Assembly (NCBI GenBank): GCA_018396755.1
Contig: JAGTQM010000009.1
Coordinates: forward strand, 1-64,000
Direction: 5' to 3'
Length of the DNA stretch: 64,000 bases
Source of the DNA: Candidatus Bathyarchaeota archaeon
GTDB lineage: Archaea; Thermoproteota; CALKCG01; B24
In this document: piece by piece, positions 1 to 64,000 of the stretch
Layout of the letters: each line of letters begins with the position of its first letter
Position numbering within the stretch: the first letter of the stretch is position 1
Position numbers and translations under genes: made by a program
Notes under the pieces: model-generated
The model's database searches: none
The model's input: the letters and a program-made list of their open reading frames with translations, nothing else
Told to the model about the DNA's origin: nothing

Positions 1-123
1 AACGTTGCTGTATTGAAGTCCACCAGGGATGAGAAATTGACACGCGCCTTCATAGATTTTCTGAAGACCGAAGAAAGTAAAAACATTTACGAGAAATTCG
101 GCTGGATCATACCGAAGCACTAA
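1..123 (+). CDS. Oxyanion-binding protein, ModA/PstS-like (3' end only)
   Basis: The window opens inside a reading frame of 41 codons that ends in TAA. The peptide closes with an amphipathic helix (FIDFLKTEESKNIYEKFG) followed by WIIPKH. This resembles the C-terminus of periplasmic molybdate/tungstate-binding proteins, and the similar segment FLEFLTSDESKEIFRKY occurs near the C-terminus of the binding protein at 1300-2145. It is therefore probably a paralogous extracytoplasmic solute receptor. Its last bases overlap the convergent ABC ATPase gene by 17 bp. Start, signal peptide and ligand residues lie outside the window, so the substrate is inferred. Confidence 0.6.
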   Translation, partial: NVAVLKSTRDEKLTRAFIDFLKTEESKNIYEKFGWIIPKH

Positions 124-1219
124 GCGGGCATCTGCAGAAGGGTCTTCTTAAGCACACTACTGCATTTGGTTTAAAGCTTACATAGATAGCCTTGTTCACA
201 TTAACCTCTTTCTCGGAGGCTACTTCTCTCGGTATGTCCAGTATAAAGTAATGTTCTCCCACAGAAACCTTCACACGGATAAAGCTTCCAGTTAAAAATA
301 GGTCTTCAACAATTCCTTTAAACACATTAACCCCCGCAAATTTTTCAAAGTGAACCGTTATGTCATCGGGTCTTAAGAAGACGCATACATGATCACCTAC
401 TTTGAAATAATCCTCAAATGGTACGACTATTTCCAAACTGCCGGCTGTAACTTTCGCCACCCCCTCGTCAAGATCTATGGCACTTATATATCCTCTAAAC
501 CTGTTCTCCGCACCTACGAGAGAAGCAACAGCCTCAGTCTTAGGTTTAAAGAAGACTTCTTTAGGCTCACCTATTTGCTCAATCTTACCATCATGTAGGA
601 TTGCCAATCTATCCGCTAAAGTTAATGCTTCAACTCTATCGTGAGTTACATAGATGGTCGTTACTCCAAGCCTCCTATGGAGCTTTTTAAGCTCAAACCG
701 TAGAGATTCGCGAGTTACAGCATCTAGGTTACTGAGCGGCTCATCCATAAGAAGCACTTTAGGCTCTAAAACGAGGGCCCTAGCTAACGCCGCTCTCTGT
801 TGCTCTCCACCACTTAAAGTAGTTGGATATCTATCCTTCAGATGCTCGATTTTAAGTAAGTTTAATATCTCGTAGATTTTTCCACGAGCTTCTTTTTCTG
901 GGAGATTTCTAGATTTTGCTTTCAACCCAAAAGCGATGTTTTCAAAGACATTCAGATGAGGGAAGAGAAGATAATCTTGAAAAACCATACCTATGGGTCT
1001 TTCCTCGGGTGGTTTCTCATTTATTACATCTCCATCAATTAAAACATCACCACGATCTTGTCTTAGAATGCCGGCTATTATGTTAAGCATTGTAGTTTTC
1101 CCACAGCCGCTTAGTCCTAATACGCATAAAAACTCACCTTTCTGAACACCTAAAGTTAAACCTTTTAAAACTGTAATCTTCCCGTAGGATTTCCATATAC
1201 CCCTCAGCTCGACAGACAA
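107..1219 (-). CDS. Tungstate/molybdate ABC transporter ATP-binding protein
   Basis: This 370-residue protein energises oxyanion import on the inner face of the membrane. An ABC domain fills residues 1-235, with Walker A GLSGCGKTT, signature LSGGEQQRAALARAL, Walker B VLLMDEP and the switch histidine in YVTHD. A TOBE-like C-terminal domain follows (about 240-350), typical of ModC/WtpC/PotA ATPases, where it binds or senses anions. The start codon is TTG at 1219. It is divergent from the binding protein and permease genes (1300, 2154), with 80 bp between them. Neighbouring MoaD-like and AOR genes argue for tungstate or molybdate rather than sulfate. Confidence 0.85.
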   Translation of the reverse strand: MSVELRGIWKSYGKITVLKGLTLGVQKGEFLCVLGLSGCGKTTMLNIIAGILRQDRGDVLIDGDVINEKPPEERPIGMVFQDYLLFPHLNVFENIAFGLKAKSRNLPEKEARGKIYEILNLLKIEHLKDRYPTTLSGGEQQRAALARALVLEPKVLLMDEPLSNLDAVTRESLRFELKKLHRRLGVTTIYVTHDRVEALTLADRLAILHDGKIEQIGEPKEVFFKPKTEAVASLVGAENRFRGYISAIDLDEGVAKVTAGSLEIVVPFEDYFKVGDHVCVFLRPDDITVHFEKFAGVNVFKGIVEDLFLTGSFIRVKVSVGEHYFILDIPREVASEKEVNVNKAIYVSFKPNAVVCLRRPFCRCPLSASV

Positions 1220-1299
1220 CTTTTATCGAAAAATTTATAGATAAGAACATTTATAAGTTTTACTATAAAAAGTAAGGGAAGAGAAGAGGGGTATATGGT
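1220..1299. promoter_or_regulatory. Divergent promoter region of the oxyanion transporter
   Basis: Eighty bases separate the divergent ATPase and binding-protein genes. They are very AT-rich, with TATA-like stretches on both strands (around 1228-1240 and 1252-1268). A purine-rich Shine-Dalgarno-like run (gaagagggg, about 1282-1290) lies roughly 10 bases before the TTG start at 1300. An ATG at 1294 is followed at once by a stop, so it is not the start. The palindrome of the sulfur island is absent here. Confidence 0.5.
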
Positions 1300-2145
1300 T
1301 TGAATAAGCGAAACTTAGTATTGTTTTCGTCGCTCGTAATCGTGAATCTTTTGCTGGGGTTTGAACTAGGACGCTACTATATCGAGGCTACTAAGCCTCG
1401 AAAGATAAGGGTATTCTTTGGAGCTGCTGCTGAAATTCCAGAGCAAGAGGTGGTGGAGCTTTTCGAGGAAAAATACGGCATATCTGTCATAGCTACCTTC
1501 GGAGGATCCGGTGTTATTCTTTCATCGATGAAAATAGCTAAAACTGGAGACTTATATGTTCCAGGCTCACAGGATTACATGGAAAAAGCGGTAAAAGATG
1601 GAGTGATTAAAAAAGATACGATCACCATAATAGCTTATTTAGTTCCAGCTATCATAGTTCCAAAGGGAAATCCTAAAAACATAACGTGCTTGGAGGATTT
1701 AGCTAAACCTGGAGTAAGCATTGGGCTTGCAGATCCTGAGACAGTATGCGTCGGAGGCTATGCTGTAGACCTACTAGAGTATAATGGTTTGTGGGAGAAG
1801 GTTAAACCCAACGTGGTTGTTTATGTTGACAGTTGCTTGAAAGTTGCTAACCTACCCGTTGTAAAGTCTGTAGACGCCGTAATAGGTTGGCATGTGTTCT
1901 ACTACTGGAATCCCAATGCAACGGATATAATTTGGATTGAGCCAGAAAAGATACCTAAAATAGCTTATATCAGCGCGGCTCTAACCATTTACGTTGAAGA
2001 TGAAGACGCAGCAAAGAAGTTTCTAGAGTTTTTAACGTCAGATGAATCCAAGGAAATATTTCGAAAGTACAACTATTTTGCGACAGTTGAGGAGGCTAAA
2101 AAATATGCCCCAAATGCTATAGTACCATCTATAGAAGATCCATAA
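1300..2145 (+). CDS. Oxyanion-binding protein, ModA family
   Basis: This is the 281-residue extracytoplasmic receptor of the ABC transporter. Residues 1-30 form an uncleaved-looking signal anchor (LVLFSSLVIVNLLLGFEL) without a lipobox cysteine. The mature part begins with RKIRVFFGAAAEIPEQ and contains the oxyanion pocket region FGGSGVILSSM, as in ModA-type proteins. The start is TTG at 1300, supported by a purine-rich ribosome-binding site. The permease follows after 8 bp, so the two are co-transcribed. Tungstate is the likely ligand because AOR follows in the operon, but molybdate or sulfate cannot be excluded from sequence. Confidence 0.82.
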   Translation: MNKRNLVLFSSLVIVNLLLGFELGRYYIEATKPRKIRVFFGAAAEIPEQEVVELFEEKYGISVIATFGGSGVILSSMKIAKTGDLYVPGSQDYMEKAVKDGVIKKDTITIIAYLVPAIIVPKGNPKNITCLEDLAKPGVSIGLADPETVCVGGYAVDLLEYNGLWEKVKPNVVVYVDSCLKVANLPVVKSVDAVIGWHVFYYWNPNATDIIWIEPEKIPKIAYISAALTIYVEDEDAAKKFLEFLTSDESKEIFRKYNYFATVEEAKKYAPNAIVPSIEDP

Positions 2146-2153
2146 GTGATAAC

Positions 2154-2963
2154 ATGAACATATTGAAGACTAAGTTTATAGATAAAGGCTTTAGATCATT
2201 AGCAATAGGCTTACTAATGACTCTTACGCTCTTTTTCCTTGCGATCTTGACGTCTATGAGCTGGTACGTAAAGCCGGAGACTTTTCTAAAAACCCTTCTG
2301 TCAAATGAGGTTTTATTCTCAGTAAGACTAAGCATTGTAACAGCAAACGTCTCCACGGCTTTAGCTCTCGGCATAGCAATTCCACTGGCATATGTACTGT
2401 CACGCGTAGATTTTCCAGGTAAGTCTTTAGTAGATGCATTATTAGACATACCGATGGTAATGCCTCCTATATCTCTAGGTGCCGCGCTCTTAATATTCTT
2501 CTCAACTCCTCTTGGAGGAATTATACAAACTCACTTTGTGAAATTCGTCTTTGAACCCGCTGGCTTAATTTTAGCACAATTTACGGTCGTAGTCGCTGTG
2601 TGTATAAGGGTGTTGAAAGCCGCTTTTGACGGTATAGATCCTAGGTATGAATTAGCTGCTAGAACGCTGGGCTGCACGAAAACCGAAGCCTTTTTTAAAG
2701 TTACGCTTCCACTTGCTAAGAAAAGCGTATTAGCTGCGGCAATTGTGTCGTGGGCTAGGGCTATAGGTGAATTCGGTGCCTCTGTTACACTCGCTGGCGC
2801 CACAAGAATGAGGACTGAAACGATGCCTATCGCAATATTCCTAAGCTTAGCCTCCGCAGACGTAGAAATGGCTGTAGCCATAGTATTCATCTTACTCGGA
2901 ATAGCTATAAGTGTTTTAATCTTTCTTAGAAAGATTATAGGGAGCGCGTCCATCTGGAGGTGA
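2154..2963 (+). CDS. Oxyanion ABC transporter permease (ModB/WtpB-like)
   Basis: This 269-residue permease of the CysTW/ModB family has about six hydrophobic segments. The cytoplasmic EAA loop that contacts the ATPase is recognisable as AARTLGCTKTEAFFKVTLP (about residues 168-186), and SWARAIGEFGASVTLAG is the usual family motif just after it. The gene follows the binding protein by 8 bp and its stop overlaps the GTG start of the MoaD-like gene. The transporter, carrier and AOR thus form one transcription unit. Confidence 0.88.
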   Translation: MNILKTKFIDKGFRSLAIGLLMTLTLFFLAILTSMSWYVKPETFLKTLLSNEVLFSVRLSIVTANVSTALALGIAIPLAYVLSRVDFPGKSLVDALLDIPMVMPPISLGAALLIFFSTPLGGIIQTHFVKFVFEPAGLILAQFTVVVAVCIRVLKAAFDGIDPRYELAARTLGCTKTEAFFKVTLPLAKKSVLAAAIVSWARAIGEFGASVTLAGATRMRTETMPIAIFLSLASADVEMAVAIVFILLGIAISVLIFLRKIIGSASIWR

Positions 2964-3316
2964 TATCCTTCATGGGTGAAAATAATTATGATGAACAGGT
3001 TTTACAAGCCAACGACTCTCAGAAAAGAATAGAGATTAGTGTGGAATTCAGAGGAGAGGCTAAGAGACGACTTGGAATAGATAAACTTGTAGTTGCTCTT
3101 CCAGAGGATGTTGGTCTACTAGAACTCCTTGATGAGCTTGAAAAGAAGTTTGGTTGGCCGTTTAAGAGAGAGTTCATAGACGAGTCCACACAGAGCTTGA
3201 GCCCCAAAGTTGTAGTTTTGGTGAATAGGGCTCCCCTACGTAGAAACTTTATGTTTTTAAAGTTTAAAGGTGGGGAATCTGTCGTGCTTTTTCCACATAC
3301 AGTTTGTGGAGGGTAA
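2960..3316 (+). CDS. MoaD/ThiS-like sulfur carrier
   Basis: This 118-residue ubiquitin-fold sulfur carrier ends in Cys-Gly-Gly (HTVCGG), the terminus that is adenylated and converted to a thiocarboxylate in MoaD, ThiS and SAMP proteins. The carrier core begins near residue 26 (ISVEFRGEAKRRLG); the preceding polar tail is absent from classical MoaD. Start is GTG at 2960 overlapping the permease stop, or ATG at 2972. It sits between a tungstate permease and AOR, so it probably supplies the dithiolene sulfur of tungstopterin, or is an AOR-linked carrier. It differs from the carriers at 10259 and 24144. Confidence 0.8.
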   Translation: MISFMGENNYDEQVLQANDSQKRIEISVEFRGEAKRRLGIDKLVVALPEDVGLLELLDELEKKFGWPFKREFIDESTQSLSPKVVVLVNRAPLRRNFMFLKFKGGESVVLFPHTVCGG

Positions 3317-3321
3317 TTCGC

Positions 3322-5115
3322 ATGTTGGGTTACGCGGGTAAGATTTTACGAGCAGACCTCAGCAAAGGTTCTTTTAAAGTTGAGCCTTTGTTCAACCAAA
3401 TGATTAAATCTTACATAGGTGGAAATGGATTCGGCGTGAGAATACTCTATGATGAAGTCCCTCCGAAAATAGACCCGTTGGGCGTTGAGAATAAACTCAT
3501 ATTTGCTACAGGGCCTCTATGTGGAACACCAATACCAATAGCTGTCAAATTTGGAGTATTTGCCAAATCGCCTTTAACTGGAATTCTAGGTGAGTCTTAT
3601 TCTAGCGGTTTCCTTAGTGAGCACCTTAAAAAAGCTGGCTACGACATTTTAATAATTGAGGGAAAATCCGAGAAACCAGTTTTCCTTAAAATATTTGATA
3701 ATGACATTGAGCTTTGTGATGCAAGTAGCATTTGGGGGGCTACGTGCTGGGATGCTGAAGACATTATTCGAAGTGATTTAGGCGAGAAGAAATTAGGCAT
3801 TCTAAGCATAGGACCTGCCGGAGAAAACCTCGTTAAATTCGCTTGTATAACAAGCGACCGTTACAGACAGGCTGGTAGATGTGGGCTTGGAGCCGTTATG
3901 GGTGCGAAGAAACTGAAAGCCATAGCTGTTCACGGTTCAAATAGAATTGAAGTTGCCGATCCTAATGGCATTTTAGAAGTTGCTAGAGAGATTGTTGAAA
4001 AATCTAAAAGTGCTAGAATTGAACACCATAGGATTTACGGTACATTGGGTACCCTTGAAATAGCTAATGTGCAAGGAGCGCTTCCGACTAGAAACTGGAC
4101 ATACGGTTTCTTCGAGAAAGCTGAAAATGTGGATGCCGAATACATGCTTAAAAACACGCTCGTCAGAGATGTTGGTTGCCTAGATAGATGTCCTATAAAA
4201 TGCGGAAAATACAACGTTGTTAAAGATGGACCGTTTAAGGGGACAGTCATAGTCGGCCCCGAATATCAGAGTACTTATGCTTTAGGTCCTAACTGCTTTA
4301 TAGATGATTTTAAAGCCGTAATTAAAGCTAATGAGCTCTGCGATAAGTTGGGTATAGATACAATTAGTGGGGGTTGTACGGTGGCTTTTGCTATGGAGTG
4401 TTTTGAAAAAGGAATACTATCAGAGGAAGATGTAGGGTTTAAGCTTAGATTCGGAGACCCGGAAGCCCTTCTGAAGCTTTTAGAACTTATAGCCTATAGG
4501 AGGGGTATAGGCAATATCTTAGCCGAGGGCACTAAAAGAGCCTCTGAAAGACTAGGGGCCGAAGCTTTAACTGTTCAAGTTAAAGGATTAGAATGCCCAG
4601 GATATGATGCTCGAGTACTCAAAGGGACGGCTTTACAGTATGCGGTTTCAAGTAGGGGAGCCTGCCATCTAAGAGCTAGAGCTCAAGTGTTAGAGCTAAC
4701 TGGAGCAGTTGACCGTTTAGAAGTTGAAGGGAAGGGTAGGCTTGTCAAAGAAAGGGAGGACTTATTCACGCTTTTTGACTCACTCATAGTATGTAAGTTT
4801 GCCCTACCGATATTCGAATTGCCTGATATAGCTAAAGCTTATAACTACGTTACTGGTATTGCTCTGACCGAAGAAGAGCTTCTAATGATAGGTGAGCGTA
4901 TAACGAATCTTGAGAGACTTTTTAATGTACGTGAAGATGTCACACGTGAATGGGATACACTACCTGAGAAAATATTTTCACATCCAAATCAAGGCTTGGT
5001 GACGTCTAGAAAGGAACTCAACATTATGCTCGACGAATACTATCGGCTTAGAGGATGGGATTTAGAGACAGGTAAACCTACCGTTGAAAAGCTGAAAGAG
5101 CTCAGCTTACTTTAG
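3322..5115 (+). CDS. aor: Tungsten-containing aldehyde ferredoxin oxidoreductase
   Basis: This is an AOR-family enzyme of about 597 residues that oxidises aldehydes to acids with ferredoxin as acceptor, using bis-tungstopterin and one [4Fe-4S] cluster. The N-terminus MLGYAGKILRADLS is the normal family start. The ATG at 3322 is preferred over the upstream in-frame TTG at 3304, because GGAGGG, overlapping the MoaD stop, is a well-placed ribosome-binding site. Cluster cysteines are seen in CLDRCPIKC, with a late cysteine in IVCKFALP. The first pair is spaced C-x3-C, whereas Pyrococcus AOR has C-x2-C, so the subgroup is uncertain. The substrate cannot be read from sequence. Confidence 0.92.
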   Translation: MLGYAGKILRADLSKGSFKVEPLFNQMIKSYIGGNGFGVRILYDEVPPKIDPLGVENKLIFATGPLCGTPIPIAVKFGVFAKSPLTGILGESYSSGFLSEHLKKAGYDILIIEGKSEKPVFLKIFDNDIELCDASSIWGATCWDAEDIIRSDLGEKKLGILSIGPAGENLVKFACITSDRYRQAGRCGLGAVMGAKKLKAIAVHGSNRIEVADPNGILEVAREIVEKSKSARIEHHRIYGTLGTLEIANVQGALPTRNWTYGFFEKAENVDAEYMLKNTLVRDVGCLDRCPIKCGKYNVVKDGPFKGTVIVGPEYQSTYALGPNCFIDDFKAVIKANELCDKLGIDTISGGCTVAFAMECFEKGILSEEDVGFKLRFGDPEALLKLLELIAYRRGIGNILAEGTKRASERLGAEALTVQVKGLECPGYDARVLKGTALQYAVSSRGACHLRARAQVLELTGAVDRLEVEGKGRLVKEREDLFTLFDSLIVCKFALPIFELPDIAKAYNYVTGIALTEEELLMIGERITNLERLFNVREDVTREWDTLPEKIFSHPNQGLVTSRKELNIMLDEYYRLRGWDLETGKPTVEKLKELSLL

Positions 5116-5338
5116 AGACTATGATGATGAGTTTCCACTACTCTTCAGCCTGTTTGATGCTTTTTCCAGAGGAGGTTATGCTCATAGGGGCAGAAGTCTT
5201 CCAGGTTTAAGGAAATGTAGATGTTGTTATCGACTGTTGGTAGCTGGAAACTAGATTTACCATAAACGACTACTACGTGTTAAGAATATTCTCCTTGTAC
5301 ATGTAGCTGTTTCAGCGATTTACGGATAAATCACAACA

Positions 5339-5434
5339 GTCATTCCTAGAAGAGACCCTGCTTTTAATGAGGGGTTTAAAATAAAACTTAACGATGGAGA
5401 TACCCTATAGATTCTTCCTTTAGTAGCTGGATGA
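5339..5434 (+). pseudogene. Decayed ThiS/MoaD-like carrier
   Basis: Downstream of AOR the + strand reads VIPRRDPAFNEGF, then KIKLNDGDTL, an in-frame TAG (5408-5410), then ILPLVAG and TGA. This matches the C-terminal third of ThiS-like carriers such as the intact one at 10259 (VNDGDVIALLPAIAGG). It has a nonsense codon and the terminal second glycine is replaced by stop. The preceding 5116-5338 contains no gene I can support; short stretches may be more of the same remnant. The end overlaps the convergent SerK-like gene. Confidence 0.6.
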
Positions 5435-5941
5435 TAGCTGTTCAGTTCTAAGTAAGGCCAAGGGCATATTTACTTCAGGCTCTATGGCTGAAATATGCAC
5501 CATATGTCCATTCACCCTTAACATATGCTTCGAAGTTTTAGGTGGTAAAAGTTCTCCGCTGAGCCCTGCTCTGATTACTAAATTCTTAGGAAGCTGCTTG
5601 TCTTCGCTCCAAGAGAATACTACTATCTGTGGGGAGGAGTAATCTATGAGGAGACAAGGCACTCTACTGCAATCAATAAACTCTAAAGCCTTTACTCGAT
5701 GATGCCCATCGAGTATTATATGAGTTCTCTGGTCAACCACAATGGCTTTCTTTAGAAGGCCATCCGTTTTGATACTCTTCATTAAGTTATCCAATATTTT
5801 TAAGTCTATGCTTTCATGAGGTCTTAGTAACCATAGAGGCATTAATCTAAGCTTCACGATTTCCTCGTTGAAAACCATTTGTCTAGAACCATACTGCTTG
5901 TCCTTAAATCGTTTAGCTCTTTGAGCGTAGCTACGACTCAC
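5420..5941 (-). CDS. SerK-like ADP-dependent serine kinase (ParB/Srx fold)
   Basis: The 173-residue protein has a ParB-like fold with LRPHESID (about residues 38-45) and the phosphate-binding motif DGHHRVKAL (about 78-86). Both are hallmarks of SerK, the archaeal free-serine kinase that makes O-phosphoserine for cysteine synthesis, and of SbnI in staphylococci. A PPKTSKHML-type C-terminal motif is also present. It is shorter than Thermococcus SerK (about 240 residues). Start is GTG 5941. It is divergent from a cysteine desulfurase, with two copies of the palindromic operator between them. A DNA-partitioning ParB role is unlikely given this context and the short size. Confidence 0.75.
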   Translation of the reverse strand: MSRSYAQRAKRFKDKQYGSRQMVFNEEIVKLRLMPLWLLRPHESIDLKILDNLMKSIKTDGLLKKAIVVDQRTHIILDGHHRVKALEFIDCSRVPCLLIDYSSPQIVVFSWSEDKQLPKNLVIRAGLSGELLPPKTSKHMLRVNGHMVHISAIEPEVNMPLALLRTEQLSSSY

Positions 5942-5953
5942 AGTTTATATTTT

Positions 5954-5968
5954 TATAACAGTGTTATA
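5954..5968. promoter_or_regulatory. Palindromic operator, site 1
   Basis: TATAACAGTGTTATA is a perfect inverted repeat with one central base. It lies 12 bp before the GTG of the SerK-like gene and inside the divergent SerK/SufS promoter region. It is one of about 16 related sites in the sulfur island. Confidence 0.8.
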
Positions 5969-5987
5969 TAAATGTTTGCATAAAATT

Positions 5988-6002
5988 TATAACGCTGTTT
6001 TA
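5988..6002. promoter_or_regulatory. Palindromic operator, site 2
   Basis: TATAACGCTGTTTTA is identical, base for base, to the site before LarE at 22879-22893. It lies 21 bp upstream of the SufS ATG and 20 bp from site 1, about two helical turns, which would allow cooperative binding. Confidence 0.75.
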
Positions 6003-6023
6003 AAAATCATGTAGTTGATTATC

Positions 6024-7238
6024 ATGTTAAACTCCAAGTCTATACGTAGAGATTTTCCAATACTATCCTTACGTAGGGAAGACGGTAAACCTTTAATCTA
6101 CTTAGATAACGCTGCTACAACTCTTAAACCACGTCAAGTTATAAGCGCCATAATTCGCTACTATGAGCGTTATACTGCTAATGTGCATAGAGGCTTGTAT
6201 AGGTTAGCCCAGGAAGCTACTTCCCTATACGAAAACGCCAGAGAGGCCGTTGCTAAGTTTATAAAAGCCGACTCTAGTGAAGTTGTTTTTACGAAAAATG
6301 CTACTGAAGGCGTTAATATTGTTGCTTATGGTTTAAACTGGGAGCCTGGAGATGAAGTGGTTACAACGGTTATGGAGCATCACTCAAATCTGGTACCTTG
6401 GCAAATTATACGTGATAAATTTAGAGTGAAGCTTAAATTTTTAGACATCACTGATGACGGCGATCTTAATGTAGAAGACCTTACGTCTCTTGTATCGAAA
6501 CATACTAAGTTGCTAGCTTTAAATCACGTGTCCAACGTACTTGGAACAGTAAATCCAGTTGAGAAACTTATTAAATTGGCTCATGAACATGAAGTCCCAG
6601 TTCTAATAGATGCCGCTCAGTCGGTTCCACACATTCCTATAGATGTGAGAAGGCTTAGGTGTGATTTTCTGGTTTTCAGCGGACATAAAATGCTCGGGCC
6701 TACAGGCATAGGCGTTCTCTACGTGAATAGAGATGCTTCAGATACTCTTCAACCGGCCTTTGGAGGAGGTGAAATGATAAGTAAAGTCGACTTAGAGAAG
6801 GCTGAGTGGAACGATATGCCGTGGCGTTTTGAGCCTGGTACGCCTAACGTCGCTGGAGCCGCGGGTCTCGCAGCAGCCGTTGAATACCTGGAGAAGATTG
6901 GGATGGATAATGTACGGAGGCATGAAATTCAATTAACGGATTTAGCCCTTAAAAGGCTCAGCGATTTAGAATCCGTAGTAGTTTATGGGCCTAAGAGAGC
7001 TGAGAATAGATGTGGACTCGTAGCCTTTAACGTTAAAGGTGTTAACAGCCATGATGTTGCACTTCTCTTAGACGAGCTTGAAAACATAGCCGTCAGATCA
7101 GGTCTCCATTGCGCTGAACCCCTGCATAGAAGACTTAAAGCACAGAGCTCAGTTAGAGCTTCTTTCTATATCTACAACATACTGGAGGAAGTAGAGATAC
7201 TTTGCAATACAGTAGAGAAGATAGCTGGACTATTGTAG
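6024..7238 (+). CDS. sufS: Cysteine desulfurase, SufS/CsdA type
   Basis: This PLP enzyme of 404 residues removes sulfur from cysteine as a protein persulfide for Fe-S and cofactor synthesis. The PLP lysine is in FSGHKMLGPTGIG and the catalytic cysteine in RSGLHCAEP, the class II (SufS) arrangement; VLIDAAQ and NHVSNVLGT are cofactor contacts. ATG 6024 (MLNSKSIRRDFPIL) fits the family N-terminus better than the TTG at 6015. It faces the SerK-like gene across two operator copies. That SerK and a desulfurase share a control region supports cysteine as a sulfur relay metabolite here. Confidence 0.93.
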   Translation: MLNSKSIRRDFPILSLRREDGKPLIYLDNAATTLKPRQVISAIIRYYERYTANVHRGLYRLAQEATSLYENAREAVAKFIKADSSEVVFTKNATEGVNIVAYGLNWEPGDEVVTTVMEHHSNLVPWQIIRDKFRVKLKFLDITDDGDLNVEDLTSLVSKHTKLLALNHVSNVLGTVNPVEKLIKLAHEHEVPVLIDAAQSVPHIPIDVRRLRCDFLVFSGHKMLGPTGIGVLYVNRDASDTLQPAFGGGEMISKVDLEKAEWNDMPWRFEPGTPNVAGAAGLAAAVEYLEKIGMDNVRRHEIQLTDLALKRLSDLESVVVYGPKRAENRCGLVAFNVKGVNSHDVALLLDELENIAVRSGLHCAEPLHRRLKAQSSVRASFYIYNILEEVEILCNTVEKIAGLL

Positions 7239-8024
7239 CTAGTCTTTCCTTTGGATATTGTTCTTTACGAGCTCGGCTACACGTTTGCCTGAAAGCAACA
7301 TGCCGCCAAATATAGGCCCCATCCTCGGTATTCTATGAAGGGTTGCAACAGCCATTCCAGCAACGTAAAGTCCTGGGCAAACTTCACCAGTTTTCTCTAC
7401 GACAAGTCTTTCACCCTCTGCTGTCCACATGGACGCTTCCCCAGGTAGAGTTATATTCACCCCTGGAACTTTCCTAGCGACTACTGAAAGAACCTCAGCC
7501 TCATGTCCAGTGCAGTCTATAACAGCTCTAGCTTTAAATGAAATCGGGTCTACGTGAAGAGCAGCTATTATGGTTGAACTCCATTGAACAACAACTCCGA
7601 CAATTTTAGGGGTATCATTTTCAAGTCTGAAAACTACATCATCTACCGATACTCCCAATAGTATTTCTGCACCAGCGTCTATAGCTGCGGCAGCAAGCTT
7701 AACAATCATTTCAGCTGGATCGACTATGTAAATACTATCATTAAACGGTTTAAGCCTACAGTTAAACTCTCTAAGTATGCTATCGGCGGGTTTTTGTACG
7801 AGTACAGCTGGAAGCTGCATCCCTCCACCACCCATCCCACCTCCGAAAGACAATTTTCTTTCTATGATAAGCGTGCTTAAACCGCTTTTGGCTAAGTAGG
7901 TCGCTGCCGTGAGACCTGCGGGTCCAGCACCTACAACTATGACATCCACCTCAGCCAATCTGGAAAACTTGTCAGCTGCCGCTTTAACTATAGCTTTAGT
8001 TATAATAGATTCATCTATGGTCAT
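7239..8024 (-). CDS. thi4: Thiamin thiazole synthase Thi4 (sulfide-using type)
   Basis: This 261-residue FAD/NAD-fold protein makes the ADP-thiazole precursor of thiamin from NAD, glycine and sulfur. The dinucleotide motif VIVVGAGPAGLTAA is at residues 28-41; GGGMGGGGM and the C-terminal GMAVATLHRIPRMGPIFGGM are family signatures. At the position where yeast Thi4 has its sacrificial cysteine (CMDP), this protein has His157 in ALHVDP, as in methanogen Thi4. That predicts a multi-turnover, sulfide-dependent enzyme. A variant operator (site 3) lies just upstream. Confidence 0.9.
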   Translation of the reverse strand: MTIDESIITKAIVKAAADKFSRLAEVDVIVVGAGPAGLTAATYLAKSGLSTLIIERKLSFGGGMGGGGMQLPAVLVQKPADSILREFNCRLKPFNDSIYIVDPAEMIVKLAAAAIDAGAEILLGVSVDDVVFRLENDTPKIVGVVVQWSSTIIAALHVDPISFKARAVIDCTGHEAEVLSVVARKVPGVNITLPGEASMWTAEGERLVVEKTGEVCPGLYVAGMAVATLHRIPRMGPIFGGMLLSGKRVAELVKNNIQRKD

Positions 8025-8033
8025 GCTGGTTAA

Positions 8034-8048
8034 TATTACAGCGTTAAG
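8034..8048. promoter_or_regulatory. Palindromic operator, site 3 (variant)
   Basis: TATTACAGCGTTAAG is a diverged copy; on the minus strand it reads CTTAACGCTGTAATA, close to sites 2 and 13. It lies 9 bp before the Thi4 start and within the divergent promoter shared with the small zinc-finger gene. Confidence 0.55.
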
Positions 8049-8121
8049 CTTATATTTATACTTAACTTTATACCTGACCAGTTTAAGAGCATTTTAAAAT
8101 AAGCCATTGGAGGGGGTGCAT

Positions 8122-8304
8122 TTGCGTTGTATGGTTTGCGGTCGTCTGGTTAAAGATGAGCTGTACACGTATAAGACGTGTTGCGTAAATAAGCTTTATG
8201 TGTTCTGTTCCGAAGCCTGTCGTAAGAAATGGGCCAGCTCATGGTTAACTACGCAAATCAACCTTCAGTCATCCCCCAAAATCTTTAAACAAGTCAAGTA
8301 TTAA
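8122..8304 (+). CDS. Small TRASH/YHS-like metal-binding protein
   Basis: A protein of about 60 residues carries four to six cysteines arranged CMVCG...CC...FCSEACRKKW, which looks like a TRASH-type treble-clef domain that binds zinc or senses copper. The frame is open from TTG 8107, but GGAGGGGG at 8109-8116 is a strong ribosome-binding site that fits TTG 8122. It is divergent from Thi4 and shares its promoter region with operator site 3. Role unknown; a metal chaperone or sensor for the sulfur island is possible. Confidence 0.55.
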   Translation: MRCMVCGRLVKDELYTYKTCCVNKLYVFCSEACRKKWASSWLTTQINLQSSPKIFKQVKY

Positions 8305-8633
8305 AGTGTCAAACAGCTTACCAATAATCAGCTAGAGAAAAAACAATTTTAGAGTTAGTATGAATACCGTCAAATTTGAATTCCTCGAAAAGTCCTTCCC
8401 TTTGCTGACAGTCGAAATGTTTAACTGGTTATTAAATGCATAAATAGACATAATGCCCATAATTGCGTCGATGATATAGCCATATCTTTTTGAAATAGTT
8501 GGATTACAGGGTAGTGGCATATCTCTTGTTTTGAGGGAGAAACGATGAAGTTCATCGGTGGGCTACTGATAGGCTTCTGACCTATGTGGCGCCGCTGACA
8601 GTGAAAGGCATGTAAGCTTTGGCTGTGTGGGTG
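8305..8633. other. Intergenic stretch, no gene seen
   Basis: About 330 bases hold no convincing reading frame. A run at 8541-8600 contains GATGA and CTGA boxes reminiscent of a box C/D guide RNA, but spacing is poor, and the same bases also encode a very short hydrophobic peptide ending at once in TGA. I make no gene call. Confidence 0.4.
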
Positions 8634-8927
8634 TTAAACAAATATGTCTTCAAGAATACGGAGAGCTTCTTCTTTACTTGAAGCCTCGACTATAAGCTTG
8701 CCATTTTTTACGAAAAATGTAATCGTACCATCATTTTTGGAACACTTAAACATAACCTCTCCTATGATCTGTAAGTCACTACATCTTTCTTTAAGTCTAC
8801 TGGCTACTGCTTCAAATAGACCCCACTTAACCCTAACAATGTAGCTGGGTTTTGTAGAACAACTTTCCTGAATCTTGCCTTCAAGATAAGGTTTAAGTTT
8901 CTCAGTTATGGGTATGTAATGATTCAA
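8634..8927 (-). CDS. Conserved-looking hypothetical protein, 97 residues
   Basis: A small acidic/basic mixed alpha-beta protein that I do not recognise. It contains cysteines at CSTK, RCSD and KCSK and ends with SSKEEALRILEDIFV, an amphipathic helix. No signal peptide or membrane segment is present. ATG start at 8927. It lies divergent from the threonine-synthase-like gene but without an operator copy close to its own start. Sequence complexity and codon use look like a real gene. Confidence 0.5.
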   Translation of the reverse strand: MNHYIPITEKLKPYLEGKIQESCSTKPSYIVRVKWGLFEAVASRLKERCSDLQIIGEVMFKCSKNDGTITFFVKNGKLIVEASSKEEALRILEDIFV

Positions 8928-9025
8928 GTTCAGGTTTAGAGGATGCTAAGCTACGATTTAAAGTTAACTACTGAAAAATTACTGTTAGATATTTTTCTTT
9001 GAAAAAGTTTATATTTTACGTCATA

Positions 9026-9040
9026 AATAACAATGTTATA
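9026..9040. promoter_or_regulatory. Palindromic operator, site 4
   Basis: AATAACAATGTTATA (one base from perfect symmetry) ends on the A of the ATG of the threonine-synthase-like gene. A TATA box (tttatatttt, 9008-9017) lies about 27 bp before the ATG, so the transcript is probably leaderless and the operator covers the start point. The sequence is identical to site 16 before IscS. Confidence 0.8.
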
Positions 9041-10272
9041 TGTATGCCTTAGCCCTTAAGTGTCGGAACTGTGGAGCTGAGTACGAGCTTGCACCCTTCT
9101 ATGTATGTAGAAAATGTCTAGGACCACTTGAAGTTAAATACTCCTATGAGGAGCTGAAACTTGATAAGAAGGAACTCACCAATAGGGTTAAAAGTATTTG
9201 GCGCTACAGAGAACTACTTCCAATAAATGAGCCTCTTAAATTCCTTCACATGGATGCTGGTTTCACGCCGCTTAGAAGAGCTATGCGATTGGCTGAAATC
9301 CTTGGTTTGAAGAAGCTCTATATTAAAGATGACACGGTAAATCCTACTGGATCCTTCAAAGATAGGCCAGCTTCGATAGCAGTATGCAAATCTATCGAGT
9401 TTGAGTTTAAAGCCGTGGGATGCGCTTCAACCGGTAATCTAGCGGCTGCAACAGCCTCCTATGCTGCTAAAGCCGGTATTCCATGTTATGTGTTTATCCC
9501 ATCGGATTTAGAAATGGGGAAGATCCTTCAGATAGCTTCCTACAACCCTGTAGTTATTGCAGTTAAAGACACATACGACATTGTCAATAGATTAGCTACA
9601 CAGATTTCAGAGCTACATAACATAGCGGTGGTTAACGTAAACTTAAGACCGTATTACGTAGAGGGTTCTAAAACACCGGCTTTTGAAGTCTGTGAGCAAC
9701 TTGAGTGGACTACGCCGGACTATTTCATAATACCTATGGGTAGCGGTGCCCTTTTATGTGCAATAAACAGAGGATTAAAAGAAATGGAAGTGTTAGACTT
9801 AATGAGGAATGACGTAAAGCTAGTTGGTGTTCAACCTGAAGGGTGTTCGCCCATAGTATCTGCCTTTAAAAAAGGAATGGATGACATAGTACCTATTGAA
9901 AAACCGAACACCATCGTTAAAAGTTTAGCTATAGGTGATCCTGCAGATGGAGCATATGCATTGAAAGCTTTAAGGGAAAGCGGAGGGTTCGCCGAAGCCG
10001 TTAACGATGAAGAGACTTTAGATGGTATGAGACTTTTAGCAAAAACTGAGGGTATTTTAACAGAGCCAGCAGGTGGGGTAGCAATAGCTTCTCTTAAAAA
10101 GCTTGTAGAGGATGGAAGTATACTTCCTAGTGAAACGGTCGTATGTTATATTACAGGTAGTGGTTTGAAAACATTGGAAGTTTTAGAAAGAGGAATCAAA
10201 CCTATAATTGTAGAGCCCGACTTAAATAGTATACTCGAATTATTGGGAGGGGGGAAGTATGGTGGTGGTTAA
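9040..10272 (+). CDS. Threonine synthase-like PLP enzyme
   Basis: This 410-residue fold-type II PLP enzyme resembles archaeal ThrC. It has an N-terminal zinc ribbon (CRNCG and CRKCLG, residues 8-23), the PLP lysine in NPTGSFKDRP (about residue 108), phosphate-binding SGALLC/GSGAL and the C-terminal TGSGLKT motif. ThrC makes threonine from O-phosphohomoserine. Unusually, it is controlled by the sulfur-island operator at its start codon and overlaps a ThiS-like carrier gene by 14 bp. A sulfur-transfer reaction on O-phosphohomoserine or a related phospho-amino acid is therefore an alternative to plain ThrC. Homology to the family is certain; the substrate is not. Confidence 0.8.
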   Translation: MYALALKCRNCGAEYELAPFYVCRKCLGPLEVKYSYEELKLDKKELTNRVKSIWRYRELLPINEPLKFLHMDAGFTPLRRAMRLAEILGLKKLYIKDDTVNPTGSFKDRPASIAVCKSIEFEFKAVGCASTGNLAAATASYAAKAGIPCYVFIPSDLEMGKILQIASYNPVVIAVKDTYDIVNRLATQISELHNIAVVNVNLRPYYVEGSKTPAFEVCEQLEWTTPDYFIIPMGSGALLCAINRGLKEMEVLDLMRNDVKLVGVQPEGCSPIVSAFKKGMDDIVPIEKPNTIVKSLAIGDPADGAYALKALRESGGFAEAVNDEETLDGMRLLAKTEGILTEPAGGVAIASLKKLVEDGSILPSETVVCYITGSGLKTLEVLERGIKPIIVEPDLNSILELLGGGKYGGG

Positions 10273-10534
10273 AGTTTTCATATCATCTACTTTACTGGAA
10301 GATGCTTCTAGTAAAAAGTTAAGTTTAGATGTTGAAACAGTTAATGATGTTCTGACGAGGCTTCTGGAAATAGTTGGAGATAAGTTCAGGGGTAAAATAT
10401 ATGAGGGGGAAGACCTAAGCCCTCGTATTGTTATATTGGTGAATAACAGAAATGTTAGATTTATGAATGGACTTAATACAAAGGTTAACGACGGTGACGT
10501 CATTGCACTTCTCCCAGCTATCGCAGGCGGCTAA
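10259..10534 (+). CDS. ThiS-like sulfur carrier
   Basis: This 91-residue beta-grasp protein ends LLPAIAGG, the diglycine end used for thiocarboxylate formation. It begins inside the last codons of the PLP enzyme gene, so the two are translationally coupled. It is a candidate for the CysO-like carrier of this locus, activated by the E1 at 15364. CysO in Mycobacterium donates thiocarboxylate sulfur to a phosphoserine-dependent synthase; here the nearest gene partner is the ThrC-like protein. The 240 bp downstream (10535-10775) contain no gene I can support. Confidence 0.8.
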   Translation: MVVVKVFISSTLLEDASSKKLSLDVETVNDVLTRLLEIVGDKFRGKIYEGEDLSPRIVILVNNRNVRFMNGLNTKVNDGDVIALLPAIAGG

Positions 10535-10775
10535 CAACAGAGTAATTTAGAACTAAGGAAGTGTAAATATAGCTGATTTAATACATGGTTATGTAGTAGG
10601 TGTCTAAACTATATTTTTGTTTGAACTCATTGTATAGGGCTTTCGATTTTCATAGGCGAAGAGACATCACTACTCAGAGCGTATCGTATACGTTCATTGA
10701 TCATTAAACTGAAGTTTGAACAATTGCTCAATGTCTACATCGTGTTTAAACGTTACTGCTCTGATGACTTCCATG

Positions 10776-11021
10776 CTATCTCCTTCTCTTGTTTTTAACT
10801 AACATCATTACTATTGCCATAACTGCTATGCTACTAGGTAGTATTAGCGGTGTAATAAAATGTGCTCGCTCTTCTTTACCACTCGAGGAGGGTTTTAGAA
10901 CTGGTCTTGTATCAGTCCCATTTCGAATTGTACATACATCGCATCCATTTACATAGTGTATGAGAATCGGAGTGGCGATAAGTATTGTTGCCACAACTGT
11001 TACAATCTCTCTAAATTTCAC
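10776..11021 (-). CDS. Small membrane protein with extracytoplasmic CxxC
   Basis: This 81-residue protein has an N-terminal hydrophobic segment (IVTVVATILIATPILI), a short polar stretch beginning GCDVCTIRNG, and a C-terminal membrane helix followed by KNKRRR. The topology suggests a loop outside the membrane carrying a CxxC that could bind metal, heme or thiols. I do not recognise the family. Operator site 5 lies 24 bp upstream, placing it in the sulfur regulon. It may work with the DUF2318/FtsX transporter at 12.5-14.9 kb, which also exposes CxxC motifs. Confidence 0.6.
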   Translation of the reverse strand: MKFREIVTVVATILIATPILIHYVNGCDVCTIRNGTDTRPVLKPSSSGKEERAHFITPLILPSSIAVMAIVMMLVKNKRRR

Positions 11022-11044
11022 ACCAGCTTACCACTTTAAACTTA

Positions 11045-11059
11045 TATGACATTGTTATA
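11045..11059. promoter_or_regulatory. Palindromic operator, site 5
   Basis: TATGACATTGTTATA differs from the perfect palindrome at one position. It lies 24 bp upstream of the small membrane protein on the minus strand and about 215 bp upstream of the ThiI paralogue on the plus strand. Confidence 0.7.
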
Positions 11060-11274
11060 TAAACTTAATCACCAATACTAGAAGATCTCACCTCATCGAA
11101 TGAAAGATATGTTCTATGCTACTTTGTTGTTTAATTCCTAACCTTGTAGTATAGTAGAGGAGGTTTCATATTTCTTTGTAAACTTCTTGACATGAAGTCT
11201 ACACAACCCTTAACGTAGCCATCCATATGTTAAATAATAACATTTTTAAATTCTTCCGCAAAACCCTTTGATGG

Positions 11275-12501
11275 ATGAAGTTGCTAAAGCTACGTCTTCC
11301 TAACTTTGAAGTACATTCTGAACAGAAGTTGATGAGCTTGTGGAATGGGATTCTAGTGGAGTATGATGGAGGAGCCTTCACCACAAACTATATTTCGAAA
11401 CTAATTTCCAACATTAAATCTGGACTTAAAGAAGCTAATGTAGAGGCAAAGATAGTTCAAAGCGATTCTAAGTTATTTATCGAAACGACTCAAATAAAAG
11501 AAGCGTTAAGTATTACTCAACGGGTTTTTGGTGTAACTCGCACGATGCCTTACATACGTACAGAGCTGAGAAGAGTACACGATACTCTACCGTCAGTATC
11601 GGAGAGGTTTTTAAAGCAAGGGTTTTTTCCTATGGTTAAAGTTAGATCTATAGATTCCAAGAGTATATCCATGCAAGAGATGGCTCAAGCTTTCGATTTG
11701 GGAAAGACCCCTAATCTAAAAGATGAATCTATGAAAACCATCGATGTAAGTGTAGAAGTGGTGGGAGATGTATGCCATTTATATGCAGATCATTTAGCTG
11801 TAGTTGGACCAGGGGGCTTACCCATAGGAGCCGGGGATAGAGTGATCTGTTTAGTTTCAGGGGGAATAGATTCACCTGTGGCAACTTGGATGATGATGAG
11901 GAGGGGATGCCCTGTTGCCATTTTATTCGCATACTTCCCCATGGGAGGAGATGAATCCGACCTTAAACGCTTCATAAGTGTCGTTAGAGAACTGCGCAAA
12001 TGGCATATTGGGGAGGAAATGCAAGTCTACGTATACAAACACGATCAAAACCTCGTTGTTTTTAGGAAGACGGCATTAAGGTTTACATGTATCCTATGCA
12101 GACGGATGATGTATAGAGTTGCAAATGAATTCGCCAACATTGTAAAAGCAAAAGCAATAGTCACAGGTGAAAACCTCGCTCAAGTGGCTTCGCAGACGTT
12201 ACAGAATTTAAGCGTCATAAATCAAGCGTCTAAACTACCAGTTTTAAGACCTTTAATAGGCCTTGATAAGGAGGAAATCGTTAAAATAGCTAAGCATATA
12301 GGTACTTATGAAGCCAGCTGTATAAGGGTTTCTTCAGGTTGCACACCCATCAAGGGCTGTTGGGCTAGACCCCCAAAGCCAGTTACATATGCCTCACTCG
12401 ACACAATCATTAAGATAGAATCTAGTCTAAATATTAGAGAACTGCTTGAACGTAGCGTAGATAGTTTAAGAAAGTTTCCAGATGAATGGTTTACTTCTTA
12501 A
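11275..12501 (+). CDS. ThiI paralogue (THUMP + PP-loop sulfurtransferase)
   Basis: This 408-residue protein has an N-terminal ferredoxin-like and THUMP region (about 1-180) and a PP-loop ATPase domain with LVSGGIDSPVATW (about 193-205). The cysteines FTCILC and a later GCW correspond to the three Cys that bind an Fe-S cluster in methanogen ThiI. ThiI makes 4-thiouridine in tRNA. The N-terminus diverges from the canonical copy at 49247, which keeps the YGELALKSK motif. A specialised role, for example thiolation of another RNA or sulfur delivery to a carrier, is possible. No rhodanese domain is present. Confidence 0.82.
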   Translation: MKLLKLRLPNFEVHSEQKLMSLWNGILVEYDGGAFTTNYISKLISNIKSGLKEANVEAKIVQSDSKLFIETTQIKEALSITQRVFGVTRTMPYIRTELRRVHDTLPSVSERFLKQGFFPMVKVRSIDSKSISMQEMAQAFDLGKTPNLKDESMKTIDVSVEVVGDVCHLYADHLAVVGPGGLPIGAGDRVICLVSGGIDSPVATWMMMRRGCPVAILFAYFPMGGDESDLKRFISVVRELRKWHIGEEMQVYVYKHDQNLVVFRKTALRFTCILCRRMMYRVANEFANIVKAKAIVTGENLAQVASQTLQNLSVINQASKLPVLRPLIGLDKEEIVKIAKHIGTYEASCIRVSSGCTPIKGCWARPPKPVTYASLDTIIKIESSLNIRELLERSVDSLRKFPDEWFTS

Positions 12502-12518
12502 GTACACGAAATTGATAC

Positions 12519-13067
12519 TTACGGTTTCACCCTTATTTCCAATGATGAAAGATCTATCTCTATGAGATCTTCCATCAAAGAAGATGGTAGTTCTGGTGGT
12601 GGATAATTCGTGCATGCACCGCTTATCCCCTTTAATGATTCGACATCCCATCTAGTATGGCAAGCATCGCAGTCTAAATATTTTTCTTGGATAATGTGAA
12701 AACTGAATGAGCCGCAGGGTTCACAAACTCTTATGCCTGATATGATTTTTCGCGATTGTGTTAGAATGATTACTAAAGGCAGATATTCTCCATCCTTATA
12801 CAAGCTGAGTGGTATTGTACGACCTTTATATGTTATTTCATTTAACCGGTTTTCAATCTTTAGATCAAGAAAGACAAGTCGTTGTTCTTTAACAAAACTG
12901 AGGGGGACGTACACTTTAGTTCCGTCTGGCGATATGGTTGGGCTTAAGTAAAAGCTACCTGCTCTTATCGACGACTGAAAGTAAAGTAACGCAATTGCCA
13001 CTAGGAACATTGCTGCCAGTAGTATAATATAGGAAGCTCTAAATCTCAAACATCCTTCCTCCCTCAT
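12519..13067 (-). CDS. DUF2318-like membrane-anchored CxxC protein
   Basis: This 182-residue protein has one N-terminal membrane anchor (about 10-28) and an exported domain with CEPCG and CDACHTRWD motifs, plus a later cysteine in GACTNYPPP. The pattern fits the DUF2318 domain found beside FtsX-type permeases in bacterial iron-acquisition operons such as the Campylobacter p19 locus. It begins within the end of the ATPase gene (28-bp overlap) and is last in a three-gene operon with permease and ATPase. It probably binds a metal or redox cofactor outside the cell. The operon is preceded by operator site 6. Confidence 0.65.
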   Translation of the reverse strand: MREEGCLRFRASYIILLAAMFLVAIALLYFQSSIRAGSFYLSPTISPDGTKVYVPLSFVKEQRLVFLDLKIENRLNEITYKGRTIPLSLYKDGEYLPLVIILTQSRKIISGIRVCEPCGSFSFHIIQEKYLDCDACHTRWDVESLKGISGACTNYPPPELPSSLMEDLIEIDLSSLEIRVKP

Positions 13068-13743
13068 TTAAGTATCTATCTAAAATTACACGTCCATCAA
13101 TTATCTCCACAATTCTATCGGTGAGTTTAGCTAGCCTCAAATTATGTGTTACGATTATTATAGTAAGTCTATCTATTTCATGTAGTTCACGTAGAATTTG
13201 CATAATTTCACTACCAGTTTTCTGATCCAAACTTCCAGTCGGCTCATCCGCTAAGAGAATTGCTGGGTTATTCACTATGCCTCTTGCAACAGCAACTCTC
13301 TGCTGCTCACCTACACTCAACTCAATTGCTTTGTGAAAAGCCTTTTTCGCCAATCCAACTTTATCAAGAACGTCTCTTGCCCTCCTCTGCTGTTCATCGG
13401 AAGATACACCAGCTAAGAATAGTGGAAGCATAACGTTTTCTAATGCTGTTAGATATGGTATTAGTTCAAAGGTTTGGAAAATAAAACCTACGTTTTCACG
13501 TCTAAATTTAGCTCGCTCCTTTGAAGTCAATCTGTAAATTGAAACCCCATTTATTACTACATCGCCTTTCGTTGGAGTTAATAGCCCCCCGATAGTGTAG
13601 AGTAGCGTCGATTTTCCACTCCCACTTGGCCCTACTATAGCTAAGAAGCCCCCCGTCTCAACTTCTAAGTTTACGTCGTTTAAAGCGAAAACTCGGTTAT
13701 CTCCTATTTCGTAAACTTTTGTAACTTCTTTCAACAGAATCAT
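13039..13743 (-). CDS. ABC transporter ATPase, LolD/MacB type
   Basis: This 234-residue ATPase pairs with FtsX-family permeases. It has Walker A GPSGSGKST (about 38-46), Walker B LLADEPTGSLD and H-loop VTHN. The signature is LSVGEQQRVAVARG, with valine in place of the usual glycine (LSGGE). It follows the permease gene by 5 bp and overlaps the DUF2318-like gene. Such ATPases drive mechanical work or export rather than receptor-dependent import. The substrate is unknown; the iron-linked partner gene and sulfur-type operator suggest metal or redox homeostasis. Confidence 0.88.
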   Translation of the reverse strand: MILLKEVTKVYEIGDNRVFALNDVNLEVETGGFLAIVGPSGSGKSTLLYTIGGLLTPTKGDVVINGVSIYRLTSKERAKFRRENVGFIFQTFELIPYLTALENVMLPLFLAGVSSDEQQRRARDVLDKVGLAKKAFHKAIELSVGEQQRVAVARGIVNNPAILLADEPTGSLDQKTGSEIMQILRELHEIDRLTIIIVTHNLRLAKLTDRIVEIIDGRVILDRYLNEGGRMFEI

Positions 13744-13748
13744 CGTGC

Positions 13749-14894
13749 TTACACCGTCTTTAAAGCTTTAACTGGATCTATTTTGGATGCCCTCCATGCA
13801 GGGTAAAAACTTGCAATTAGACAAGATGAAATTGATAAAGTGATAGTTAACGGGACAATATAAATAGGTACGTCTTCTAGATTTATTGTAGCTCCCATTA
13901 TAAGAGGCCCCAATGACATGGATGATATTAAACCTGTTACGATGCCAACAAATCCACTGATTAAACCCAAAATTACGGATTCTAAGAAAAATATTTTATA
14001 CAGATGACTACTATCAGCCCCCAGTGAAATAAGCACTCCGATCTCTCTTATTCGCTCATGGATGGAGGCTAACATTGTATTCATGATTCCGATGCAACCA
14101 GTTATGAGAATAGTAAAAGCTAGTAAAAGTGAAAAGTTAACCGTCTGTTTAACGATTTTCGCCCTTAATTCAACCGCTTGCTTAATAGGTGTCGCTTTAA
14201 CATTAGGCATAACCTCCATTATCTGCTGCGCAATAACTTCAACTGGACAGTCTTTGCAAAGAGCCCCGACTTCAATTACGTGGACTTTATTGGTGAGGTT
14301 AAGCAGCATCTGAGCCGTGTGTAGTGGCAAGAATACGGAATAGTCATCAATAGACCCTGTTTCACTCAAAAAGCCAACTACGGTGAGGGATATGTTATTG
14401 ATTTGAGCAATTGAGCCTAGAGTTAAACCAAGTGTTGACTTTATGGTTGAACCTAGAATTATTTCAAATTCACCTCGAGGTAATGAGCCGGTTATATTCC
14501 ACCATCTTTTAAGTTGGATTTCACTCTCTGGAATTATTCCAACGAGGAGAAGATTGTTACCTCTATATTGTACTTGACCGTAAACCTTCGGAGATATCAC
14601 CCTAATATTTTGCCTGTTTGGAATTGTATAGATCTTCTCTACGTAATTTTCTGGAATTACAACATCTCCTACAACAATGCCTCCATATGGTATGTTTATT
14701 AACTGTGCTTTAGGAGTTATCACTATATTTGGCCCATACTTTTCCACTTCATCGCCGATCTGTATTTCCATAGAATGGGAAACGACAAACGTTGAAGTGA
14801 TTATGGTGATGGCAAGGATCAATCCTATAGAGTTAAGAATCGAACGCCCTTTTCTTCTCGAAAGACTCTTGAAAACTAGAGTTGCTGTCCGCAC
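13749..14894 (-). CDS. FtsX/MacB-family ABC permease
   Basis: This 381-residue permease has one N-terminal membrane helix (about 20-40), a large extracellular MacB-like domain (about 45-255) and three C-terminal helices, ending with ASFYPAWRASKIDPVKAL, the family terminus. It is the first gene of the operon with the ATPase and DUF2318-like protein. Operator site 6 lies 33 bp upstream of the start. Similar permeases accompany DUF2318 in iron or copper uptake loci; no substrate can be read from sequence. Confidence 0.85.
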   Translation of the reverse strand: MRTATLVFKSLSRRKGRSILNSIGLILAITIITSTFVVSHSMEIQIGDEVEKYGPNIVITPKAQLINIPYGGIVVGDVVIPENYVEKIYTIPNRQNIRVISPKVYGQVQYRGNNLLLVGIIPESEIQLKRWWNITGSLPRGEFEIILGSTIKSTLGLTLGSIAQINNISLTVVGFLSETGSIDDYSVFLPLHTAQMLLNLTNKVHVIEVGALCKDCPVEVIAQQIMEVMPNVKATPIKQAVELRAKIVKQTVNFSLLLAFTILITGCIGIMNTMLASIHERIREIGVLISLGADSSHLYKIFFLESVILGLISGFVGIVTGLISSMSLGPLIMGATINLEDVPIYIVPLTITLSISSCLIASFYPAWRASKIDPVKALKTV

Positions 14895-14926
14895 GCGAAA
14901 CCACCGTTGGGGAAGGCGTTTACGAA

Positions 14927-14941
14927 TATAACAATGTAATA
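14927..14941. promoter_or_regulatory. Palindromic operator, site 6
   Basis: TATAACAATGTAATA has one mismatch to the consensus. It lies upstream of the FtsX/ATPase/DUF2318 operon on the minus strand and brings that transporter into the regulon. Confidence 0.72.
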
Positions 14942-15349
14942 TTCTGATTTATAAGTTTAACTTAACTTCAGGTTCCTGAAGTCCTCCTCAATAAGCCAAG
15001 TACCTCAATTTAAAATAAACTCTTAAAGTAAAACTAAGTCATATATGATCAAAAGCTAGCTCTTAATGTTCTAAGAGGTGTAGAGAGAGTTAAGTTAACA
15101 ATGGCACATTCTTAAATCTAAACTGTCGCCTGGTGGGAATTTGATCAAAGCGAAGTCTAGAGCCTCATAGACGTTAAAATTTATTGCTTTATGGCTTAAT
15201 TTTGACTTTCCATACACCATGCTTCTATCTTCGTCTCAAATATGTGGAGTTTATCTTCGAAAAGCCTCGCTTTAAAATGCTACGATAAGATGAAAAAGCG
15301 AAGCTAGCAATTAAACTACAAAGCTAAATTTATATAACCCCGTCATAGT
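14942..15349. other. Intergenic stretch, no gene seen
   Basis: About 400 AT-rich bases between the divergent transporter and E1 genes. I see no reading frame with family resemblance. The right end holds the TATA box (tttatata, about 15329-15336) of the E1 gene. Confidence 0.5.
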
Positions 15350-15364
15350 TGTAACAGTGTAATA
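15350..15364. promoter_or_regulatory. Palindromic operator, site 7
   Basis: TGTAACAGTGTAATA ends on the A of the ATG of the E1 gene. The TATA box is about 28 bp before the ATG, so the operator covers the probable start of a leaderless transcript. Confidence 0.7.
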
Positions 15365-16419
15365 TGTCTATGAGTATTCTCTTTAAACCTGAGGAGTATT
15401 ATCGTCGGCAGATAGCTTTGCCGGAAATGGGCTTTAAAGGGCAGAAGAACTTAAGAAGTTCCAGTGTCGCCATCGTTGGTGTAGGAGGCCTTGGGTCGGT
15501 TTCAGCTTTATACTTGGCATTAGCTGGTGTTGGAAGAATCAAGCTTATAGACCAAGATGTCGTAGAATTTAGCAATCTCCATAGGCAGATACTATACACT
15601 ATTTACGACTGCAGACTACCGAAGGCTGAGGTTGCCGCTAAGAGGATCAGAGATGTAAATCCTGAGGTTGAGGTTGAACCGATTCCAGAAAATCTAAATG
15701 AGTTGAACGCTGAACGTCTTCTCAGAAACGTAGACTGCGTTGTGGACGGTTTAGATAACATGAAGACTAGATATTTGATAAACAGAGTATGCGTTAAACA
15801 CAGAATACCATATGTTTTCGGAGGTGCTATAGGACTTGAGGGGAATGTCTCCGTATTTAAACCTCCTGAGACTCCATGCCTCGAATGCATTCTACCGGGG
15901 CTGAATGATGCTCATCTACCAACTTGTGAGACGAGGGGCGTTATAGGAGCGACTCCGGGTATAGTAGGAGCCATACAGACTATGGAAACCATAAAATTAC
16001 TCATCGGTGTAGGAGGGGGGCTTTTAGGAAAACTTTTAGTCTGCGACTTCAAAACGATGAGCTTCGACATCTTAAAACTTGGCAAGAACCCTGGATGTAT
16101 GGTCTGCGGAGAAGGCATTCAAAAGCCCGTCAAATACGAAGAAAAATTGATTTGGCTTTGTGGAAGCGATACTGTAAATGTAAATCCATCCAAACCAATG
16201 AACATAGACTTGGTTAAAGCACACGATATTTTAAGCAACAATTTTAAGATACTAGCTAAATCGTCACTCGCTCTTACGATATCCCTCCCAAAAGGAGTTG
16301 AGGCAACAATCTTCAGAAACGGTAGAATGCTCATAAGGAATGTTAAAGATGAGCAAACAGCCGTTAAAACCTATGAAATTGTCATTCAGTATATAACTCA
16401 GTCCAGTTCTCCCGTATAA
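15364..16419 (+). CDS. E1-like ThiF/MoeB adenylyltransferase
   Basis: This 351-residue enzyme adenylates the C-terminal glycine of ThiS/MoaD-like carriers. The ATP site GVGGLGSVSALYLA is at about 38-51, followed by NLHRQILY and DGLDNMKTRYLIN. Structural zinc cysteines are CLEC and CMVC; LPTCETRGVIGATPG carries the catalytic-type cysteine. About 100 extra C-terminal residues follow the zinc site (from VNPSKPMN), forming a small alpha-beta tail that MoeB/ThiF usually lack. The gene overlaps the convergent SerA gene by 38 bp. It is the only E1 in the window and could serve all three carriers. Confidence 0.92.
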   Translation: MSMSILFKPEEYYRRQIALPEMGFKGQKNLRSSSVAIVGVGGLGSVSALYLALAGVGRIKLIDQDVVEFSNLHRQILYTIYDCRLPKAEVAAKRIRDVNPEVEVEPIPENLNELNAERLLRNVDCVVDGLDNMKTRYLINRVCVKHRIPYVFGGAIGLEGNVSVFKPPETPCLECILPGLNDAHLPTCETRGVIGATPGIVGAIQTMETIKLLIGVGGGLLGKLLVCDFKTMSFDILKLGKNPGCMVCGEGIQKPVKYEEKLIWLCGSDTVNVNPSKPMNIDLVKAHDILSNNFKILAKSSLALTISLPKGVEATIFRNGRMLIRNVKDEQTAVKTYEIVIQYITQSSSPV

Positions 16420-17320
16420 AAGACAAAATCTCTCCAGCTATGGTAATAGCTATCTTCCTCTGAGCCTCTAAAGTGCTTCCTCCAATATGAGGAGTTAATA
16501 TGACGTTGTCAAGCTTCAGCAAAGGGCTGTTTGATGGAGGCTCCTCCGTAAAAACATCTAGTGCTGCACCCCCCAGCCATCTCGAAGATAAAGCTATGTA
16601 AAGGGCTTTTTCGTCTACAACAGCTCCTCTACTAGTGTTTACCAAGTATGCACCCCTCTTCATCAAAGAAAGTTCTTCGGACTTTATCATATTCCTCGTT
16701 TCATCTGTCAGCGGCACATGAATAGATACGAAATCGCTCATCTTCAGAAGCTTACTTAAATCATCTACAAGCTCTACTCCTATCTGTTCGGCCTTAGTTT
16801 TAGGAATGTATGGATCGTAAGCAATTATCTGCATACCAAACGTCTTGGCCATTACGGCGACCCTGACCCCTATCCGCCCAAGCCCAATAATGCCTAAAAC
16901 TTTCCCTTTCAACTCTACACCCGTAGTCCAAGTCCCCCTCCACCCGCCGGATTTCACGTGACGATCCAATGAAGGTATTTTCCTTGCCAAGCTTATGATC
17001 AACCCTATAGTAAGCTCTGCGACTGAATCTACTGGGGCATCTGGAGCATTTATCACTTTTATGCCTTTTTGCTCAGCATGAACAATATCGATGTTATCTA
17101 AGCCACTTCCAGCTCTCGCTATGAACCTTAATCTCGGCGCCTGATCAATGATTTCTCGCGTAACTTTAACATCGCCTCGGACTACTAGTATGTCTGCATT
17201 TTTAATTTCCTCGGTTAACTTCTCAGACAATATTTCTTTAAGCTCTGCATAAGGTTTTAAAATTTCGTAAAATTCTTCATCCACACCGCCAACTATGAGG
17301 ACGATAGGTTTTTCCATCAC
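16382..17320 (-). CDS. serA: D-3-phosphoglycerate dehydrogenase (short form)
   Basis: This 312-residue NAD-dependent 2-hydroxyacid dehydrogenase opens phosphoserine/serine synthesis from 3-phosphoglycerate. Catalytic Arg, Glu and His are seen in ARAGSGLDNID, FTEEPP and LTPHIGGST; the NAD motif is GIIGLGRIGVRVA. It lacks the C-terminal ACT regulatory domain, so serine feedback is unlikely. Start is GTG 17320 or ATG 17317, just below operator site 8. It is divergent from the cysteine synthase fusion, so precursor and cysteine synthesis are controlled from one 74-bp region. Confidence 0.88.
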   Translation of the reverse strand: MMEKPIVLIVGGVDEEFYEILKPYAELKEILSEKLTEEIKNADILVVRGDVKVTREIIDQAPRLRFIARAGSGLDNIDIVHAEQKGIKVINAPDAPVDSVAELTIGLIISLARKIPSLDRHVKSGGWRGTWTTGVELKGKVLGIIGLGRIGVRVAVMAKTFGMQIIAYDPYIPKTKAEQIGVELVDDLSKLLKMSDFVSIHVPLTDETRNMIKSEELSLMKRGAYLVNTSRGAVVDEKALYIALSSRWLGGAALDVFTEEPPSNSPLLKLDNVILTPHIGGSTLEAQRKIAITIAGEILSFIRENWTELYTE

Positions 17321-17323
17321 TAT

Positions 17324-17338
17324 TATAACGACGTTATA
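17324..17338. promoter_or_regulatory. Palindromic operator, site 8
   Basis: TATAACGACGTTATA is a perfect palindrome, identical to site 15 before NadA. It lies 3 bp from the GTG start of SerA on the minus strand. Confidence 0.82.
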
Positions 17339-17382
17339 ACTTTATAAATTTTTTCGAAAAGTTTTTAAGGTAGCGCTGTTGA

Positions 17383-17397
17383 TATAACACTGTTATG
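17383..17397. promoter_or_regulatory. Palindromic operator, site 9
   Basis: TATAACACTGTTATG includes the ATG start of the cysteine synthase fusion as its last three bases. A TATA box (tttttaagg, about 17362-17370) lies 25-30 bp upstream, as expected for a leaderless gene whose start point is covered by a repressor. Confidence 0.82.
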
Positions 17398-18714
17398 ACA
17401 AACATTCAGACTACATACGTAGGTGTGAACGAAGTAAAACAGCCAGTGAACGTCGATTTAAGAGAAGCAATTCCTGTATATAGGCGGATTCTTAATGAGA
17501 AAAGCGTAAGAGAACTTATTGTAGTTGAAAAGACGACTATGGTTGTTTTAAGAGGACATGGGGTTTTAGAAGCTCTGAGATTGCTTTCAGCTGATAAAGT
17601 TCCAGTGTTTCAAGTTGATTCGTCTAAAGTTAAAGTGAAAAGTCTGCAACCAGGTTTAAGACCTATAACGTTAGAGGCTGTCATTAAAGCTGGAGTTGAA
17701 GGCCCAAGGCTTCCGTATAAGAGCTTCGACGTTCAGATTGAAGAGGAGATTCCCAGCATAGAAGTAGATTTAAATGAGTTGAATGTTTGGAAGAGGGTAG
17801 GAGGAAGACGACTTAGAGTATATGATAGTACTATGGAGTTACTCTATGAAGACTGGCCGACGCCTCTAGTTAAACTACGGTTCTTCTCCTCAGAGGATAG
17901 GAGCGTTTGGGCTAAGCTTGAAGGAGCTAATCCATACAGTAACAGCGTTAAAGATAGAATAGGGTGGTCTATGATTATGAGTGCTCTTGAAGAGGGGAAA
18001 CTGGGCGATATATTGTATGAAGCTACTTCAACTAATACTGGAATAGCCATAACAGCTATAGCAAACCTCCTAGGGAGGAAGACAAGACTGTTTATACCAA
18101 AAACCATTCAGAAGGCTAGCGACGTTTTTCTTAAGGTTCTGGGAGCAGATGTTGTAAGAGTACCTGTAGGTTTGACCGTGGAAGCTATAGAAGAAGTTGA
18201 TGCCAAGTCTAAATCCGAGGGGGCTACTCACTTAAATCAGTTTGAGAATGATGCGAATTTCAAAGTACATCTGAAGTATACAGCTAAGGAGATAGATGAG
18301 CAACTTGAAAGCCGTGGGCTTAAACCAGACTGCATCGTAGGAGGCTTAGGAACCTCAGGACATATGAGCGCTATATCCATTTACTTCAAAAGTAAATACG
18401 GAGGTTCTGTGAAAATAGTAGGCGTTCAACCTGCTCCCAATGAGGTGATTCCTGGAATACGTAGAATTGAAACAGGTATGAAATGGATTCACTGGGTAGA
18501 TTTTGACCAAGTTATAGACGTTAAAAGGAATGAGGCTATAGAAGGTGCTTTAACCGTCGCTAGAAAAGAGGGGCTCTTAATAGGCTTAAGTGCTGGAGCA
18601 GTTTTCCACGCATTCACTAAGATCGCTGAAGACGGGGGGGTTTATGTCTTGGTATTTCCAGACACTGGCTACAAATATGTAGAACAATTTGAAGAATACT
18701 TTCATAGTGTGTAA
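17395..18714 (+). CDS. ParB/SerK-like domain fused to cysteine (O-phosphoserine) synthase
   Basis: In this 439-residue protein, residues 1-135 resemble a ParB/SerK fold; where SerK has DGHHRVKAL, this has RGHGVLEALRLL, so the phosphate motif is degraded. Residues 140-439 are a cysteine synthase: PLP lysine in NSVKDRIGW, substrate loop ATSTNTGIAIT, phosphate cup GGLGTSGH and SAGAVFHA. The TSTNTG loop resembles archaeal O-phosphoserine sulfhydrylase. Clustering with SerA, SerK, E1 and a JAMM peptidase favours phosphoserine as acceptor and either sulfide or a carrier thiocarboxylate as donor. The N-terminal domain may channel or sense phosphoserine. Confidence 0.82.
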   Translation: MTNIQTTYVGVNEVKQPVNVDLREAIPVYRRILNEKSVRELIVVEKTTMVVLRGHGVLEALRLLSADKVPVFQVDSSKVKVKSLQPGLRPITLEAVIKAGVEGPRLPYKSFDVQIEEEIPSIEVDLNELNVWKRVGGRRLRVYDSTMELLYEDWPTPLVKLRFFSSEDRSVWAKLEGANPYSNSVKDRIGWSMIMSALEEGKLGDILYEATSTNTGIAITAIANLLGRKTRLFIPKTIQKASDVFLKVLGADVVRVPVGLTVEAIEEVDAKSKSEGATHLNQFENDANFKVHLKYTAKEIDEQLESRGLKPDCIVGGLGTSGHMSAISIYFKSKYGGSVKIVGVQPAPNEVIPGIRRIETGMKWIHWVDFDQVIDVKRNEAIEGALTVARKEGLLIGLSAGAVFHAFTKIAEDGGVYVLVFPDTGYKYVEQFEEYFHSV

Positions 18715-18724
18715 CAATGTTAAA
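18710..18724. promoter_or_regulatory. Palindromic operator-like match, site 10 (weak)
   Basis: TGTAACAATGTTAAA spans the stop of the cysteine synthase and the ATG of the JAMM gene. The core TAACAATGTTA fits the consensus, but the two genes are only 2 bp apart and there is no clear TATA box. It may be an internal site or chance. Confidence 0.35.
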
Positions 18725-19157
18725 GATCGCTAAAGCCGTTTTTAAACAGTTGGTAGAAGCGTGTAAAGAGGAGTTCCCCAGAGAAGCTTGTGGGCTTATA
18801 GCTGGAGTCAAAGGGAATGAGGATTCATTCGCTATAAAGATCTATCCTTTAAGAAACATAGCTAAATCGTCATTCACCTATGAGACAGATGCGGAAGAAG
18901 TGTATAATGCTTTCATCAACATAGAAGAAACTGGATTAAGTATCCTAGGTGTATATCATAGCCATCCATTTAGCCAAGCTGAGCCATCTGAATTGGATAG
19001 GAGAAACGCTTTCTACCCAGGCATGATACACGTGATCGTTTCACTCATAGGAGATGTTGCTGACGTTAAAGCCTACTTATGGAGCGGGGAGGAGTTCACC
19101 GAATACCCCATCTCTATAGAGGAAGAACAGGCGAAGCTAGTACAAAGTTTTATATAA
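18717..19157 (+). CDS. JAMM/Mov34 metallopeptidase, Mec-like
   Basis: This 146-residue zinc peptidase has the full JAMM motif: glutamate in PREACGLIAG, then YHSHPFSQAEPSELDRR with the two histidines, serine and aspartate. In Mycobacterium, Mec cleaves cysteine from the CysO C-terminus; other archaeal JAMM proteins deconjugate SAMPs. The gene starts 2 bp after the cysteine synthase fusion, the same pairing as CysM with Mec. Release of cysteine (or another adduct) from a ThiS-like carrier is therefore the leading hypothesis. Intact motif and short length fit the single-domain class. Confidence 0.88.
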   Translation: MLKIAKAVFKQLVEACKEEFPREACGLIAGVKGNEDSFAIKIYPLRNIAKSSFTYETDAEEVYNAFINIEETGLSILGVYHSHPFSQAEPSELDRRNAFYPGMIHVIVSLIGDVADVKAYLWSGEEFTEYPISIEEEQAKLVQSFI

Positions 19158-19167
19158 CTGAGTAATA
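19153..19167. promoter_or_regulatory. Palindromic operator, site 11 (regulator promoter)
   Basis: TATAACTGAGTAATA keeps the TATAAC half and six of seven symmetric pairs, with a different centre. It lies 19 bp before the ATG of the HTH regulator, partly within the end of the JAMM gene, and would allow autoregulation. Confidence 0.55.
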
Positions 19168-19186
19168 TTAATATTTTTGAAGTCTT

Positions 19187-19522
19187 ATGCATTTAAAACC
19201 TCCATGTGAATTATCCGTTAAATTTATCCTACCAGCCATAAGACTTCTCATAGCTAAAAAACTCATAGAAAAATACAACTTCACTCAAACTTCAGCTGCT
19301 AAAGCTCTAGGTACTACACAGGCTGCTATAAGCCATTATATGCACTCGAAACGCGGATGGAGGCTTGCTGAGAGGTTGATGAAGATGGAGGATGTTAGAG
19401 AGTTTATAGAAAAATCTGCAGAGAAAATCGCTACGTCTGAAATACATAACGTAGATGTTTTAGACGTATGTCAACTTTGCAAAATAACTCAGAAGTATGT
19501 AAGTGAATTTGAAAAATCATAA
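19187..19522 (+). CDS. HTH transcriptional regulator with CxxC, candidate sulfur-island repressor
   Basis: This 111-residue protein has an XRE-like helix-turn-helix at about 25-65 (FTQTSAAKALGTTQAAISHY) and a C-terminal segment with DVCQLCKIT, a CxxC suited to bind Fe-S, zinc or act as a thiol switch. It resembles small archaeal regulators grouped as COG2522. It lies in the middle of the operator-bearing genes, 29 bp after the JAMM gene, and has its own operator copy (site 11). It is the only regulator I find in the island, so it is the best candidate for binding the palindrome. This link is inferred. Confidence 0.78.
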   Translation: MHLKPPCELSVKFILPAIRLLIAKKLIEKYNFTQTSAAKALGTTQAAISHYMHSKRGWRLAERLMKMEDVREFIEKSAEKIATSEIHNVDVLDVCQLCKITQKYVSEFEKS

Positions 19523-19537
19523 TTTCCAAAGCTGAAT

Positions 19538-19936
19538 TTAAAAAACTACGAGTGATATAGCTCTCATTGGACATGCATCTACGCATAAACCGCAAGCTAC
19601 ACATTTATCTTCATCAAAGATTATAGAGTAATCACCGGACATTTTAATCACATCAACTGGACAAAGAGACAGACATTCACCACAATGTATGCATCTATCT
19701 AAATCAACAGATATTGTCCTTTTAATTACGATTTCAACCCCTTTACTTTTAAAAGCTTCAATTACATTCTCTGCAAAAACATCTGGTATTTCTACGAGCA
19801 TTTCCCCACCTTTCTCGTGAATAGAAGCCTTTAAAATGTTTAATTTAACCCCTTTCTCAAGTATTACAGTTGAAGTTATGGGTTCATTCATAAGTCCGCC
19901 GTGGAACCTTAATAATACTTTAACCATATCTATCAC
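19538..19936 (-). CDS. NIL-domain ferredoxin of homocysteine synthesis
   Basis: This 132-residue protein has an N-terminal NIL domain (about 5-75) and two 4Fe-4S motifs (CIHCGECLSLCP and CVACGLCVDACP). It matches the methanogen MA1822 type, which with the DUF39 protein forms homocysteine from aspartate semialdehyde and sulfide, providing reduction or sulfur mobilisation. It follows the HcyBio gene by 2 bp, so they are one operon under site 12. Its end faces the regulator gene convergently. Confidence 0.88.
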   Translation of the reverse strand: MIDMVKVLLRFHGGLMNEPITSTVILEKGVKLNILKASIHEKGGEMLVEIPDVFAENVIEAFKSKGVEIVIKRTISVDLDRCIHCGECLSLCPVDVIKMSGDYSIIFDEDKCVACGLCVDACPMRAISLVVF

Positions 19937-19938
19937 CT

Positions 19939-21120
19939 TTAAACAATCCTTTTCATAATAGCTTTTTCTTTCATAGGTTTAAATACCGAGCCTCTAGGCA
20001 AGTTTTCAACAGGCTTAGATAAGTAGAAGAACCCCTCTTCAATCCATTTCTTCAAGGTTTCAGCTACTTCTATAGCTCCTTTAAGACTTGATAATGAGCT
20101 GACTTTCACAGTTTTCCCCAGTATTTCTACTTTCCCAGATTTAAGTTCTCTATAAGAGACTTCTCTTAGAATTGGTCTAGTCCTTCTTGGAATACCATAA
20201 TCTAATATTTTAACGGTTATCTGCTCATCTGTTACTGCAGCGCTTTTAGCGATTTTTAAGTTCAGTATAGGCATTGGTATACCTAGACCGACATAAATAG
20301 ATGTCCCATAACGGGTAATGGCAGCCCCTCTAACAAATTTGGGATCCATATCCATACAGTTTCCTTTGACCATTAAAGTTCCCATTTGATTCCCCGGATC
20401 ATGTTGAGTACCTTCACCTATGACATAGCCTTTTGCTCCCCCTAGAAATATCCTAGTTCCAATACCTATCGTTTCGTAGTCAGGGTCGTTCATTAATGGG
20501 TTTAATTCACCAGCTCCTGAGAAAGTAGCATTACCGTAATGCGGTAATAGTTTACCCATGTAAGTATATATTGTGACATCCCTGCTATTAGTTGCGCAAA
20601 CGTACTTCTGGTAAGCATTTCTAAAATTCAACATGTAAAATTGATTTAAATCATACTTAGTCAATGTAGTTTCAAGCCTAGTCCTAGGGTAACAGTCTGT
20701 TCCATAAGCCGTAGCCTTCAACTCAACTTCTTTTCCGCTTATCAAGTCTTCTATAACGTGGCCTCCCCCGTATTCGAATGGTTTGACTTCAGACATCTGA
20801 GTAGCACCTATGTATAGGTCCACTGCTGCTCCCGGGTGGCAAACAGAGACGTCATTAATCCATGCTTTATCTATCTTAATAGGTGGGTCTGAATGACCTA
20901 AATTTATCACAGCACCAGAAGAGCACATAGCCCCAAAGGTTCCCGTTGTTACAACGTCAACTTCTTTGGCAACTGCTTCAACACCTTTATCTTTGACTAG
21001 GCGTTTAAATTCATCAGCCCTTAGAACTACGACATCTCCCTTTCTAATCTTCTCATTTATTTCTTCGTATGTCCTTATGGGTTTCTCCAACTCATAATTA
21101 CTTGTCAAGGTTTTCACCAA
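19939..21120 (-). CDS. Homocysteine biosynthesis protein HcyBio (DUF39)
   Basis: This 393-residue DUF39 protein is the aspartate-semialdehyde sulfurtransferase of the MA1821 type. The conserved cysteine is in GAMCSSGAVINLGHSDPP (about residues 63-80), and ATAYGTDCYPR and GTQHDPGNQMGT are family motifs. Unlike some homologues it has no CBS domains. Start is TTG 21120 or GTG 21117. Operator site 12 overlaps the start. It is operonic with the NIL-ferredoxin and provides the methionine/homocysteine branch of the sulfur island. Confidence 0.9.
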   Translation of the reverse strand: MVKTLTSNYELEKPIRTYEEINEKIRKGDVVVLRADEFKRLVKDKGVEAVAKEVDVVTTGTFGAMCSSGAVINLGHSDPPIKIDKAWINDVSVCHPGAAVDLYIGATQMSEVKPFEYGGGHVIEDLISGKEVELKATAYGTDCYPRTRLETTLTKYDLNQFYMLNFRNAYQKYVCATNSRDVTIYTYMGKLLPHYGNATFSGAGELNPLMNDPDYETIGIGTRIFLGGAKGYVIGEGTQHDPGNQMGTLMVKGNCMDMDPKFVRGAAITRYGTSIYVGLGIPMPILNLKIAKSAAVTDEQITVKILDYGIPRRTRPILREVSYRELKSGKVEILGKTVKVSSLSSLKGAIEVAETLKKWIEEGFFYLSKPVENLPRGSVFKPMKEKAIMKRIV

Positions 21121-21132
21121 AACAGTGTTATA
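21118..21132. promoter_or_regulatory. Palindromic operator, site 12
   Basis: CAAAACAGTGTTATA keeps the strong GTGTTATA half. It overlaps the start codon of HcyBio on the minus strand, with AT-rich TATA candidates (about 21138-21150) upstream. Confidence 0.65.
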
Positions 21133-21195
21133 TCATTAATTTAAATGTATTTAAATATTTTTCTCAGAAATATGATTCATAGTGATATTTCACAT

Positions 21196-21981
21196 TTAAG
21201 TTAATGTTAGCCTCTCAGGATGAGTGTATATGTTGCATCTAGACCCCCTCATAAACCCTATAAGTGTTACTCCCAATTGTGTAGCTAACGATACTCCAAG
21301 AGATGTTGGAGCAGATATCGAGGCAAGTATCGGTATGCCTACTCTAGCGACTTTTAAAACGATCTCAGATGAAAGCCTCCCGCTACATACCAAGAGCGTA
21401 TGGTTAAAGTACGGGGATTCCCTTAGAGCATAGGCTCCAACAGCCTTATCCACGGCATTATGCCGTCCTACGTCTTCACATAAAATTTTCATCCCCATAG
21501 TATCAGCGATAAGTGCCGCATGAACTCCTCCAGTCCTCCTATATAAGGATGCATCTAAGTTGAGTTTCCCTACGAGTTTAAAAATTTCGTTAAGAGGCCA
21601 TTGAATGTTTGATTGCACTCTCTTAGCTGGAAGATTTTCAACGAGTTCTTCTGAAGAATGCCCACACATGGTTTTAACTGTATCGATTACCTTAGCGTTA
21701 TGTAACTTTATTCTTTCCTCAACCGTTGTCGAAGCCTCTATATGAGCTTCGCTATCCTTCACATCTATCCTGATTACTTCTTCTAGATTTTTTATAAATC
21801 CCTCAGTTATAAGATGACCTATGGCTAATTCCACAAGTTCTTGAGGGGTTACGTAAAGTACTCTTAATCGTTTTCCATTAATGTAAATGGCTATTGGTGT
21901 CTCTACGGCTACTTCATCCTTAACTTCATCTATACGTCCATGTATGAACCTTGAAATAGCGTATTTGACTGATACCTTCAT
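21196..21981 (-). CDS. fdhD: FdhD-family sulfur transfer protein
   Basis: This 261-residue FdhD/NarQ protein moves sulfur from a desulfurase to the Mo/W-bis-pterin cofactor of formate dehydrogenase. The sulfur-carrying motif is TMCGHSSEE with one cysteine, whereas E. coli has CxxC. GVHAALI, CEDVGRHNAVDKAVG and SGRLSSEIV are family signatures. It follows LarE by 15 bp, forming an operon under site 13. No formate dehydrogenase is in the window, so the client may be elsewhere or may be the AOR-type enzyme. Confidence 0.9.
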   Translation of the reverse strand: MKVSVKYAISRFIHGRIDEVKDEVAVETPIAIYINGKRLRVLYVTPQELVELAIGHLITEGFIKNLEEVIRIDVKDSEAHIEASTTVEERIKLHNAKVIDTVKTMCGHSSEELVENLPAKRVQSNIQWPLNEIFKLVGKLNLDASLYRRTGGVHAALIADTMGMKILCEDVGRHNAVDKAVGAYALRESPYFNHTLLVCSGRLSSEIVLKVARVGIPILASISAPTSLGVSLATQLGVTLIGFMRGSRCNIYTHPERLTLT

Positions 21982-21996
21982 AATCTCTCCGACTTA

Positions 21997-22869
21997 TCAT
22001 GGTTTATCTTTTCTAAAAACAGTTTCGTTAAGGCTTCCGGATTTATATCCGTAAAGATCTAAAGTCACGTATATATATCCTAGACTTCTAAGTTTACTCC
22101 AAATACTATTCATGACATTCTCATCGAAAAAGACTTTTCTCTCATCTCTACCGACTTCGATTCTAGCGATATAGCCATGGTCTCTAACTCGAACTTGTCT
22201 AACTCCAGTAAGTTGTCTTATATAAGTTTCTGCTTCCGAAATTCTTCTAAGTCTTTCGTAGGTTACTTCTACACCATATGGAATTCTTGAAGCTAAACAA
22301 GCCATAGAAGGCTTATCTGCCGTAGGAAGCCCTACGATTTTCGAAATCAACCGTACATCACTTTTAGTGAGACCTACTTCAGCTAGCGGACTTCTCACTC
22401 CAAATTCCTTTAAAGCTTTGAGACCAGGTCTAAAATCTCGATGGTCGTCAGCATTAGAGCCGTCAACTATCACTTTTAAACCCTCTTCTTCGGCTATTTT
22501 ACTCAACACCTTTAACAGAGACCTTTTGCAGTAGTAGCATCTATCTGGAGGATTCTTAACAAACTCGCCATCGCTTAATTCATCGACTTTAACTATTCTA
22601 TGTTTAATCCCTATGAAACGTGCAATTTTAATAGCGTCTTCAAGTTCACCCGGTGGAAGAGTTAGCGAATCCGCTGTAACGGCTAAACTCTTATCATCTA
22701 AAGCTTTGTAAGTAACATATGCCACAAGAGTGCTATCAACTCCACCAGAGAAAGCGACCAACACGCTATTCTTATCATTGAACCAATTTATGAGCTTCTC
22801 CAATAGAGCTTGAGCCTTTAAGACGGATTCATTTTTACATTCTAAGTGTTTAGGCTTTCCAGTCATCAC
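21997..22869 (-). CDS. larE: LarE-like ATP-dependent sulfur transferase (PP-loop)
   Basis: This 290-residue PP-loop protein has VAFSGGVDSTLVAY near residue 40, a CYYCKRSL motif and MACLASRIPYG, which holds the cysteine used as sacrificial sulfur donor, or cluster ligand, in LarE. LarE makes the nickel-pincer cofactor of lactate racemase, but no larB/larC genes are here. It is operonic with FdhD under the sulfur operator, so a more general sulfur-insertion role is plausible. Start is GTG 22869 or ATG 22866. Confidence 0.85.
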   Translation of the reverse strand: MMTGKPKHLECKNESVLKAQALLEKLINWFNDKNSVLVAFSGGVDSTLVAYVTYKALDDKSLAVTADSLTLPPGELEDAIKIARFIGIKHRIVKVDELSDGEFVKNPPDRCYYCKRSLLKVLSKIAEEEGLKVIVDGSNADDHRDFRPGLKALKEFGVRSPLAEVGLTKSDVRLISKIVGLPTADKPSMACLASRIPYGVEVTYERLRRISEAETYIRQLTGVRQVRVRDHGYIARIEVGRDERKVFFDENVMNSIWSKLRSLGYIYVTLDLYGYKSGSLNETVFRKDKP

Positions 22870-22878
22870 ATATCAAAT

Positions 22879-22893
22879 TATAACGCTGTTTTA
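22879..22893. promoter_or_regulatory. Palindromic operator, site 13
   Basis: TATAACGCTGTTTTA is identical to site 2. It lies 9 bp before the LarE GTG start and 65 bp before the divergent CobW gene. Confidence 0.75.
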
Positions 22894-22957
22894 TAAAGTT
22901 ACTCAATCTATGTAAAGAAAATATTAACATAACGTTTAAAAGACTTTCTAAGCAATA

Positions 22958-24082
22958 ATGGTTTCAGTATTCATGAAGCCTAAATTGGTCCTTATTGGAG
23001 GCTTTCTAGGAAGTGGAAAGACAACACTACTACTCAGACTAGGCGAGGCGCTGACGAATGAGCATGGAAAACGAGTGGTCATGATAACGAATGACCAGGG
23101 AGAAGTTTTAGTGGATAGTGTTATAGCTAAAGACTACGGTTTTGAAACAGCGGAGATCATCAGAGGATGCTTCTGTTGCAACTTTCAAATTTTCATTAAA
23201 CACGCTCAGAAGATTTTAGAGGAGCTAAGGCCAGATGTTATTCTCGCAGAACCAGTTGGAAGCTGTAGCGGTCTGATGCCAACACTCTACAGGCCTATAC
23301 AGGAATTCTACTCTGGTGAATTCAAACTCGCTCCGTTAATAATCATGGTAGATGCATCTAGACTTCTTAAACTTCACCAGGAGATAAACCTTTTAGATGC
23401 TGGAGACCCTATAGCCTATCTCATAGCGTCGCAGATAAAAGAGGGGGAGATAATGTGTATAAATAAAGTAGACTTGGTGGACGATTCAACCATTATGGAC
23501 ACCCTTAGTCTTTTGAGAAGAATGAGACCTGAAGCTGAGTTTGTACTGACGTCAGCTAAATTCAACGTTGGAGTTGATAAAGTAGTAGACGTGATTCTTA
23601 AAGGTGTTTCTAGAAGACTACCATACCCTGATGTAGATATGATCAAGTATACAGAGGCTGAGCTTGAACTCGCATGGTTCGATGGACTTTACGAAGTTAA
23701 ATCGGAGGGAAGTTTTAACCCGATGGATTTCATTAAAGAAGTTTTAGAAGACGTTGTTGGGCAAATAGCAAGTCATAATGGATTTATCGCCCATGTAAAA
23801 GCATATCTGAGAACACCCAATAGGGCATTTAAAGCCAGCGTCACCTCAACAGATTCCAACGTTGATATAGGTGGGCCTGAAAGCGTTGAACACACCAACT
23901 CTGGGGTATTGTTGGTAAACGCTAGAGTCAAACTCAGCCCTGAGAAACTGAGCGAAATAGTAAACATCGCATTAGAAAAAAAGGCTTTAAAGTACAATGT
24001 TACTCTTCCCAAGATTAGAGCTGAGGCTTACAGACCTAAACCTCCTAAGCCTCAGTTCTATATCCCATATTCTAGAGGCTAG
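22958..24082 (+). CDS. CobW/COG0523 metallochaperone GTPase
   Basis: This 374-residue G3E GTPase has Walker A GGFLGSGKTTLLL (about 13-25), a CFCCN metal motif (the family CxCC, about 71-75), a Mg-binding aspartate region and NKVD specificity motif. A C-terminal CobW domain is followed by a proline-rich tail (RPKPPKPQ). Family members insert or traffic zinc, cobalt, iron or nickel. It is divergent from LarE and followed by a ThiS-like gene. Either ATG 22958 or 22973 may be the start. Confidence 0.82.
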   Translation: MVSVFMKPKLVLIGGFLGSGKTTLLLRLGEALTNEHGKRVVMITNDQGEVLVDSVIAKDYGFETAEIIRGCFCCNFQIFIKHAQKILEELRPDVILAEPVGSCSGLMPTLYRPIQEFYSGEFKLAPLIIMVDASRLLKLHQEINLLDAGDPIAYLIASQIKEGEIMCINKVDLVDDSTIMDTLSLLRRMRPEAEFVLTSAKFNVGVDKVVDVILKGVSRRLPYPDVDMIKYTEAELELAWFDGLYEVKSEGSFNPMDFIKEVLEDVVGQIASHNGFIAHVKAYLRTPNRAFKASVTSTDSNVDIGGPESVEHTNSGVLLVNARVKLSPEKLSEIVNIALEKKALKYNVTLPKIRAEAYRPKPPKPQFYIPYSRG

Positions 24083-24114
24083 GTCGTAGACATTCGGGAT
24101 GGAATAAAGACTTA

Positions 24115-24129
24115 AATAACAGTGTTAAG
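24115..24129. promoter_or_regulatory. Palindromic operator, site 14
   Basis: AATAACAGTGTTAAG has the conserved TAACAGTGTTA core. It lies 15 bp before the ThiS-like gene; a TATA-like ttaaataa at 24112-24119 overlaps its left half. Confidence 0.65.
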
Positions 24130-24143
24130 TTTTTATATGGATA

Positions 24144-24413
24144 GTGATGAGAGTTCTATTTAAGTTCTACGGAAACCTCGTGAACTACTTTGGAGAGAGA
24201 GCAAGCATAGAACTCAACGAGGGAGTTACGGTTCAAGAGGCACTTATGAAGCTTAAACTCATAGATGGAACTCCAGCATATGCAAGTATTTTCATAAACA
24301 CTCACCTACAAATGCTTGTAGTGTTCGTATCAGGCAAACATGCGAACTTAAACACTAAGTTGAGCGGGGAAAGCGTAGAAGTTACGGTTCTTCCACCAAT
24401 AATGGGTGGTTAA
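24144..24413 (+). CDS. ThiS/MoaD-like sulfur carrier
   Basis: This 89-residue beta-grasp carrier ends TVLPPIMGG, ready for adenylation and thiocarboxylate formation. The N-terminal strand is MRVLFKFYGNLVNYFGERASIEL. Start is GTG 24144 or ATG 24147. It has its own operator and sits between the CobW GTPase and NadA. It is the second carrier in the regulon, after 10259. Which of them serves thiamin, cysteine or molybdopterin cannot be told from sequence. Confidence 0.82.
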   Translation: MMRVLFKFYGNLVNYFGERASIELNEGVTVQEALMKLKLIDGTPAYASIFINTHLQMLVVFVSGKHANLNTKLSGESVEVTVLPPIMGG

Positions 24414-24462
24414 GCAACGTTTTCCAAGGAGAAAAACTTATAAGCTATTTATAGAGGTGAAA

Positions 24463-24477
24463 TATAACGACGTTATA
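24463..24477. promoter_or_regulatory. Palindromic operator, site 15
   Basis: TATAACGACGTTATA, perfect and identical to site 8. It lies 16 bp before the NadA ATG, and a purine-rich ribosome-binding site (gagggggagg, 24481-24490) follows directly, so this mRNA has a short leader. Confidence 0.82.
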
Positions 24478-24493
24478 TCAGAGGGGGAGGCTT

Positions 24494-25420
24494 ATGGAAG
24501 TCTCTCGGCTTCAGAGAAAGGTCATTCAGTTAAAGGAGAAAGAAAAAGCATTAATTTTAGCTCATAACTATCAGCGTCCGGAAATACAGGAAATAGCTGA
24601 TTTTGTAGGTGACTCGCTACAACTGTGTTTCGCAGCAATTAGAGCTGAGGATGCTAAATACATAGTTTTTTGTGGTGTCGATTTCATGGCGGAAACGGCG
24701 TCTATCTTAAACCCAGATAAGCCAGTTGTAATCCCGGATGTTGAAGCCAAATGTCCCATGGTTGCTCAGCTACCAGCAAAAAAGGTAGTAGAGGCAAAAA
24801 AGAAGTATCCAGATGCTGAAGTCATGCTGTATATAAATACGTTGGCTGAAGCTAAAGCAGAGGCGGATGTAATATGCACTTCTTCAAATGCTTTTAGAAT
24901 CGCTAGCAAGCTTGATTCTACTAAGGTTCTCTTTGGCCCAGATCGGAACTTAGCATGGTATACCGCTAAACGTTGCTCCAATAAGGAAATCATTCCAATC
25001 CCAGAAAATGGCTATTGCATCGTACATAAACTGTTTCAAGTAGAAGATATTCTTCTTCTTAAGAAGAGCCATCCGGACGCAGAAGTATTGGTGCATCCCG
25101 AGTGCGACCCCGAAGTTCAGCAAATAGCAGACTTCATCGGAAGCACAGAGCAAATGCGTAGAAGATGTTTCGAATCCCATTCAAAGAAATTCATTATAAC
25201 GACTGAAATAGGTCTCATTGATCGCTTGAAAAGAGAACTTCCTGGAAAAGAGTATATTCCAGCGTTTGAAGGAGCTATATGTTATAATATGAAACGTCAT
25301 ACGCTTGAAAAAGTCTACCATGCTCTTGAGTCGAAGAAAACAGTTGTTAAAGTTCCGGAGGACATTGCTAAGAAAGCTAGATTGGCAATAGAAAGGATGA
25401 TGGGGCTTTCTAAGCAGTAG
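24494..25420 (+). CDS. nadA: Quinolinate synthase NadA
   Basis: This 308-residue [4Fe-4S] enzyme condenses iminoaspartate with dihydroxyacetone phosphate to form quinolinate for NAD. The start ILAHNYQRPEIQEIADFVGDS is family-typical, and cluster cysteines appear in FCGVDFMAETA, ICTSSNAF/HPECDP and GAICYNMKRHTLEKVYHAL. It is under a perfect operator copy. No NadB or NadC is adjacent. Its inclusion in the regulon may reflect its labile cluster, or the NAD demand of Thi4, which consumes NAD. Confidence 0.95.
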   Translation: MEVSRLQRKVIQLKEKEKALILAHNYQRPEIQEIADFVGDSLQLCFAAIRAEDAKYIVFCGVDFMAETASILNPDKPVVIPDVEAKCPMVAQLPAKKVVEAKKKYPDAEVMLYINTLAEAKAEADVICTSSNAFRIASKLDSTKVLFGPDRNLAWYTAKRCSNKEIIPIPENGYCIVHKLFQVEDILLLKKSHPDAEVLVHPECDPEVQQIADFIGSTEQMRRRCFESHSKKFIITTEIGLIDRLKRELPGKEYIPAFEGAICYNMKRHTLEKVYHALESKKTVVKVPEDIAKKARLAIERMMGLSKQ

Positions 25421-25474
25421 GATTTTAACGTGCTTTCACGCTTTGACATTCTCTCAGATTTTAAAAAACCTTTA

Positions 25475-25489
25475 AATAACAATGTTATA
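25475..25489. promoter_or_regulatory. Palindromic operator, site 16
   Basis: AATAACAATGTTATA is identical to site 4. It lies 23 bp before the IscS ATG, overlapping the TATA-like tttaaata at 25471-25478. Confidence 0.78.
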
Positions 25490-25512
25490 CTTAATTTATC
25501 TGATGCTTTACA

Positions 25513-26742
25513 ATGGGTAGTGATTTAAATAGAGATGTGGAAGGACTTCTAAAGGCTCACGGTGTTTCTGAGAGAGAGGTTTACTTAGACTCTGAAAACT
25601 CGGGATTAATTTTCCCTGAGGCGTTGAAAGCTATGGTTGATTCATACGAGGAGGCTGCTAGGGGCCATCCAGCTATAACGCATAAGCTTGGATGGGAGTC
25701 CTATGAGAAGCTCTATGAATCGACGTTGAAAATCGCTCAAGCTTTAAACTGCAACTCTGAAGAAATTACATATACGCATAATGGAACTGAGGCGAACAAT
25801 CTCGCAATCTTAGGTTTAGCCGAAGCCAGTAAAAGTAGAAGAAAGATCCTCGTCTCAAGCATAGAACATTTAAGTGTAATTTTTGCGGCTGAACATCTCC
25901 AGAAGTTTGGTTTTAAAGTGGTGAAGGTTCCAGTCGACGGAGAAGGTTTTGTTGATCTAGATTTCATATCTAGAAACGTGGATAAAGACACACTTTTAGT
26001 AAGCGTCGCGTTGGTCAATCATGAAATAGGGACCATTCAAGATGTTAAAGCTATAATCGATGTTGTGAAGGGGCATGATGAGAAAATTGTAGTACACACA
26101 GATGCTTGTGATGCTTTGGGAAGAGTAAAACTGGATTTGAAGAGGCTTAATTTAGATTTAGCGTCGTTTAGTAGTCACAAGATTTACGGTCCGAAGGGTG
26201 TAGGAGCACTTTACATTAAAGAAGGTGTTAACGTTAGTCCTATAATCTACGGGCAGTTAAGCACTCAACATTTATGGCCGAGTTTAGAGAACATACCAGC
26301 TATAGTGGGCTTCTCTAAAGCCGTTGAATTGATGCATTTAAACTTTGAATCTTACAATAGCCGTATTACGAGGTTGAGGGATAAACTTATCGACGGTTTG
26401 CTAGACATAGAATACACGGTTCTCAATGGTCCTAAAGGCTATAAACGGTCACCCGACAATGTTAATATAAGTTTCCTGTTTTGCGAGGGGGAGGCTTTAA
26501 CCGTGGAGTTAAGTTTAAAAGGCATATATGTCTCTAGCGGAAGCGCTTGTACCAGCCGTATTTTAGAACCTAGCCACGTTCTTCAAGCAATAGGTAGACG
26601 GCATGAGGAAGCCCATGGAAGTATTCTGATGAAGATAACGCCATTCCACTCGGATGAGGATGTGGATTACGTGATTGGAAGCTTTCCAGATGCTATTAGA
26701 AGAATTAGGTCTATGAGCCCTATGAAGCCTGGGGGTGGTTAA
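25513..26742 (+). CDS. iscS: Cysteine desulfurase, NifS/IscS type
   Basis: This 409-residue class I desulfurase has the PLP lysine in FSSHKIYGPKGVGALY, aspartate/histidine contacts in VVHTDACDALG, and the catalytic cysteine on a longer loop in YVSSGSACTSRILEPS. It provides persulfide sulfur to the NifU-type scaffold, whose gene overlaps its end by 8 bp. With SufS at 6024 this makes two desulfurases of different class in the same regulon. An extra N-terminal segment (about 20 residues) precedes the usual YLDSENSG motif. Confidence 0.93.
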   Translation: MGSDLNRDVEGLLKAHGVSEREVYLDSENSGLIFPEALKAMVDSYEEAARGHPAITHKLGWESYEKLYESTLKIAQALNCNSEEITYTHNGTEANNLAILGLAEASKSRRKILVSSIEHLSVIFAAEHLQKFGFKVVKVPVDGEGFVDLDFISRNVDKDTLLVSVALVNHEIGTIQDVKAIIDVVKGHDEKIVVHTDACDALGRVKLDLKRLNLDLASFSSHKIYGPKGVGALYIKEGVNVSPIIYGQLSTQHLWPSLENIPAIVGFSKAVELMHLNFESYNSRITRLRDKLIDGLLDIEYTVLNGPKGYKRSPDNVNISFLFCEGEALTVELSLKGIYVSSGSACTSRILEPSHVLQAIGRRHEEAHGSILMKITPFHSDEDVDYVIGSFPDAIRRIRSMSPMKPGGG

Positions 26743-27229
26743 ACTGTCCAGCCGTATACCGTTACCTTATAGTTTTAAAGTCATAGAGCTTTTCAGAAAC
26801 CCGAAAAATTTGGGCAAGATGGATGACGCTACCGTATGGGCTTTAGCTGGAAGTATAGCTTGCGGAGATATGATAGCTATGTACCTTAAGATAGATGAAG
26901 AAACGCAGAGTATTCTGAAAGCCTCATTTGAGAGTTACGGATGTGCTGCCAACATAGCAGCAGCCAGCATACTAACGGAAATGGTTAGAGGGAAAACGCT
27001 TGAAGAAGCTTGGCGCATCTCGTGGAGAGACGTATCAGATGCATTGGGTGGACTACCTAAGGTTAAATACCACTGCGGTATTTTAGCTGTCGGCTCTCTA
27101 AGACGTGCTATAAGAGCGTATTTTCAAGACAAACTTAAGCCTAAATGGCTTCCTGAGAATCTTACAGCAGAAGAGAGGCATGCGTTAGAGGAAGAAGAGC
27201 TTGCTGAGAGGTTCTCTAGGAAGTCTTAA
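26735..27229 (+). CDS. iscU: NifU/IscU-type Fe-S scaffold
   Basis: This 164-residue scaffold has the three cluster cysteines in SIACGDM, YGCAANIAAA and YHCGILAVGSLRRAI. It receives iron and sulfur to build [2Fe-2S]/[4Fe-4S] clusters. It overlaps IscS upstream and its TAA shares bases with the ATG of the copper ATPase, so all three are one operon under site 16. The C-terminal 25 residues are highly charged (TAEERHALEEEELAERF). Confidence 0.92.
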   Translation: MVKLSSRIPLPYSFKVIELFRNPKNLGKMDDATVWALAGSIACGDMIAMYLKIDEETQSILKASFESYGCAANIAAASILTEMVRGKTLEEAWRISWRDVSDALGGLPKVKYHCGILAVGSLRRAIRAYFQDKLKPKWLPENLTAEERHALEEEELAERFSRKS

Positions 27230-29361
27230 TGTTTTTCAGCTGTGGATTTGATATGGTTGAAAGAGTTAAATTCTCTATAAAAGGAATGCACTGTGAGAAT
27301 TGCGCTAAAACCATTGAAAAAGCTCTTATAAAGGAAAGAGGGGTAGTCTCAGCTCATGTTAGTTTCCCTTTAGAAGAGGCAATTATTGAATATGATTCAA
27401 TGCATGTTAGTATTGAAGAGATTAAGAGGATAATTAAAGAAGCTGGTTACGAAGCTTTAGAAGAAAAAGAGAAGAGTGACGATATTAGAAGTGGCTGGTG
27501 GAGGTTTTGGCTCGGAGTCGCCTTAACAATTCCTACTTGGATTATTGCAAACTTCTTCTATGAGTCTAAGTGGAATCTCCTGCTTTTCAGCTTATCTACA
27601 CCAGTCCAAATAGTCCTTGGCTTACCTTTCTATAGAGGAGCTTATTTTAGCCTAAAGCAGAAAACAGCTGATCTAAACGTTTTAGTTTCTCTAAGCACTT
27701 TGACCGCTTATTTTTACTCTGTTGCTACTACTTTATTCATCTCAGGCCCCGTGTTTTACGATGCTTCAACAACCGTTTTAACGACTATTACCTTAGGCAT
27801 GCTACTGGAAAAGATCTCTCAAGGGAAAGTAGGTGAAGCTATTAAGAAATTGATGAAGCTTAAGGCTAAAACTGCTAAGGTTTTGAGGAATGGTGAAGAA
27901 GTAGAAGTATCGCCTGAGCATATTCAGAAGGGAGATATCGTAGTCGTTAGACCGGGTGAGATGATTTCAACAGATGGAGTTATCATAGAGGGGGAGGCAA
28001 CGATTGATGAATCGATGATTACTGGAGAATCTATGCCTGTGGATAAGAAAGAGGGGGATTATGTTTTCGGAGGAACTATAAATAGATACGGCTTCTTCAA
28101 GTTTAAAGCAACTAAAGTAGGGGAAGAAACAGTGCTAGCTCAAATAATTAGGCTTGTTGAAGAAGCTCAAACTTCTAAGGCACAGATTCAAAGAGTAGCT
28201 GATAGAGTTTTAAGCTTGTTTATACCTTCAGTTGTCACCATCGCTATTTTAACATTCACCGTCTGGTATTTTCTCTTGAGAAGTAGCTTTCTATTTGCTT
28301 TAACAGCTTTTGTCTCAGTTTTAGTCATTGCATGCCCATGTGCTCTAGGAATTGCTACTCCAACTGCTATAATGGTTGGAATTGGCAAAGGGGCTGAAAT
28401 GGGTATTCTGGTTAAAGGAGGACAGTATTTGGAGAAGGCTCGAGAATTGGATACTATCGTTTTTGATAAAACCGGAACTTTGACTAAAGGTGAACCGGAG
28501 GTGACGGATGTGATTGGAAACGTTTTACAGTTGGCGGCCAGTTTAGCGAAGAATACAACACATCCGTTAGACATAGCGATCGTTAAAGAGGCGGAGAAAA
28601 GAGGGATAAAGCTGTTGGATGTTCAAGACTTTAAAATAATTCCCGGAGGAGGGATTATGGGAAGGATAGGGGGGAGGAGCGTTCTACTGGGAAGCCGGAG
28701 AGTGGTTAAAAGCGACTTAGGTATTGAATTAGAGGAGGATGGAAAAACTGTGATGTTGATTTCAGTAGATGGGGAGATAAAGGGGGCTATTGCCGTAGCT
28801 GATACTTTAAGGAAATACTCGAAAGATGTTGTTAACGTTTTAAAGAAGAAGGGAATGGACGTTTATATGATTACAGGGGACAGCCGAAGAACTGCTGGAG
28901 CTATCGCTAGAAAACTTGGAATTGAAAACGTTCTAGCTGAGGTTTTACCTCAAGATAAGGAGAAAACTATTAGGGCACTTCAGAAGAGTGGTAGAGTGGT
29001 AGGGGCAGTAGGTGATGGAATCAATGATGCGCCAATGCTTGCTACTGCAGACATTGGCATCGCTATGGGGGCTGGGACAGATATAGCGAAGGAGACTGGT
29101 GGAATAGTTCTAGTTAAAGATGATTTAAGAGACGTAGTAAGAGCAATTGAACTTTCAAGAGCAACGTTTTCTAAGATAAGACAGAACCTATTTCTAGCAT
29201 TCATCTACAACGTTTTAGCAATTCCTGTAGCTTCTGGCCTCTTCTATCAATGGCTTGGGTTTTTACTTAAACCTGAGATTTGTGCTTTAGCTATGATAAT
29301 TTCCGATGTCTCAGTCATAGGCAATTCTCTTCTACTTAAGAGATGGAAATGTAACATTTGA
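27229..29361 (+). CDS. copA: Copper-exporting P1B-type ATPase CopA
   Basis: This 710-residue pump has one N-terminal heavy-metal domain (GMHCENCAKT), TM metal motif CPCALG, phosphorylation site DKTGTLT, actuator ITGESMP, HP motif in TTHPLD, and hinge GDGINDAPM. It exports Cu(I) or Ag(I) from the cytoplasm. ATG 27229 overlaps the NifU stop; ATG 27253 (MVERVKFSIKGM) is an alternative. Coupling to Fe-S assembly makes sense because Cu(I) attacks exposed Fe-S clusters. Confidence 0.93.
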   Translation: MFFSCGFDMVERVKFSIKGMHCENCAKTIEKALIKERGVVSAHVSFPLEEAIIEYDSMHVSIEEIKRIIKEAGYEALEEKEKSDDIRSGWWRFWLGVALTIPTWIIANFFYESKWNLLLFSLSTPVQIVLGLPFYRGAYFSLKQKTADLNVLVSLSTLTAYFYSVATTLFISGPVFYDASTTVLTTITLGMLLEKISQGKVGEAIKKLMKLKAKTAKVLRNGEEVEVSPEHIQKGDIVVVRPGEMISTDGVIIEGEATIDESMITGESMPVDKKEGDYVFGGTINRYGFFKFKATKVGEETVLAQIIRLVEEAQTSKAQIQRVADRVLSLFIPSVVTIAILTFTVWYFLLRSSFLFALTAFVSVLVIACPCALGIATPTAIMVGIGKGAEMGILVKGGQYLEKARELDTIVFDKTGTLTKGEPEVTDVIGNVLQLAASLAKNTTHPLDIAIVKEAEKRGIKLLDVQDFKIIPGGGIMGRIGGRSVLLGSRRVVKSDLGIELEEDGKTVMLISVDGEIKGAIAVADTLRKYSKDVVNVLKKKGMDVYMITGDSRRTAGAIARKLGIENVLAEVLPQDKEKTIRALQKSGRVVGAVGDGINDAPMLATADIGIAMGAGTDIAKETGGIVLVKDDLRDVVRAIELSRATFSKIRQNLFLAFIYNVLAIPVASGLFYQWLGFLLKPEICALAMIISDVSVIGNSLLLKRWKCNI

Positions 29362-29413
29362 ACAATTCTATTTAGAGATTAAAAAGTTTCGGTCTATTGC
29401 CTTCAACACTTTT

Positions 29414-29590
29414 CTAGTTACGCTCCCTCTTCCAGACTGATATTTCATGTTTCATCTTATCAACTAGTTCGATTGATGCTTTATACGCCACCCCCAGCCT
29501 GAATGTAACCAAGACGTACATTACGTCTTTTCCAACTGAAGTCCTTCCAACCTATGTTCAGTTGCCACAGAAATTTACGTCACAATTGAA
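29414..29590 (-). pseudogene. MoaE (molybdopterin synthase large subunit) remnant
   Basis: The minus strand reads ISVATEHRLEGLQLEK, then a one-base frameshift, then GKDVMYVLVTFRLGVAYKA, SIELVDKMKHEISVWKRERN and TAG. This follows the C-terminal half of MoaE (HRVGRLEVGEKDV... IWKKE). The upstream part is not recoverable and holds an in-frame stop. The rest of 29362-29737 has no gene I can support. A functional MoaE must exist elsewhere if the AOR enzyme is active. Confidence 0.6.
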
Positions 29591-29737
29591 AAGACGATGC
29601 TCGGCGGCTATGTCGATGAGTTAACGGTGAAGGTCGCGAGCAGGCCTGAAGAAGGTCAAAATCGTGTGGAGTTTCTTCGTTTCAGAATTTATATGTGGTA
29701 AGGTTTTTATGAATGCTCGATTTAAGTATTTTTGGTG

Positions 29738-29968
29738 ATGCTTTTAGGTACTATTACTATTAAGGTTGATGAGTATTTAAAAAAGAGAATGAGCAAGGTT
29801 AAGATTAACTGGTCTGAGTACATTAGGGAGGCTATTAAACGCAGAGTTGAGCTTGAAGAGAGAAAGGGGGCTGCTGAAAAGCTTTTAGAGAGTTTAAAGA
29901 CGAGGAGACATGTTGTACCTTCTGGGTTTATAAATGAAACTATTCGGGAGATGAGGGAAGCTCGTTGA
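29738..29968 (+). CDS. VapB-type antitoxin (ribbon-helix-helix)
   Basis: A 76-residue antitoxin with the RHH strand GTITIKVDEYLKKRM followed by helices NWSEYIREAIKRRVELEE, and a C-terminal toxin-neutralising tail. ATG 29738 is preferred over the TTG at 29732. Its stop overlaps the TTG start of the PIN-domain gene, which is broken, so the module is probably inactive. Confidence 0.7.
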   Translation: MLLGTITIKVDEYLKKRMSKVKINWSEYIREAIKRRVELEERKGAAEKLLESLKTRRHVVPSGFINETIREMREAR

Positions 29969-30392
29969 AGGTTTACGTGTTAGATGCTTCTGTTGCTGCC
30001 AGATTTTTATTAGTTGAAGATTTGTCAGAAAAAGCCGAGCTGGTTTTGGAGGACTTTTTTAAGGGGGAAGCTGGATTTGCTGTCGCCAGAACTGCTCGTT
30101 TATGAAGTTGGAAACACTTTATGGAAAAGCGTTAAAAAGGAGTTTATAGGTTTAGACGAAGCTTTAGAGAAGTTCTCATATTTCCTGGAATTGGAAAATT
30201 CCTTCGATAACCCTCAGAGTTGAGGATTATAAAGAAGCCTTAGAGTGGAGCGTTAAGAGTAATGCAACCTACTATGATGGTGTTTATGTACGGTGTTGTT
30301 TAAAAGCTGGTGGGACTCTCTTAACGGCTGACGACTTTTTATATAAAAAGTCTAGAGAAACTGTTCCAACTGTACACTTAAGGGACTACTAA
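29965..30392 (+). pseudogene. VapC PIN-domain toxin, two frameshifts
   Basis: The frame starts LKVYVLDASVAARFLLVED, shifts by +1 near 30066-30080 to continue as LDLLSPELLVYEVGNTLWK, then shifts again at an AAAA run near 30197 to give IPSITLRVEDYKEALEWSVK and ends ATYYDGVYV...LLTADDFLY...LRDY. All PIN segments are present, but in three frames. Both shifts are near homopolymers, so assembly error is an alternative to real decay. Confidence 0.75.
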
Positions 30393-30429
30393 ACTGAAAC
30401 AATTTGCCTCCTTAAAAGTATTAACATAA

Positions 30430-30663
30430 CTTCTCTTACATGGCCTTCTAAACTATGAAGATAGGGGATGGGAGAGCGAAGTTGAAGAACAAGATGGATC
30501 AGTATATAAACGTGGGGAGAACCATAGAAGACCACGTGAACAGACACGGCTGATCATTCTGAAGACTTTAGCTAAGCGTGGTACGGATCTGCTTAATCCT
30601 GAAAGCGTTAAAGAGGCTATTGCCAGCAGGTTAGCTTTAATCTTTCCTGAAGTCTCCATCTGA
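30430..30663 (+). pseudogene. Tyrosine-recombinase-like N-terminal remnant beside a tRNA
   Basis: An open frame without an obvious start reads RLIILKTLAKRGTDLLNP, then ESVKEAIASRL before a TGA. This resembles the N-terminal core-binding region of archaeal integrases. It lies 180 bp before tRNA-Ser, the usual place for an integrated element. No catalytic domain follows. Bases 30664-30844 hold nothing further that I can support. Confidence 0.35.
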
Positions 30664-30844
30664 ACGCTCTTCCTCTCTCTAAAACACTTACTTTTGATCA
30701 TTTATCTTGATAAACTTAGCTTTAAAATAGCTAGGTTTTAGCAACATAGAGGAAGTACCATTATCGAGCTTCATAAGCCCTTGAAAATATTAAGCTAACA
30801 TTTTTTAGTAGGCGCAAGTAGAAGTTACCTGAACAGGCCAAAAT

Positions 30845-30969
30845 GCCGGGGTAGCCTAGCTAGGAAAGGCGCCGGACTCGAGATAGTTAAAATGTTTCAA
30901 AAAGGGCTTAGAGAACGTGAAATCCGGTTCCCCATCTGGGGAGCGGGGGTTCAAATCCCTCCCCCGGCG
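30845..30969 (+). tRNA. tRNA-Ser (anticodon CGA) with intron
   Basis: Acceptor GCCGGGG (30845-30851) pairs with CCCCGGC (30962-30968). The anticodon stem CCGGA/TCCGG encloses the loop CTCGAGA, giving anticodon CGA (30879-30881). The variable arm is long (CCCC-ATCT-GGGG), as in class II tRNA-Ser, and the T-loop is TTCAAAT. A 39-nt intron, about 30883-30921, interrupts the loop after position 37, the canonical archaeal site. No CCA is encoded. Confidence 0.9.
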
Positions 30970-31089
30970 CTACAGATGAACTTCGACATTTACGTTCTCT
31001 TTTCCGAAGAATTTGAGCTCTTCATGTTCGCAGCTGTGCTACGTCAGAGTATTTAAAGTATTCATGAGTTTTGACACGAGCTCTTAGTC

Positions 31090-31557
31090 CTAATTACTTT
31101 TAAGCGCTTTCACAAATTTTTCCGGCGTCAAAATATTGGATGTATCTCTTCCATTCATTTCAAGGGTTTGTATAAATTTTCTATCAATCGTTAATAGCGG
31201 GATCTTATATTCATTTGATACGGCATATAAAAGATTATCTATTAAATCTCTATGAAACCTGCGATATAAAACATATGATTCTAGGAGGGCGGATGCTCCC
31301 GGCGTTAACAGCGTGTAAGTGCTTCTTATTGCTTCAATACCCATTCTTACAATATTCATTTCGCTTTCAGGCACAATCTTAACAACTTTCCACATAATCT
31401 CTAGTATACTAGCTTCGATATAACATACCACTACCTTATGAAAACACTTTATGGCGTCATAAACTTCTTCCTCGACATCAAGCCCCACGGCTGGAAGAAG
31501 GAAGCTTGTATCAACAAGTATCCTAGCTAAGGTTGATGTACTTCTCTTGCTGCTCAA
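31090..31557 (-). CDS. VapC-type PIN-domain toxin
   Basis: This PIN ribonuclease of about 155 residues has the first acidic motif in RILVDTSFLLPAVG, a central glutamate in EASILEIMWK and a third acid in RDLIDNLLYAVSN, then LLTIDRKFI. The open frame extends to 31629, but TTG 31557 or GTG 31566, overlapping the antitoxin, are the realistic starts. It pairs with the AbrB-type antitoxin upstream. Confidence 0.78.
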   Translation of the reverse strand: MSSKRSTSTLARILVDTSFLLPAVGLDVEEEVYDAIKCFHKVVVCYIEASILEIMWKVVKIVPESEMNIVRMGIEAIRSTYTLLTPGASALLESYVLYRRFHRDLIDNLLYAVSNEYKIPLLTIDRKFIQTLEMNGRDTSNILTPEKFVKALKSN

Positions 31558-31774
31558 TGCTCTCACGTTCCAGTTCCTCAAGAGTGATCTTAGTGAGCTT
31601 TTTTCCATAAAGCGACAGCCAGACGGCATCGCACATAGGCTCCACTATAATCCTCCCTTCCTCGACGGTAATCTTCACCCTACATTCTTCATTCAGCCCG
31701 ATTTTTTCAGCTATAGCCTTCGGTATTACAAGCGTACGCTTCTTACCTACCTTTGACATGACTGTCAGAGACAT
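31523..31774 (-). CDS. VapB-type antitoxin, AbrB fold
   Basis: This 83-residue protein has an AbrB/MazE swapped-hairpin DNA-binding domain at residues 5-48 (GKKRTLVIPKAIAEKIGL, then EGRIIVEP) and a charged C-terminal tail that would wrap the toxin. It overlaps the PIN toxin gene. Bases 31775-32030 downstream of its promoter are AT-rich and hold no gene. Confidence 0.8.
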   Translation of the reverse strand: MSLTVMSKVGKKRTLVIPKAIAEKIGLNEECRVKITVEEGRIIVEPMCDAVWLSLYGKKLTKITLEELERESIEQQEKYINLS

Positions 31775-32238
31775 CAGTTTTGCCAGATAAAATGATGTAT
31801 TCAGAATTAATAAACTTTCTGATAACTATCACCAGCAAATCGGTTAAGCAATAGAAATAATTTGGGGAAGGGGGATGTGAAAGGGCTTAAATTTTCGGTT
31901 AGAGGGAGAGCCACTGCTTATACTTGGAAAATTTTATGAGAATGGAAATTTACAGTTTTCTCGGTTAAATTTCAAAATTAAATGAAATAAATATTTTCTG
32001 GCGAAATATTAACCCATCAGTTGAAGTCTTCTAAGTAAATGTTACATTTTTCAAGTTTAAGACTTCTGCTACAGTTTTAAGTTTGTTTTCATTTCCAGGT
32101 GCTATATCTTCAGTTATACCTATTAGGATTCCTCTTTTAAGGGATATTTCATCTAAGAGTTTTAACGTATACTGCTTGACGGTTTCTTCGTCGTTGAGAA
32201 GTATGGATTCTGGGAAGTTTATCCATATTCTGATACCT

Positions 32239-33486
32239 TCACCGTTCTGAGCCAGCGTTAACTTCCGTAACCGCTGGCTCTTCCCCCTTCGTGTCATGGG
32301 GAGGCTTTCGCCCTGAACGGTTGAAGAGGGCACATCTATCTGCCTTCTGGAGGAGGTTTATTACTGCTATCTTGTCTCTGTCCTCCTCCAGCCCGCATCT
32401 TGGGCACCTCATCATCCTATGCCCGCTTGGGCTTAGCTTGACCCTGCATTTTGGGCATAGGCTCGACGTGCCCTTAGCACTAACGGGCTTAACGGTTAGA
32501 CCTGCCAGCTCAGCCTTATACTCGATTATGGCTTGAAGTCTTCTGAAGCCCCACCTATTTAATCTACCGTTAAGCTCCTTCGACCTCTTCCTACGCCTAA
32601 TGTTCTTCAGGTTTTCCAGGATTATCGTCGAGCAGCCCTGCCTCTTAGCCTCTTCGATGACCTCTTTCGCCAGCTCATGGTATACTGCTTCAACCCTTCT
32701 ACGCTCCCTGCCCCGGTACTTCGCCATCAGCGGCTTCTCGTTCAGCCTCAGCTTGGACTGGAGCCTCCTACGCTTAAGGAAGTACGCTGTCCTGATCGCC
32801 CTCTCCCCCGTCTCTCTTTTAACCATCTTTTCCTTGGAGCCGAAGGTGACGTTGTCCTCGTTGATGTCCACCGCTATGGCTTTCCCGTTCGGCTCAGCAA
32901 CCTCAACAACCCTGCTGAAGACAACCTTTAAGTAGTAGTTGCAACCTCTTTTCACAAGCCATGCCTGACCAACCCTCATAACCTTGAACTTCTCATGGTA
33001 TGTTCCATGGCATAGTGAGACACCGATCCTCCCACTATCCGTGGCTATTGAAGACCTCCAGCTTTCAAGGTCTACGCTGAATAGGTGGTCGTCGAGCATA
33101 ACAACGTTCCCCTTGAAGATGGGCTTATCAGCCTTAGCCAAGCCCCTCCTCCTCAGCTTTCTGAAGCTCTTATAGATTGAGCAGGCCATTTGGCAGGCCG
33201 TGTAGATGTAGTGGGACGGTAAGCTTGAGTATCGACTTCTCATGTCGTTGTATTTCTCGGATTTGAGGCGTTTGAAGCTTGTTATTCCAGTTTTACACGT
33301 ATAGTCGAGCAACTCGTTCAAAATTTCCTTGTAGGTTGAGAATAACGGCTCCAGATCTAAACGTTCAGCAACCTTAAAGCCTGCTGTGAGCTTAACAGTC
33401 TCTAATCGCCTGCTCAACCGCTTCCACCACCCTCCTCCTCTTATGGCTTCTTGCTCCGTAGATTCTTCCTGTAAAGCTTGTGACAA
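32239..33486 (-). CDS. tnpB: TnpB RNA-guided nuclease
   Basis: This 415-residue TnpB has all three RuvC acids: aspartate in AVDINEDNVTF, glutamate in IILENLKN and aspartate in EEDRDKIAVINL. The zinc ribbon is CPKC...CPRC. It uses an omega-RNA from the element end to cut the empty donor site and favour retention. Its TGA stop uses T32241, G32240 and A32239, bases that belong to the host target, not the element. The start overlaps the recombinase gene by 95 bp. Confidence 0.93.
   Translation of the reverse strand: MSQALQEESTEQEAIRGGGWWKRLSRRLETVKLTAGFKVAERLDLEPLFSTYKEILNELLDYTCKTGITSFKRLKSEKYNDMRSRYSSLPSHYIYTACQMACSIYKSFRKLRRRGLAKADKPIFKGNVVMLDDHLFSVDLESWRSSIATDSGRIGVSLCHGTYHEKFKVMRVGQAWLVKRGCNYYLKVVFSRVVEVAEPNGKAIAVDINEDNVTFGSKEKMVKRETGERAIRTAYFLKRRRLQSKLRLNEKPLMAKYRGRERRRVEAVYHELAKEVIEEAKRQGCSTIILENLKNIRRRKRSKELNGRLNRWGFRRLQAIIEYKAELAGLTVKPVSAKGTSSLCPKCRVKLSPSGHRMMRCPRCGLEEDRDKIAVINLLQKADRCALFNRSGRKPPHDTKGEEPAVTEVNAGSER
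32249..32280 (-). ncRNA. Predicted omega-RNA 3' hairpin of the TnpB system
   Basis: GAGCCAGCG (32249-32257) and CGCTGGCTC (32272-32280) form a 9-bp perfect stem, extended with a bulge, lying 6 nt inside the element end and within the 3' end of tnpB. TnpB guide RNAs are processed from this part of the mRNA, with the guide taken from flanking host DNA. The guide here would start TGAAGGTATCAG (minus strand from 32241). The hairpin is visible; its role is inferred from characterised TnpB systems. Confidence 0.6.
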
Positions 33487-34015
33487 CGGCTATCAAGTCT
33501 TCCACAAGCTCTTTTTGAGGCTCTTTAGCCTCCTCAGCATCCAAAGACTCTATCCTGCATTCCTGAGAGTTGAAGAAGGCCTCCAAATACTTGAAGCCAA
33601 ACCTCGTAAGCCTATCCTTGTAAGTTATGAATACTACTTCAACCTCTCTCTGCGGGATCATCTCGAAGAGTTTAGCTAACCCTTTCCTGTTCTCGTTCAA
33701 CCCTGAAGCTATGTCCTCGATTACTAATATGTCTGTATATCCTCTGCTTCTGGCGTAGTCTAAAAGCCTCTGTTTTTGCCTCTCCAAGTCCTCTTTCTGG
33801 TCTGCAGAGCTGACACGAGCATAAACAACCGCTTTCCCTTTAGGCATAGCCTCTCCAAGCAACTTCTTGACCTCGCTCTCAGGATACCTATACTTTCCAC
33901 CAGGTGTTTTGATAAACTTGATCTTCCCCGAGTAAGCCCACTTCTTCACAGCAGTATAGGAAACACCGAAGACCCTGGCAACCTCGCCAGTGGTGTAGAG
34001 CCTCTCAACCATCAA
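33392..34015 (-). CDS. tnpA: IS607 TnpA serine recombinase
   Basis: This 207-residue recombinase has an N-terminal MerR-type HTH (YTTGEVARVFGVSYTAVKKW) and a resolvase domain with the catalytic serine in YARVSSADQKEDLERQ and EDIASGLNENRKGL. It catalyses excision and insertion at GG dinucleotides through a circular intermediate. Both domains appear complete. The non-coding left end (34016-34082) has no further gene. Confidence 0.93.
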   Translation of the reverse strand: MMVERLYTTGEVARVFGVSYTAVKKWAYSGKIKFIKTPGGKYRYPESEVKKLLGEAMPKGKAVVYARVSSADQKEDLERQKQRLLDYARSRGYTDILVIEDIASGLNENRKGLAKLFEMIPQREVEVVFITYKDRLTRFGFKYLEAFFNSQECRIESLDAEEAKEPQKELVEDLIAVVTSFTGRIYGARSHKRRRVVEAVEQAIRDC

Positions 34016-35074
34016 GGGCCTCCAGTAATTATTAAAGTTATTCTAGTTTATAAACTTACGCTAAGTGGAAGCAGTTTCAAAACCCCATAGATTTCTGGCC
34101 TCTCTGACGGAGAGGTCGCCCATAGGCGGAGGTGTAAAGGCTTCTACGACGTTTATGCCTGAGCTTGGTATTAGATGTTTCAAACAGTTGAGTTTCCCAT
34201 CCATATGGACTATTAATATTTTACCGTTCTTCTCGAATAACTTAGACATACGCTTGTAAACGGGGAGGTGGTACTTTTCGAAGACTTTAGACCCTAAAAC
34301 TATGCCGTTCACGTTATCTCCGCACCATGCGAGTTCTACAGAAGAATCTGAGGCAATTTCACAAATTGATTCAGCCCTATTAGCGAGTATTTCGTAAAGC
34401 TCGTCTAAAAGCTCTCGGTTTCTATAGAGGTCTATTGAAAGCCTCCTATAACCCATAAGCTCTATAAGCATCTTCTGCATCGGCGTTCTATCCACCCAAG
34501 CCCAGAATATACGGTCATCTTTAAACCGTTCAATCTGCTTGAATACGTCTTCCTCTCGGACTGGCGTAATAACTGCGTTTTTAAAAATGTAGTTTACCAC
34601 TCTATAGTCTTCAGGCTTTTTAATCGGATATTCAACTGTCCAAGAATCTCCCGTCCCAGGCTTAAGGTTGACCTTATGCTTCGCGTATACGGATCCAACT
34701 GGCGTATCGTAGAATATGTATACGTAGTCTCCTTCAACAACCCGTCTAATCCTCACATTCAACCATTTCTCATGAAAAACTGAAATACTAGTTATAGGGG
34801 TTAAACCCATCCTCCTAAGGTCGTTCCAAAGCTCACCTCTAGGTATAAGGATATCATAGACTGTGAACGGTATCCTATCTACAGACTCTCCTTTTAAAGC
34901 AGCTAAGACCCTGCTTCTAGAATTCATACAGTTCAGATGGAAGAAAAGCGGCGACTAGAATATAACTGTTTTTATGTTTAAAAACCTCAAGCGTGGGAAT
35001 CCCAGTTGGTATCTGAATTGTTCACAACTCCCAAAGTAAGGTTAAATAGTTGTTTTAACGAACTTTAGAAGGTT

Positions 35075-35848
35075 ATGCAGGAAGTGATTTTATTCATTTT
35101 AAGCTTTATAATTTCAACAGTTGCGTCGATCGTCGGTTTAGGTGGTGGAGTATTTTACGTACCTCTACTTGTTCTCGGTTTTGGTATGGAAACTCAAAAA
35201 GCCGTTTCTACAAGCCTACTGGCGATGAGTTTTACAACTGTCTCTGCAACTCTAGCCTATGCTAAGCAGAGGAGGATCAACTATAAAGTGGGCGTATTGT
35301 TGGATTTACTCGACGTGCCCGGTAGCATGGTTGGAGTATACTTAACAACTATAGTAGACTCGAAGACTTTAGCCTGCTTATTTGGCGCCTTCCTCTTAAT
35401 AATCTCCTTCCAGTTGTTTAGAAAAGTGGGAAAACTGGGAGAAGTCTTAGAGATGGAAACTAAGACAGGTAAATTAACTGTTAAAATAGTCTATCTAGCT
35501 TTATTTGCAAGCTTTACAAGTGGGGTTGTAGCTGGAATGCTTGGAGCTGGTGGAGGAACAGTAGATGAAACAATAATGGTTCTCGGCATGGGTATGCCTG
35601 TTAAAGTAGCAGCTGCCACATCAGTCTTTGGAATGGCTTTAACAAACACGGCCGCGGTGATTCTACACTTTCAAGTTGGCAATATAGTGCCATTAAATTA
35701 CGCAATACCAATAGTCGCTGGAGGCTTATGCGGTTCTCAATTGGGGCCGAGAATCTCAAGAAAACTGGAGGAGGAAATTCTGAGGAAAATACTTGCAACA
35801 GTATTCGTATTAATTGCTTTAAGAATGATAGCGGTTCCTTTTATTTAA
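35075..35848 (+). CDS. TauE/SafE-family anion exporter
   Basis: This 257-residue membrane protein has about eight helices and the twofold repeat typical of TauE, with GLGGGVFYVPLLVL near residue 22 and the second-half equivalent GMLGAGGGTVDETIMV near residue 155. Characterised relatives export sulfite, sulfoacetate or organosulfur anions. It stands alone between the interrupted URO-D gene and the sulfhydrogenase operon. No sulfur-island operator was seen upstream. Substrate unknown. Confidence 0.85.
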   Translation: MQEVILFILSFIISTVASIVGLGGGVFYVPLLVLGFGMETQKAVSTSLLAMSFTTVSATLAYAKQRRINYKVGVLLDLLDVPGSMVGVYLTTIVDSKTLACLFGAFLLIISFQLFRKVGKLGEVLEMETKTGKLTVKIVYLALFASFTSGVVAGMLGAGGGTVDETIMVLGMGMPVKVAAATSVFGMALTNTAAVILHFQVGNIVPLNYAIPIVAGGLCGSQLGPRISRKLEEEILRKILATVFVLIALRMIAVPFI

Positions 35849-35940
35849 ATCTACTAGTGAAGAGGAATTACGTGGATTTGAACCGAGGGCAAACGTTGGC
35901 ATTAGCGTTTGTCAAACTATACCCGTTTAGTGTCAAAAGT

Positions 35941-37212
35941 TCATGTTTTCCTGACTTTAACGTTTAAGCTATGGACTGAGCAACTTATGCAAGGGTCATA
36001 GGCTCTAATGAGCATTGAGCATCTGTGGGCTATTTCCTCTTTTGATAACTCGGCTATTGTCGGCACATATGCTCTTAAGTCGTCTTCGATTCTTCTGGCA
36101 TTTTGACAAGTTGGAGGCGATATGTCGGCTGCTTTAACAACCCCATTATTGTCTATGCTGTACCAGTGGTAGTTTATCCCTCTAGGAGCTTCTGTTATTG
36201 CAGCGGCATTTCCTCCTCTTACTTTAAATGAGACTCTAACCTCTCCCTCGTTGTACAAGTCTATAAGTTCAATTGCTTCATCTATTAGACTTATCATTTC
36301 GATGACTCTAGCTACATTCGCTACGAATGGGTTGCAGGATGGGAATTTAAAGCCACTAGTCTCAGCGGCATTCTGAGCATCCTCGTTAAGCTGGTGGAAG
36401 TTTAAGTTAACTCTTGACAATGGGCCGACCATATAGGATAGTCTACCTTTAACCTTTGAGTGTTTAGCCGTAGAATGTGGCACCTGCTCTTCCTCAATAA
36501 ACTTCCTAAATTCATCTTCAGATATGTCCAACCCTTTATTAGACTTGACTCTCCCCTCGTTTATAGCATATTCATCAGAATTCGATAGAGCTATCTTCTC
36601 AGAGTCTGCTTCAAAACTCGGAAGGCTTTCTGATGAGAAAAACTGTATAGATTCCATCGCCGTCTTTTTCGCATCTTTAAGGTCGTCTACTAAAGCATTA
36701 AGCTTCTCTTTTGGAGGAGCGTACGTAAAACCACCGACAACTATGGTTACTGGATGCACTGCTCGACCTCCAACGATTTCTACAATCTTATCCCCTAGAC
36801 CTTTAAGCTTTAAAGCCTTCACTAGAAGCTTAGGGTCTATCGAGAAGGAGTTCGGCAGTTTTAAAACGTCTGGAAGCGCCAATAGATATACGTGCAATGC
36901 GTGGCTACTTATAATCCCACCAATGGCTATGAGCCTTCTTAAAAGCTTTATACGGTCGTTAACTTCTACACCTAGAATCTTTTCAATAGCCCTCACCGGG
37001 GTTATTTGATGGGTTACGTAGCATATACCGCAGATTCTAGAGGCTATTTCAGCAATCTCATCAAATCTCCTACCGACCATAAACGCCTCGAAAAACCTCG
37101 GCTCCTCATATATCCTTAATTTTAAGTCTCTGACCTCGCCGTCTTTAATAGTTAAATCCAGCCCACCCTTACCCTCGACTCTAGTCAAATAGTCGATATT
37201 AACGTTTTTCAA
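35941..37212 (-). CDS. hydA: Sulfhydrogenase/[NiFe] hydrogenase alpha subunit
   Basis: This 423-residue group 3b [NiFe] large subunit carries nickel cysteines in RICGICYVTH (about 59-68) and DPCISCSVH near the C-terminus. The nine residues after the final histidine (SLNVKVRKT) are the peptide removed by a maturation protease. It produces or oxidises H2 with NADP(H) and can reduce polysulfide. It is last in the hydBGDA operon, overlapping hydD by 4 bp. Confidence 0.93.
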   Translation of the reverse strand: MKNVNIDYLTRVEGKGGLDLTIKDGEVRDLKLRIYEEPRFFEAFMVGRRFDEIAEIASRICGICYVTHQITPVRAIEKILGVEVNDRIKLLRRLIAIGGIISSHALHVYLLALPDVLKLPNSFSIDPKLLVKALKLKGLGDKIVEIVGGRAVHPVTIVVGGFTYAPPKEKLNALVDDLKDAKKTAMESIQFFSSESLPSFEADSEKIALSNSDEYAINEGRVKSNKGLDISEDEFRKFIEEEQVPHSTAKHSKVKGRLSYMVGPLSRVNLNFHQLNEDAQNAAETSGFKFPSCNPFVANVARVIEMISLIDEAIELIDLYNEGEVRVSFKVRGGNAAAITEAPRGINYHWYSIDNNGVVKAADISPPTCQNARRIEDDLRAYVPTIAELSKEEIAHRCSMLIRAYDPCISCSVHSLNVKVRKT

Positions 37213-37973
37213 AGTCTAGCCACCTCCCTATAGTATTCGGATGTACCAGCATACTTCCTAAACTTCCTCATAATGTCTTCGTCTGTTAACCCGATTTCAC
37301 GAAGTCTTTCAACCATAGATTTAACATTAGGATTGCTCATCGGTCCATAGCAGCCTTCACAAGTTCTTCCCACATTTGGACAGATGGCCCCACAGCCAGC
37401 CGCTGTAACAGGACCCATACAGGCCTGCTTGTAAGTCGTTAAAAGGCACTCGTTTTCGTAAAACTTACATTCAATGCAGACTGGATGTTGCCTTAACCTG
37501 GGTCTGATGTTTAGAATAGCGGCTTTGAGAGCTTCAAGCATATCGTCGAGATGCGGTGGACAACCCTTGAGATATACATCCACTTTAACGTACTCGTCTA
37601 TACTGGATACCTTCATAGACTTTAAATGCTCGGGCTTTGGGTAGACTAAGTCCTCAGCCTCACGCTGCTTCATCCAGTTTCTTATTGATGGGATTCCTCC
37701 AAAAACAGCACAATCACCAATGGCTATGAGAAGTTTAGAATTTCTCCGGATTGTTTTAATTTCCTCTATGCCCTCAGGCGTAGATATCCCACCTTCTACA
37801 ATGGCTATATCATATGGGCCTTGTTGTACGTTAGAACTGGCCATAGTCCAGTTTTGAAAATCCATGAGATTGAGCAGCCCTGGAAGGTTTTCGTTAATTC
37901 TTAAGAGCTCTATTTGACAGCCTGAGCAACTTGTAAATTTAAATACGCCTATTTTAAGCTTCAAAGCCATCAC
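37209..37973 (-). CDS. hydD: Sulfhydrogenase delta (small hydrogenase) subunit
   Basis: This 254-residue [NiFe] small subunit has the proximal cluster motif SCSGCQIELL near the N-terminus, GDCAVFGGIP and GCPPHLDDMLEAL, and further cluster cysteines CIECKFYENECLL and CGAICPNVGRTCEGCYGP. It relays electrons from the nickel site to the flavin subunit. Start is ATG 37973 or the next codon, 3 bp after hydG. Confidence 0.93.
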   Translation of the reverse strand: MMALKLKIGVFKFTSCSGCQIELLRINENLPGLLNLMDFQNWTMASSNVQQGPYDIAIVEGGISTPEGIEEIKTIRRNSKLLIAIGDCAVFGGIPSIRNWMKQREAEDLVYPKPEHLKSMKVSSIDEYVKVDVYLKGCPPHLDDMLEALKAAILNIRPRLRQHPVCIECKFYENECLLTTYKQACMGPVTAAGCGAICPNVGRTCEGCYGPMSNPNVKSMVERLREIGLTDEDIMRKFRKYAGTSEYYREVARL

Positions 37974-37976
37974 CTA

Positions 37977-38810
37977 TTAAAGTATTTTATCAGGCTCATG
38001 AATTAAATCAGAATGCGTGAAAACTGGTCCGTCTTTACAGACGTACTTACTGCCTATTTGGCAATGCCCACACTTTCCTATGCCGCACTTCATTCTCCTC
38101 TCCATGGATAGATATATCTGGTCGCTTTTAAAGCCCATGGATAATAAACCTCTAACAGCAAAATGCATCATAATCTCCGGTCCACATATTAAGGCTAAAC
38201 TGTTTTCAGGTTTAATGAGTGTTTTCCCGAAAAGCGTTGTCACTACTCCGAGATTATACTTCCATTCAACACTAGTTGGAATACTATCTACTGTTAATAG
38301 TAGGCAACCATCTGGTACACGAGCCCATATATCATGTTCATATTTAAACATCAGATCCTGAGGGGTTCTAGCTCCATAGAGTATTTCAACTCTACCATAA
38401 CAGTCTCTATGTCTCAACACATCTAAAATCAACGGTCTTAAAGCTCCCTGACCGCAGCCTCCACCTACAATTAAAAGGTTTTTACCTGAGGCTTCATCCA
38501 TAGGCCATCCATTGCCGAACGGCCCTCTAATGCCAATAGTAGAACCCGGTTTGAGCTTGAAGATGCTCCCTGTAACATTGCCTACCTTCCTAATAGAAAG
38601 CTCCACGAATTTATCTGCATCTTCAGGGTGCGAAGATATGCTTATAGCAGACTCTCCAACTCCAAGCATTGAAACCATGACGAACTGACCAGGATTGAAA
38701 TTGAAGCTACCGTCTTTAAATTTAATCCTGAACGTTTTTATATCCGGTGTTTCATCTCGAATAGATTCTATTATCGCTTTCCTAGGTATATATGGATTCG
38801 ACACAATCAA
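37977..38810 (-). CDS. hydG: Sulfhydrogenase gamma (FAD/NAD(P)-binding) subunit
   Basis: This 277-residue ferredoxin-NADP reductase-like protein has an FAD domain (residues 1-105), a nucleotide-binding domain with LLIVGGGCGQGALRP and ALICGPEIMMH, and a C-terminal [2Fe-2S] motif CGIGKCGHCQIG...C. It connects NADP(H) to the hydrogenase. It overlaps hydB by 4 bp. Confidence 0.93.
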   Translation of the reverse strand: MIVSNPYIPRKAIIESIRDETPDIKTFRIKFKDGSFNFNPGQFVMVSMLGVGESAISISSHPEDADKFVELSIRKVGNVTGSIFKLKPGSTIGIRGPFGNGWPMDEASGKNLLIVGGGCGQGALRPLILDVLRHRDCYGRVEILYGARTPQDLMFKYEHDIWARVPDGCLLLTVDSIPTSVEWKYNLGVVTTLFGKTLIKPENSLALICGPEIMMHFAVRGLLSMGFKSDQIYLSMERRMKCGIGKCGHCQIGSKYVCKDGPVFTHSDLIHEPDKIL

Positions 38811-39835
38811 CCCCCCTTTAACACATGGGCAATCTCTGTTAAGTCTATATTAGCCGGACAGTAAACTATGCATCTTCCACATCCTATACAGCTGGTGTAC
38901 GTAGAGCCGCCAGCCGCTCCAAACTTACACAGTAGCCAGTGACGTAATCGTTGGCTCCTCTCTTTTCTAAAGTTACCGCCGAGTGCCACTTCCGCATATT
39001 CTAAAAGTTGACATGAATCAAGCTCCATAATTCTAACACCTTCTTTAAGTGTTAAATCAAGAGAATCATACAGGTCAAAACAATAACATACTGGACAGAC
39101 CATGCTGCAATTCCCACACGATAGACATCTTTCAGCTGTTTCTACCCAAATTTTGTGATCCAGCTTATCTTTAGCTAGCGTTGCCAATCCTTCAAAGTCT
39201 GCCGTCTTAGTAAAGCTACTTTTAAGATGCTCTATATGTTTTCTTTTAGCTTCAAAATGTTCAGGTTTAGCCTCCGCTAAATCTAACGTTTTTAGAATAT
39301 CTAACCCCTTCGAGCTACCTACTTCAACTAGGAAAAATCCATCACTAATTTGAGTAATCAATATGTCAAAACCTGTAGAGGCTTCAGGTCCAGTACCAAG
39401 TGAATTGCAAAAGCATTTTTCATCAACGGCATTGCACGTCAGACCAACTATCAATGTCCTCTTTCTCCTAGCTTCATAGCATACATCCTCAGGATGTTGA
39501 CTGAAGAATTCATCTAGCTTTTCAATCGCTCTTAAATCACAGGGATGAATACCAAATATAACGATGTTCTTAACATTGCAAGATTCAAAAACTTCAAAAC
39601 CATCATTAAGTTTAAAATCGAAGATACGGTTTTTAACCGGGTGAAGCAGCTTTTTAGGCGGTAGAATTGTTCGAGTATAGTTTAAGTCTAATTCTCGAAT
39701 TGAGCTGACTTTTGAGAAGACCCAGCTTTTCCCTTTCACAATAGGTCCGTAAACTGTATAACCGTGTTTTGTGAATTCGTCAAGCAACCTTTGTAAATCA
39801 TTAAGCTCTGCTACGAATGCACCAGCTTCGCCCAT
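38807..39835 (-). CDS. hydB: Sulfhydrogenase beta subunit (Fe-S)
   Basis: This 342-residue iron-sulfur protein has two 4Fe-4S motifs in the C-terminal half, CLSCGNCSMVCPVCYC and CIGCGRCIVYCPANI, and a cysteine-containing N-terminal half (FGIHPCDLRAIEKLDEFF). It matches HydB of Pyrococcus sulfhydrogenase, the subunit associated with sulfur reduction. It is first in the operon; the upstream 120 bp hold the promoter and then the divergent SecBeta gene. Confidence 0.92.
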   Translation of the reverse strand: MGEAGAFVAELNDLQRLLDEFTKHGYTVYGPIVKGKSWVFSKVSSIRELDLNYTRTILPPKKLLHPVKNRIFDFKLNDGFEVFESCNVKNIVIFGIHPCDLRAIEKLDEFFSQHPEDVCYEARRKRTLIVGLTCNAVDEKCFCNSLGTGPEASTGFDILITQISDGFFLVEVGSSKGLDILKTLDLAEAKPEHFEAKRKHIEHLKSSFTKTADFEGLATLAKDKLDHKIWVETAERCLSCGNCSMVCPVCYCFDLYDSLDLTLKEGVRIMELDSCQLLEYAEVALGGNFRKERSQRLRHWLLCKFGAAGGSTYTSCIGCGRCIVYCPANIDLTEIAHVLKGG

Positions 39836-39958
39836 GAAGCTACACCTAAAACTCCATATTTAGAAGAGAACACCCCTATATATTTTTCGACTTGAATATG
39901 TGCCACTTACATATGAAAAAGCTTATTATACTCCCCTCCCTAGTATAAACGGAAACCT

Positions 39959-40132
39959 ATGAGTAAGAAGCGTAAGAGAGAGACACCTATGCCAGCCACT
40001 ACGGCTGGATTATTGAGGTTTTTCGATGAGGAAGGGGAAGGGTTAAAGCTCAGACCGGAGATAGTAGTGATAATCGCTACGGCTTTAATAGTATCCGTTA
40101 TAATTGCACATGTAGGTTTTAGAATAATGTGA
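39959..40132 (+). CDS. secG: Protein translocase SecBeta (Sec61-beta)
   Basis: A 57-residue protein begins MSKKRKRETPMPATTAGLLR, followed by FFDEEGEGLKLRPEIVVIIA and one C-terminal membrane helix (TALIVSVIIAHVGFRIM). The basic N-terminus, the MPATTAGL motif, FFDEE, and the KLRPE just before the helix are the archaeal Sec61-beta signature. It is the smallest subunit of the SecYE-beta channel. Confidence 0.92.
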   Translation: MSKKRKRETPMPATTAGLLRFFDEEGEGLKLRPEIVVIIATALIVSVIIAHVGFRIM

Positions 40133-40242
40133 GCTAAGGCGAAGCTGTATACTTTACAGTTTCAATTCTATATATGGAAGTCGTTGATAGCAATCTTTTA
40201 GAAATATGGCGCCGAAGCCTCTCACTTTAGCCGGGGAGAGGG

Positions 40243-41979
40243 TTAAAAGATAACTATAAGCATAGAGATTATAAGGAGGGGTATCATAATATTGAAAGCA
40301 AGACGTTTTGCTTTTTTAGTAGATTCCTCTAGTGACTTAGTGAGTTTAGACAATCCATCTCCAAGCACTTTTAAATCACGCACCGTTGTTTCTCCGTAAT
40401 ATGCAGATGCCCATTCAAGTCTGCTATACGCTTCTTTAAACGCATCTAAAACTGCTTGTATGATAGATTTTTCATCTATGGCTTCGCCGATTGGATGATA
40501 CCCTCTATCAAGGACGACGGCATTAACCATATGTGTATCCGTCGTAAAAACCTCAGCCTCCGAAACACCCATCTCTTTCAAGTTTTGAATTATTTTCTCT
40601 CTAAGCCCTGAAACCATGTTGTTACCGTCAACTGTCACATATGCGTAGAGAGAATTCTCTACCATGAATAAGTGTAAAACTATTCCACCTGGTCCAATAC
40701 CATCTTTAACATCATATCCATGCATGTGTTTCTTGGAGAAGCCTATTTTAAACCTATTAAACTCCGCCTTAGAAGCCATGCATAGAGCCGTTTTACCAGC
40801 TTCAATTAAAGCCTGCAAAGTTTCATCGCTCATAGAGTGTATATCCCATGAGAAGCTATTGTGGGCATCTACTACCATGACCGATTCAAAGCCTAGAAAC
40901 CTACCGTAATCTTTAAGTATTGTTTTGACTTTCGGTGGAATATCTTCCATAGGATTCGGAGCAAGCGTTAATACCAGGAAAGCCGTTCTGTCAAACGATT
41001 GACAGATTGCCTGTGCATCTCCATGGTAAACTCTAATGGGTTTAGACGCTTCAGATATGTTAAATTCAAGCTTTAGAGAACTTAGCGCATCTAAAATTTT
41101 GGAAATGTATTTTTTCGAAGTCAGGTTGTAAATATGTGTCGATATACCGTGGGGGACAGCCACAGCCTCACATTTAAACTCCTTTTCAGTGAAGACCTGA
41201 ATACTCCATGGTAGGAGGCTACTGCCGACGTTTTTAAAGGGTCCCGGGTGAATATATGGGACTATTACTGCCGTTCTACGGTTTGAAGTTTTAAAGATGA
41301 GAAGATCTATTGAATGTTCACTTTCAACCCCCAATTCTTCCAAGACATTTTCAATCGGACCGTCTAAGTTTTCCATCCAATTCGCCAAGAAAGCTCTGAA
41401 AAGCATTAGACCGCTGAAACCAATTATAGGCCTAACTTCTCTATCGACTAGGCTAAGATACATGTGAGTTGTTAGAAGCACTACTAATAACGCTGTTAGA
41501 ATATTCGAGTATAAAGTTAAATCGTAGACATACGTCAACATCAATACACACGATAAAGGTTGAATTATGAAAAGAGGTAGAGAGGTTTTTTTAAATGCTA
41601 GAACTCTAAAAACCATAAATCTTAAAGCTACTGATAATGGGAAACCCATCAGCAGAATCCTATCCATAGGGACTCCTAGATATTTCAATGGAGTGAAGAT
41701 TAGACTTACTAAGACAACTGTTACATTTGAAAACAGAGTTAAACCGGACAGTCTCCTAAAGTTTAGGAGCGGTTCAGATCTGCATATGAGACGCGTTATC
41801 AAGTCTGAAAGCAGCGGTATTACTGTAAATATTAGAATACCATTTAAAATCGATTCAAGAGTTAAACCTCTCATATATAAGCTGAATATTAAGCTTAAAA
41901 TCGCGTGTTCAATTAAAATCATAGTTAGGCTTGGAATTTTAAAGAGACGCCTATAGTACTTTACAACGTCTAGTCCCAT
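40243..41979 (-). CDS. DUF2070 membrane protein
   Basis: This 578-residue archaeal protein has about six membrane helices in residues 1-180, a large soluble domain (about 190-555) and a last helix (FNIMIPLLIISMLIVIF). The soluble part has conserved-looking histidine/aspartate motifs (YIHPGPFKNVGSS, VVDAHNSFSWD and TDTHMVNAVV), suggesting a metal-dependent enzyme. This matches the widely conserved DUF2070 family of unknown function. Confidence 0.82.
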   Translation of the reverse strand: MGLDVVKYYRRLFKIPSLTMILIEHAILSLIFSLYMRGLTLESILNGILIFTVIPLLSDLITRLICRSEPLLNFRRLSGLTLFSNVTVVLVSLIFTPLKYLGVPMDRILLMGFPLSVALRFMVFRVLAFKKTSLPLFIIQPLSCVLMLTYVYDLTLYSNILTALLVVLLTTHMYLSLVDREVRPIIGFSGLMLFRAFLANWMENLDGPIENVLEELGVESEHSIDLLIFKTSNRRTAVIVPYIHPGPFKNVGSSLLPWSIQVFTEKEFKCEAVAVPHGISTHIYNLTSKKYISKILDALSSLKLEFNISEASKPIRVYHGDAQAICQSFDRTAFLVLTLAPNPMEDIPPKVKTILKDYGRFLGFESVMVVDAHNSFSWDIHSMSDETLQALIEAGKTALCMASKAEFNRFKIGFSKKHMHGYDVKDGIGPGGIVLHLFMVENSLYAYVTVDGNNMVSGLREKIIQNLKEMGVSEAEVFTTDTHMVNAVVLDRGYHPIGEAIDEKSIIQAVLDAFKEAYSRLEWASAYYGETTVRDLKVLGDGLSKLTKSLEESTKKAKRLAFNIMIPLLIISMLIVIF

Positions 41980-42231
41980 AATATCCTCTTTGCAAGAAGA
42001 TAATGTGGATATAATTTATAAAATTTCCCCGGATAAACTTTAACGATTAATTGTTAATGCAGTAACGGTTGTATTAGTCACCAATACGAAAAGCCAGCAT
42101 CATGTCTAAGCATCACAGTAAGCTTTGAATATTAACGTCTTCAAAGCGAGTACCCTAGTTTTCAATCACAGATTAAGTAGGTGGGTATATAAGTATGCAT
42201 ATATACAAGCATTTCACCTTTTCTCGATCAT

Positions 42232-42485
42232 ATGTCAAAGACAAAAGTAACAAGCAAATTCCAAGCCGCTATCCCTAAAGAAGTTCGTGAAAAAAATGGG
42301 ATTAAGCCTGGGAAATCGTTATTGTTAGATTGGCGCCGTCAACTTACAATCGTATTTTGTAGGGTTCATCATATTCGGTAGTTATGAAGAAGACTAATAT
42401 TAAATTAATTAATGAAATTATTTCCACGGATAGAGAGTTTGATAAAATAACTTGGATAAGAAGATTAGACCCGAAAATCTCTTGA
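42232..42485 (+). pseudogene. Decayed VapBC pair
   Basis: MSKTKVTSKFQAAIPKEVRE is the start of an AbrB-type antitoxin that degenerates after about 33 residues and stops at 42381. The next frame (42384-42485) ends IISTDREFDKITWIRRLDP, the C-terminal tail of a PIN toxin, with almost all of the toxin missing. This looks like an internal deletion. The preceding 41980-42231 contain no gene. Confidence 0.7.
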
Positions 42486-42495
42486 TTACCGCAGT

Positions 42496-44061
42496 ATGGA
42501 TTACAGTAGAGCTAACTTGACACTGCTATCGTACAAATTCAGTTATAAAAGGTTAATAGATACCACTCCAATCTCTGATTTAGAAAGCTTGGGTGAGATA
42601 GAGGAAATAATAAGGCATATAGCAGCTTCTAAACCGGGCTTAAGTGTTGAAAAGGTTAAAGCTATGATAGAGGAGAAGAGGAAGAGCTACCATGGCTTAC
42701 TGACGGATGAAGGCGCCGCCTATTTGGTAGCTCAGGATTTAGGTGTTGCAATTGATTATACTGGTGGGAGAAGCATTAAGCTTGAAGATTTAGTATCTGG
42801 ACTCAAAGATGTGTCTTTGGAAGCATCCATAGTGTATATAGGGGAGGTTAAGAAGTTTAAACGTAAACAGGGTGAGGGGAGGGTTTTAAGGCTTGTACTA
42901 GATGATGGGTCGAAGCAGATGAACTGCGTTCTCTGGGATGATAAGGTTGATGAGCTTCTATCCGCGAATCCTTCAATAGGTTGGAGAATTAAAATCCTTC
43001 ATGGGTATACGAAGAGCGGGGTTGAAGGCGTTGAGCTACACGTTGGATCTAGAGGGGCGATTAAACTTGAGCCGGCTCTTAATGTTGAAGTACCTGTTAA
43101 GAAGATATCTAGCTTAACGGTAGATGACAGGATCTTTACCCTTGAAGTTTTCATTGTTTCTAAAGGAGAGTTGAAAACTTTCAAAGTGAATAAACGTGAA
43201 GGGAAAGTGCTGAGGGTTAATGTTAGAGATGATAGTGGTTTTCTCACTTTAGTACTGTGGAACGATGCCGCTAATAAAATTGCCAACGTTGAAGATGGAA
43301 GTATGCTAAGGATTTTAGGGGGGAAGGTCAGGCTTAGAGCTACAGGCGGTTTAGAAATACATGTAAACAATCCAAGTATGATCGATATTCTACCGTTTAA
43401 GGCACGTTTAGAGGAAATGGTTTCCAAGATCGCAAGCCTAAAACCAGATGCTAAAGGGCTTACTTTACTTCTGAGAGCCTACTCGCAACCGTTTACAAGG
43501 ATATTTAAAACGCCTAGTGGGGTTGAGGGGAGAGTTACATCTCTACTTGCCGGGGATGACACTGGCCTAATTTTAATAAATTTTTGGGGTAAAGCGTCAT
43601 ACTATGCTGAGGAAATAAAGGATAGGGATGTTTTTACAGTTAAAAATGCATATACACGCATGGGTTTAAGAGGGATGGAGGTTCACATAGGTTCAGATGG
43701 TACTCTAGAGAAGAAAGCCGACCTTTCAGATTTTAAAGTTTTAGATCTTAAACGTAAAGTTAAAGATCTAAGTGATGGGGATAGGTACGTAACTCTTGAG
43801 GGGATAATTCTAACATCTCCTGAGGCTAGAAACGTGAATACTGCCAAGGGAGAAGTTAAAGTAGCATCCTTCACTCTTGGAGACGACACAGGTTCTATAA
43901 GGATCACCGTCTGGAGGGAACTTGCAGAAAAGTGTGAAAAACTTGAGGCTGGAGCTGTTGTTAGACTCACCCATTTATACGTTAGACGCTGGTTTTCCGA
44001 AGAACTTGTAGCATCTACTACGAGATTTTCAGAACTGATTGTTATCGAAAATGCGGATTAA
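42496..44061 (+). CDS. rpa: Replication protein A (multi-OB-fold ssDNA-binding protein)
   Basis: This 521-residue RPA-like protein has an N-terminal helical segment and about four OB-fold repeats, visible as recurring pairs such as RVLRLVLDDGSKQMNCVLWDD, VLRVNVRDDSGFLTLVLWND and VASFTLGDDTGSIRITVW. It binds single-stranded DNA in replication and repair. No zinc finger is visible. Its end overlaps the convergent hisS gene by 4 bp. It resembles euryarchaeal/TACK RPA1. Confidence 0.9.
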   Translation: MDYSRANLTLLSYKFSYKRLIDTTPISDLESLGEIEEIIRHIAASKPGLSVEKVKAMIEEKRKSYHGLLTDEGAAYLVAQDLGVAIDYTGGRSIKLEDLVSGLKDVSLEASIVYIGEVKKFKRKQGEGRVLRLVLDDGSKQMNCVLWDDKVDELLSANPSIGWRIKILHGYTKSGVEGVELHVGSRGAIKLEPALNVEVPVKKISSLTVDDRIFTLEVFIVSKGELKTFKVNKREGKVLRVNVRDDSGFLTLVLWNDAANKIANVEDGSMLRILGGKVRLRATGGLEIHVNNPSMIDILPFKARLEEMVSKIASLKPDAKGLTLLLRAYSQPFTRIFKTPSGVEGRVTSLLAGDDTGLILINFWGKASYYAEEIKDRDVFTVKNAYTRMGLRGMEVHIGSDGTLEKKADLSDFKVLDLKRKVKDLSDGDRYVTLEGIILTSPEARNVNTAKGEVKVASFTLGDDTGSIRITVWRELAEKCEKLEAGAVVRLTHLYVRRWFSEELVASTTRFSELIVIENAD

Positions 44062-45377
44062 CTTGCATTAAAGCTTGACCTAATTCTATTCAACGCTTCT
44101 CTAAGTGTTAACGTTTCTTGAAGACCAGTAAACATATTTTTCAACGTTACTAAACCAGCTTCAGCCTCCTTCAAACCCAACATCAACGCATACGGGTAAT
44201 TCTTCCTACTCGCCGTTGAAAGGCCCTTGGAAAGACTTCTATCCATAACTTCTATTTCGACTGGAATTCCGTTAGCTCTAAGTTCAGTTGAAATTTTAAA
44301 CCCGTAGGATAGAGGGACACCGTCAAGTATGTAGAGGTAAACCCGCCTATTAGGCGGCGGAGGTGGAGTTGCATTGTTGACTCTCATTGCAAGAACCAGC
44401 CTATCAATACCCGCGGCGCAACCAGTGGCGGGCGTAGGTTCACCACCGTAGAGTTCGACTAGTTTATCGTATCTGCCTCCCCCTATTAAGGCTATATCGA
44501 GGTTTTCTACAAAGACTTCAAATATCATACCTGTGTAGTATTCCAATCCTCTTGCAAATCCGAGGTCGAGGATGTACTCTGGCTCGGGGTATATCTCTCT
44601 CATATAATCGAGAATTACTTCCAAGTTCTCTAGAGACCTTATAGAATGCTCACATGAGCCTACTATACTTTTAGCTTCAGCTAAAATACTCTTATAGTTT
44701 AAACCTTTAAGTTTAAATATTCCAGCGATTTTTGAAATTGAAGCTTCATCTAAGTTTGTAGCTTCAAGCTCTTTGATAGCTTCTACGTAGTTTTTCTTAT
44801 CCGCTAGACTTAACACTCTATTCTGCACGTTCTCATCAACCCCCCAACTACTCATAAGACCGCGGAGCACGCCTACGTCGCTAAGCTTGACTTGAAATTT
44901 TTCAAGTTTTAGCTTCTTCATAAGCTCTATTGAAATCGATAGTATTTCCATGTCAGCTTCAGGTTTAGATGAACCGAGAAGTTCAAACCCACCCTGATAG
45001 AACCGTCTGTAACGTCCTCTTTGAGGCTCGTCGTACCTGTAGAAGTCCCAGATATATCCTAGTCTGAGTGGTTTTGGAGCGGTCTTAAGTTTTGATGTTA
45101 CAAGCCTCACTATGGGTGCAGTACCTTCGGGTCTTAAAGCTAGGGTTCTACCGGCTAGATCTTTGAAAACATACATAGTTCTTCTAGTTTCTTCGCCTAC
45201 TTTAGCAGCTAAAAGTTCGTAGTATTCAACAGTAGGAGTTTCAACCTCCTCATAACAGTAAAGCTTAAAGAGTTCTCGAATAGCTTCTTCAACAACTCTA
45301 CGTTCATAGAGGTCTTTAGGCAGGTAATCTCGCATACCTCTGTATGGTTTAAGGAAGCTCTTGAGGTTCATTTCCAA
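44058..45377 (-). CDS. hisS: Histidyl-tRNA synthetase
   Basis: This 439-residue class II synthetase has motif 2 around FYQGGFELLGS preceded by RYDEPQRGRYRRF, the histidine A-motif LGFARGLEYYTGMIFE, motif 1 VETPTVEYYELLAAKVGEE and motif 3 GGRYDKLVELYGG. A C-terminal anticodon-binding domain ends the protein. It charges tRNA-His. Convergent with RPA. Confidence 0.97.
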   Translation of the reverse strand: MEMNLKSFLKPYRGMRDYLPKDLYERRVVEEAIRELFKLYCYEEVETPTVEYYELLAAKVGEETRRTMYVFKDLAGRTLALRPEGTAPIVRLVTSKLKTAPKPLRLGYIWDFYRYDEPQRGRYRRFYQGGFELLGSSKPEADMEILSISIELMKKLKLEKFQVKLSDVGVLRGLMSSWGVDENVQNRVLSLADKKNYVEAIKELEATNLDEASISKIAGIFKLKGLNYKSILAEAKSIVGSCEHSIRSLENLEVILDYMREIYPEPEYILDLGFARGLEYYTGMIFEVFVENLDIALIGGGRYDKLVELYGGEPTPATGCAAGIDRLVLAMRVNNATPPPPPNRRVYLYILDGVPLSYGFKISTELRANGIPVEIEVMDRSLSKGLSTASRKNYPYALMLGLKEAEAGLVTLKNMFTGLQETLTLREALNRIRSSFNAS

Positions 45378-45503
45378 ATATGAAGGAGATAAAATAAATA
45401 TAAGGATTTAGCGTTTTCAGAGGGTTTTCCACGGCTACGTTCATCTAGTATGTGAAAACGTAAACGGTAAATCTCAGTAATTCCAACATATATTGGGGTC
45501 TAT

Positions 45504-46613
45504 GTGAATCTTAAAGTAGGCTCTTACACGGTGACAGTAAATGAAGAGTCTCTGAAGAGGTATTTGAAGTCTAAGTTTGGTGAAGGAGTTGAAATATTAG
45601 ATGCTATAAAGCTAGGTGAGGGATTTCACAATGCTGGTTTCCTATTGAAGTTCAAACAAGATTCTAAGCTGAAAGCTCTAGTTATGAGGATTGTTAGAGG
45701 AGATACAGGTTGGGGACATGATTACTTGAGCGATAGGGCTTCTGTCCTACTCCTTCAACATATGCTTTATAATACTGCTCCTAAGCAGACATGTATACCT
45801 TCAATTGACGTGGTTGCCGTTCTGAAAAACGGTTCACTAGCCTCTATAGGAGATGCTGTAGAGTTTATCCAGTTATTAGAGCCTTTAACAGAAGAACATG
45901 GTAGACCGTATATAGAGTACCTGCTTGAGCTTAGCAGAAGGAAGGCCCTAACACGCGAAGATGAAGACATGTGCATCAAATGCGTAGCATACCTGTCGAC
46001 ACTGCACTCGGAGAAGGCGGACAATAGGAACCTATATGTCAGACACATCAGAGACCTCATAGGTCATGGGGAAATGCTCATGGGAGTTATAGACACGTAT
46101 CAAGGTGATTTAGACTTTATATCCGACGAGGAAATATGTCGTATAGAAGTGGAAGCTGTTAAGTGGAGGAATCGTTTAAAGCGAAAGACCTATAGACTCT
46201 CTAGAATTCATGGGGATTTCCATCCGTTTGGAAATATAAGGTTTAAACCAGATGGATCAATTATAGCAGTAGACCTATCGAGGGAAATGTATGGTGAACC
46301 TGCAGATGATGTAACTGCTCTAACGATAAACTACGTGTTTATAAGCATATGGCAACATGGTTTACTAGAAGACAGCTTCAGAAGGCTATTTAAACTATTC
46401 TATGAGGAGTACCTCAATAGGACTGGCGATGAAGATATTCTACGCGTTGTACAGCCATTTTACGCGTTCAGAGGCATGGTTGTAGTACATCCAATCTATT
46501 ATCCAGAGATGGGGAAAGAGCAGAGGCGTATGCTTGTAAACTTCGTATTGAACGTTTTAGAGGATGATGAATTCAACCCTAACGATGTTGATAGGTATCT
46601 TAAACCTACCTGA
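45504..46613 (+). CDS. Aminoglycoside-phosphotransferase-fold small-molecule kinase
   Basis: This 369-residue kinase has the Brenner motif RIHGDFHPFGNIRF and a DFG-equivalent AVDLSREMYGEPADD. The APH/methylthioribose-kinase superfamily phosphorylates sugars, amino alcohols or antibiotics. The N-terminus ILDAIKLGEGFHNAGFLLKF is the nucleotide lobe. No neighbour indicates the substrate. It overlaps the convergent truD gene by 8 bp. Confidence 0.75.
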   Translation: MNLKVGSYTVTVNEESLKRYLKSKFGEGVEILDAIKLGEGFHNAGFLLKFKQDSKLKALVMRIVRGDTGWGHDYLSDRASVLLLQHMLYNTAPKQTCIPSIDVVAVLKNGSLASIGDAVEFIQLLEPLTEEHGRPYIEYLLELSRRKALTREDEDMCIKCVAYLSTLHSEKADNRNLYVRHIRDLIGHGEMLMGVIDTYQGDLDFISDEEICRIEVEAVKWRNRLKRKTYRLSRIHGDFHPFGNIRFKPDGSIIAVDLSREMYGEPADDVTALTINYVFISIWQHGLLEDSFRRLFKLFYEEYLNRTGDEDILRVVQPFYAFRGMVVVHPIYYPEMGKEQRRMLVNFVLNVLEDDEFNPNDVDRYLKPT

Positions 46614-47889
46614 AGTTTGCCTTTAATGGATCCTGTTTAAGAATCTCCCTGAGTAGAATAGTGGCGTACCCACCTTGAGGAAGCATGAAGGAGAGGAAGG
46701 GCTTAGAAGATTGTTGAACGGTTAAATCGAGGTATCTAAACTTCATGAAAACCTCTCTAGGGGATGCTTTGCAAACTACGTTAAGCTTATCTATTTTAAA
46801 ATCTTCGGGTTTGACATCCTCCTCCACCATGACGTGTTTAATGATACGACCGGAATCACCCTTCAATTTTTCAAAGAGCCTGCCAACTCCTGGAGTTACC
46901 ATGTACAGTATGGAGGAGCCTTCCCTGACCATGCCTTCATCTCTCACACCTCTTACAATATCGCCTTCAAGTATTCTCGTCGGGTTTAGATCTGTCTCCA
47001 CTAATCGTCGACTTAAAGCTAGATTGAAAAGATACGACTGGTAACCTGAAACATATAAAAGGCGTAAATTTGATGGAAGTCTTCTAAGTATTTTTAGAGG
47101 AGCCCATCCCTCTAGAAGCCTCTTAATGATAAGCCTCTCGTAGAACAGAGCCTTTGGGAATTTTTCAAGAGCCTCTTGAAGACTACCTTCTTCGAATAAG
47201 ACCCTAGCTTCATAGGACCGTGGAGACTCCCAAGGATATGGATGCCCTACTATCTCCCTCAACGCCTCATCCCACAATCGTTTAACTATGAATCTGCCAA
47301 CAACGTGGGTATTCGGCCTTCTAACTCCAAACCTCTGGTAACCATAAAAGCCAGGTATACCGGATAGTTCAGATAATTCTCTTAAGGCATTTACGACTTT
47401 GTCGAGTTCTTCTCCACCTTTAAGAGAGACAGCTACTTTAAACTTGTTACCTACTAGACAGCCGGGTTTAAGCTTCTTATTTGAGAAGCCTATAAAACTT
47501 AGACTTAGCTTCTTATCTTTAACGTTTTCAATCAAAGTCTTCAGTTCCTCAACCGGGACTGTGATGTACTGGCGGGTGACGGCTACTGTATCTTTTAAAC
47601 CGGCATAGCCTACAGCGTTTACAGGTACGTCTAATAGTTTCGCTGTTTTAGCGACAGCTGAAAAAGTATCCATGCATCGCTTCTCCATGAGGTATACGGC
47701 ATATCCCTTATCAAGCCTGCTGTTAACGATTTTCAAGTCTATGACTTCTTCAACGTGGAAATCTTCAAAGCTCTCTTTAATTCTACCAATTACAGGCGGA
47801 CTTTTAGTCACGTATACGAGCATGCCAAGCCTCTTATCCAGTTCAGGAGGCTCAATGAAGCCTGTTTTCAAATCCATTACTAACACCAA
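46606..47889 (-). CDS. truD: tRNA pseudouridine(13) synthase TruD
   Basis: This 427-residue archaeal-type pseudouridine synthase has the catalytic aspartate in YAGLKDTVAVTRQY, and FHVEEV and FYGYQRFGVRRPNTHVVG as family motifs. It modifies tRNA position 13 (and 35 in some archaea). It follows moaA immediately and overlaps the kinase gene at its end. Confidence 0.95.
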   Translation of the reverse strand: MVLVMDLKTGFIEPPELDKRLGMLVYVTKSPPVIGRIKESFEDFHVEEVIDLKIVNSRLDKGYAVYLMEKRCMDTFSAVAKTAKLLDVPVNAVGYAGLKDTVAVTRQYITVPVEELKTLIENVKDKKLSLSFIGFSNKKLKPGCLVGNKFKVAVSLKGGEELDKVVNALRELSELSGIPGFYGYQRFGVRRPNTHVVGRFIVKRLWDEALREIVGHPYPWESPRSYEARVLFEEGSLQEALEKFPKALFYERLIIKRLLEGWAPLKILRRLPSNLRLLYVSGYQSYLFNLALSRRLVETDLNPTRILEGDIVRGVRDEGMVREGSSILYMVTPGVGRLFEKLKGDSGRIIKHVMVEEDVKPEDFKIDKLNVVCKASPREVFMKFRYLDLTVQQSSKPFLSFMLPQGGYATILLREILKQDPLKANFR

Positions 47890-48807
47890 TCACTTAAAGA
47901 ATGGTTCACGAAGCTTTACAGCCTTTATGAAGAGTCTTGTAAGCTCTTCATCTGATGCATTGCGGCGCATAGGCGTCAATATGTCTATGTGATTGTCAGC
48001 CCTCAAGAGGCAGGGTTTAATAAAGCCGTCAGACGTTATCCGTATACGTGTACAGTTTGCACAAAACATGGAATTGTGCATAGGCTTAACCACTTCAACT
48101 TCAACCCCGTTAGACATTACGTACCTTCGACGATTATGCAATCCTCTAACGTAGGTCCGTACGGCTTTACATTTAAGAGCCTCTTCTAAGTAAGATAGAT
48201 CTACGTGGAAGTTTGCGTAAAAATGCTCATCCATATTTATAGGTTCAAGCTCTATTATTTGTAATATAGCTCCAATTCTACCGGAGAATTCCATCATATC
48301 CCAAACTTCAACTTCATTAATGTTCTTCAGAAGAACCATGTTGAGTTTAACAGGGGTTAAACCGACGTCTAGAGCGGCTTCAACGCCATTAAGCACTTTC
48401 TCTAAGTAGTTGAAGCCTGTTACGTATTTAAAAACCTCGGGCTTGAGCGAGGGAAGGCTTACGTTAACCCTCACTAAGCCGGCTTTTTTAAGCTGATCTG
48501 CAAGCTCGCTTAGGAAGAAGCCGTTTGTCGTAATGGCTAGGTCTTCTAAAGATCCAACGTGATTTATAGATGAAACTACTTTGACTATATCTCTTCTAAG
48601 TAGGGGTTCTCCCCCTGTCAACTTAACTTTCCGTATACCTAAACTGTAGGCTATTCTAACGGTTCTAAATATCTCATCTACGTTCATCTCTCTTTCATAT
48701 GGGTTAACTTCACCTTCTCCATGGCAGAAAAAGCAGTTGAAATTACACTTCTGAGTTAACGATATTCTAACACTGTCTATAATACGCCCGTAATTGTCTA
48801 CAAGCAA
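47890..48807 (-). CDS. moaA: GTP 3',8-cyclase MoaA
   Basis: This 305-residue radical-SAM enzyme has the cluster motif CNFNCFFC (about 21-28), the SAM-binding KLTGGEPLLRRD and the second cluster CANCTRIRITSDGFIKPC, with an RxRIT-like region for GTP. It starts pyranopterin synthesis needed by AOR. The second-cluster third cysteine is present. It abuts truD with no gap. Confidence 0.94.
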   Translation of the reverse strand: MLVDNYGRIIDSVRISLTQKCNFNCFFCHGEGEVNPYEREMNVDEIFRTVRIAYSLGIRKVKLTGGEPLLRRDIVKVVSSINHVGSLEDLAITTNGFFLSELADQLKKAGLVRVNVSLPSLKPEVFKYVTGFNYLEKVLNGVEAALDVGLTPVKLNMVLLKNINEVEVWDMMEFSGRIGAILQIIELEPINMDEHFYANFHVDLSYLEEALKCKAVRTYVRGLHNRRRYVMSNGVEVEVVKPMHNSMFCANCTRIRITSDGFIKPCLLRADNHIDILTPMRRNASDEELTRLFIKAVKLREPFFK

Positions 48808-48995
48808 AGCAATGCCCCTTTTTTCCAGGTAGGAGAAGGAAAGCCCAATCTTAATAATGTTTCGCTACACATTAGAAATAATGATTTTCACTCATATACT
48901 ATGGAATGGACGATGGATTACGTTTAAATATTGTGTTTGCAAGTTTCTAAAGCTTAATACTCGACCCCAACAATCCAAGGCCAAAATTTTATGGA

Positions 48996-49190
48996 AAGAA
49001 GCTAAGGAATGTTAGAGGACACTACTTCTAGCTTAGAAAGACTTTAGCATTGAAGGAAACATACAAAGCTATAAAGAAGATTGGAAGCAAGGGAAGGAGA
49101 ATCACCAATGATATCCTTCATAAGATAGGCAGAGCAATAGTTGATGGAGCTTCAAAGACTGCGGTGGAACAGATAGTTATAAAATGTTAA
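48996..49190 (+). pseudogene. TnpB remnant
   Basis: The frame reads KKLRNVRGHYF, an in-frame TAG, then LRKTLALKETYKAIKKIG, RRITNDILHKIGRAIVDGAS and a stop. This is the region just before the second RuvC motif of IS605/IS607-type TnpB. No ends, transposase partner or zinc ribbon remain. The rest of 48808-49246 has no gene I can support. Confidence 0.7.
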
Positions 49191-49246
49191 CTGTCCGACG
49201 ACGGAAATGCTTAATCTAAGCCTTGTGAAACTCTAAGTAGAGAATC

Positions 49247-50419
49247 ATGGGTTTACAATGGAGCGGCGTGCTAGCCGCTTATGGGGAACTCGCCCTCAAG
49301 TCTAAACCCGTTAGAAGACGTTGGATTAGGATACTTGTTTCAAACATATCGCGTGGCTTGACTGAGGCGGGTATTAAAGTACAAATTTGCCATAAGTGGT
49401 CTAGGATAGTTGTTAAAACGTCGGATGTGGAATCTAGTGTTAAAGTATTAAGCCAGGTTTTCGGTCTCACACACATAGCACCCTTCATATACGTAAGCCT
49501 TAACGACCTTGAAAACTACGTTGCTAGAGAAGCTGTAAACCTACTTGAAAATGCCGAGAGCTTCGCTGTGAGAGTTAAAAGGACTGGTGAACACGGTTTT
49601 ACAAGTTTAGATCTCGAGAGGAGGCTTGGCGCTATTCTCAAAGAGAAGACTGGAGTTAAAGTTTCATTGGAGAACCCAGGTAGAACGGTCTACGTAGAAG
49701 TTCACAATGATGAATGCTATATTTACACCCGCAGAATTGAGTGTTGCGGAGGGCTACCGCTTAGTAGCTCTGGAAGAGTTGTAGCGTTAATATCTACTGG
49801 CATAGATAGCCCGGTAGCGTCTTGGCTTATGATGAAGAGGGGGTGTTCGATAATCGTACTTCATGGACAGGTAAACTTCGACAATCCGAATGCTTGCATT
49901 CATAAGCTTTTGGATATAGTTGAAGTATTGAAAGACTGGCATATAGGCTTGAAGATACCTGTGTACGTTTATAAGCATTGGGAGGCTTTAGCTGAGATAA
50001 GTAAACACGCTTCAAACTACACCTGTGTATTGTGTAAGAGGCTTATGCTTAGAGTGGCTGAGAGGCTTTCCCGTGAAATAGGAGCTAAAGTTGTAGTTAC
50101 TGGGGAAAGCCTCGGACAGGTTGCTTCTCAAACACTCGACAACTTAAACGCTATAGATAATGCGGTTAACATCCCAGTGCTTAGACCTTTAATAGGTTTC
50201 AATAAAGAGGAGATTATAAACCTAGCTAGGAGAATAGGGACATATGAAATCAGCATCAGATTATACCCGGAGTATTCACCAGAAACCGTATGCTGGGCTA
50301 AACCATCTAAACCAGCGACGAAGACGGATCTAGAGAAGGTTTTAAAGCTTGAAAGAGAGCTTCAAATAGACAAGCTCATAGATAGAGCGTATGAAACGAT
50401 TATGGAGATACGACAGTAG
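49247..50419 (+). CDS. thiI: tRNA 4-thiouridine synthetase ThiI
   Basis: This 390-residue ThiI has the N-terminal motif AAYGELALKSKPVRRRW, a THUMP domain (about 60-165), the PP-loop ALISTGIDSPVASW and the Fe-S cysteines YTCVLC and TVCWAKP found in archaeal ThiI lacking rhodanese. It makes s4U8 in tRNA. This is the canonical copy; the paralogue at 11275 lies in the sulfur regulon, while this one has no operator. Confidence 0.92.
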   Translation: MGLQWSGVLAAYGELALKSKPVRRRWIRILVSNISRGLTEAGIKVQICHKWSRIVVKTSDVESSVKVLSQVFGLTHIAPFIYVSLNDLENYVAREAVNLLENAESFAVRVKRTGEHGFTSLDLERRLGAILKEKTGVKVSLENPGRTVYVEVHNDECYIYTRRIECCGGLPLSSSGRVVALISTGIDSPVASWLMMKRGCSIIVLHGQVNFDNPNACIHKLLDIVEVLKDWHIGLKIPVYVYKHWEALAEISKHASNYTCVLCKRLMLRVAERLSREIGAKVVVTGESLGQVASQTLDNLNAIDNAVNIPVLRPLIGFNKEEIINLARRIGTYEISIRLYPEYSPETVCWAKPSKPATKTDLEKVLKLERELQIDKLIDRAYETIMEIRQ

Positions 50420-50530
50420 TTTTATACGTCTAAGAGTTCAATACTCTTCATTTGCGTGTGGCACGTAGACGAAGTTAAATATAAGAATTACAAGGTTGTT
50501 AATTACATAATATTCCGTAGACGGTGAATT

Positions 50531-51697
50531 TTGTTGAAGTATAGAAAGTTCGGTAGGCTGGATTGGAGGGTTTCCGCACTCGGTTTTGGCACTATGAGAC
50601 TGCCCATACTTGACGCTAACGATCCTAGTAGGGTGGATGAATCTGAAGCCATAAGAATGATAAGATATGCTATAGATCATTGTGTGAATTATATTGATAC
50701 CGCCTACGGCTACCATCGTGGAAACAGTGAGGTTATCGTTGGAAAAGCACTAAAGGAGGGTTACCGTGACAATGTTAGGGTTGCAACGAAAATGCCGATT
50801 TTCATGGTCAACAAGCGTGAGGAGTTGGATGAAATATTCAATGAGCAGTTAAGAAGGCTGCAACTTGAATGCATCGATTTCTATCTTCTACATAATCTTA
50901 ATAGAGATAGCTGGCAGAAAACCCTAGATTTGAACGTTCTCGACTGGGCTGAGCGGCAGATGGCTGAAGGTAAAATCAAGTATCTCGGGTTTAGCTTCCA
51001 CGATGAATTTGAAGTCTTTAAAGAGATAATTGATAACTATAGTGGATGGACATTCTGCTAAATCCAATATAACTACATGGATACTGAGAGCAGTAGGCAA
51101 ACACCTGGAACGACGGGGCTTAAGTACGCTGCTTCAAGAGGACTTGCGGTTGTAGTAATGGAACCGATAAAGGGCGGCTTACTTGCGGTTACGCCTCCAA
51201 AAGAAGTCCAAGCAATATGGGATGAGGCTGAAGTCAAAAGATCCCCGGCTGAGTGGGCGCTCCTCTGGGTTTGGAACCACCCAGAAGTTCCCGTTGTACT
51301 AAGCGGCATGAGAGCAATGGAGCAAGTTATAGAAAATGTCCAGATCGCAGACCGCTCAGAGCCGAATATACTTACACCTAAGGATCTTGAAATAGTTGCA
51401 AGGGTTAGGGAGAAATATCTCCAACATGGCTTCATAGGGTGTACAGGATGCCAATACTGTATGCCATGCCCTCAGGGTGTTAGAATACCCGGTATCTTAT
51501 CATTCTTTAATGAGGTGCTTAGAGCTAGTGATCCCCAGAGACGTAATGAGATCATAGAGAGGTATAATGCAACGATTCCACAGGAGAATAGAGCTGAGGC
51601 ATGCATTAGATGTGGTACATGTGAGGAAAAGTGCCCCCAAAATCTACCGATCCGAAGGCTTCTCTCAAACGCTCGATGGGCCTTAAGACCACCTTAG
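50531..51697 (+). pseudogene. Aldo/keto reductase with ferredoxin domain, single ochre codon
   Basis: The frame encodes an AKR barrel (GFGTMRLPI, YIDTAYGYHRGNSEVIVG) and a C-terminal ferredoxin with CTGCQYCMPCPQGV and CIRCGTCEEKCPQN, the COG1453 type. It is uninterrupted for 1167 bp except for TAA at 51059-51061, where family members have the glutamine of FCQIQYNYMD. One C-to-T change restores a 388-residue protein. The TTG at 50531 or 50534 is the start. Confidence 0.85.
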
Positions 51698-51803
51698 TAA
51701 ACCTAGAGAGGATGAGCCATTTATCTAAGAAATGCAAATGTTTGAGGGGGGGAGTTAAATTTAAATGTGCTCTAGCTTCAAAGTTAAGCTTTAGGTGTGA
51801 AAA

Positions 51804-53800
51804 ATGTCAAGAGAGATTTTCGAGGAAAAATTTCCATGGTTGCTTGTAATAGTGACGGCGATCGTATTTACATTTGTAGGTAACATCTGGCTGGCTCTGC
51901 TACCGCATTTTAACCTTGTGGTCAACTACAACCTGGGCTATGTGGGTTGTGCTTTAAGTCTTTCTCCGCTTGGATTTTTACCTTTTCTAATATTACTTCC
52001 TTTAAAGGTTAAATAAAGGTTAAACTCAACTCTAAGACGGTTACAGTTCTCTATACAATTGGCTTAACCACCGGATTCTTCATGAACCTGTACTTTCCCT
52101 GGTATCAGCCTGGAGCAGAGTTTACAAGCCGATACATAAATCCAGAGAATAGCGTCAGATATATTCCAAGTTTCGTAGCGCCCCCAAGAGAAGTAGCTGA
52201 ACATCTCTTATACGGGAACCCATACATCCCATGGGGTAATTGGCTAACCCCAATAGTGTTTTGGTGGATTTATCAAGTAGTCTTCAGCTTCTTTATGTTA
52301 TCGACTGTCTCCATCTTTAGACAATTTTGGATAGATGTTGAGAAGATGCCGTTTCCACAGACTGCTATGGCTTACGAGATTATACGTATGACCGTTGAAA
52401 GAGATAAGTACAAAAGGTTGAGTAGACCGTTCATCCTAGGTCTTATTCTTGGTTTGGTAATTCAAGTCCCAATATTTATGGCTTTAACATTTCCATGGTT
52501 TCCAGACATATATGCTTGGCGTACTAATACCTGCGGGTTCGGATCGACCTGGGTAACGCCAGATTCACCATTAGCTACAGTAGTGGGATTTCAGCTTTTC
52601 AATAAGTGGCCTCCATTTGCAGCCGTATTCTACTTAGCACCTTTATCGGTATTGACCAGTTTTATGCTATGGTTTCTAGTATACCTAATAGTCTCTCAAG
52701 TAGCTTACTACATGGGCTACTATACAGGTATTCTCGATCTACCGGGGTGTGGGAGAAACTGGTGTGGAGTAAATATTCCAACAGCTGGCGACCCGTTTAA
52801 ATGGGCGGCATTATCTAACATAGGTGGTCTCATAGGGTTGACACTCTTCTACATAATTTTAAACAGAAGATACATATTCTCCACTATTAAAACGGCCTTC
52901 ACTAAGGTTAAAGAAGTCGACGAATCTAAGGAGCCTATAAGCTATAGAGCAGCCTATCTGCTTTTTGCAACATCCTTCATCGCAATCACAGCGTTATATG
53001 TGACGCTAGGTATGAGTATAACAGTAGCGCTTCTCATGCCAATAATAGCTTTCATAGCTTGGATCGCAAGCCTCAGGATTTTCGGCTTGATAGGGTTTAA
53101 TGCTGTTACGTATGGAGGCTACGGTACTGGCTTCATCTGGCTTATGTGGCCTGTTAGACCTGAACCTCCGACTTCAGAGTGGTTTTGGGCTATGCTTATG
53201 AATAGAACGTTTCTCACGGACGGTTTCGGCTATGGGTGGCCAGGTGTTATGACAGCTGCTTTTTCAGGATTTAAATTGAGCAATCTTACTGGGACGAGCA
53301 ATAAACTCATCTTTAAAACTCTAGTAGTATCATCTATTATTGCACCATTGATTGCAATCATAGCCATGATATGGCTTTGCTACAGCTTCGGAGGAATGAA
53401 GTTTGCAACCTTTATCACAGATGTAAATACGGACATAGTTGCGAGGTTTATAAACCCTGGAGCTCATGAAAATTGGCCTGCTGCCCAACCTTGGATAGTA
53501 CACGCTATAGCAGGTATACTGATAGTAGGCGTATTAAGCTATCTGCATACAAGGTTTCTTTGGTTTCCAATGGGTCCAATAGGCTTCTTAATGGCTACAA
53601 CAGGTCATACACTATTGGAGGGTGTATGGACTATGGGACTGGTAGCTTGGATAGCTAAAATCTTAACTTTGAGAATAGGTGGGAGTAAAGCCTACGAAGA
53701 GTATGGGGTTCCACTTATGAGTGGAGTCATAGCTGGAACGATTGTAGCGATATTTATGGGAGGGCTGATAGGCGTTATAAGATTCTTCATACCGTTCTAA
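51804..53800 (+). pseudogene. Oligopeptide-transporter-like membrane protein (DUF6785-like), 11-bp frameshift
   Basis: MSREIFEEKFPWLLVIVTAI to LLPLKVK is open to 52016; the rest continues in another frame as KVKLNSKTVTVLYTIGLTTG to 53800. The repeat AAAGGTTAAA occurs at 52004-52013 and 52015-52024, period 11; removing one period restores a 661-residue protein with about 12-14 helices and motifs such as WWIYQVVFSF and DVEKMPFPQTAMAYEIIR. The family resembles OPT-type transporters. Substrate unknown. Confidence 0.8.
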
Positions 53801-53948
53801 AAATCCATCCTCTTTTTTCCTTGAAATGCCTCGCAGGAGAAGTGCTGCTTTTAGATTTATATGACTTAAAAATAGGTACATCGACGAATATTGGCTGATG
53901 ATAAGGTTTTTATCTGACAATTTGTACATTCTACGTGTTAGAGATATT

Positions 53949-54188
53949 ATGTCTGATGAATCGGTTATAGGCAGAAGATATACGTTAGTAATACCCAAGG
54001 CTATTAGGGAAGAGTTGGCACTTAAGCAAGGGCAAAGGGTTTTGATTCGTGTTGAGGGCAAAAGAATAATCATTGAACCCTTACCGCTGGATCCCTATAA
54101 GGTAATGGAGGAGGTTGTGGGGGAACCTTACGAGGAGGAGGAAGAGGTTAAAGCTGAGGAGTGGCTGAAGAGTCGTGCCGATCGCTGA
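53949..54188 (+). CDS. VapB-type antitoxin, AbrB fold
   Basis: A 79-residue antitoxin: GRRYTLVIPKAIREELALKQ and GKRIIIEPLPLD are the AbrB domain, followed by an acidic tail (EEEEEVKAEEW). ATG 53949 is preferred to the ATG at 53898, which adds a non-family leader. It overlaps the toxin gene by 14 bp. Confidence 0.83.
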   Translation: MSDESVIGRRYTLVIPKAIREELALKQGQRVLIRVEGKRIIIEPLPLDPYKVMEEVVGEPYEEEEEVKAEEWLKSRADR

Positions 54189-54582
54189 TACAGAGTTTCT
54201 TTTCGCTTTAAACCCTAAAGATCGTAGGCACGACTATGCGATAAGATTACTTAAAGAGCTTAATGGCCTAATGGTGCCTGACACTGCCGTACTTGAGTTT
54301 CAAGCAGTTCTTAGAGCTCGTGGTAGAAGCCCATCTCAAGTGAGAATGGCACTATTAGCCCTGCATGACATTCTAATGCAGAACGGTGTGAAAGAAGTAA
54401 AGACTTTGAGCTTAAGCTTACTGGCGTTTCAGAGCGAACTTGAGGACAGGTATGGATTAAGCTACTTCGACAGCCTCATAGCTGCTTCAGCACTAACATT
54501 AGATCGACAAGTAGTTTCAGACGACGAAGCCTTTGACAGAGTCTCAAACCTTAAGAGAATACCGTTATCCTCGACTAAGTGA
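54175..54582 (+). CDS. VapC-type PIN-domain toxin
   Basis: This 135-residue PIN ribonuclease starts at GTG 54175 with PIADTEFLFALN (first acid), then a central glutamate in TAVLEFQAVL and acids in LSYFDSLIAASAL and VVSDDEAFD. All four acidic positions are present. It forms an intact pair with the preceding antitoxin. Confidence 0.83.
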   Translation: MPIADTEFLFALNPKDRRHDYAIRLLKELNGLMVPDTAVLEFQAVLRARGRSPSQVRMALLALHDILMQNGVKEVKTLSLSLLAFQSELEDRYGLSYFDSLIAASALTLDRQVVSDDEAFDRVSNLKRIPLSSTK

Positions 54583-54987
54583 AACCAGATTTTGTCAAGA
54601 AGCCTTAACTATGCTAAGTACCCAATCCTTTTTAACGCCGATCGACTTTGTTAGATCTAGCAGATGAAATAAATACTAAAAGTTCTAGAAAAAAAGTATT
54701 ACTAGAAAACATGTTAAGAAGAATTACAGTTAGCCTATAATAGCGGTTAAGATTGAGGTTATATGTGAAGAAACATTGGCGACTTATTTCGAGTATATTG
54801 TCGATGCTTGTAGAATATGGTTTTTTACATCGACAGAAGAACAGGTAAAAGCTTCATCTACCTAATTTAGAAGCGTTTAAACTTTCTCCAATGAGAAGAA
54901 TAGCAGCTTTTTGGGAAGAAGAATCTGTAGAATGTTGGTAGGCTTTTAGACTTATATTGTTGAATTCAGTATTAACCTTCGATAGTT
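54583..54987. other. Intergenic stretch with possible decayed ORF
   Basis: About 400 bases with no intact gene. In one frame around 54780-54945, segments LISSILSMLVEYGFLHRQKN and LSPMRRIAAFWEEESVECW are separated by a stop, suggesting a remnant I cannot assign. A promoter for the dehydrogenase at 54988 is expected at its right end. Confidence 0.3.
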
Positions 54988-56040
54988 ATGCCTAGGGAAT
55001 TGGTGTTAACTGCTCCTAGAACTCTCGAGTTTAGAGAGTATGAAGAGCCATCGCTTGAAGCTAAGCAGATTAGAGTTAAAAGCATTCTCACCGCTGAAAA
55101 GCATGGTACGAGTTTAGCGATTTACAGAGGTGAATCACCGTTTCATGTAAAACGTTACGATGACCGTTTAAAACTCTTCATGCCGTTGGAGGAAGAAGAG
55201 AAGAGACGTGTGGTTTATCCATGTCATGTGGGGAATATGACTGTAGGTGTTGTCGTGGCGGCTGGCGAAGAAACCTCGAAGTTTAAAGTTAGTGATAGAA
55301 TCTACGGATATCTACCTGTTAGAGAGACACATACCGTTAATGAGAACTTTCCGTTTATCTGGAAGGCCCCGCCTGAGCTGAAAGACGAAGAACTCGTATG
55401 CGTAGATCCGGCGACCGTAGCGCTCATGGCTGTGAGAGAAGGATGTGTTCGAGTGGGAGATAATGTTGCCGTGTTTGGACTTGGAGCAATAGGTCTTATG
55501 GCTGTTCAAATGGTCAAGATAGCCGGGGCTACAAAAGTCATAGCGGTTGAACCTATAGAGTTGAGGATGAAAATGGCTGAGAAATACGGTACAGATTGCG
55601 TTTTAAACCCGAGCAAATGCGACGTCGGATTGGAGATTAAAAAGCTTACGAATGATGTGGGAGTCGACGTCTCTATAGAGACGAGCGGCTCCTATAGAGC
55701 ATTACATCAAGCTATAAGATCAACTGCCTACGGTGGAAATATAGTTCCAGTTTCATGGTACCATGGTGACGCCGTAGGCTTAGACTTGGGTGAAGAGTGG
55801 CATTTCAACAGACAGATTATGGTTTCAGGTGCTAGGGTGGAGAGCGAACCTTATCGCGACCATCCCAGATGGACGAGAAGCAGAGTCTATGCGACTGTTA
55901 TCGAACTTTTTAAACGTAGAATGCTTACAGTTGAAGGTATGCTTAAACCCATCGTTCCATTCGACGATGCTATTGAAGCATATAGACTTATTGACGAAAA
56001 GCCAGAGGAAACAGTTAAGTTAGCTATAAGCTACGTGTGA
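54988..56040 (+). CDS. Zinc-type medium-chain dehydrogenase (MDR)
   Basis: This 350-residue MDR protein has the NAD(P) motif VAVFGLGAIGLMAVQM (about 163-178) and VIAVEPIELRM. The catalytic-zinc cysteine of classical alcohol dehydrogenases is not at the usual N-terminal place (SILTAEKHGTS), and the structural four-cysteine lobe is absent, as in the group of MDR enzymes that reduce or dehydrogenate sugars. It is followed after 20 bp by a HAD phosphatase, suggesting a shared carbohydrate pathway. Substrate unknown. Confidence 0.78.
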   Translation: MPRELVLTAPRTLEFREYEEPSLEAKQIRVKSILTAEKHGTSLAIYRGESPFHVKRYDDRLKLFMPLEEEEKRRVVYPCHVGNMTVGVVVAAGEETSKFKVSDRIYGYLPVRETHTVNENFPFIWKAPPELKDEELVCVDPATVALMAVREGCVRVGDNVAVFGLGAIGLMAVQMVKIAGATKVIAVEPIELRMKMAEKYGTDCVLNPSKCDVGLEIKKLTNDVGVDVSIETSGSYRALHQAIRSTAYGGNIVPVSWYHGDAVGLDLGEEWHFNRQIMVSGARVESEPYRDHPRWTRSRVYATVIELFKRRMLTVEGMLKPIVPFDDAIEAYRLIDEKPEETVKLAISYV

Positions 56041-56060
56041 TTTTGTCATAGAGGGAGATC

Positions 56061-56762
56061 GTGAAGGTTAAAGCGGCGTTTTTCGACGCTGGAGATACGC
56101 TTTTTTACTCTAAGGGAGGTCTTCCAGTTAGAGCTAGAGCGCTCACGGCTAAATTTAAAGAGCTGGGATATTCTCTAGATGAGGCAGATGTTTTAAACGC
56201 CATCAGAAAGGTGGCTGAGCATCTCGAAAAGTCGGATGTTGAATTCCACCGCAAGTATTGGATAAGCTTAACTCTTCTAAACCTTGGCATTAAGAGGAGG
56301 CACCACGATCTCATAGAGGCTCTTTACGAAGTCTATAGACAGACGTCCCTAGCGGATACGTTTATCTACGAAAATGCTACGCAAGTTTTAGAAAAGCTTA
56401 AACGGCGTGGTTTCCTACTAGGTTTAATATCAAATACCACGGACTATGAAGGTCTTAAAGATGTTTTGAAGAAGTTTCAACTGTTTGATTTATTCGATTC
56501 AATAGCGGCATCCGCATTGACGACGTGGCGTAAACCCAGGAGTGAAATTTTCCACTACGCTTTAAATCAATTAGATGTTAAACCATATGAAGCGGTACAC
56601 ATTGGAGATTCTTTGCGAAGAGACGTAGGAGGAGCTAAGGCAGTTGGCATGTATGCGATATGGAAGTTTAAAGACGGAGAGAAATTAGAAGATTCAAACG
56701 TTAAACCAGACTTCATCATAAAAAATCTGAGTGAGGTTTTAGATTTACTAGAGCCGATTTAA
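56061..56762 (+). CDS. HAD-superfamily phosphatase
   Basis: This 233-residue HAD hydrolase has motif I FFDAGDTLFYS, motif II ISNTTDYE, lysine in TWRKPRSEIF and motif IV HIGDSLRRDVGGAKAVGM. A helical cap lies between motifs I and II. The first motif is DAGDT, a variant of DxDGT type, with both aspartates present. Start is GTG 56061, 20 bp after the dehydrogenase. Substrate unknown. Confidence 0.85.
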   Translation: MKVKAAFFDAGDTLFYSKGGLPVRARALTAKFKELGYSLDEADVLNAIRKVAEHLEKSDVEFHRKYWISLTLLNLGIKRRHHDLIEALYEVYRQTSLADTFIYENATQVLEKLKRRGFLLGLISNTTDYEGLKDVLKKFQLFDLFDSIAASALTTWRKPRSEIFHYALNQLDVKPYEAVHIGDSLRRDVGGAKAVGMYAIWKFKDGEKLEDSNVKPDFIIKNLSEVLDLLEPI

Positions 56763-56959
56763 GTAGCACTATACAGTCTCATTACCTCAGTCAAACAAGA
56801 GTCTAACCGCTTCTCTAGTTTTTCTTCGATGCTAGGAGGAGGCTTTCCATAATATTAAATCTAAATACCCTTGCTGATCGTGTTGAATAATGCTCAACTT
56901 TACAAGTACAATACTCCTAAAAAGAGTTTTAAATTTGCAGTTGAAAATATTTGAAATGT

Positions 56960-58696
56960 ATGGTTGAGTTTAAGGAGCTGATCGAAGCCGCATTAGGCAA
57001 GAGGAAGCTTAGCGTTCTCTTCAAAAATGTAAATCTAGTGAACGTATATACTTGTGAAGTCTATAGGTCTAACGTAGGTGTTTTAGATGATAGAGTATGC
57101 TACGTGGGGGAGGATAACAGTTTCAAAGCCTTTGAAGTGGTTGATGGAAAAGACATGTTTCTAGCACCCGGCTTAATAGACTCCCACCTTCACATCGAGA
57201 GCAGTATGGTAACCCCATGGAGGTTTGCTGAAGCCGTATTACCTCGCGGCGTTACTACTGCTATCGCAGACCCCCATGAAATAGCTAATGTATTGGGTGT
57301 TGAAGGAGTTAAAGCTATGGTTGAAAATGCTAGTGGATTAAACTTTAAACTCTATTTTTGGTCTCCGACATGTGTCCCTTCACTACCCGGTTTTGAACAT
57401 TCGGGTGCTGAGATAAGTTCTGGAGATGTTGCTGAAATGCTTAAAATGAATGGTGTTCTTGGGCTTGGCGAAGTCATGGATTACAGTGGAGTAGCGAATC
57501 TTTCCGAAAGAATGATGAATATTGTAGGTGTCGGTTTATCCTTTAAAGTCCCCATCGATGGACATGCACCCATGCTCAGAGGAAAAGTTTTGAATGCTTA
57601 TCTAGCGTCCGGGGTTGAAGCAGATCATGAGAATTTCACGGTTGACGAGGTTGTTGAGAAAGCTAGGCTTGGACTGTGGGTTAAGATTCGTAGACATCTT
57701 GCAGAATCCGAGGGTTTCATAATGGCCGTTAAGAACAGTGGGATAGTAGCTAGACTTATACTAGTTACAGATGATACGTCGCCGGATTTATTAGTTGAAA
57801 GAGGACACTTGGACGGTGTTGTAAGAAGCGCTATTGAGAATGGATTAGATCCCGTAGAAGCGATTCAGGCGGCGACAATTAGACCCGCTCAACATTTAAG
57901 ACTCTACGATATAGGGGGTATAGCTCCAGGTAAACTTGCAGACTTAATTCTACTGAAAAACCTTGAAAAATTCGAAGTCCTAGACGTTTACTCAAATGGT
58001 AAATTGACGGCCAGAGATGGAAAACTCGCAGTTCAAACGGCTCCGAGGCTGTTTCCAGAATGGGCTAAGAAGACGGTTAAGACGCCCAATTTAAAAGTTG
58101 AAGACTTTATGGTTAAAGCCCCTATACAGCATGGCTCAGCTTACGTGAATATAATAGAGGCTAGGGGGTTTGAAACGCGGCTTAAAGAGGATATGCTTCC
58201 AATTGAAAATGGTTTTATCCAGCTTCTAAACTATGCGTTAGCAGTCGTCATCGAACGGCATGGAAAAACCGGTGGCACAGCCAAAGCATTGATAGATGGG
58301 TTGAACATTAGAAGAGGGGCCGTAGCGTCAACCGTTGCACACGACTCCCATAATATGGTTGTCTTAGGTAAATCGCCGTTCGACATGTTGAAGGCGTGGG
58401 AGGTTCTCAGAGATACGCAGGGAGGCTATATTGCTGTTTCAAATGGAGAAATACTGTCTATTTTAAAGCTACCGGTCGCCGGATTGATGAGTGAAGAACC
58501 TATTGAAAAAGTCGCAGAACAATTTAAAAAGTTTAGGGAGGCTGAGAAGCGGTTGGGTTTGGAGGAGGAGGCACCGATACCATTGATAAGTTTACTAACA
58601 CTACCGGTTATACCTCACGTTAGAATTACAGATAGAGGATTGTTCGACGTAGACAGGGGTGAGCTTATTCCTCTAATTAAAGAAGTTACCGTTTGA
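56960..58696 (+). CDS. ade: Adenine deaminase
   Basis: This amidohydrolase of 578 residues converts adenine to hypoxanthine. Metal ligands are visible in IDSHLHIESS, IADPHEIAN and PIDGHAPM, with SEGF and HDSHNMVVLG later in the chain. The length fits bacterial/archaeal AdeC. ATG 56960 is preferred to TTG 56951. It overlaps the convergent URO-D-like gene by 11 bp. Confidence 0.94.
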   Translation: MVEFKELIEAALGKRKLSVLFKNVNLVNVYTCEVYRSNVGVLDDRVCYVGEDNSFKAFEVVDGKDMFLAPGLIDSHLHIESSMVTPWRFAEAVLPRGVTTAIADPHEIANVLGVEGVKAMVENASGLNFKLYFWSPTCVPSLPGFEHSGAEISSGDVAEMLKMNGVLGLGEVMDYSGVANLSERMMNIVGVGLSFKVPIDGHAPMLRGKVLNAYLASGVEADHENFTVDEVVEKARLGLWVKIRRHLAESEGFIMAVKNSGIVARLILVTDDTSPDLLVERGHLDGVVRSAIENGLDPVEAIQAATIRPAQHLRLYDIGGIAPGKLADLILLKNLEKFEVLDVYSNGKLTARDGKLAVQTAPRLFPEWAKKTVKTPNLKVEDFMVKAPIQHGSAYVNIIEARGFETRLKEDMLPIENGFIQLLNYALAVVIERHGKTGGTAKALIDGLNIRRGAVASTVAHDSHNMVVLGKSPFDMLKAWEVLRDTQGGYIAVSNGEILSILKLPVAGLMSEEPIEKVAEQFKKFREAEKRLGLEEEAPIPLISLLTLPVIPHVRITDRGLFDVDRGELIPLIKEVTV

Positions 58697-59765
58697 AAGT
58701 GCCGTATTTTAAAGCCACCTCATATAGTGCTATTATATTGTCTACGGGAGTGTCTGGCTGTATTGCATGTGTTGGCCCTAGGATTAAACCCGTAGGTCCT
58801 AGTTCTTCTATTCTCTGTTTAACTTCTCTAGCTACGTCCTCCCGCGTTCCGAATGGTAGTGTGCTTTGAACGCCTATTGTTCCTTCGAAGCAGAGCCTAT
58901 CTCCGTATAGTCTTTTAAGCTTAACGGGGTCCATGCATTCGGGTTGAACTGGATTAAGTATGTCTACGCCTATCTCGATCAGGTCTGGGATTATCGGCTC
59001 TATCCATCCGTCGCTGTGGAAGTGGAAGAATACGCCGTATCTGTGACATAGGTCGATAAGCTCCTTATACCTAGGCTTTAAGAGGCGCCTCCACATTTCA
59101 GGAGACATCATCATACCCTTCTGCATACCGACATCATCACCATCATATATTACGTCCACATCGGCCTCGCATAGAAGCTTAGCCTGCTGCATTCGAATCT
59201 TATGAAGACCATCCAGTACGGCGTTAACGTAGCTCGGCTTAGTGAACATGAATTTCATAATCTCCTTAAAGCCTACAAGCTGCCAAGCAATCTCCCACAT
59301 GTGTTCAACACCTCCGCAGAGACAGTAGTCTTCGTATATTCTACGGGCTTTAACCACAGCATTAAAATCTTCCACCGATACTTCAGGCCACTTGTACTCT
59401 TCAAGTGGAATATACTGTAATGGATGCTTGTGATACGTGTATGTGTATGTTCTATTTGGTGCCCAAATGCTCTCTACACCCCATAGATCCCTCCTAATCT
59501 CAAACCCCGTGTATTCACCGATCATATAGGCAGGTCCATAAGGTCCCTCTTTAACCTCAACATTCTTAGGAAGATAGCCGCCTTTAATACCTATACCAGC
59601 TCCTCTAATGTCTATGTTTAGAACCCTGTAGAGGTCTTCTGCATTTGAAAGTTTAAACCTCTCCATAAGTGCTTTAAAGGGTTCAGGCCTACTTCTGAAT
59701 ACTAGGGGGATCCTATCAAGTTCTTCATGGCGTATACTTCTAATGCAGCGTTCTCTAGAGTTCAA
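58686..59765 (-). CDS. URO-D-family protein (MtaA/CmuA-like)
   Basis: This 359-residue barrel protein begins MNSRERCIRSIRHEELDRIP, the family start, and has GVFFHFHSDGWIEPIIPDLIEIG and FEGTIGVQSTLPFGTREDV, with LGPTHAIQPDTPVDNI near the end. Relatives include uroporphyrinogen decarboxylase and corrinoid methyltransferases. A true HemE role is doubtful because the N-terminal RQAGR substrate motif is missing. It is the intact counterpart of the IS-interrupted gene at 32031-34927. Confidence 0.87.
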   Translation of the reverse strand: MNSRERCIRSIRHEELDRIPLVFRSRPEPFKALMERFKLSNAEDLYRVLNIDIRGAGIGIKGGYLPKNVEVKEGPYGPAYMIGEYTGFEIRRDLWGVESIWAPNRTYTYTYHKHPLQYIPLEEYKWPEVSVEDFNAVVKARRIYEDYCLCGGVEHMWEIAWQLVGFKEIMKFMFTKPSYVNAVLDGLHKIRMQQAKLLCEADVDVIYDGDDVGMQKGMMMSPEMWRRLLKPRYKELIDLCHRYGVFFHFHSDGWIEPIIPDLIEIGVDILNPVQPECMDPVKLKRLYGDRLCFEGTIGVQSTLPFGTREDVAREVKQRIEELGPTGLILGPTHAIQPDTPVDNIIALYEVALKYGTFKR

Positions 59766-59884
59766 ACCTGCAACCTCCTAAAGCAAGATAATGTTTCCAG
59801 GGGATAATAAATGAAACGTAGGTAGTGTCGAAGGTGAAAACTCTTATAGATCCGCTATAGAAAATAATTCGGGTGTTTTAGACC

Positions 59885-60835
59885 ATGTTTAGTGTAAATC
59901 AAGGAGCTTTAAGACTACTCGAGGAAATGATTTCAAACCCTGAATATTACGGTGTTAAAGTGGAAAAGATTGAAAACGGTGGAGTGATCGTAGACGCTGG
60001 TGTTAAAGCTAGAGGAGGATATGAAGCTGGTTTGAAGATAATCGAGGTCTGCATGGGTGGGTTGGGTAAAGCGTGTTTAACCGTCCAACAGTACGGCGAT
60101 CTCGTACTACCAGCTGTAGTGGTTTATACGGATGAACCGTGTATAGCTACACTAGGTTCACAGTTTGCAGGATGGAGGATTAAAGTTGGAGACTTTTTTG
60201 CATTAGGTTCAGGTCCGGCAAGAGCCATATCTCAAGAGCCTGAAGAACTCTACCGTAAAATCCAGTATAAAGATGAAGTTGACGTAGCAGTTATAATATT
60301 TGAAACAGATAAATATCCCTCAGCAGATGTCTTCAAATACATAGCCGATAAATGCCACGTAGATCCCAGCAAGGTTTACTCGGTGATAACACCAACATAT
60401 AGTATAGCTGGATGTACGCAGATATCTGGACGTATAGTTGAAACAGGTATTCATAAGCTTACTGAACTTGGATTCGATCCTAGGAAGATAATTTATGGTG
60501 CTGGAGTTGCTCCAATAGCACCCATACATCCCAAGTTTGCAAGAGCCATGGGTAGGACAAACGACGTTATAATAGCTTCAGGTCAAGTCTTCCTAACGGT
60601 AGACTACGACGGAACGGACCTAGAGGATTATGTTGAGAAGACGCCTTCCTCAGCTTCAAAAATCTACGGTAAACCCTTCTTTGAAATATTCAAGGAAGCT
60701 GGTTACGACTTCTACAAGATAGACCCAGCCATATTCAGCCCAGCCCATTTAACAGTCAGCAACATTAGAGATGGGAAAGTATACACTGCGGGTAAAATCG
60801 ATGTGGGACTCTTAAAGAAGTCTCTAGGAGTTTAA
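59885..60835 (+). CDS. mch: Methenyltetrahydromethanopterin cyclohydrolase
   Basis: This 316-residue enzyme interconverts methenyl- and formyl-tetrahydromethanopterin in the C1 pathway. Family motifs are GGYEAGLKIIEVCMGGLGKA, PAVVVYTDEPCIATLGSQFAGW, SGPARAISQEPEELY and APIAPIHPKFARAMGRTND. Length and start match the archaeal family. It implies H4MPT-linked one-carbon metabolism. It stands alone between divergent genes. Confidence 0.96.
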   Translation: MFSVNQGALRLLEEMISNPEYYGVKVEKIENGGVIVDAGVKARGGYEAGLKIIEVCMGGLGKACLTVQQYGDLVLPAVVVYTDEPCIATLGSQFAGWRIKVGDFFALGSGPARAISQEPEELYRKIQYKDEVDVAVIIFETDKYPSADVFKYIADKCHVDPSKVYSVITPTYSIAGCTQISGRIVETGIHKLTELGFDPRKIIYGAGVAPIAPIHPKFARAMGRTNDVIIASGQVFLTVDYDGTDLEDYVEKTPSSASKIYGKPFFEIFKEAGYDFYKIDPAIFSPAHLTVSNIRDGKVYTAGKIDVGLLKKSLGV

Positions 60836-61026
60836 CATGGCAAACGGGAAAACGACATCTAAGGGAGGCTGGAGGTTTACATATCTTTTCTAAATCTTTC
60901 TTCAGCAAAATTTAGAACATTAATACGTATCATATCCATCTCTGAGAACTCTACAATAGGCATACCTAGTTCGCTTTAAGTTAAACCGTAGTTACCAAAT
61001 GCTACGCTTTAAATGATCAACGGTAG

Positions 61027-62010
61027 TTAGTAACATAGTAGTACGCCGAGTATCTCCTCTTTCCGCTCCATTATAAGCCTATACGCTTCAGGGGCTTTTT
61101 CAACTGGCAATTTTAAGCTTATAAGCTCTTTAACCTTAAGCCTGCCTTTAGTTATAAGTTTCAAGGTAAGCTTCATATCGTCTTTGTCGGTCCAGAAGTG
61201 CGGTAGAGATTCGTACTTAGGTCTTACGCTGTTATGAGCACCTATTATTACTAGACCTTTTCTATGAACTGGCATGTAGAAGTTAACAGTTGATAATCCC
61301 CTCGGACTGCCCAAGATCACAACTCTACCGAGCTTACCAGCCATGTTTAAAGCTGTAGGTATGGCGTTTGGATTTCCAGTAGCCTCTATGACGACGTCCG
61401 CTCCACGTCCATCTGTTAAACGCATAATTTCCTCGACAGCATCTGCTTCGGTTGGATTCAGAGCATAGTCTGCTCCGAGTCTAGTCGATAACTTAAGACG
61501 ACTGTCGATCACGTCTACAGCTATAAGTGGGAAAGCGCCGCTTAACGCTGCAAACTGAGTAGCCAATAACCCTATGAGACCTTGACCTACGACTACTACT
61601 GAGCTACCGAGCTCTATGAAGCCTTTCCTAACTCCTTGTAAAGCTATTGCTGCTATGTTGAAGAAAGAGGCTTCCTCAGCTGATAGCCCCTCTGGAGTTT
61701 TCAAAGCCTCGCTTTCATGAACAAGTACGTGACTACTGTGTCTAGATGGCGAAGCCACAACATCACCAGGCTTAAAATCTTTAACGTTTTCACCAACTTC
61801 CTCTACAATACCTATGTTCGAGTAGCCTGGATATTGTGGGAAAATGCCAGTTGTATTCGGTAAAGCCATGAGAAATGCTGTTTCAGTACCAGGACTTATA
61901 AGGCTACAGATTGTTTTGACGAGTAGATAGCCTGACTGTGGCTTACCAATTTTAAGCTCTTCAACATCAACAACCCCTCTACTTTTAAAGACGACGCATT
62001 TAGCTTTCAT
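61027..62010 (-). CDS. Zinc-type medium-chain dehydrogenase, bi-domain-oxidoreductase-like
   Basis: This 327-residue MDR protein has SLISPGTETAFLMA at the substrate region, VVVVGQGLIGLLATQF as NAD(P) motif and ADVVIEATGNPNAIPTA. The SLISPGTE signature belongs to the BchC/sugar-dehydrogenase-like MDR group without classical zinc ligands. Distantly related to the protein at 54988. Isolated gene; substrate unknown. The 190 bp on its left (60836-61026) hold nothing I can support. Confidence 0.8.
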   Translation of the reverse strand: MKAKCVVFKSRGVVDVEELKIGKPQSGYLLVKTICSLISPGTETAFLMALPNTTGIFPQYPGYSNIGIVEEVGENVKDFKPGDVVASPSRHSSHVLVHESEALKTPEGLSAEEASFFNIAAIALQGVRKGFIELGSSVVVVGQGLIGLLATQFAALSGAFPLIAVDVIDSRLKLSTRLGADYALNPTEADAVEEIMRLTDGRGADVVIEATGNPNAIPTALNMAGKLGRVVILGSPRGLSTVNFYMPVHRKGLVIIGAHNSVRPKYESLPHFWTDKDDMKLTLKLITKGRLKVKELISLKLPVEKAPEAYRLIMERKEEILGVLLCY

Positions 62011-62353
62011 AGCGACATTTAAGAATTAGATGTGGAAGCGCTTAAAAATAATACTCATTTAAAGCTGAGCGATCATTGGAATCTTCTTTAAACTCTTCTA
62101 ATAAGCTTCTCAATACTCCGTTAACTGAGGGGTTTGCAAGTCTCACCGTTTCAATAGAAAATGGCTATTTTACAAAGTCCAAACGGCTCCCTGCTTAATC
62201 TGAAAGAGGCATAAGAATAATAGTTTCTAGTCGAAGTAGAGTACCCCTAGAAATCTCCTCTTTCTCTATATGGAAGCTTATGGGTCTCAGTTATGGGGAA
62301 TTTTAAACTCATCTGCATGAACATCGGATATCGGCTCTTACATTGTAGTCCAC
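62011..62353. other. Intergenic stretch, no gene seen
   Basis: About 340 AT-rich bases. No frame of useful length or family resemblance was found on either strand. Promoter elements for the dehydrogenase on the minus strand are expected at the left end. Confidence 0.5.
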
Positions 62354-63019
62354 CTAAGATTTCTTAGACTTTGAGGGAGTTCTAATTTTAGCCAAGAATA
62401 TCAACGCTACACCGGTGCAACTAATTCCCATACCTGCAATTGGGTCCGACTTATTTTCAACGACCATAACTTTTCTATCTGTATCGAATGCTGCGATCGC
62501 GTCTCCCACCCACTGATACCACCAAAGCTCTAGCTCATGCTCACCAGCTTTAACTTCTACTGTTACACGTCCAGAATTAGCCCCTTGCCACTCTTCGATA
62601 ACACTCCATTTATCTATTATGAGTTTACCGTCTATATACAGTCTAACGCCATCACCACTGACGACTTCAAACCATACATATCCATCTATCGGCGTGTAGA
62701 GCTTAGCCTTAGCTATAAACCCTATATTCGTCTGGAAACCGCCCCATTGAGCCCCTGGAAGTTCTAAAATAATTGGTTCCCTACCCCAATTATGGAAAAA
62801 AGTGGGTTCAAACGTTGAATTTCTTAAAAATGACCCCGTAAACCCTTCTTCAGTAGGCTCTAAAGGGATATAGTACCATGATACGGCCCAATTGGATATC
62901 TCAATCATATAGTTAGACGCTACAATTTCCTCCTTAAAAGGGATAACGGCTATAGCAACACCGGACACTAAAACGGCAAAACCAATCCAGAAAACCGTTT
63001 TTAAAAAATCCAAATACAC
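62354..63019 (-). CDS. Membrane-anchored PA14-like domain protein
   Basis: This 221-residue protein has an N-terminal membrane helix (about 8-27), an extracellular beta-rich domain and a C-terminal helix (about 195-212) followed by a basic tail. The middle part contains VWFEVVSGDGVRLYIDGKLI and VEVKAGEHELELWWYQWVG, the pattern of a PA14 carbohydrate-binding domain. The role may be glycan binding at the cell surface. No partner genes are visible. Confidence 0.65.
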   Translation of the reverse strand: MYLDFLKTVFWIGFAVLVSGVAIAVIPFKEEIVASNYMIEISNWAVSWYYIPLEPTEEGFTGSFLRNSTFEPTFFHNWGREPIILELPGAQWGGFQTNIGFIAKAKLYTPIDGYVWFEVVSGDGVRLYIDGKLIIDKWSVIEEWQGANSGRVTVEVKAGEHELELWWYQWVGDAIAAFDTDRKVMVVENKSDPIAGMGISCTGVALIFLAKIRTPSKSKKS

Positions 63020-63226
63020 CCATTTTAATGAAGGCTTACCGAGTTATATAAACTTTCAACCACAGCCGGAGAAAATCTAGCAAATTCACTACTTTTCTAA
63101 GCTTCATTATATACTCCACTTGGAAACGAATACCATCATCGATGCTTCTATGGAAGATAGGAGTCGGAGCACTTAGCACAGCTACTTTAAATCATATCAG
63201 TCTTTTCATAGAAATATTCTTCCTCT

Positions 63227-63370
63227 ATGTTAGACATCCAACTTGCAGAAATAGTATTCAAAAAAAAGACCATAGACAGGTTTACGATTAGGGAAGCTAG
63301 CAGCTCTAAGGTGGGCTTTGAATACGTTTACGAGAGAAATGGACTGCTCTACTTCAGAAAACGTAAATAA
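63227..63370 (+). CDS. Small hypothetical protein, 47 residues
   Basis: A short frame MLDIQLAEIVFKKKTIDRF, then TIREASSSKVGFEYVYERNG and LLYFRKRK, 33 bp before the CooC-like gene. Basic, beta-rich, no membrane segment. I do not recognise it; its position and codon pattern make a real gene plausible. The stretch 63020-63226 has no other supported gene. Confidence 0.35.
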   Translation: MLDIQLAEIVFKKKTIDRFTIREASSSKVGFEYVYERNGLLYFRKRK

Positions 63371-63403
63371 GCACCGGAGACTTAACCCAAACGGTGAAAA
63401 GCA

Positions 63404-64000
63404 GTGAAAATAATGGTTTGTGGTAAAGGGGGAACAGGTAAAACAGCGTTAACAGTTCTCATGGCGAAGGTTTTAACCGGGAAATATAGGGTTTACATAG
63501 TGGATTCAGATGAATCTAATATTCTCCTACCTAAGCTTCTAGGTGTGAATCCACCTACTCCTTTGATCGAGTATATTGGCGGTAAGATGGATGAAGAGGA
63601 ACTGGAGAGGAGAGAAATCGATATAACTAAAATCCTCGCTAAAACCGGTTCAGGTGTGAGGCTAAGCTCATTGCCTAATGAGTACATATCATACTCTAAG
63701 GAAAATATTGGACTTATTACAATAGGTAAGGTGAGAGAGTATGGTGAAGGATGCGCATGCCCATTCAATATTCTGACGAGAATCGTTTTGAAAAACTTGG
63801 TTTTAGAGGATGACGAGGTTGTTCTAGTGGATACGGATGCTGGTATAGAGCACGTAGGTAGAAGAGTGGAGGAGACCGTAGACTGTCTGGTGATAATTGT
63901 AGACCCTACGGCTGAATCTCTTCATTCGGCCGTGCTTCTCAGAGACATAGCTTCCAACCTAGGTAAACGCTACTGGATTATAGCCAATAAGGTTACTCCT
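63404..64000 (+). CDS. CooC-type P-loop ATPase (5' part)
   Basis: The protein starts VKIMVCGKGGTGKTALTVLM, the deviant Walker A of MinD/CooC ATPases, followed by YIVDSDESNILLPKLLG. YGEGCACPFNILTR contains the CxC that binds metal in CooC dimers, and VLVDTDAGIEHVGRRVEE is the Walker B region. CooC inserts nickel into carbon monoxide dehydrogenase. GTG 63404 or ATG 63413 is the start; the gene runs past the window end. Confidence 0.9.
   Translation, partial: MKIMVCGKGGTGKTALTVLMAKVLTGKYRVYIVDSDESNILLPKLLGVNPPTPLIEYIGGKMDEEELERREIDITKILAKTGSGVRLSSLPNEYISYSKENIGLITIGKVREYGEGCACPFNILTRIVLKNLVLEDDEVVLVDTDAGIEHVGRRVEETVDCLVIIVDPTAESLHSAVLLRDIASNLGKRYWIIANKVTP

Follow-up and report, generated by a model that had tools for sequence, protein, structure and literature searches.

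Genes and palindromic sites at the locus

The window, a stretch of 64,000 nucleotides from a Bathyarchaeia-type archaeon, carries 16 copies of a 15-bp palindrome, refined here to TATAAC-RNY-GTTATA, within 5.9–25.5 kb. The exact copy at 5954–5968 and a second site at 5988–6002 lie between a SerK/ParB-like gene of 173 aa (5420–5941, minus strand) and the gene of a SufS-type cysteine desulfurase (6015–7238, plus); both recur identically in the same genus, the first at the same place (L073:6706) and the SufS site at L073:6737. A weak site (8034–8048, matrix score 12.7), kept in the same genus (L072:12604), accompanies Thi4 (7239–8024, minus). The site at 9026–9040 is situated on the start codon of a ThrC-like PLP enzyme (9040–10272, plus), and a ThrC-like homologue in L166 (59%) likewise has its start 11 bp from a site; the next gene encodes a MoaD/SAMP1-like carrier (10259–10534, plus). 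Site 11045–11059 belongs to an 81-aa CDVC protein and has a counterpart at L072:11517, and ThiI is encoded at 11275–12501 (plus). An FtsX/LolD-like export operon, comprising an FtsX/LolCE-like permease and then a LolD-like ATPase (13749–14894, minus), is served by site 14927–14941, with a corresponding copy between SufS and FtsX at L072:15165. The start codon of an E1/ThiF-like activating enzyme (15364–16419, plus) carries site 15350–15364, adjoined by a 17th, weaker copy at 15333, and E1 sites are found also in L111 and L173.

The second half of the cluster continues this pattern. A SerA-type dehydrogenase (16382–17320, minus) has a site at 17324–17338 that is kept at the orthologous promoter, and the start codon of cysteine synthase (17395–18714, plus; its N-terminal domain is SerK/ParB-like) carries site 17383–17397, conserved in G001–G003. 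Site 18710–18724 lies on the start of a gene for a JAB-domain, protease-like protein (18717–19157, plus). The copy at 19153–19167 is located 27 bp upstream of a gene for a 111-aa HTH protein (19187–19522, plus; HTH_3 match), an arrangement suggestive of autoregulation. HcyBio, encoded with a NIL-ferredoxin (19538–21120, minus), has a site on its start (21118–21132), and a divergent pair, FdhD with a LarE-like sulfur transferase (21196–22869, minus) and a CobW-type GTPase (22958–24082, plus), shares site 22879–22893; both sites are kept at the orthologous promoters. The remaining copies serve a ThiS/MoaD-like carrier with a GG C-terminus (site 24115–24129; gene 24144–24413, plus), NadA (24463–24477; 24494–25420, plus) and the IscS–NifU operon (25475–25489; 25513–27229, plus).

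An earlier note on this DNA had listed the same 16 coordinates, and each was found to hold the palindrome or a variant of it. Its pairs of identical copies were likewise reproduced (5988 and 22879, 17324 and 24463, 9026 and 25475), and its assignment of sites to genes needs small corrections: 18710 goes with the JAB-domain gene, and 5954 and 5988 both serve the divergent SerK/SufS pair.

Statistical support and promoter geometry

Relative to TATAACAnTGTTATA, the site at 5954 has no mismatch, whereas one is found at 9026, 11045, 14927, 17383 and 25475, two at 5988, 15350, 17324, 18710, 21118, 22879 and 24463, three at 19153 and 24115, and four at 8034, the weakest listed site. As the positions flanking the centre are A/G and T/C, TATAACRNYGTTATA provides the better consensus. 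Between 5.9 and 25.6 kb, 16 sites reach a matrix score of at least 12.5, compared to a mean of 0.26 and a maximum of 2 in 200 Markov shuffles. The other matches in the window scoring above 10.8 (4210, 4840, 17938, 39557, 39757, 41486, 52984 and 59945) all lie inside ORFs, and the earlier statement that 0–5.9 and 25.5–64 kb are free of sites is therefore correct for promoters. In the organism's own genome, 18 sites with at most one mismatch to the refined consensus were identified, against one for the reversed control. At least 10 of the 18 fall in the 19.5 kb cluster and the matches outside the window are mostly located within ORFs, contrary to an equal density genome-wide. One further promoter site was found beyond the window (G000 contig 19:9850), centred 13 bp away from a DUF438-hemerythrin gene start. 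The SufB/SufC operon of the same genome has no operator site.

All 16 listed sites lie 0–40 bp from a start codon, and two geometries can be distinguished: sites on the transcription or translation start of leaderless genes, and, at many promoters, sites whose left arm overlaps the TATA box. A leaderless start-codon geometry had been proposed earlier and applies at some of the promoters; the TATA overlap has to be added as a second one. Overlap with the TATA box or with the transcription or translation start is the geometry of a repressor. Conversely, several promoters lack an obvious TATA box or have the start codon 40–50 bp off, and the archaeal regulator SurR works both ways by position, repressing from sites downstream of the TATA box and activating from upstream ones (PMC12162507). 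The protein that binds the palindrome could thus be an activator or dual regulator rather than a plain repressor. Most sites overlap the TATA or start region, though, and none of those listed lies clearly upstream of the sole TATA box, and we consider this option unlikely relative to plain repression.

Conservation and targets in related genomes

The motif is not lost at orthologous promoters. Within the genus it is retained before SerK, SufS, LarE/CobW, HcyBio, SerA, CysK, the HTH gene, CDVC, FtsX and Thi4, within the family before LarE and CysK and at the HcyBio position, and within the order before SufS and SerA. Of 117 related genomes from beyond the window's family, 33 contain exact copies, 57 in total (reversed control, 10). 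Only 5 of the 57 are intragenic, and for 44 a gene start lies within −40 to +180 bp. Their targets include CysK, MetY, DsrE/TusA, rhodanese, SufB, sulfite reductase, NifB, FTR1 and hemerythrins, and near-exact copies precede SufC and IscS/SufS operons. Among the products downstream of the 57 exact sites are DrsE_2 (7), PALP (5), hemerythrin (5) and FTR1 (3), whereas 57 neighbouring control genes include FTR1 once and DrsE_2, PALP and hemerythrin at most once each (20 vs 4, Fisher p = 2e-4). Some exact sites precede genes with no obvious sulfur link, namely argininosuccinate synthase/ABC, PhnD-like proteins and a peptidase. The same palindrome thus stands before sulfur, Fe–S and iron genes across much of the phylum, in support of the sulfur/cysteine/Fe–S regulon that the earlier note had named. 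As the regulon reaches FTR1, hemerythrin and NadA, “sulfur/Fe–S” describes it better than “cysteine”. In family f11, a variant, TGTAACRNYGTTACA, is found at two suggestive sites by hemerythrin/HTH loci; these are too few to claim that it co-varies with the changed recognition helix of that family.

The left arm of the palindrome is TATA-box-like and the DNA is AT-rich, and the motif could accordingly be a promoter oddity, a repeat or an RNA element instead of a protein site. Yet the arms and the 3-bp centre are constant across families despite variable spacing to TATA box and start, the reversed control shows no comparable enrichment, and an Rfam search gave no RNA-element match, rendering this the least credible of the explanations considered.

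The candidate regulator

The foremost candidate regulator is the 111-aa HTH protein; no other DNA-binding protein of the HTH type was recognised among the products of the cluster. Cys7, Cys95 and Cys98 as well as a Glu are invariant in 25 homologues. Its AlphaFold2 model has a pLDDT of 84; neither a comparison with PDB sequences nor a Foldseek search with the model (E below 0.001) returned a match. In other families, the homologues lie within or next to SufS–IscS–NifU, E1, Thi4/SufS or IscS loci, and one CysK–HTH–SufS–IscS–NifU locus has four operators upstream. At a score cut-off of at least 8, a site is present in the 60 bp before the HTH gene start in 16 of 25 genomes, compared to 3.2% of other genes (p = 2e-18), and in most genomes it keeps a near-constant distance. 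No clear site precedes nine of the 25 HTH genes, and the one in the window is weak, with three mismatches. Exact sites were found in 16 of the 27 genomes in which the HTH protein has a close homologue, compared to 9 of 50 (Fisher p = 3e-4), and in none of 7 genomes that lack the HTH protein. The correlation between HTH protein and operator across genomes is moderate (Spearman 0.35, uncorrected for phylogeny or base composition).

Three features expected of a palindromic-operator HTH repressor regulon are found here: a palindrome shared by the promoters of functionally linked genes, conservation at orthologous promoters, and a linked regulator gene with an operator of its own. Still, the HTH protein is a putative binder, and a genuine sulfur/Fe–S operator might be read by a regulator encoded elsewhere (e.g. 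Rrf2, DtxR, ArsR or a 247-aa HTH paralogue). Some genomes whose HTH homologues are all distant ones carry exact sites, and in family f15 one lies between the 247-aa paralogue and FTR1 or PhnD-like genes. Set against the ties of the 111-aa protein to Fe–S operons in other families, the near-constant distance of its own operator and the lack of another recognised HTH-type DNA-binding protein in the cluster, such a regulator appears rather improbable. Far less probable still is a second function for the SerK/ParB-like protein as DNA-binding regulator, as annotated for its relative SbnI. Its gene adjoins the only perfect site and it weakly matches the SbnI “bifunctional transcriptional regulator” model, but the match is limited to the ParB/SerK catalytic region, a search for an HTH in it found none, and SerK was not seen beside distant operator-carrying Fe–S operons.

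Proposed mechanism and significance

In summary, the palindrome is probably the operator of a transcription repressor, for which the 111-aa HTH protein is the prime candidate. We infer that this protein binds the sites, represses and responds to a supply signal, as follows. An HTH dimer would occupy the half-sites TATAAC and GTTATA, 3 bp apart, covering the TATA box or the transcription/translation start, and would block TBP/TFB or RNA polymerase. With adequate sulfur or Fe–S supply, cysteine synthesis, sulfur relay, Fe–S assembly and the regulator's own gene would be repressed; shortage of cysteine, sulfide, iron or Fe–S cluster would release them, perhaps read via the three invariant cysteines. 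As these cysteines are present also in a ThiN-fused homologue, they may instead form a structural metal site.

A literature search for archaeal cysteine or Fe–S regulators and for Bathyarchaeia regulons returned nothing relevant, and no such regulon described. To our knowledge, control of cysteine and Fe–S supply in archaea outside Thermococcales is poorly known. With one 15-bp operator that predicts sulfur/Fe–S genes phylum-wide, and a small protein as candidate regulator, the question can be put to direct test. The operator further provides a tool for assigning sulfur roles, e.g. to the CDVC protein, the FtsX/LolD operon, the JAB protein, DUF438-hemerythrins and YeiH-like transporters.

Comparison with known systems

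In bacteria, CymR/CmbR-type regulons govern cysteine and sulfur genes globally. The proposed regulon resembles them in this scope, while protein families and operators are unrelated and the promoters in the window are of the archaeal basal type. IscR and SufR, the bacterial Fe–S regulators, are autoregulated repressors of isc/suf genes; the same logic and a possible cysteine-ligated sensor are shared, but the HTH protein matches neither family (no Rrf2 domain was found in Pfam or NCBIfam), the operator is another one, and the proposed regulon places cysteine synthesis, sulfur carriers and iron genes under a single operator.

SurR of Thermococcales likewise combines an archaeal sulfur-linked regulon with a cysteine-bearing HTH protein, sites at its own promoter and repression from sites downstream of the TATA box (PMC12162507), repression being proposed for the regulon described here. 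SurR differs in its operator (GTTn3AAC, compared to AACn3GTT in the window consensus), in being ArsR-type with the CxxC in the N-terminal winged helix, whereas the window protein is HTH_3/Cro-type with a C-terminal CxxC (residues 95–98), and in controlling hydrogen/S0 energy genes rather than assimilation and Fe–S assembly. ThiR is the archaeal thiamin regulator (Rodionov et al. 2017, J Bacteriol 199:e00743-16, as cited in PMC10746257). A ThiR-type, ThiN-fused protein from a related genome is 38% identical to the HTH protein over 97 residues, in an alignment spanning PPCE, the HTH and the CxxC cysteines; judged by this alignment, the DNA-binding half of ThiR is its closest named relative. Conversely, the window protein, at 111 aa, lacks a ThiN ligand domain and gave no match to one, and its putative targets are cysteine, sulfur-relay, Fe–S and iron genes, not mainly thiamin genes; Thi4 is the only thiazole-synthesis target, at a weak site. 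The two ThiR/ThiN-type promoters examined showed no clear palindrome.

On balance, there is an even chance that stand-alone PCE-HTH-CxxC regulators, a family unnamed in the libraries and papers searched, govern an ancient regulon in much of Thermoproteota. With one nearly unchanged operator it would join cysteine synthesis, sulfur relay, Fe–S assembly and iron uptake, and would be the archaeal equivalent of IscR and CymR combined, perhaps with a metal or Fe–S site formed by the three invariant cysteines as its sensor.

Putative operator sites in the sulfur block

The palindrome that the earlier note had placed at 16 coordinates was borne out at all of them, with 0–4 mismatches. A matrix built from 15 sites gives the consensus TATAAC-R-N-Y-GTTATA, with AAC and GTT nearly invariant. 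At a matrix score of at least 12.5, the 5.9–25.6 kb region holds 16 sites; in 200 Markov shuffles the mean was 0.26, and no shuffle gave more than 2. Each of the 16 lies 0–40 bp from a start codon, as judged from mechanically called ORF starts. The remaining window matches scoring above 10.8 are intra-ORF, with the sole exception of 15333, a second copy at the E1/ThiF-like activating enzyme (E1).

The block encodes SerK-like, SufS, Thi4, ThrC-like, MoaD/SAMP-like, ThiI, E1, SerA, cysteine synthase and JAB proteins, followed by HTH, HcyBio, NIL-ferredoxin, FdhD, LarE-like, CobW, ThiS-like, NadA, IscS and NifU. Judging from these products, the gene set is a coherent pathway from cysteine to cofactor sulfur. 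Tungstate-transport/AOR-type genes and CopA, as read from sequence, lie on either side. The adjoining stretch 1–5115 carries a tungstate/molybdate-type ABC transporter, a MoaD-like protein and an AOR-family oxidoreductase, with no operator sites at their gene starts. The SerK-like protein (5420–5941) is short (173 aa). Cysteine synthase (17395–18714) shares 27% identity with it (E 7e-8) through an N-terminal SerK/ParB-like domain, where LRGHG replaces the LDGHHR motif; this fused serine-kinase-like domain is probably non-catalytic.

Outside the block, the genome (1.98 Mb, 74 contigs) has one promoter site, in front of a DUF438-hemerythrin gene, in agreement with hemerythrin targets elsewhere (see below). 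No site was found at its SufB/SufC operon, and no DrsE_2 gene was found in this genome.

Conservation in relatives

The closest relatives are Bathyarchaeota-type MAGs of the same genus (G001), family (G003) and order (G005). The proposed regulon implies retention of the motif at orthologous promoters, and sites were indeed found at all three ranks. Within the genus they recur with identical sequences at the SerK/SufS pair, and again at LarE/CobW, HcyBio, SerA/CysK, HTH, the 81-aa CDVC protein, the FtsX export operon and Thi4; in two same-family genomes at LarE, the HcyBio position and CysK; and in a same-order genome (G004) at SufS, SerA and near IscS. As family-level coding identity is only about 66–75%, the retained sites are not mere sequence closeness. 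G001 contains two cluster versions (loci L072 and L074), about 91% and about 65–87% identical. Several reading frames of the second are broken, and the pair reflects either a duplicate in decay or mixing within the bin.

Phylum-wide census

Across 121 genomes, including incomplete MAGs, exact TATAACRNYGTTATA occurs 64 times against 10 for the reversed control. Fifty-seven sites lie outside the window's family; only 5 of these are intragenic, and for 44 a start codon falls between −40 and +180 bp. Pfam domains of the 57 downstream proteins include DrsE_2 (7), PALP (5), hemerythrin (5) and FTR1 (3), compared to FTR1 once and each of the others at most once among 57 neighbouring control proteins. 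Individual targets, by locus, include SufB (L200), SufC (L203 and L194, one-mismatch sites), rhodanese (L202), TusA (L223), sulfite reductase (L166, L240), MetY (L159, L120), CysK (L161, L135, L209), NifB (L116, L130), FTR1 (L166, L174, L201, L080), HcyBio (L239) and a ThrC-like homologue (L166, 59% identity).

In family f29 (L237, L238) an exact operator lies 20 bp ahead of PhnD-like ABC binding proteins; at a guess, these may import a sulfur compound, not phosphonate. Tandem operators precede Cons_hypoth698 (YeiH-like) membrane proteins, candidate sulfur transporters, in genomes G044 and G051 (L170, L165).

A candidate regulator

The HTH protein (19187–19522, + strand) is the only one recognised within the block. 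C7, E8, P16, R19, Q34, A38, Y51, R56, C95 and C98 are shared by all 25 homologues compared, and the region of the recognition helix (TQAAIS) hardly varies, in keeping with the almost unchanged operator. In other families its gene lies within SufS-IscS-NifU operons (L118, L119) or beside E1 (L111, L117, L126), IscS (L114), SufS (L121) or Thi4/SufS (L081, L082); in a Thermoprotei MAG (L070) four operators precede a CysK-HTH-SufS-IscS-NifU operon. A site falls within 60 bp upstream of the start in 16/25 HTH genes and in 9/281 other genes (p = 2e-18, only indicative given shared ancestry); plausible targets among the nine are two NifB genes, MetY and a hemerythrin-like gene. With kinship ignored, exact sites are more numerous in genomes with close HTH homologues and absent from the 7 genomes without any.

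In family f15 (L234, L235, L201) an exact operator separates the gene of a 247-aa HTH paralogue from a divergently oriented gene for a PhnD-like binding protein or FTR1; the paralogue is possibly a second regulator that uses the same site. Variant palindromes (L117:8564 TGTAACGGCGTTACG, L126:8363 TGTAACGCCGTTACG) lie near HTH proteins with the altered helix TRPAIS, a possible co-variation in too few cases.

Proposed mechanism and comparison with known regulators

Two operator geometries recur in the window and in distant genomes. In the first, the TATA box takes in the left arm (tttaTATAAC) and the start codon follows 20–50 bp further on; in the second, the operator spans the TSS or start codon, with the TATA box 15–25 bp before it. 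From both, a regulator bound at the putative operator is predicted to block TBP/TFB or polymerase; repression from sites downstream of TATA has a precedent in SurR (PMC12162507). From the targets, we infer sulfur, Fe–S or iron shortage as the signal.

The AlphaFold2 model of the HTH protein (pLDDT 84) has six helices, and a PDB search with it gave no convincing match. A 323-aa homologue combines the HTH with ThiN, i.e. the architecture of ThiR, and has the PCE and CxxC cysteines in common with the window protein. The window protein is thus the DNA-binding half of ThiR in stand-alone form. As the cysteines are retained in ThiR-type proteins, they may form a structural metal site.

Follow-up and report, generated by a model that had tools for sequence, protein, structure and literature searches.

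A possible Ubl sulfur-carrier route to cysteine around an archaeal O-phosphoserine sulfhydrylase

In a Bathyarchaeota lineage and some of its relatives, O-phosphoserine sulfhydrylase (OPSS) may be coupled to a Ubl sulfur-carrier module and make use of the carrier, a reading that we favor with a little less than even confidence. A Ubl domain fused to OPSS, an E1-OPSS-JAMM block, and repeated pairings of cysteine synthases with E1 or JAMM find their best single account in such carrier use. Read from sequence, the arrangement suggests that archaea of this kind, like tuberculosis bacteria, are able to build cysteine on a protein carrier. The archaeal variant would be new; bacterial operons and a mycobacterial pathway of the same make-up are already known. 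An earlier note on this DNA had proposed a carrier-linked route. The ancestral block, the fusion in Bathyarchaeota SKYB89, the adjacency of E1 and OPSS in G014, and a Caldarchaeum-like operon speak for it, but not for a route that is obligatory, robust, or served by a dedicated regulon. The robustness to oxygen or temperature that the note had ascribed to the route is not supported.

The DNA analyzed (64,000 nucleotides; hereafter, the window) is contig C28 of an archaeal MAG (1.98 Mb, 89% complete). The nearest kin of this MAG are, at genus level, an uncultured archaeon bin (CALKCG01) and, at family level, Candidatus Bathyarchaeota archaeon B24 (LUCB01). A sulfur island occupies window 1-29 kb. 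Its first part holds a tungstate ABC transporter, MoaD-AOR, a SerK-like protein, SufS, Thi4, ThrC-ThiSa, ThiI, and an ABC exporter, and the remaining part holds E1, SerA, OPSS, JAMM, HTH, NIL-ferredoxin, DUF39 (homocysteine), FdhD, LarE, CobW-ThiSb, NadA, IscS, and IscU; gene names outside Pfam/NCBIfam matches are our own reading. Going forward, we refer to two sister genomes of the window family as G001 and G002, to a third close relative as G003, and to SKYB89 as L251.

Table 1. Features of the window and of the SKYB89 (L251) fusion locus.
Feature	Position	Strand	Remarks
Window
SerK-like protein, ADP-dependent serine kinase type	5420..5941	-	PHE and DGHHR motifs
SufS-type cysteine desulfurase	6015..7238	+	operator-controlled; candidate sulfur donor to E1
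Threonine-synthase homologue (ThrC)	9040..10272	+	operator at 9026; one of four in genome
ThiS/MoaD/SAMP1-like carrier (ThiSa)	10259..10534	+	ends IAGG; overlaps ThrC by 14 bp; Pfam ThiS
Two operator-like inverted repeats before E1	15333-15347; 15350-15364
E1-like adenylyltransferase (ThiF/MoeB family)	15364..16419	+	TBP-like C-terminal domain; candidate carrier-activating enzyme
SerA-like D-3-phosphoglycerate dehydrogenase (PGDH family)	16382..17320	-	convergent with E1
Operators between SerA and OPSS	17324-17338; 17383-17397		perfect; one mismatch
OPSS	17395..18714	+	ParB/SerK-like N-terminal domain without DGHHR, plus PLP synthase
JAMM/Prok-JAB metallopeptidase	18717..19157	+	starts 2 bp past OPSS stop; motif intact
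HTH regulator, 111 aa	19187..19522	+	C-terminal CxxC; homologues often near OPSS, SufS, IscSU in phylum
Divergent ThiS-like carrier (ThiSb)	24144..24413	+	ends IMGG; behind CobW 22958-24082; Pfam ThiS
L251 locus
ThrC	733-1986
Ubl-OPSS fusion	1991-3610		same strand as E1, SufS, JAMM-like ORF
E1	TTG 3615 to 4673		4 bp after OPSS
SufS	ends 5934		after E1
JAMM-like ORF	6113-6508

The window synthase is an Aeropyrum-type OPSS and a predicted user of O-phosphoserine. It has the PLP cysteine-synthase fold, with A. pernix 1wkv as best PDB match (214 bits; next other protein, 123), and its AlphaFold model (mean pLDDT 84) aligns to A. pernix OPSS over ~450 columns, nearly the whole length with the N-terminal domain included. 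The PLP lysine (Lys186) and R356, the equivalent of the phosphate-binding R297 of A. pernix, are invariant in 13 relatives. In sequence, full-length fold, PLP lysine, and R297 equivalent, the window protein matches the A. pernix enzyme (PDB 1wkv, 3vsc, 6l0p). Its N-terminal domain is a degenerate copy of SerK, the archaeal ADP-dependent serine kinase that supplies O-phosphoserine (PMC5120207, where cysteine formation in many archaea is called an open question) and whose gene lies near OPSS. RGHGV replaces the DGHHR motif, which is missing throughout the OPSS alignment, and this loss rules out serine kinase activity for the domain. Bathyarchaeia (L229, L230, L234, L237-L239, L241) have an intact SerK domain joined to the front of OPSS, which supports phosphoserine as the OPSS substrate; since the added domain is SerK, these long frames are not further Ubl fusions. 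SerK lies beside OPSS in many genera, and the SerK-like protein of the window (49 bits to NF053625, under the cut-off) is a possible source of O-phosphoserine. The A. pernix enzyme reportedly takes free sulfide as substrate (Mino and Ishikawa 2003, cited in PMC5120207), and we know of no JAMM linkage reported for it.

The earlier note had grouped E1, SerA, OPSS, and JAMM. All four are confirmed as ORFs at the positions given there and do lie together, but E1, SerA, and OPSS are not a single transcription unit. SerA is on the opposite strand, and its 3' end overlaps that of E1 by 38 bp. The E1 matches the ThiF family (Pfam, 265 bits), and a Pfam search found no rhodanese domain in it. The peptidase matches Prok-JAB (Pfam, 67 bits), and both its intact motif (HxHx7Sx2D) and its place directly behind OPSS hold up. 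Its dN/dS against the G003 copy is ~0.15 (YN00; dS near saturation), which indicates purifying selection between the two genomes.

The operator TATAACNNNGTTATA occurs 25 times in the window with ≤2 mismatches (5.4 expected) and at 24 places genome-wide with ≤1 mismatch (6 for a reversed control), half of the latter within window 5.9-25.5 kb. A perfect copy before OPSS is retained in G001 and G002. The two carriers had been said to share this operator; the operator is real, but neither carrier has a site of its own. In each gene pair, the site lies ahead of the first gene, ThrC (9026) or CobW (22879). Because the operator also precedes SufS, ThiI, the ABC exporter, SerA, HTH, the DUF39 homocysteine gene, NadA, and IscS, common control does not pick out the proposed set. 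It serves a general sulfur regulon, which rules out the shared operator as evidence for a dedicated pathway. The HTH protein behind JAMM is a candidate regulator of the operator.

Shared regulation is also the core of the main rival to carrier use. Here, OPSS would use free sulfide, E1 and the carriers would form a general sulfur relay, JAMM would be a housekeeping desampylase, and their proximity would come from the shared sulfur regulon. With an operator that serves the whole island and an OPSS that persists without the module, we consider this a real possibility and nearly as likely as carrier use. As clients of the relay it proposes the tungsten cofactor for the adjacent AOR and tRNA thiolation with ThiI, and both AOR-MoaD and ThiI lie within the same island. 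The best NCBIfam match of JAMM is the haloarchaeal desampylase NF041370, which at 91.9 bits does not pass the cut-off of 130. Across the phylum, OPSS usually lacks a neighboring JAMM, and most archaeal OPSS lack both E1 and JAMM; adjacency of JAMM to A. pernix-type OPSS is no general archaeal rule and was found only in the window family and SKYB89. What free sulfide leaves unexplained is why Ubl is fused to OPSS, why OPSS and JAMM genes overlap, and why cysteine synthases are repeatedly paired with E1 or JAMM in separate families.

Close relatives of the window genome bear on both readings. In G001 and G002, an intact OPSS sits between two remnants: immediately before it, a piece of the E1 C-terminal domain that contains stops, and immediately after it, a piece of JAMM, with the JAMM start overlapping the OPSS stop (ATGA). 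Both E1 and JAMM have thus become pseudogenes in these genomes, and because the portions of JAMM retained differ between the two, decay proceeded separately. In G003, contig C133 carries an intact OPSS with JAMM cleanly deleted to its last ~30 bp and SerA deleted, and contig C17 carries intact JAMM and SerA with a fragmented OPSS. In G014, a window-type E1 lies 16 bp downstream of OPSS. From these remnants and gene orders, the ancestral order in the window family is reconstructed as E1-OPSS-JAMM-HTH. The earlier note had asked about conservation of the gene set: the ancestral E1-OPSS-JAMM block argues for it, but E1 and JAMM were lost in G001 and G002, as was the JAMM beside OPSS in G003. Synthase and peptidase were thus not retained jointly in any of the three, G003 having its JAMM elsewhere. 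As OPSS outlasted E1 and JAMM, it does not strictly depend on them, and an obligatory carrier route is not supported. The carrier route would instead be an optional layer: the same OPSS can evidently work in the absence of E1 and JAMM, presumably with free sulfide. Across several families, E1 lies within ~5 kb of OPSS at 13 of ~78 loci, compared to 1-2% expected per locus (rough binomial p < 1e-8, shared ancestry ignored). The window E1, linked to OPSS/JAMM, falls in one clade with E1s that adjoin OPSS or CysM (G014, L251, G135); in relatives, window-type E1 also lies beside ThiI, Thi4, and FdhD.

The most direct link between carrier and synthase comes from SKYB89 (L251, JANXET010000006.1), where a ThiS/MoaD domain is fused to OPSS in one ORF of 539 aa. 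The Ubl part (residues 1-92; PF02597, 58 bits) ends in IPAVSGG, and the OPSS part is 66% identical to window OPSS. The fusion is known from one MAG, and no second one was among the matches listed from 398 genomes. The OPSS of G014, 82% identical to that of L251, begins with the vestige VIFIPAVSGG; it is not a full fusion, as the Ubl tail alone remains, but the vestige comes from a MAG that was assembled separately and so speaks for a genuine fusion in L251. SufS adjoins E1 both here and in G332. Ahead of the catalytic Glu region, the JAMM-like frame of L251 lacks all three usual start codons (ATG, GTG, TTG), and it may hold a frameshift or start at another codon.

The fused Ubl is closest to Ubls linked to ThrC (G020, 51%; G006, 47%; window ThiSa, 34%), and this kinship makes ThiSa the best candidate for the OPSS partner. 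ThiSa is of the Ubl type found behind a threonine-synthase homologue: among the 30 best Ubl loci, 29 have ThrC immediately before Ubl, and in most of them E1 is either the next gene or fused to Ubl. Both carriers do end in GG, as the earlier note had it, but they are not the only two, as at least seven ThiS/MoaD-like carriers are encoded in the genome. The best PDB match of ThiSa is Ta0895, and its CysO match is confined to the last 36 residues; ThiSb gave no match. Both are more SAMP/MoaD-like than CysO-like and do not class as CysO-type. ThiSb has no special tie to OPSS, and the CobW-ThiSb pair is retained in G003. No window-type ThrC turned up in G001, G002, or G003, where an intact window-type E1 is likewise missing, though absence from G003 is weak evidence because that genome is 72% complete. 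The pattern is consistent with a module, made up of ThrC homologue, carrier, E1, and JAMM, that a lineage can lose as a unit and that has OPSS among its clients.

The chemistry of carrier use, every step of which is predicted from gene content, homology, the ancestral block, the fusion ORF, and the shared operators, would begin with persulfide sulfur from SufS or IscS. E1 would adenylate the carrier (most probably ThiSa) at its GG end, for conversion to a thiocarboxylate. OPSS would convert O-phosphoserine (from SerA or SerK) to aminoacrylate, which the carrier thiocarboxylate would attack, and JAMM would then release cysteine and carrier, as in CysO/CysM/Mec. In the SKYB89 fusion, JAMM may additionally need to free the carrier from OPSS. 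If true, this would tie Ubl proteins, E1, and JAMM to central sulfur metabolism in lineages close to where eukaryotic ubiquitin systems arose, and archaeal carriers would gain a concrete client besides Mo/W cofactor and tRNA thiolation. Thanks to the fusion, a single recombinant protein is enough for a direct test of the idea.

A further alternative, which we consider improbable, is SAMP-like conjugation, in which E1 and carrier would tag OPSS and/or the ThrC homologue to control activity and JAMM would remove the tag. According to PMC4443979, HvJAMM1 and SAMP1 reversibly regulate MPT synthase in Haloferax, a system that shares JAMM, E1, and a SAMP1-like carrier with the window; the window JAMM, in contrast, is below the desampylase cut-off and sits behind a cysteine synthase. 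Ubl genes adjoin likely targets (Makarova and Koonin 2010), and the ThrC-Ubl-E1 order is highly conserved, but conjugation would not require the SufS of the operon, and a Ubl that precedes OPSS in the same chain, its GG internal, is no isopeptide conjugate.

It is very unlikely that the carrier chiefly serves the ThrC homologue (e.g., for homocysteine from O-phosphohomoserine), with OPSS a bystander: the ThrC-Ubl pairing, the three other ThrC homologues in the window genome, and the joint absence of window-type ThrC and intact E1 from the three relatives favor it, but the window already has a DUF39/NIL-ferredoxin homocysteine route (19538-21120), and in the two Nitrosopumilus-like genomes tested, ThrC gave a single match at the threshold used, probably the real threonine synthase there. 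Such a carrier would act as HcyS/HcyD/HcyF do for methionine synthesis in Wolinella, a system whose carrier requires C-terminal trimming and whose synthase belongs to a different PLP family. This methionine route of Wolinella succinogenes (cited in PMC5764234) likewise makes a sulfur amino acid with the help of a carrier, an E1, and a JAMM, but its product is homocysteine, unlike that of the proposed window route.

Carrier use by OPSS has its closest known counterpart in CysO/CysM/Mec and MoeZ of Mycobacterium tuberculosis (PMC3227635), which shares the GG carrier, E1, O-phosphoserine-type synthase, and JAMM. In contrast, the window has an A. pernix-type OPSS rather than CysM, an E1 without rhodanese, a SAMP/MoaD-like carrier in a different operon (in SKYB89, fused to OPSS), and a module that close relatives can do without. 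Operons with ThiS, E1, JAB, and cysteine synthase (classes 4c/4d; Iyer, Burroughs and Aravind 2006, PMC1779556) bring the same functional set together in a single neighborhood; only bacteria are listed for them, and class 4c has E1-rhodanese fusions, unlike the window. E1-cysteine synthase links in archaea received passing mention, with Jab rarely tied to Ubl genes (Makarova and Koonin 2010), but an archaeal CysO/Mec, a JAMM-cysteine synthase link, or a fusion was not found in the searchable literature, which covered few subscription papers.

Caldarchaeum-like archaea, of the same phylum as the window, have what is by homology a separate CysM-JAMM-CysO-like operon. In family f15 (G021, G049, G234), a CysM-like synthase gene overlaps the JAMM gene and is followed by a ThiS-like gene, whose product continues past GG into a fused AbrB/MraZ-like domain; in G133, ThiS is free, with the CysO-type 4n6e and 3dwg as best PDB relatives. 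A broader and rather unlikely proposal is that the window family, SKYB89, and Caldarchaeum-like lineages all run carrier cysteine synthesis, assembled at least twice (OPSS with ThrC-linked Ubl; the CysM-JAMM-CysO-like operon), where one thiocarboxylated carrier may feed both OPSS and the ThrC homologue, and JAMM would mature fused or extended carriers and release the amino acid. G135 has the order ThrC-Ubl-E1-CysM (two frames)-E1 (window type)-SerK, with SufS, IscU, and IscS behind, and further CysM-JAMM pairs occur in G014 (synthase broken), G028, G035, G181, G070, and G169.

The carrier genes have a consistent neighbor. In 29 of the 30 best loci for the ubiquitin-like (Ubl) carrier, drawn from many families, the Ubl gene lies directly downstream of a threonine synthase (ThrC) homologue, and E1 usually comes next or, in Nitrosopumilus-like genomes, is fused to the Ubl. 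Threonine synthase is not mentioned in the 2010 survey of archaeal Ubls (Makarova and Koonin 2010).

In Bathyarchaeia, O-phosphoserine sulfhydrylase (OPSS) is preceded by a fused, intact serine-kinase (SerK) domain (L229, L230, L234, L237, L238, L239, L241), and this SerK-OPSS fusion is likely a bifunctional enzyme that converts serine to cysteine. The CysM-JAMM-ThiS operon of Caldarchaeum-like genomes carries another fusion, in which an AbrB/MraZ-like domain follows the GG of the carrier; cleavage after the GG would thus free both the carrier and a possible DNA-binding protein.

Within the window, the operator TATAACNNNGTTATA, with about 14 sites between 5954 and 25489, defines a sulfur regulon. 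The natural candidate for its regulator is the HTH protein at 19187, homologues of which adjoin OPSS, SufS, and IscSU in several families.

Feature coordinates in the window and in compared loci
Feature	Source	Positions
ThrC homologue-Ubl pair	Window	9040-10534
ThrC homologue-Ubl pair	L309-L338; L218, L219, L221, L099	
Carrier + AbrB/MraZ-like fusion	L191	9946-10488
Carrier + AbrB/MraZ-like fusion	L192	8834-9376
Carrier + AbrB/MraZ-like fusion	L193	8104-8646
TnpB-like ORF + MerR-type serine resolvase	Window	32239-34015

The TnpB-like ORF and resolvase, next to the sulfur-gene island, resemble an IS607-family element. In the same-genus MAG G003, the island is present in two versions whose decay is complementary (L083 on contig C133 vs. 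L153 on C17): one retains intact OPSS, FdhD, and LarE, and the other intact JAMM, SerA, SufS, and CobW-ThiSb. It is possible that this bin combines two strains.

Family f13 has JAMM-E1 gene pairs that lack a cysteine synthase (L164, L166, L195, L196), with proline-synthesis genes adjoining the pair in L164 and L166. On contig C4 of genome G000 (L184, 48000-67900), about 13 kb holds four further ThiS/MoaD-like carriers along with a MoaE-like gene and a second gene each for E1 and NadA.
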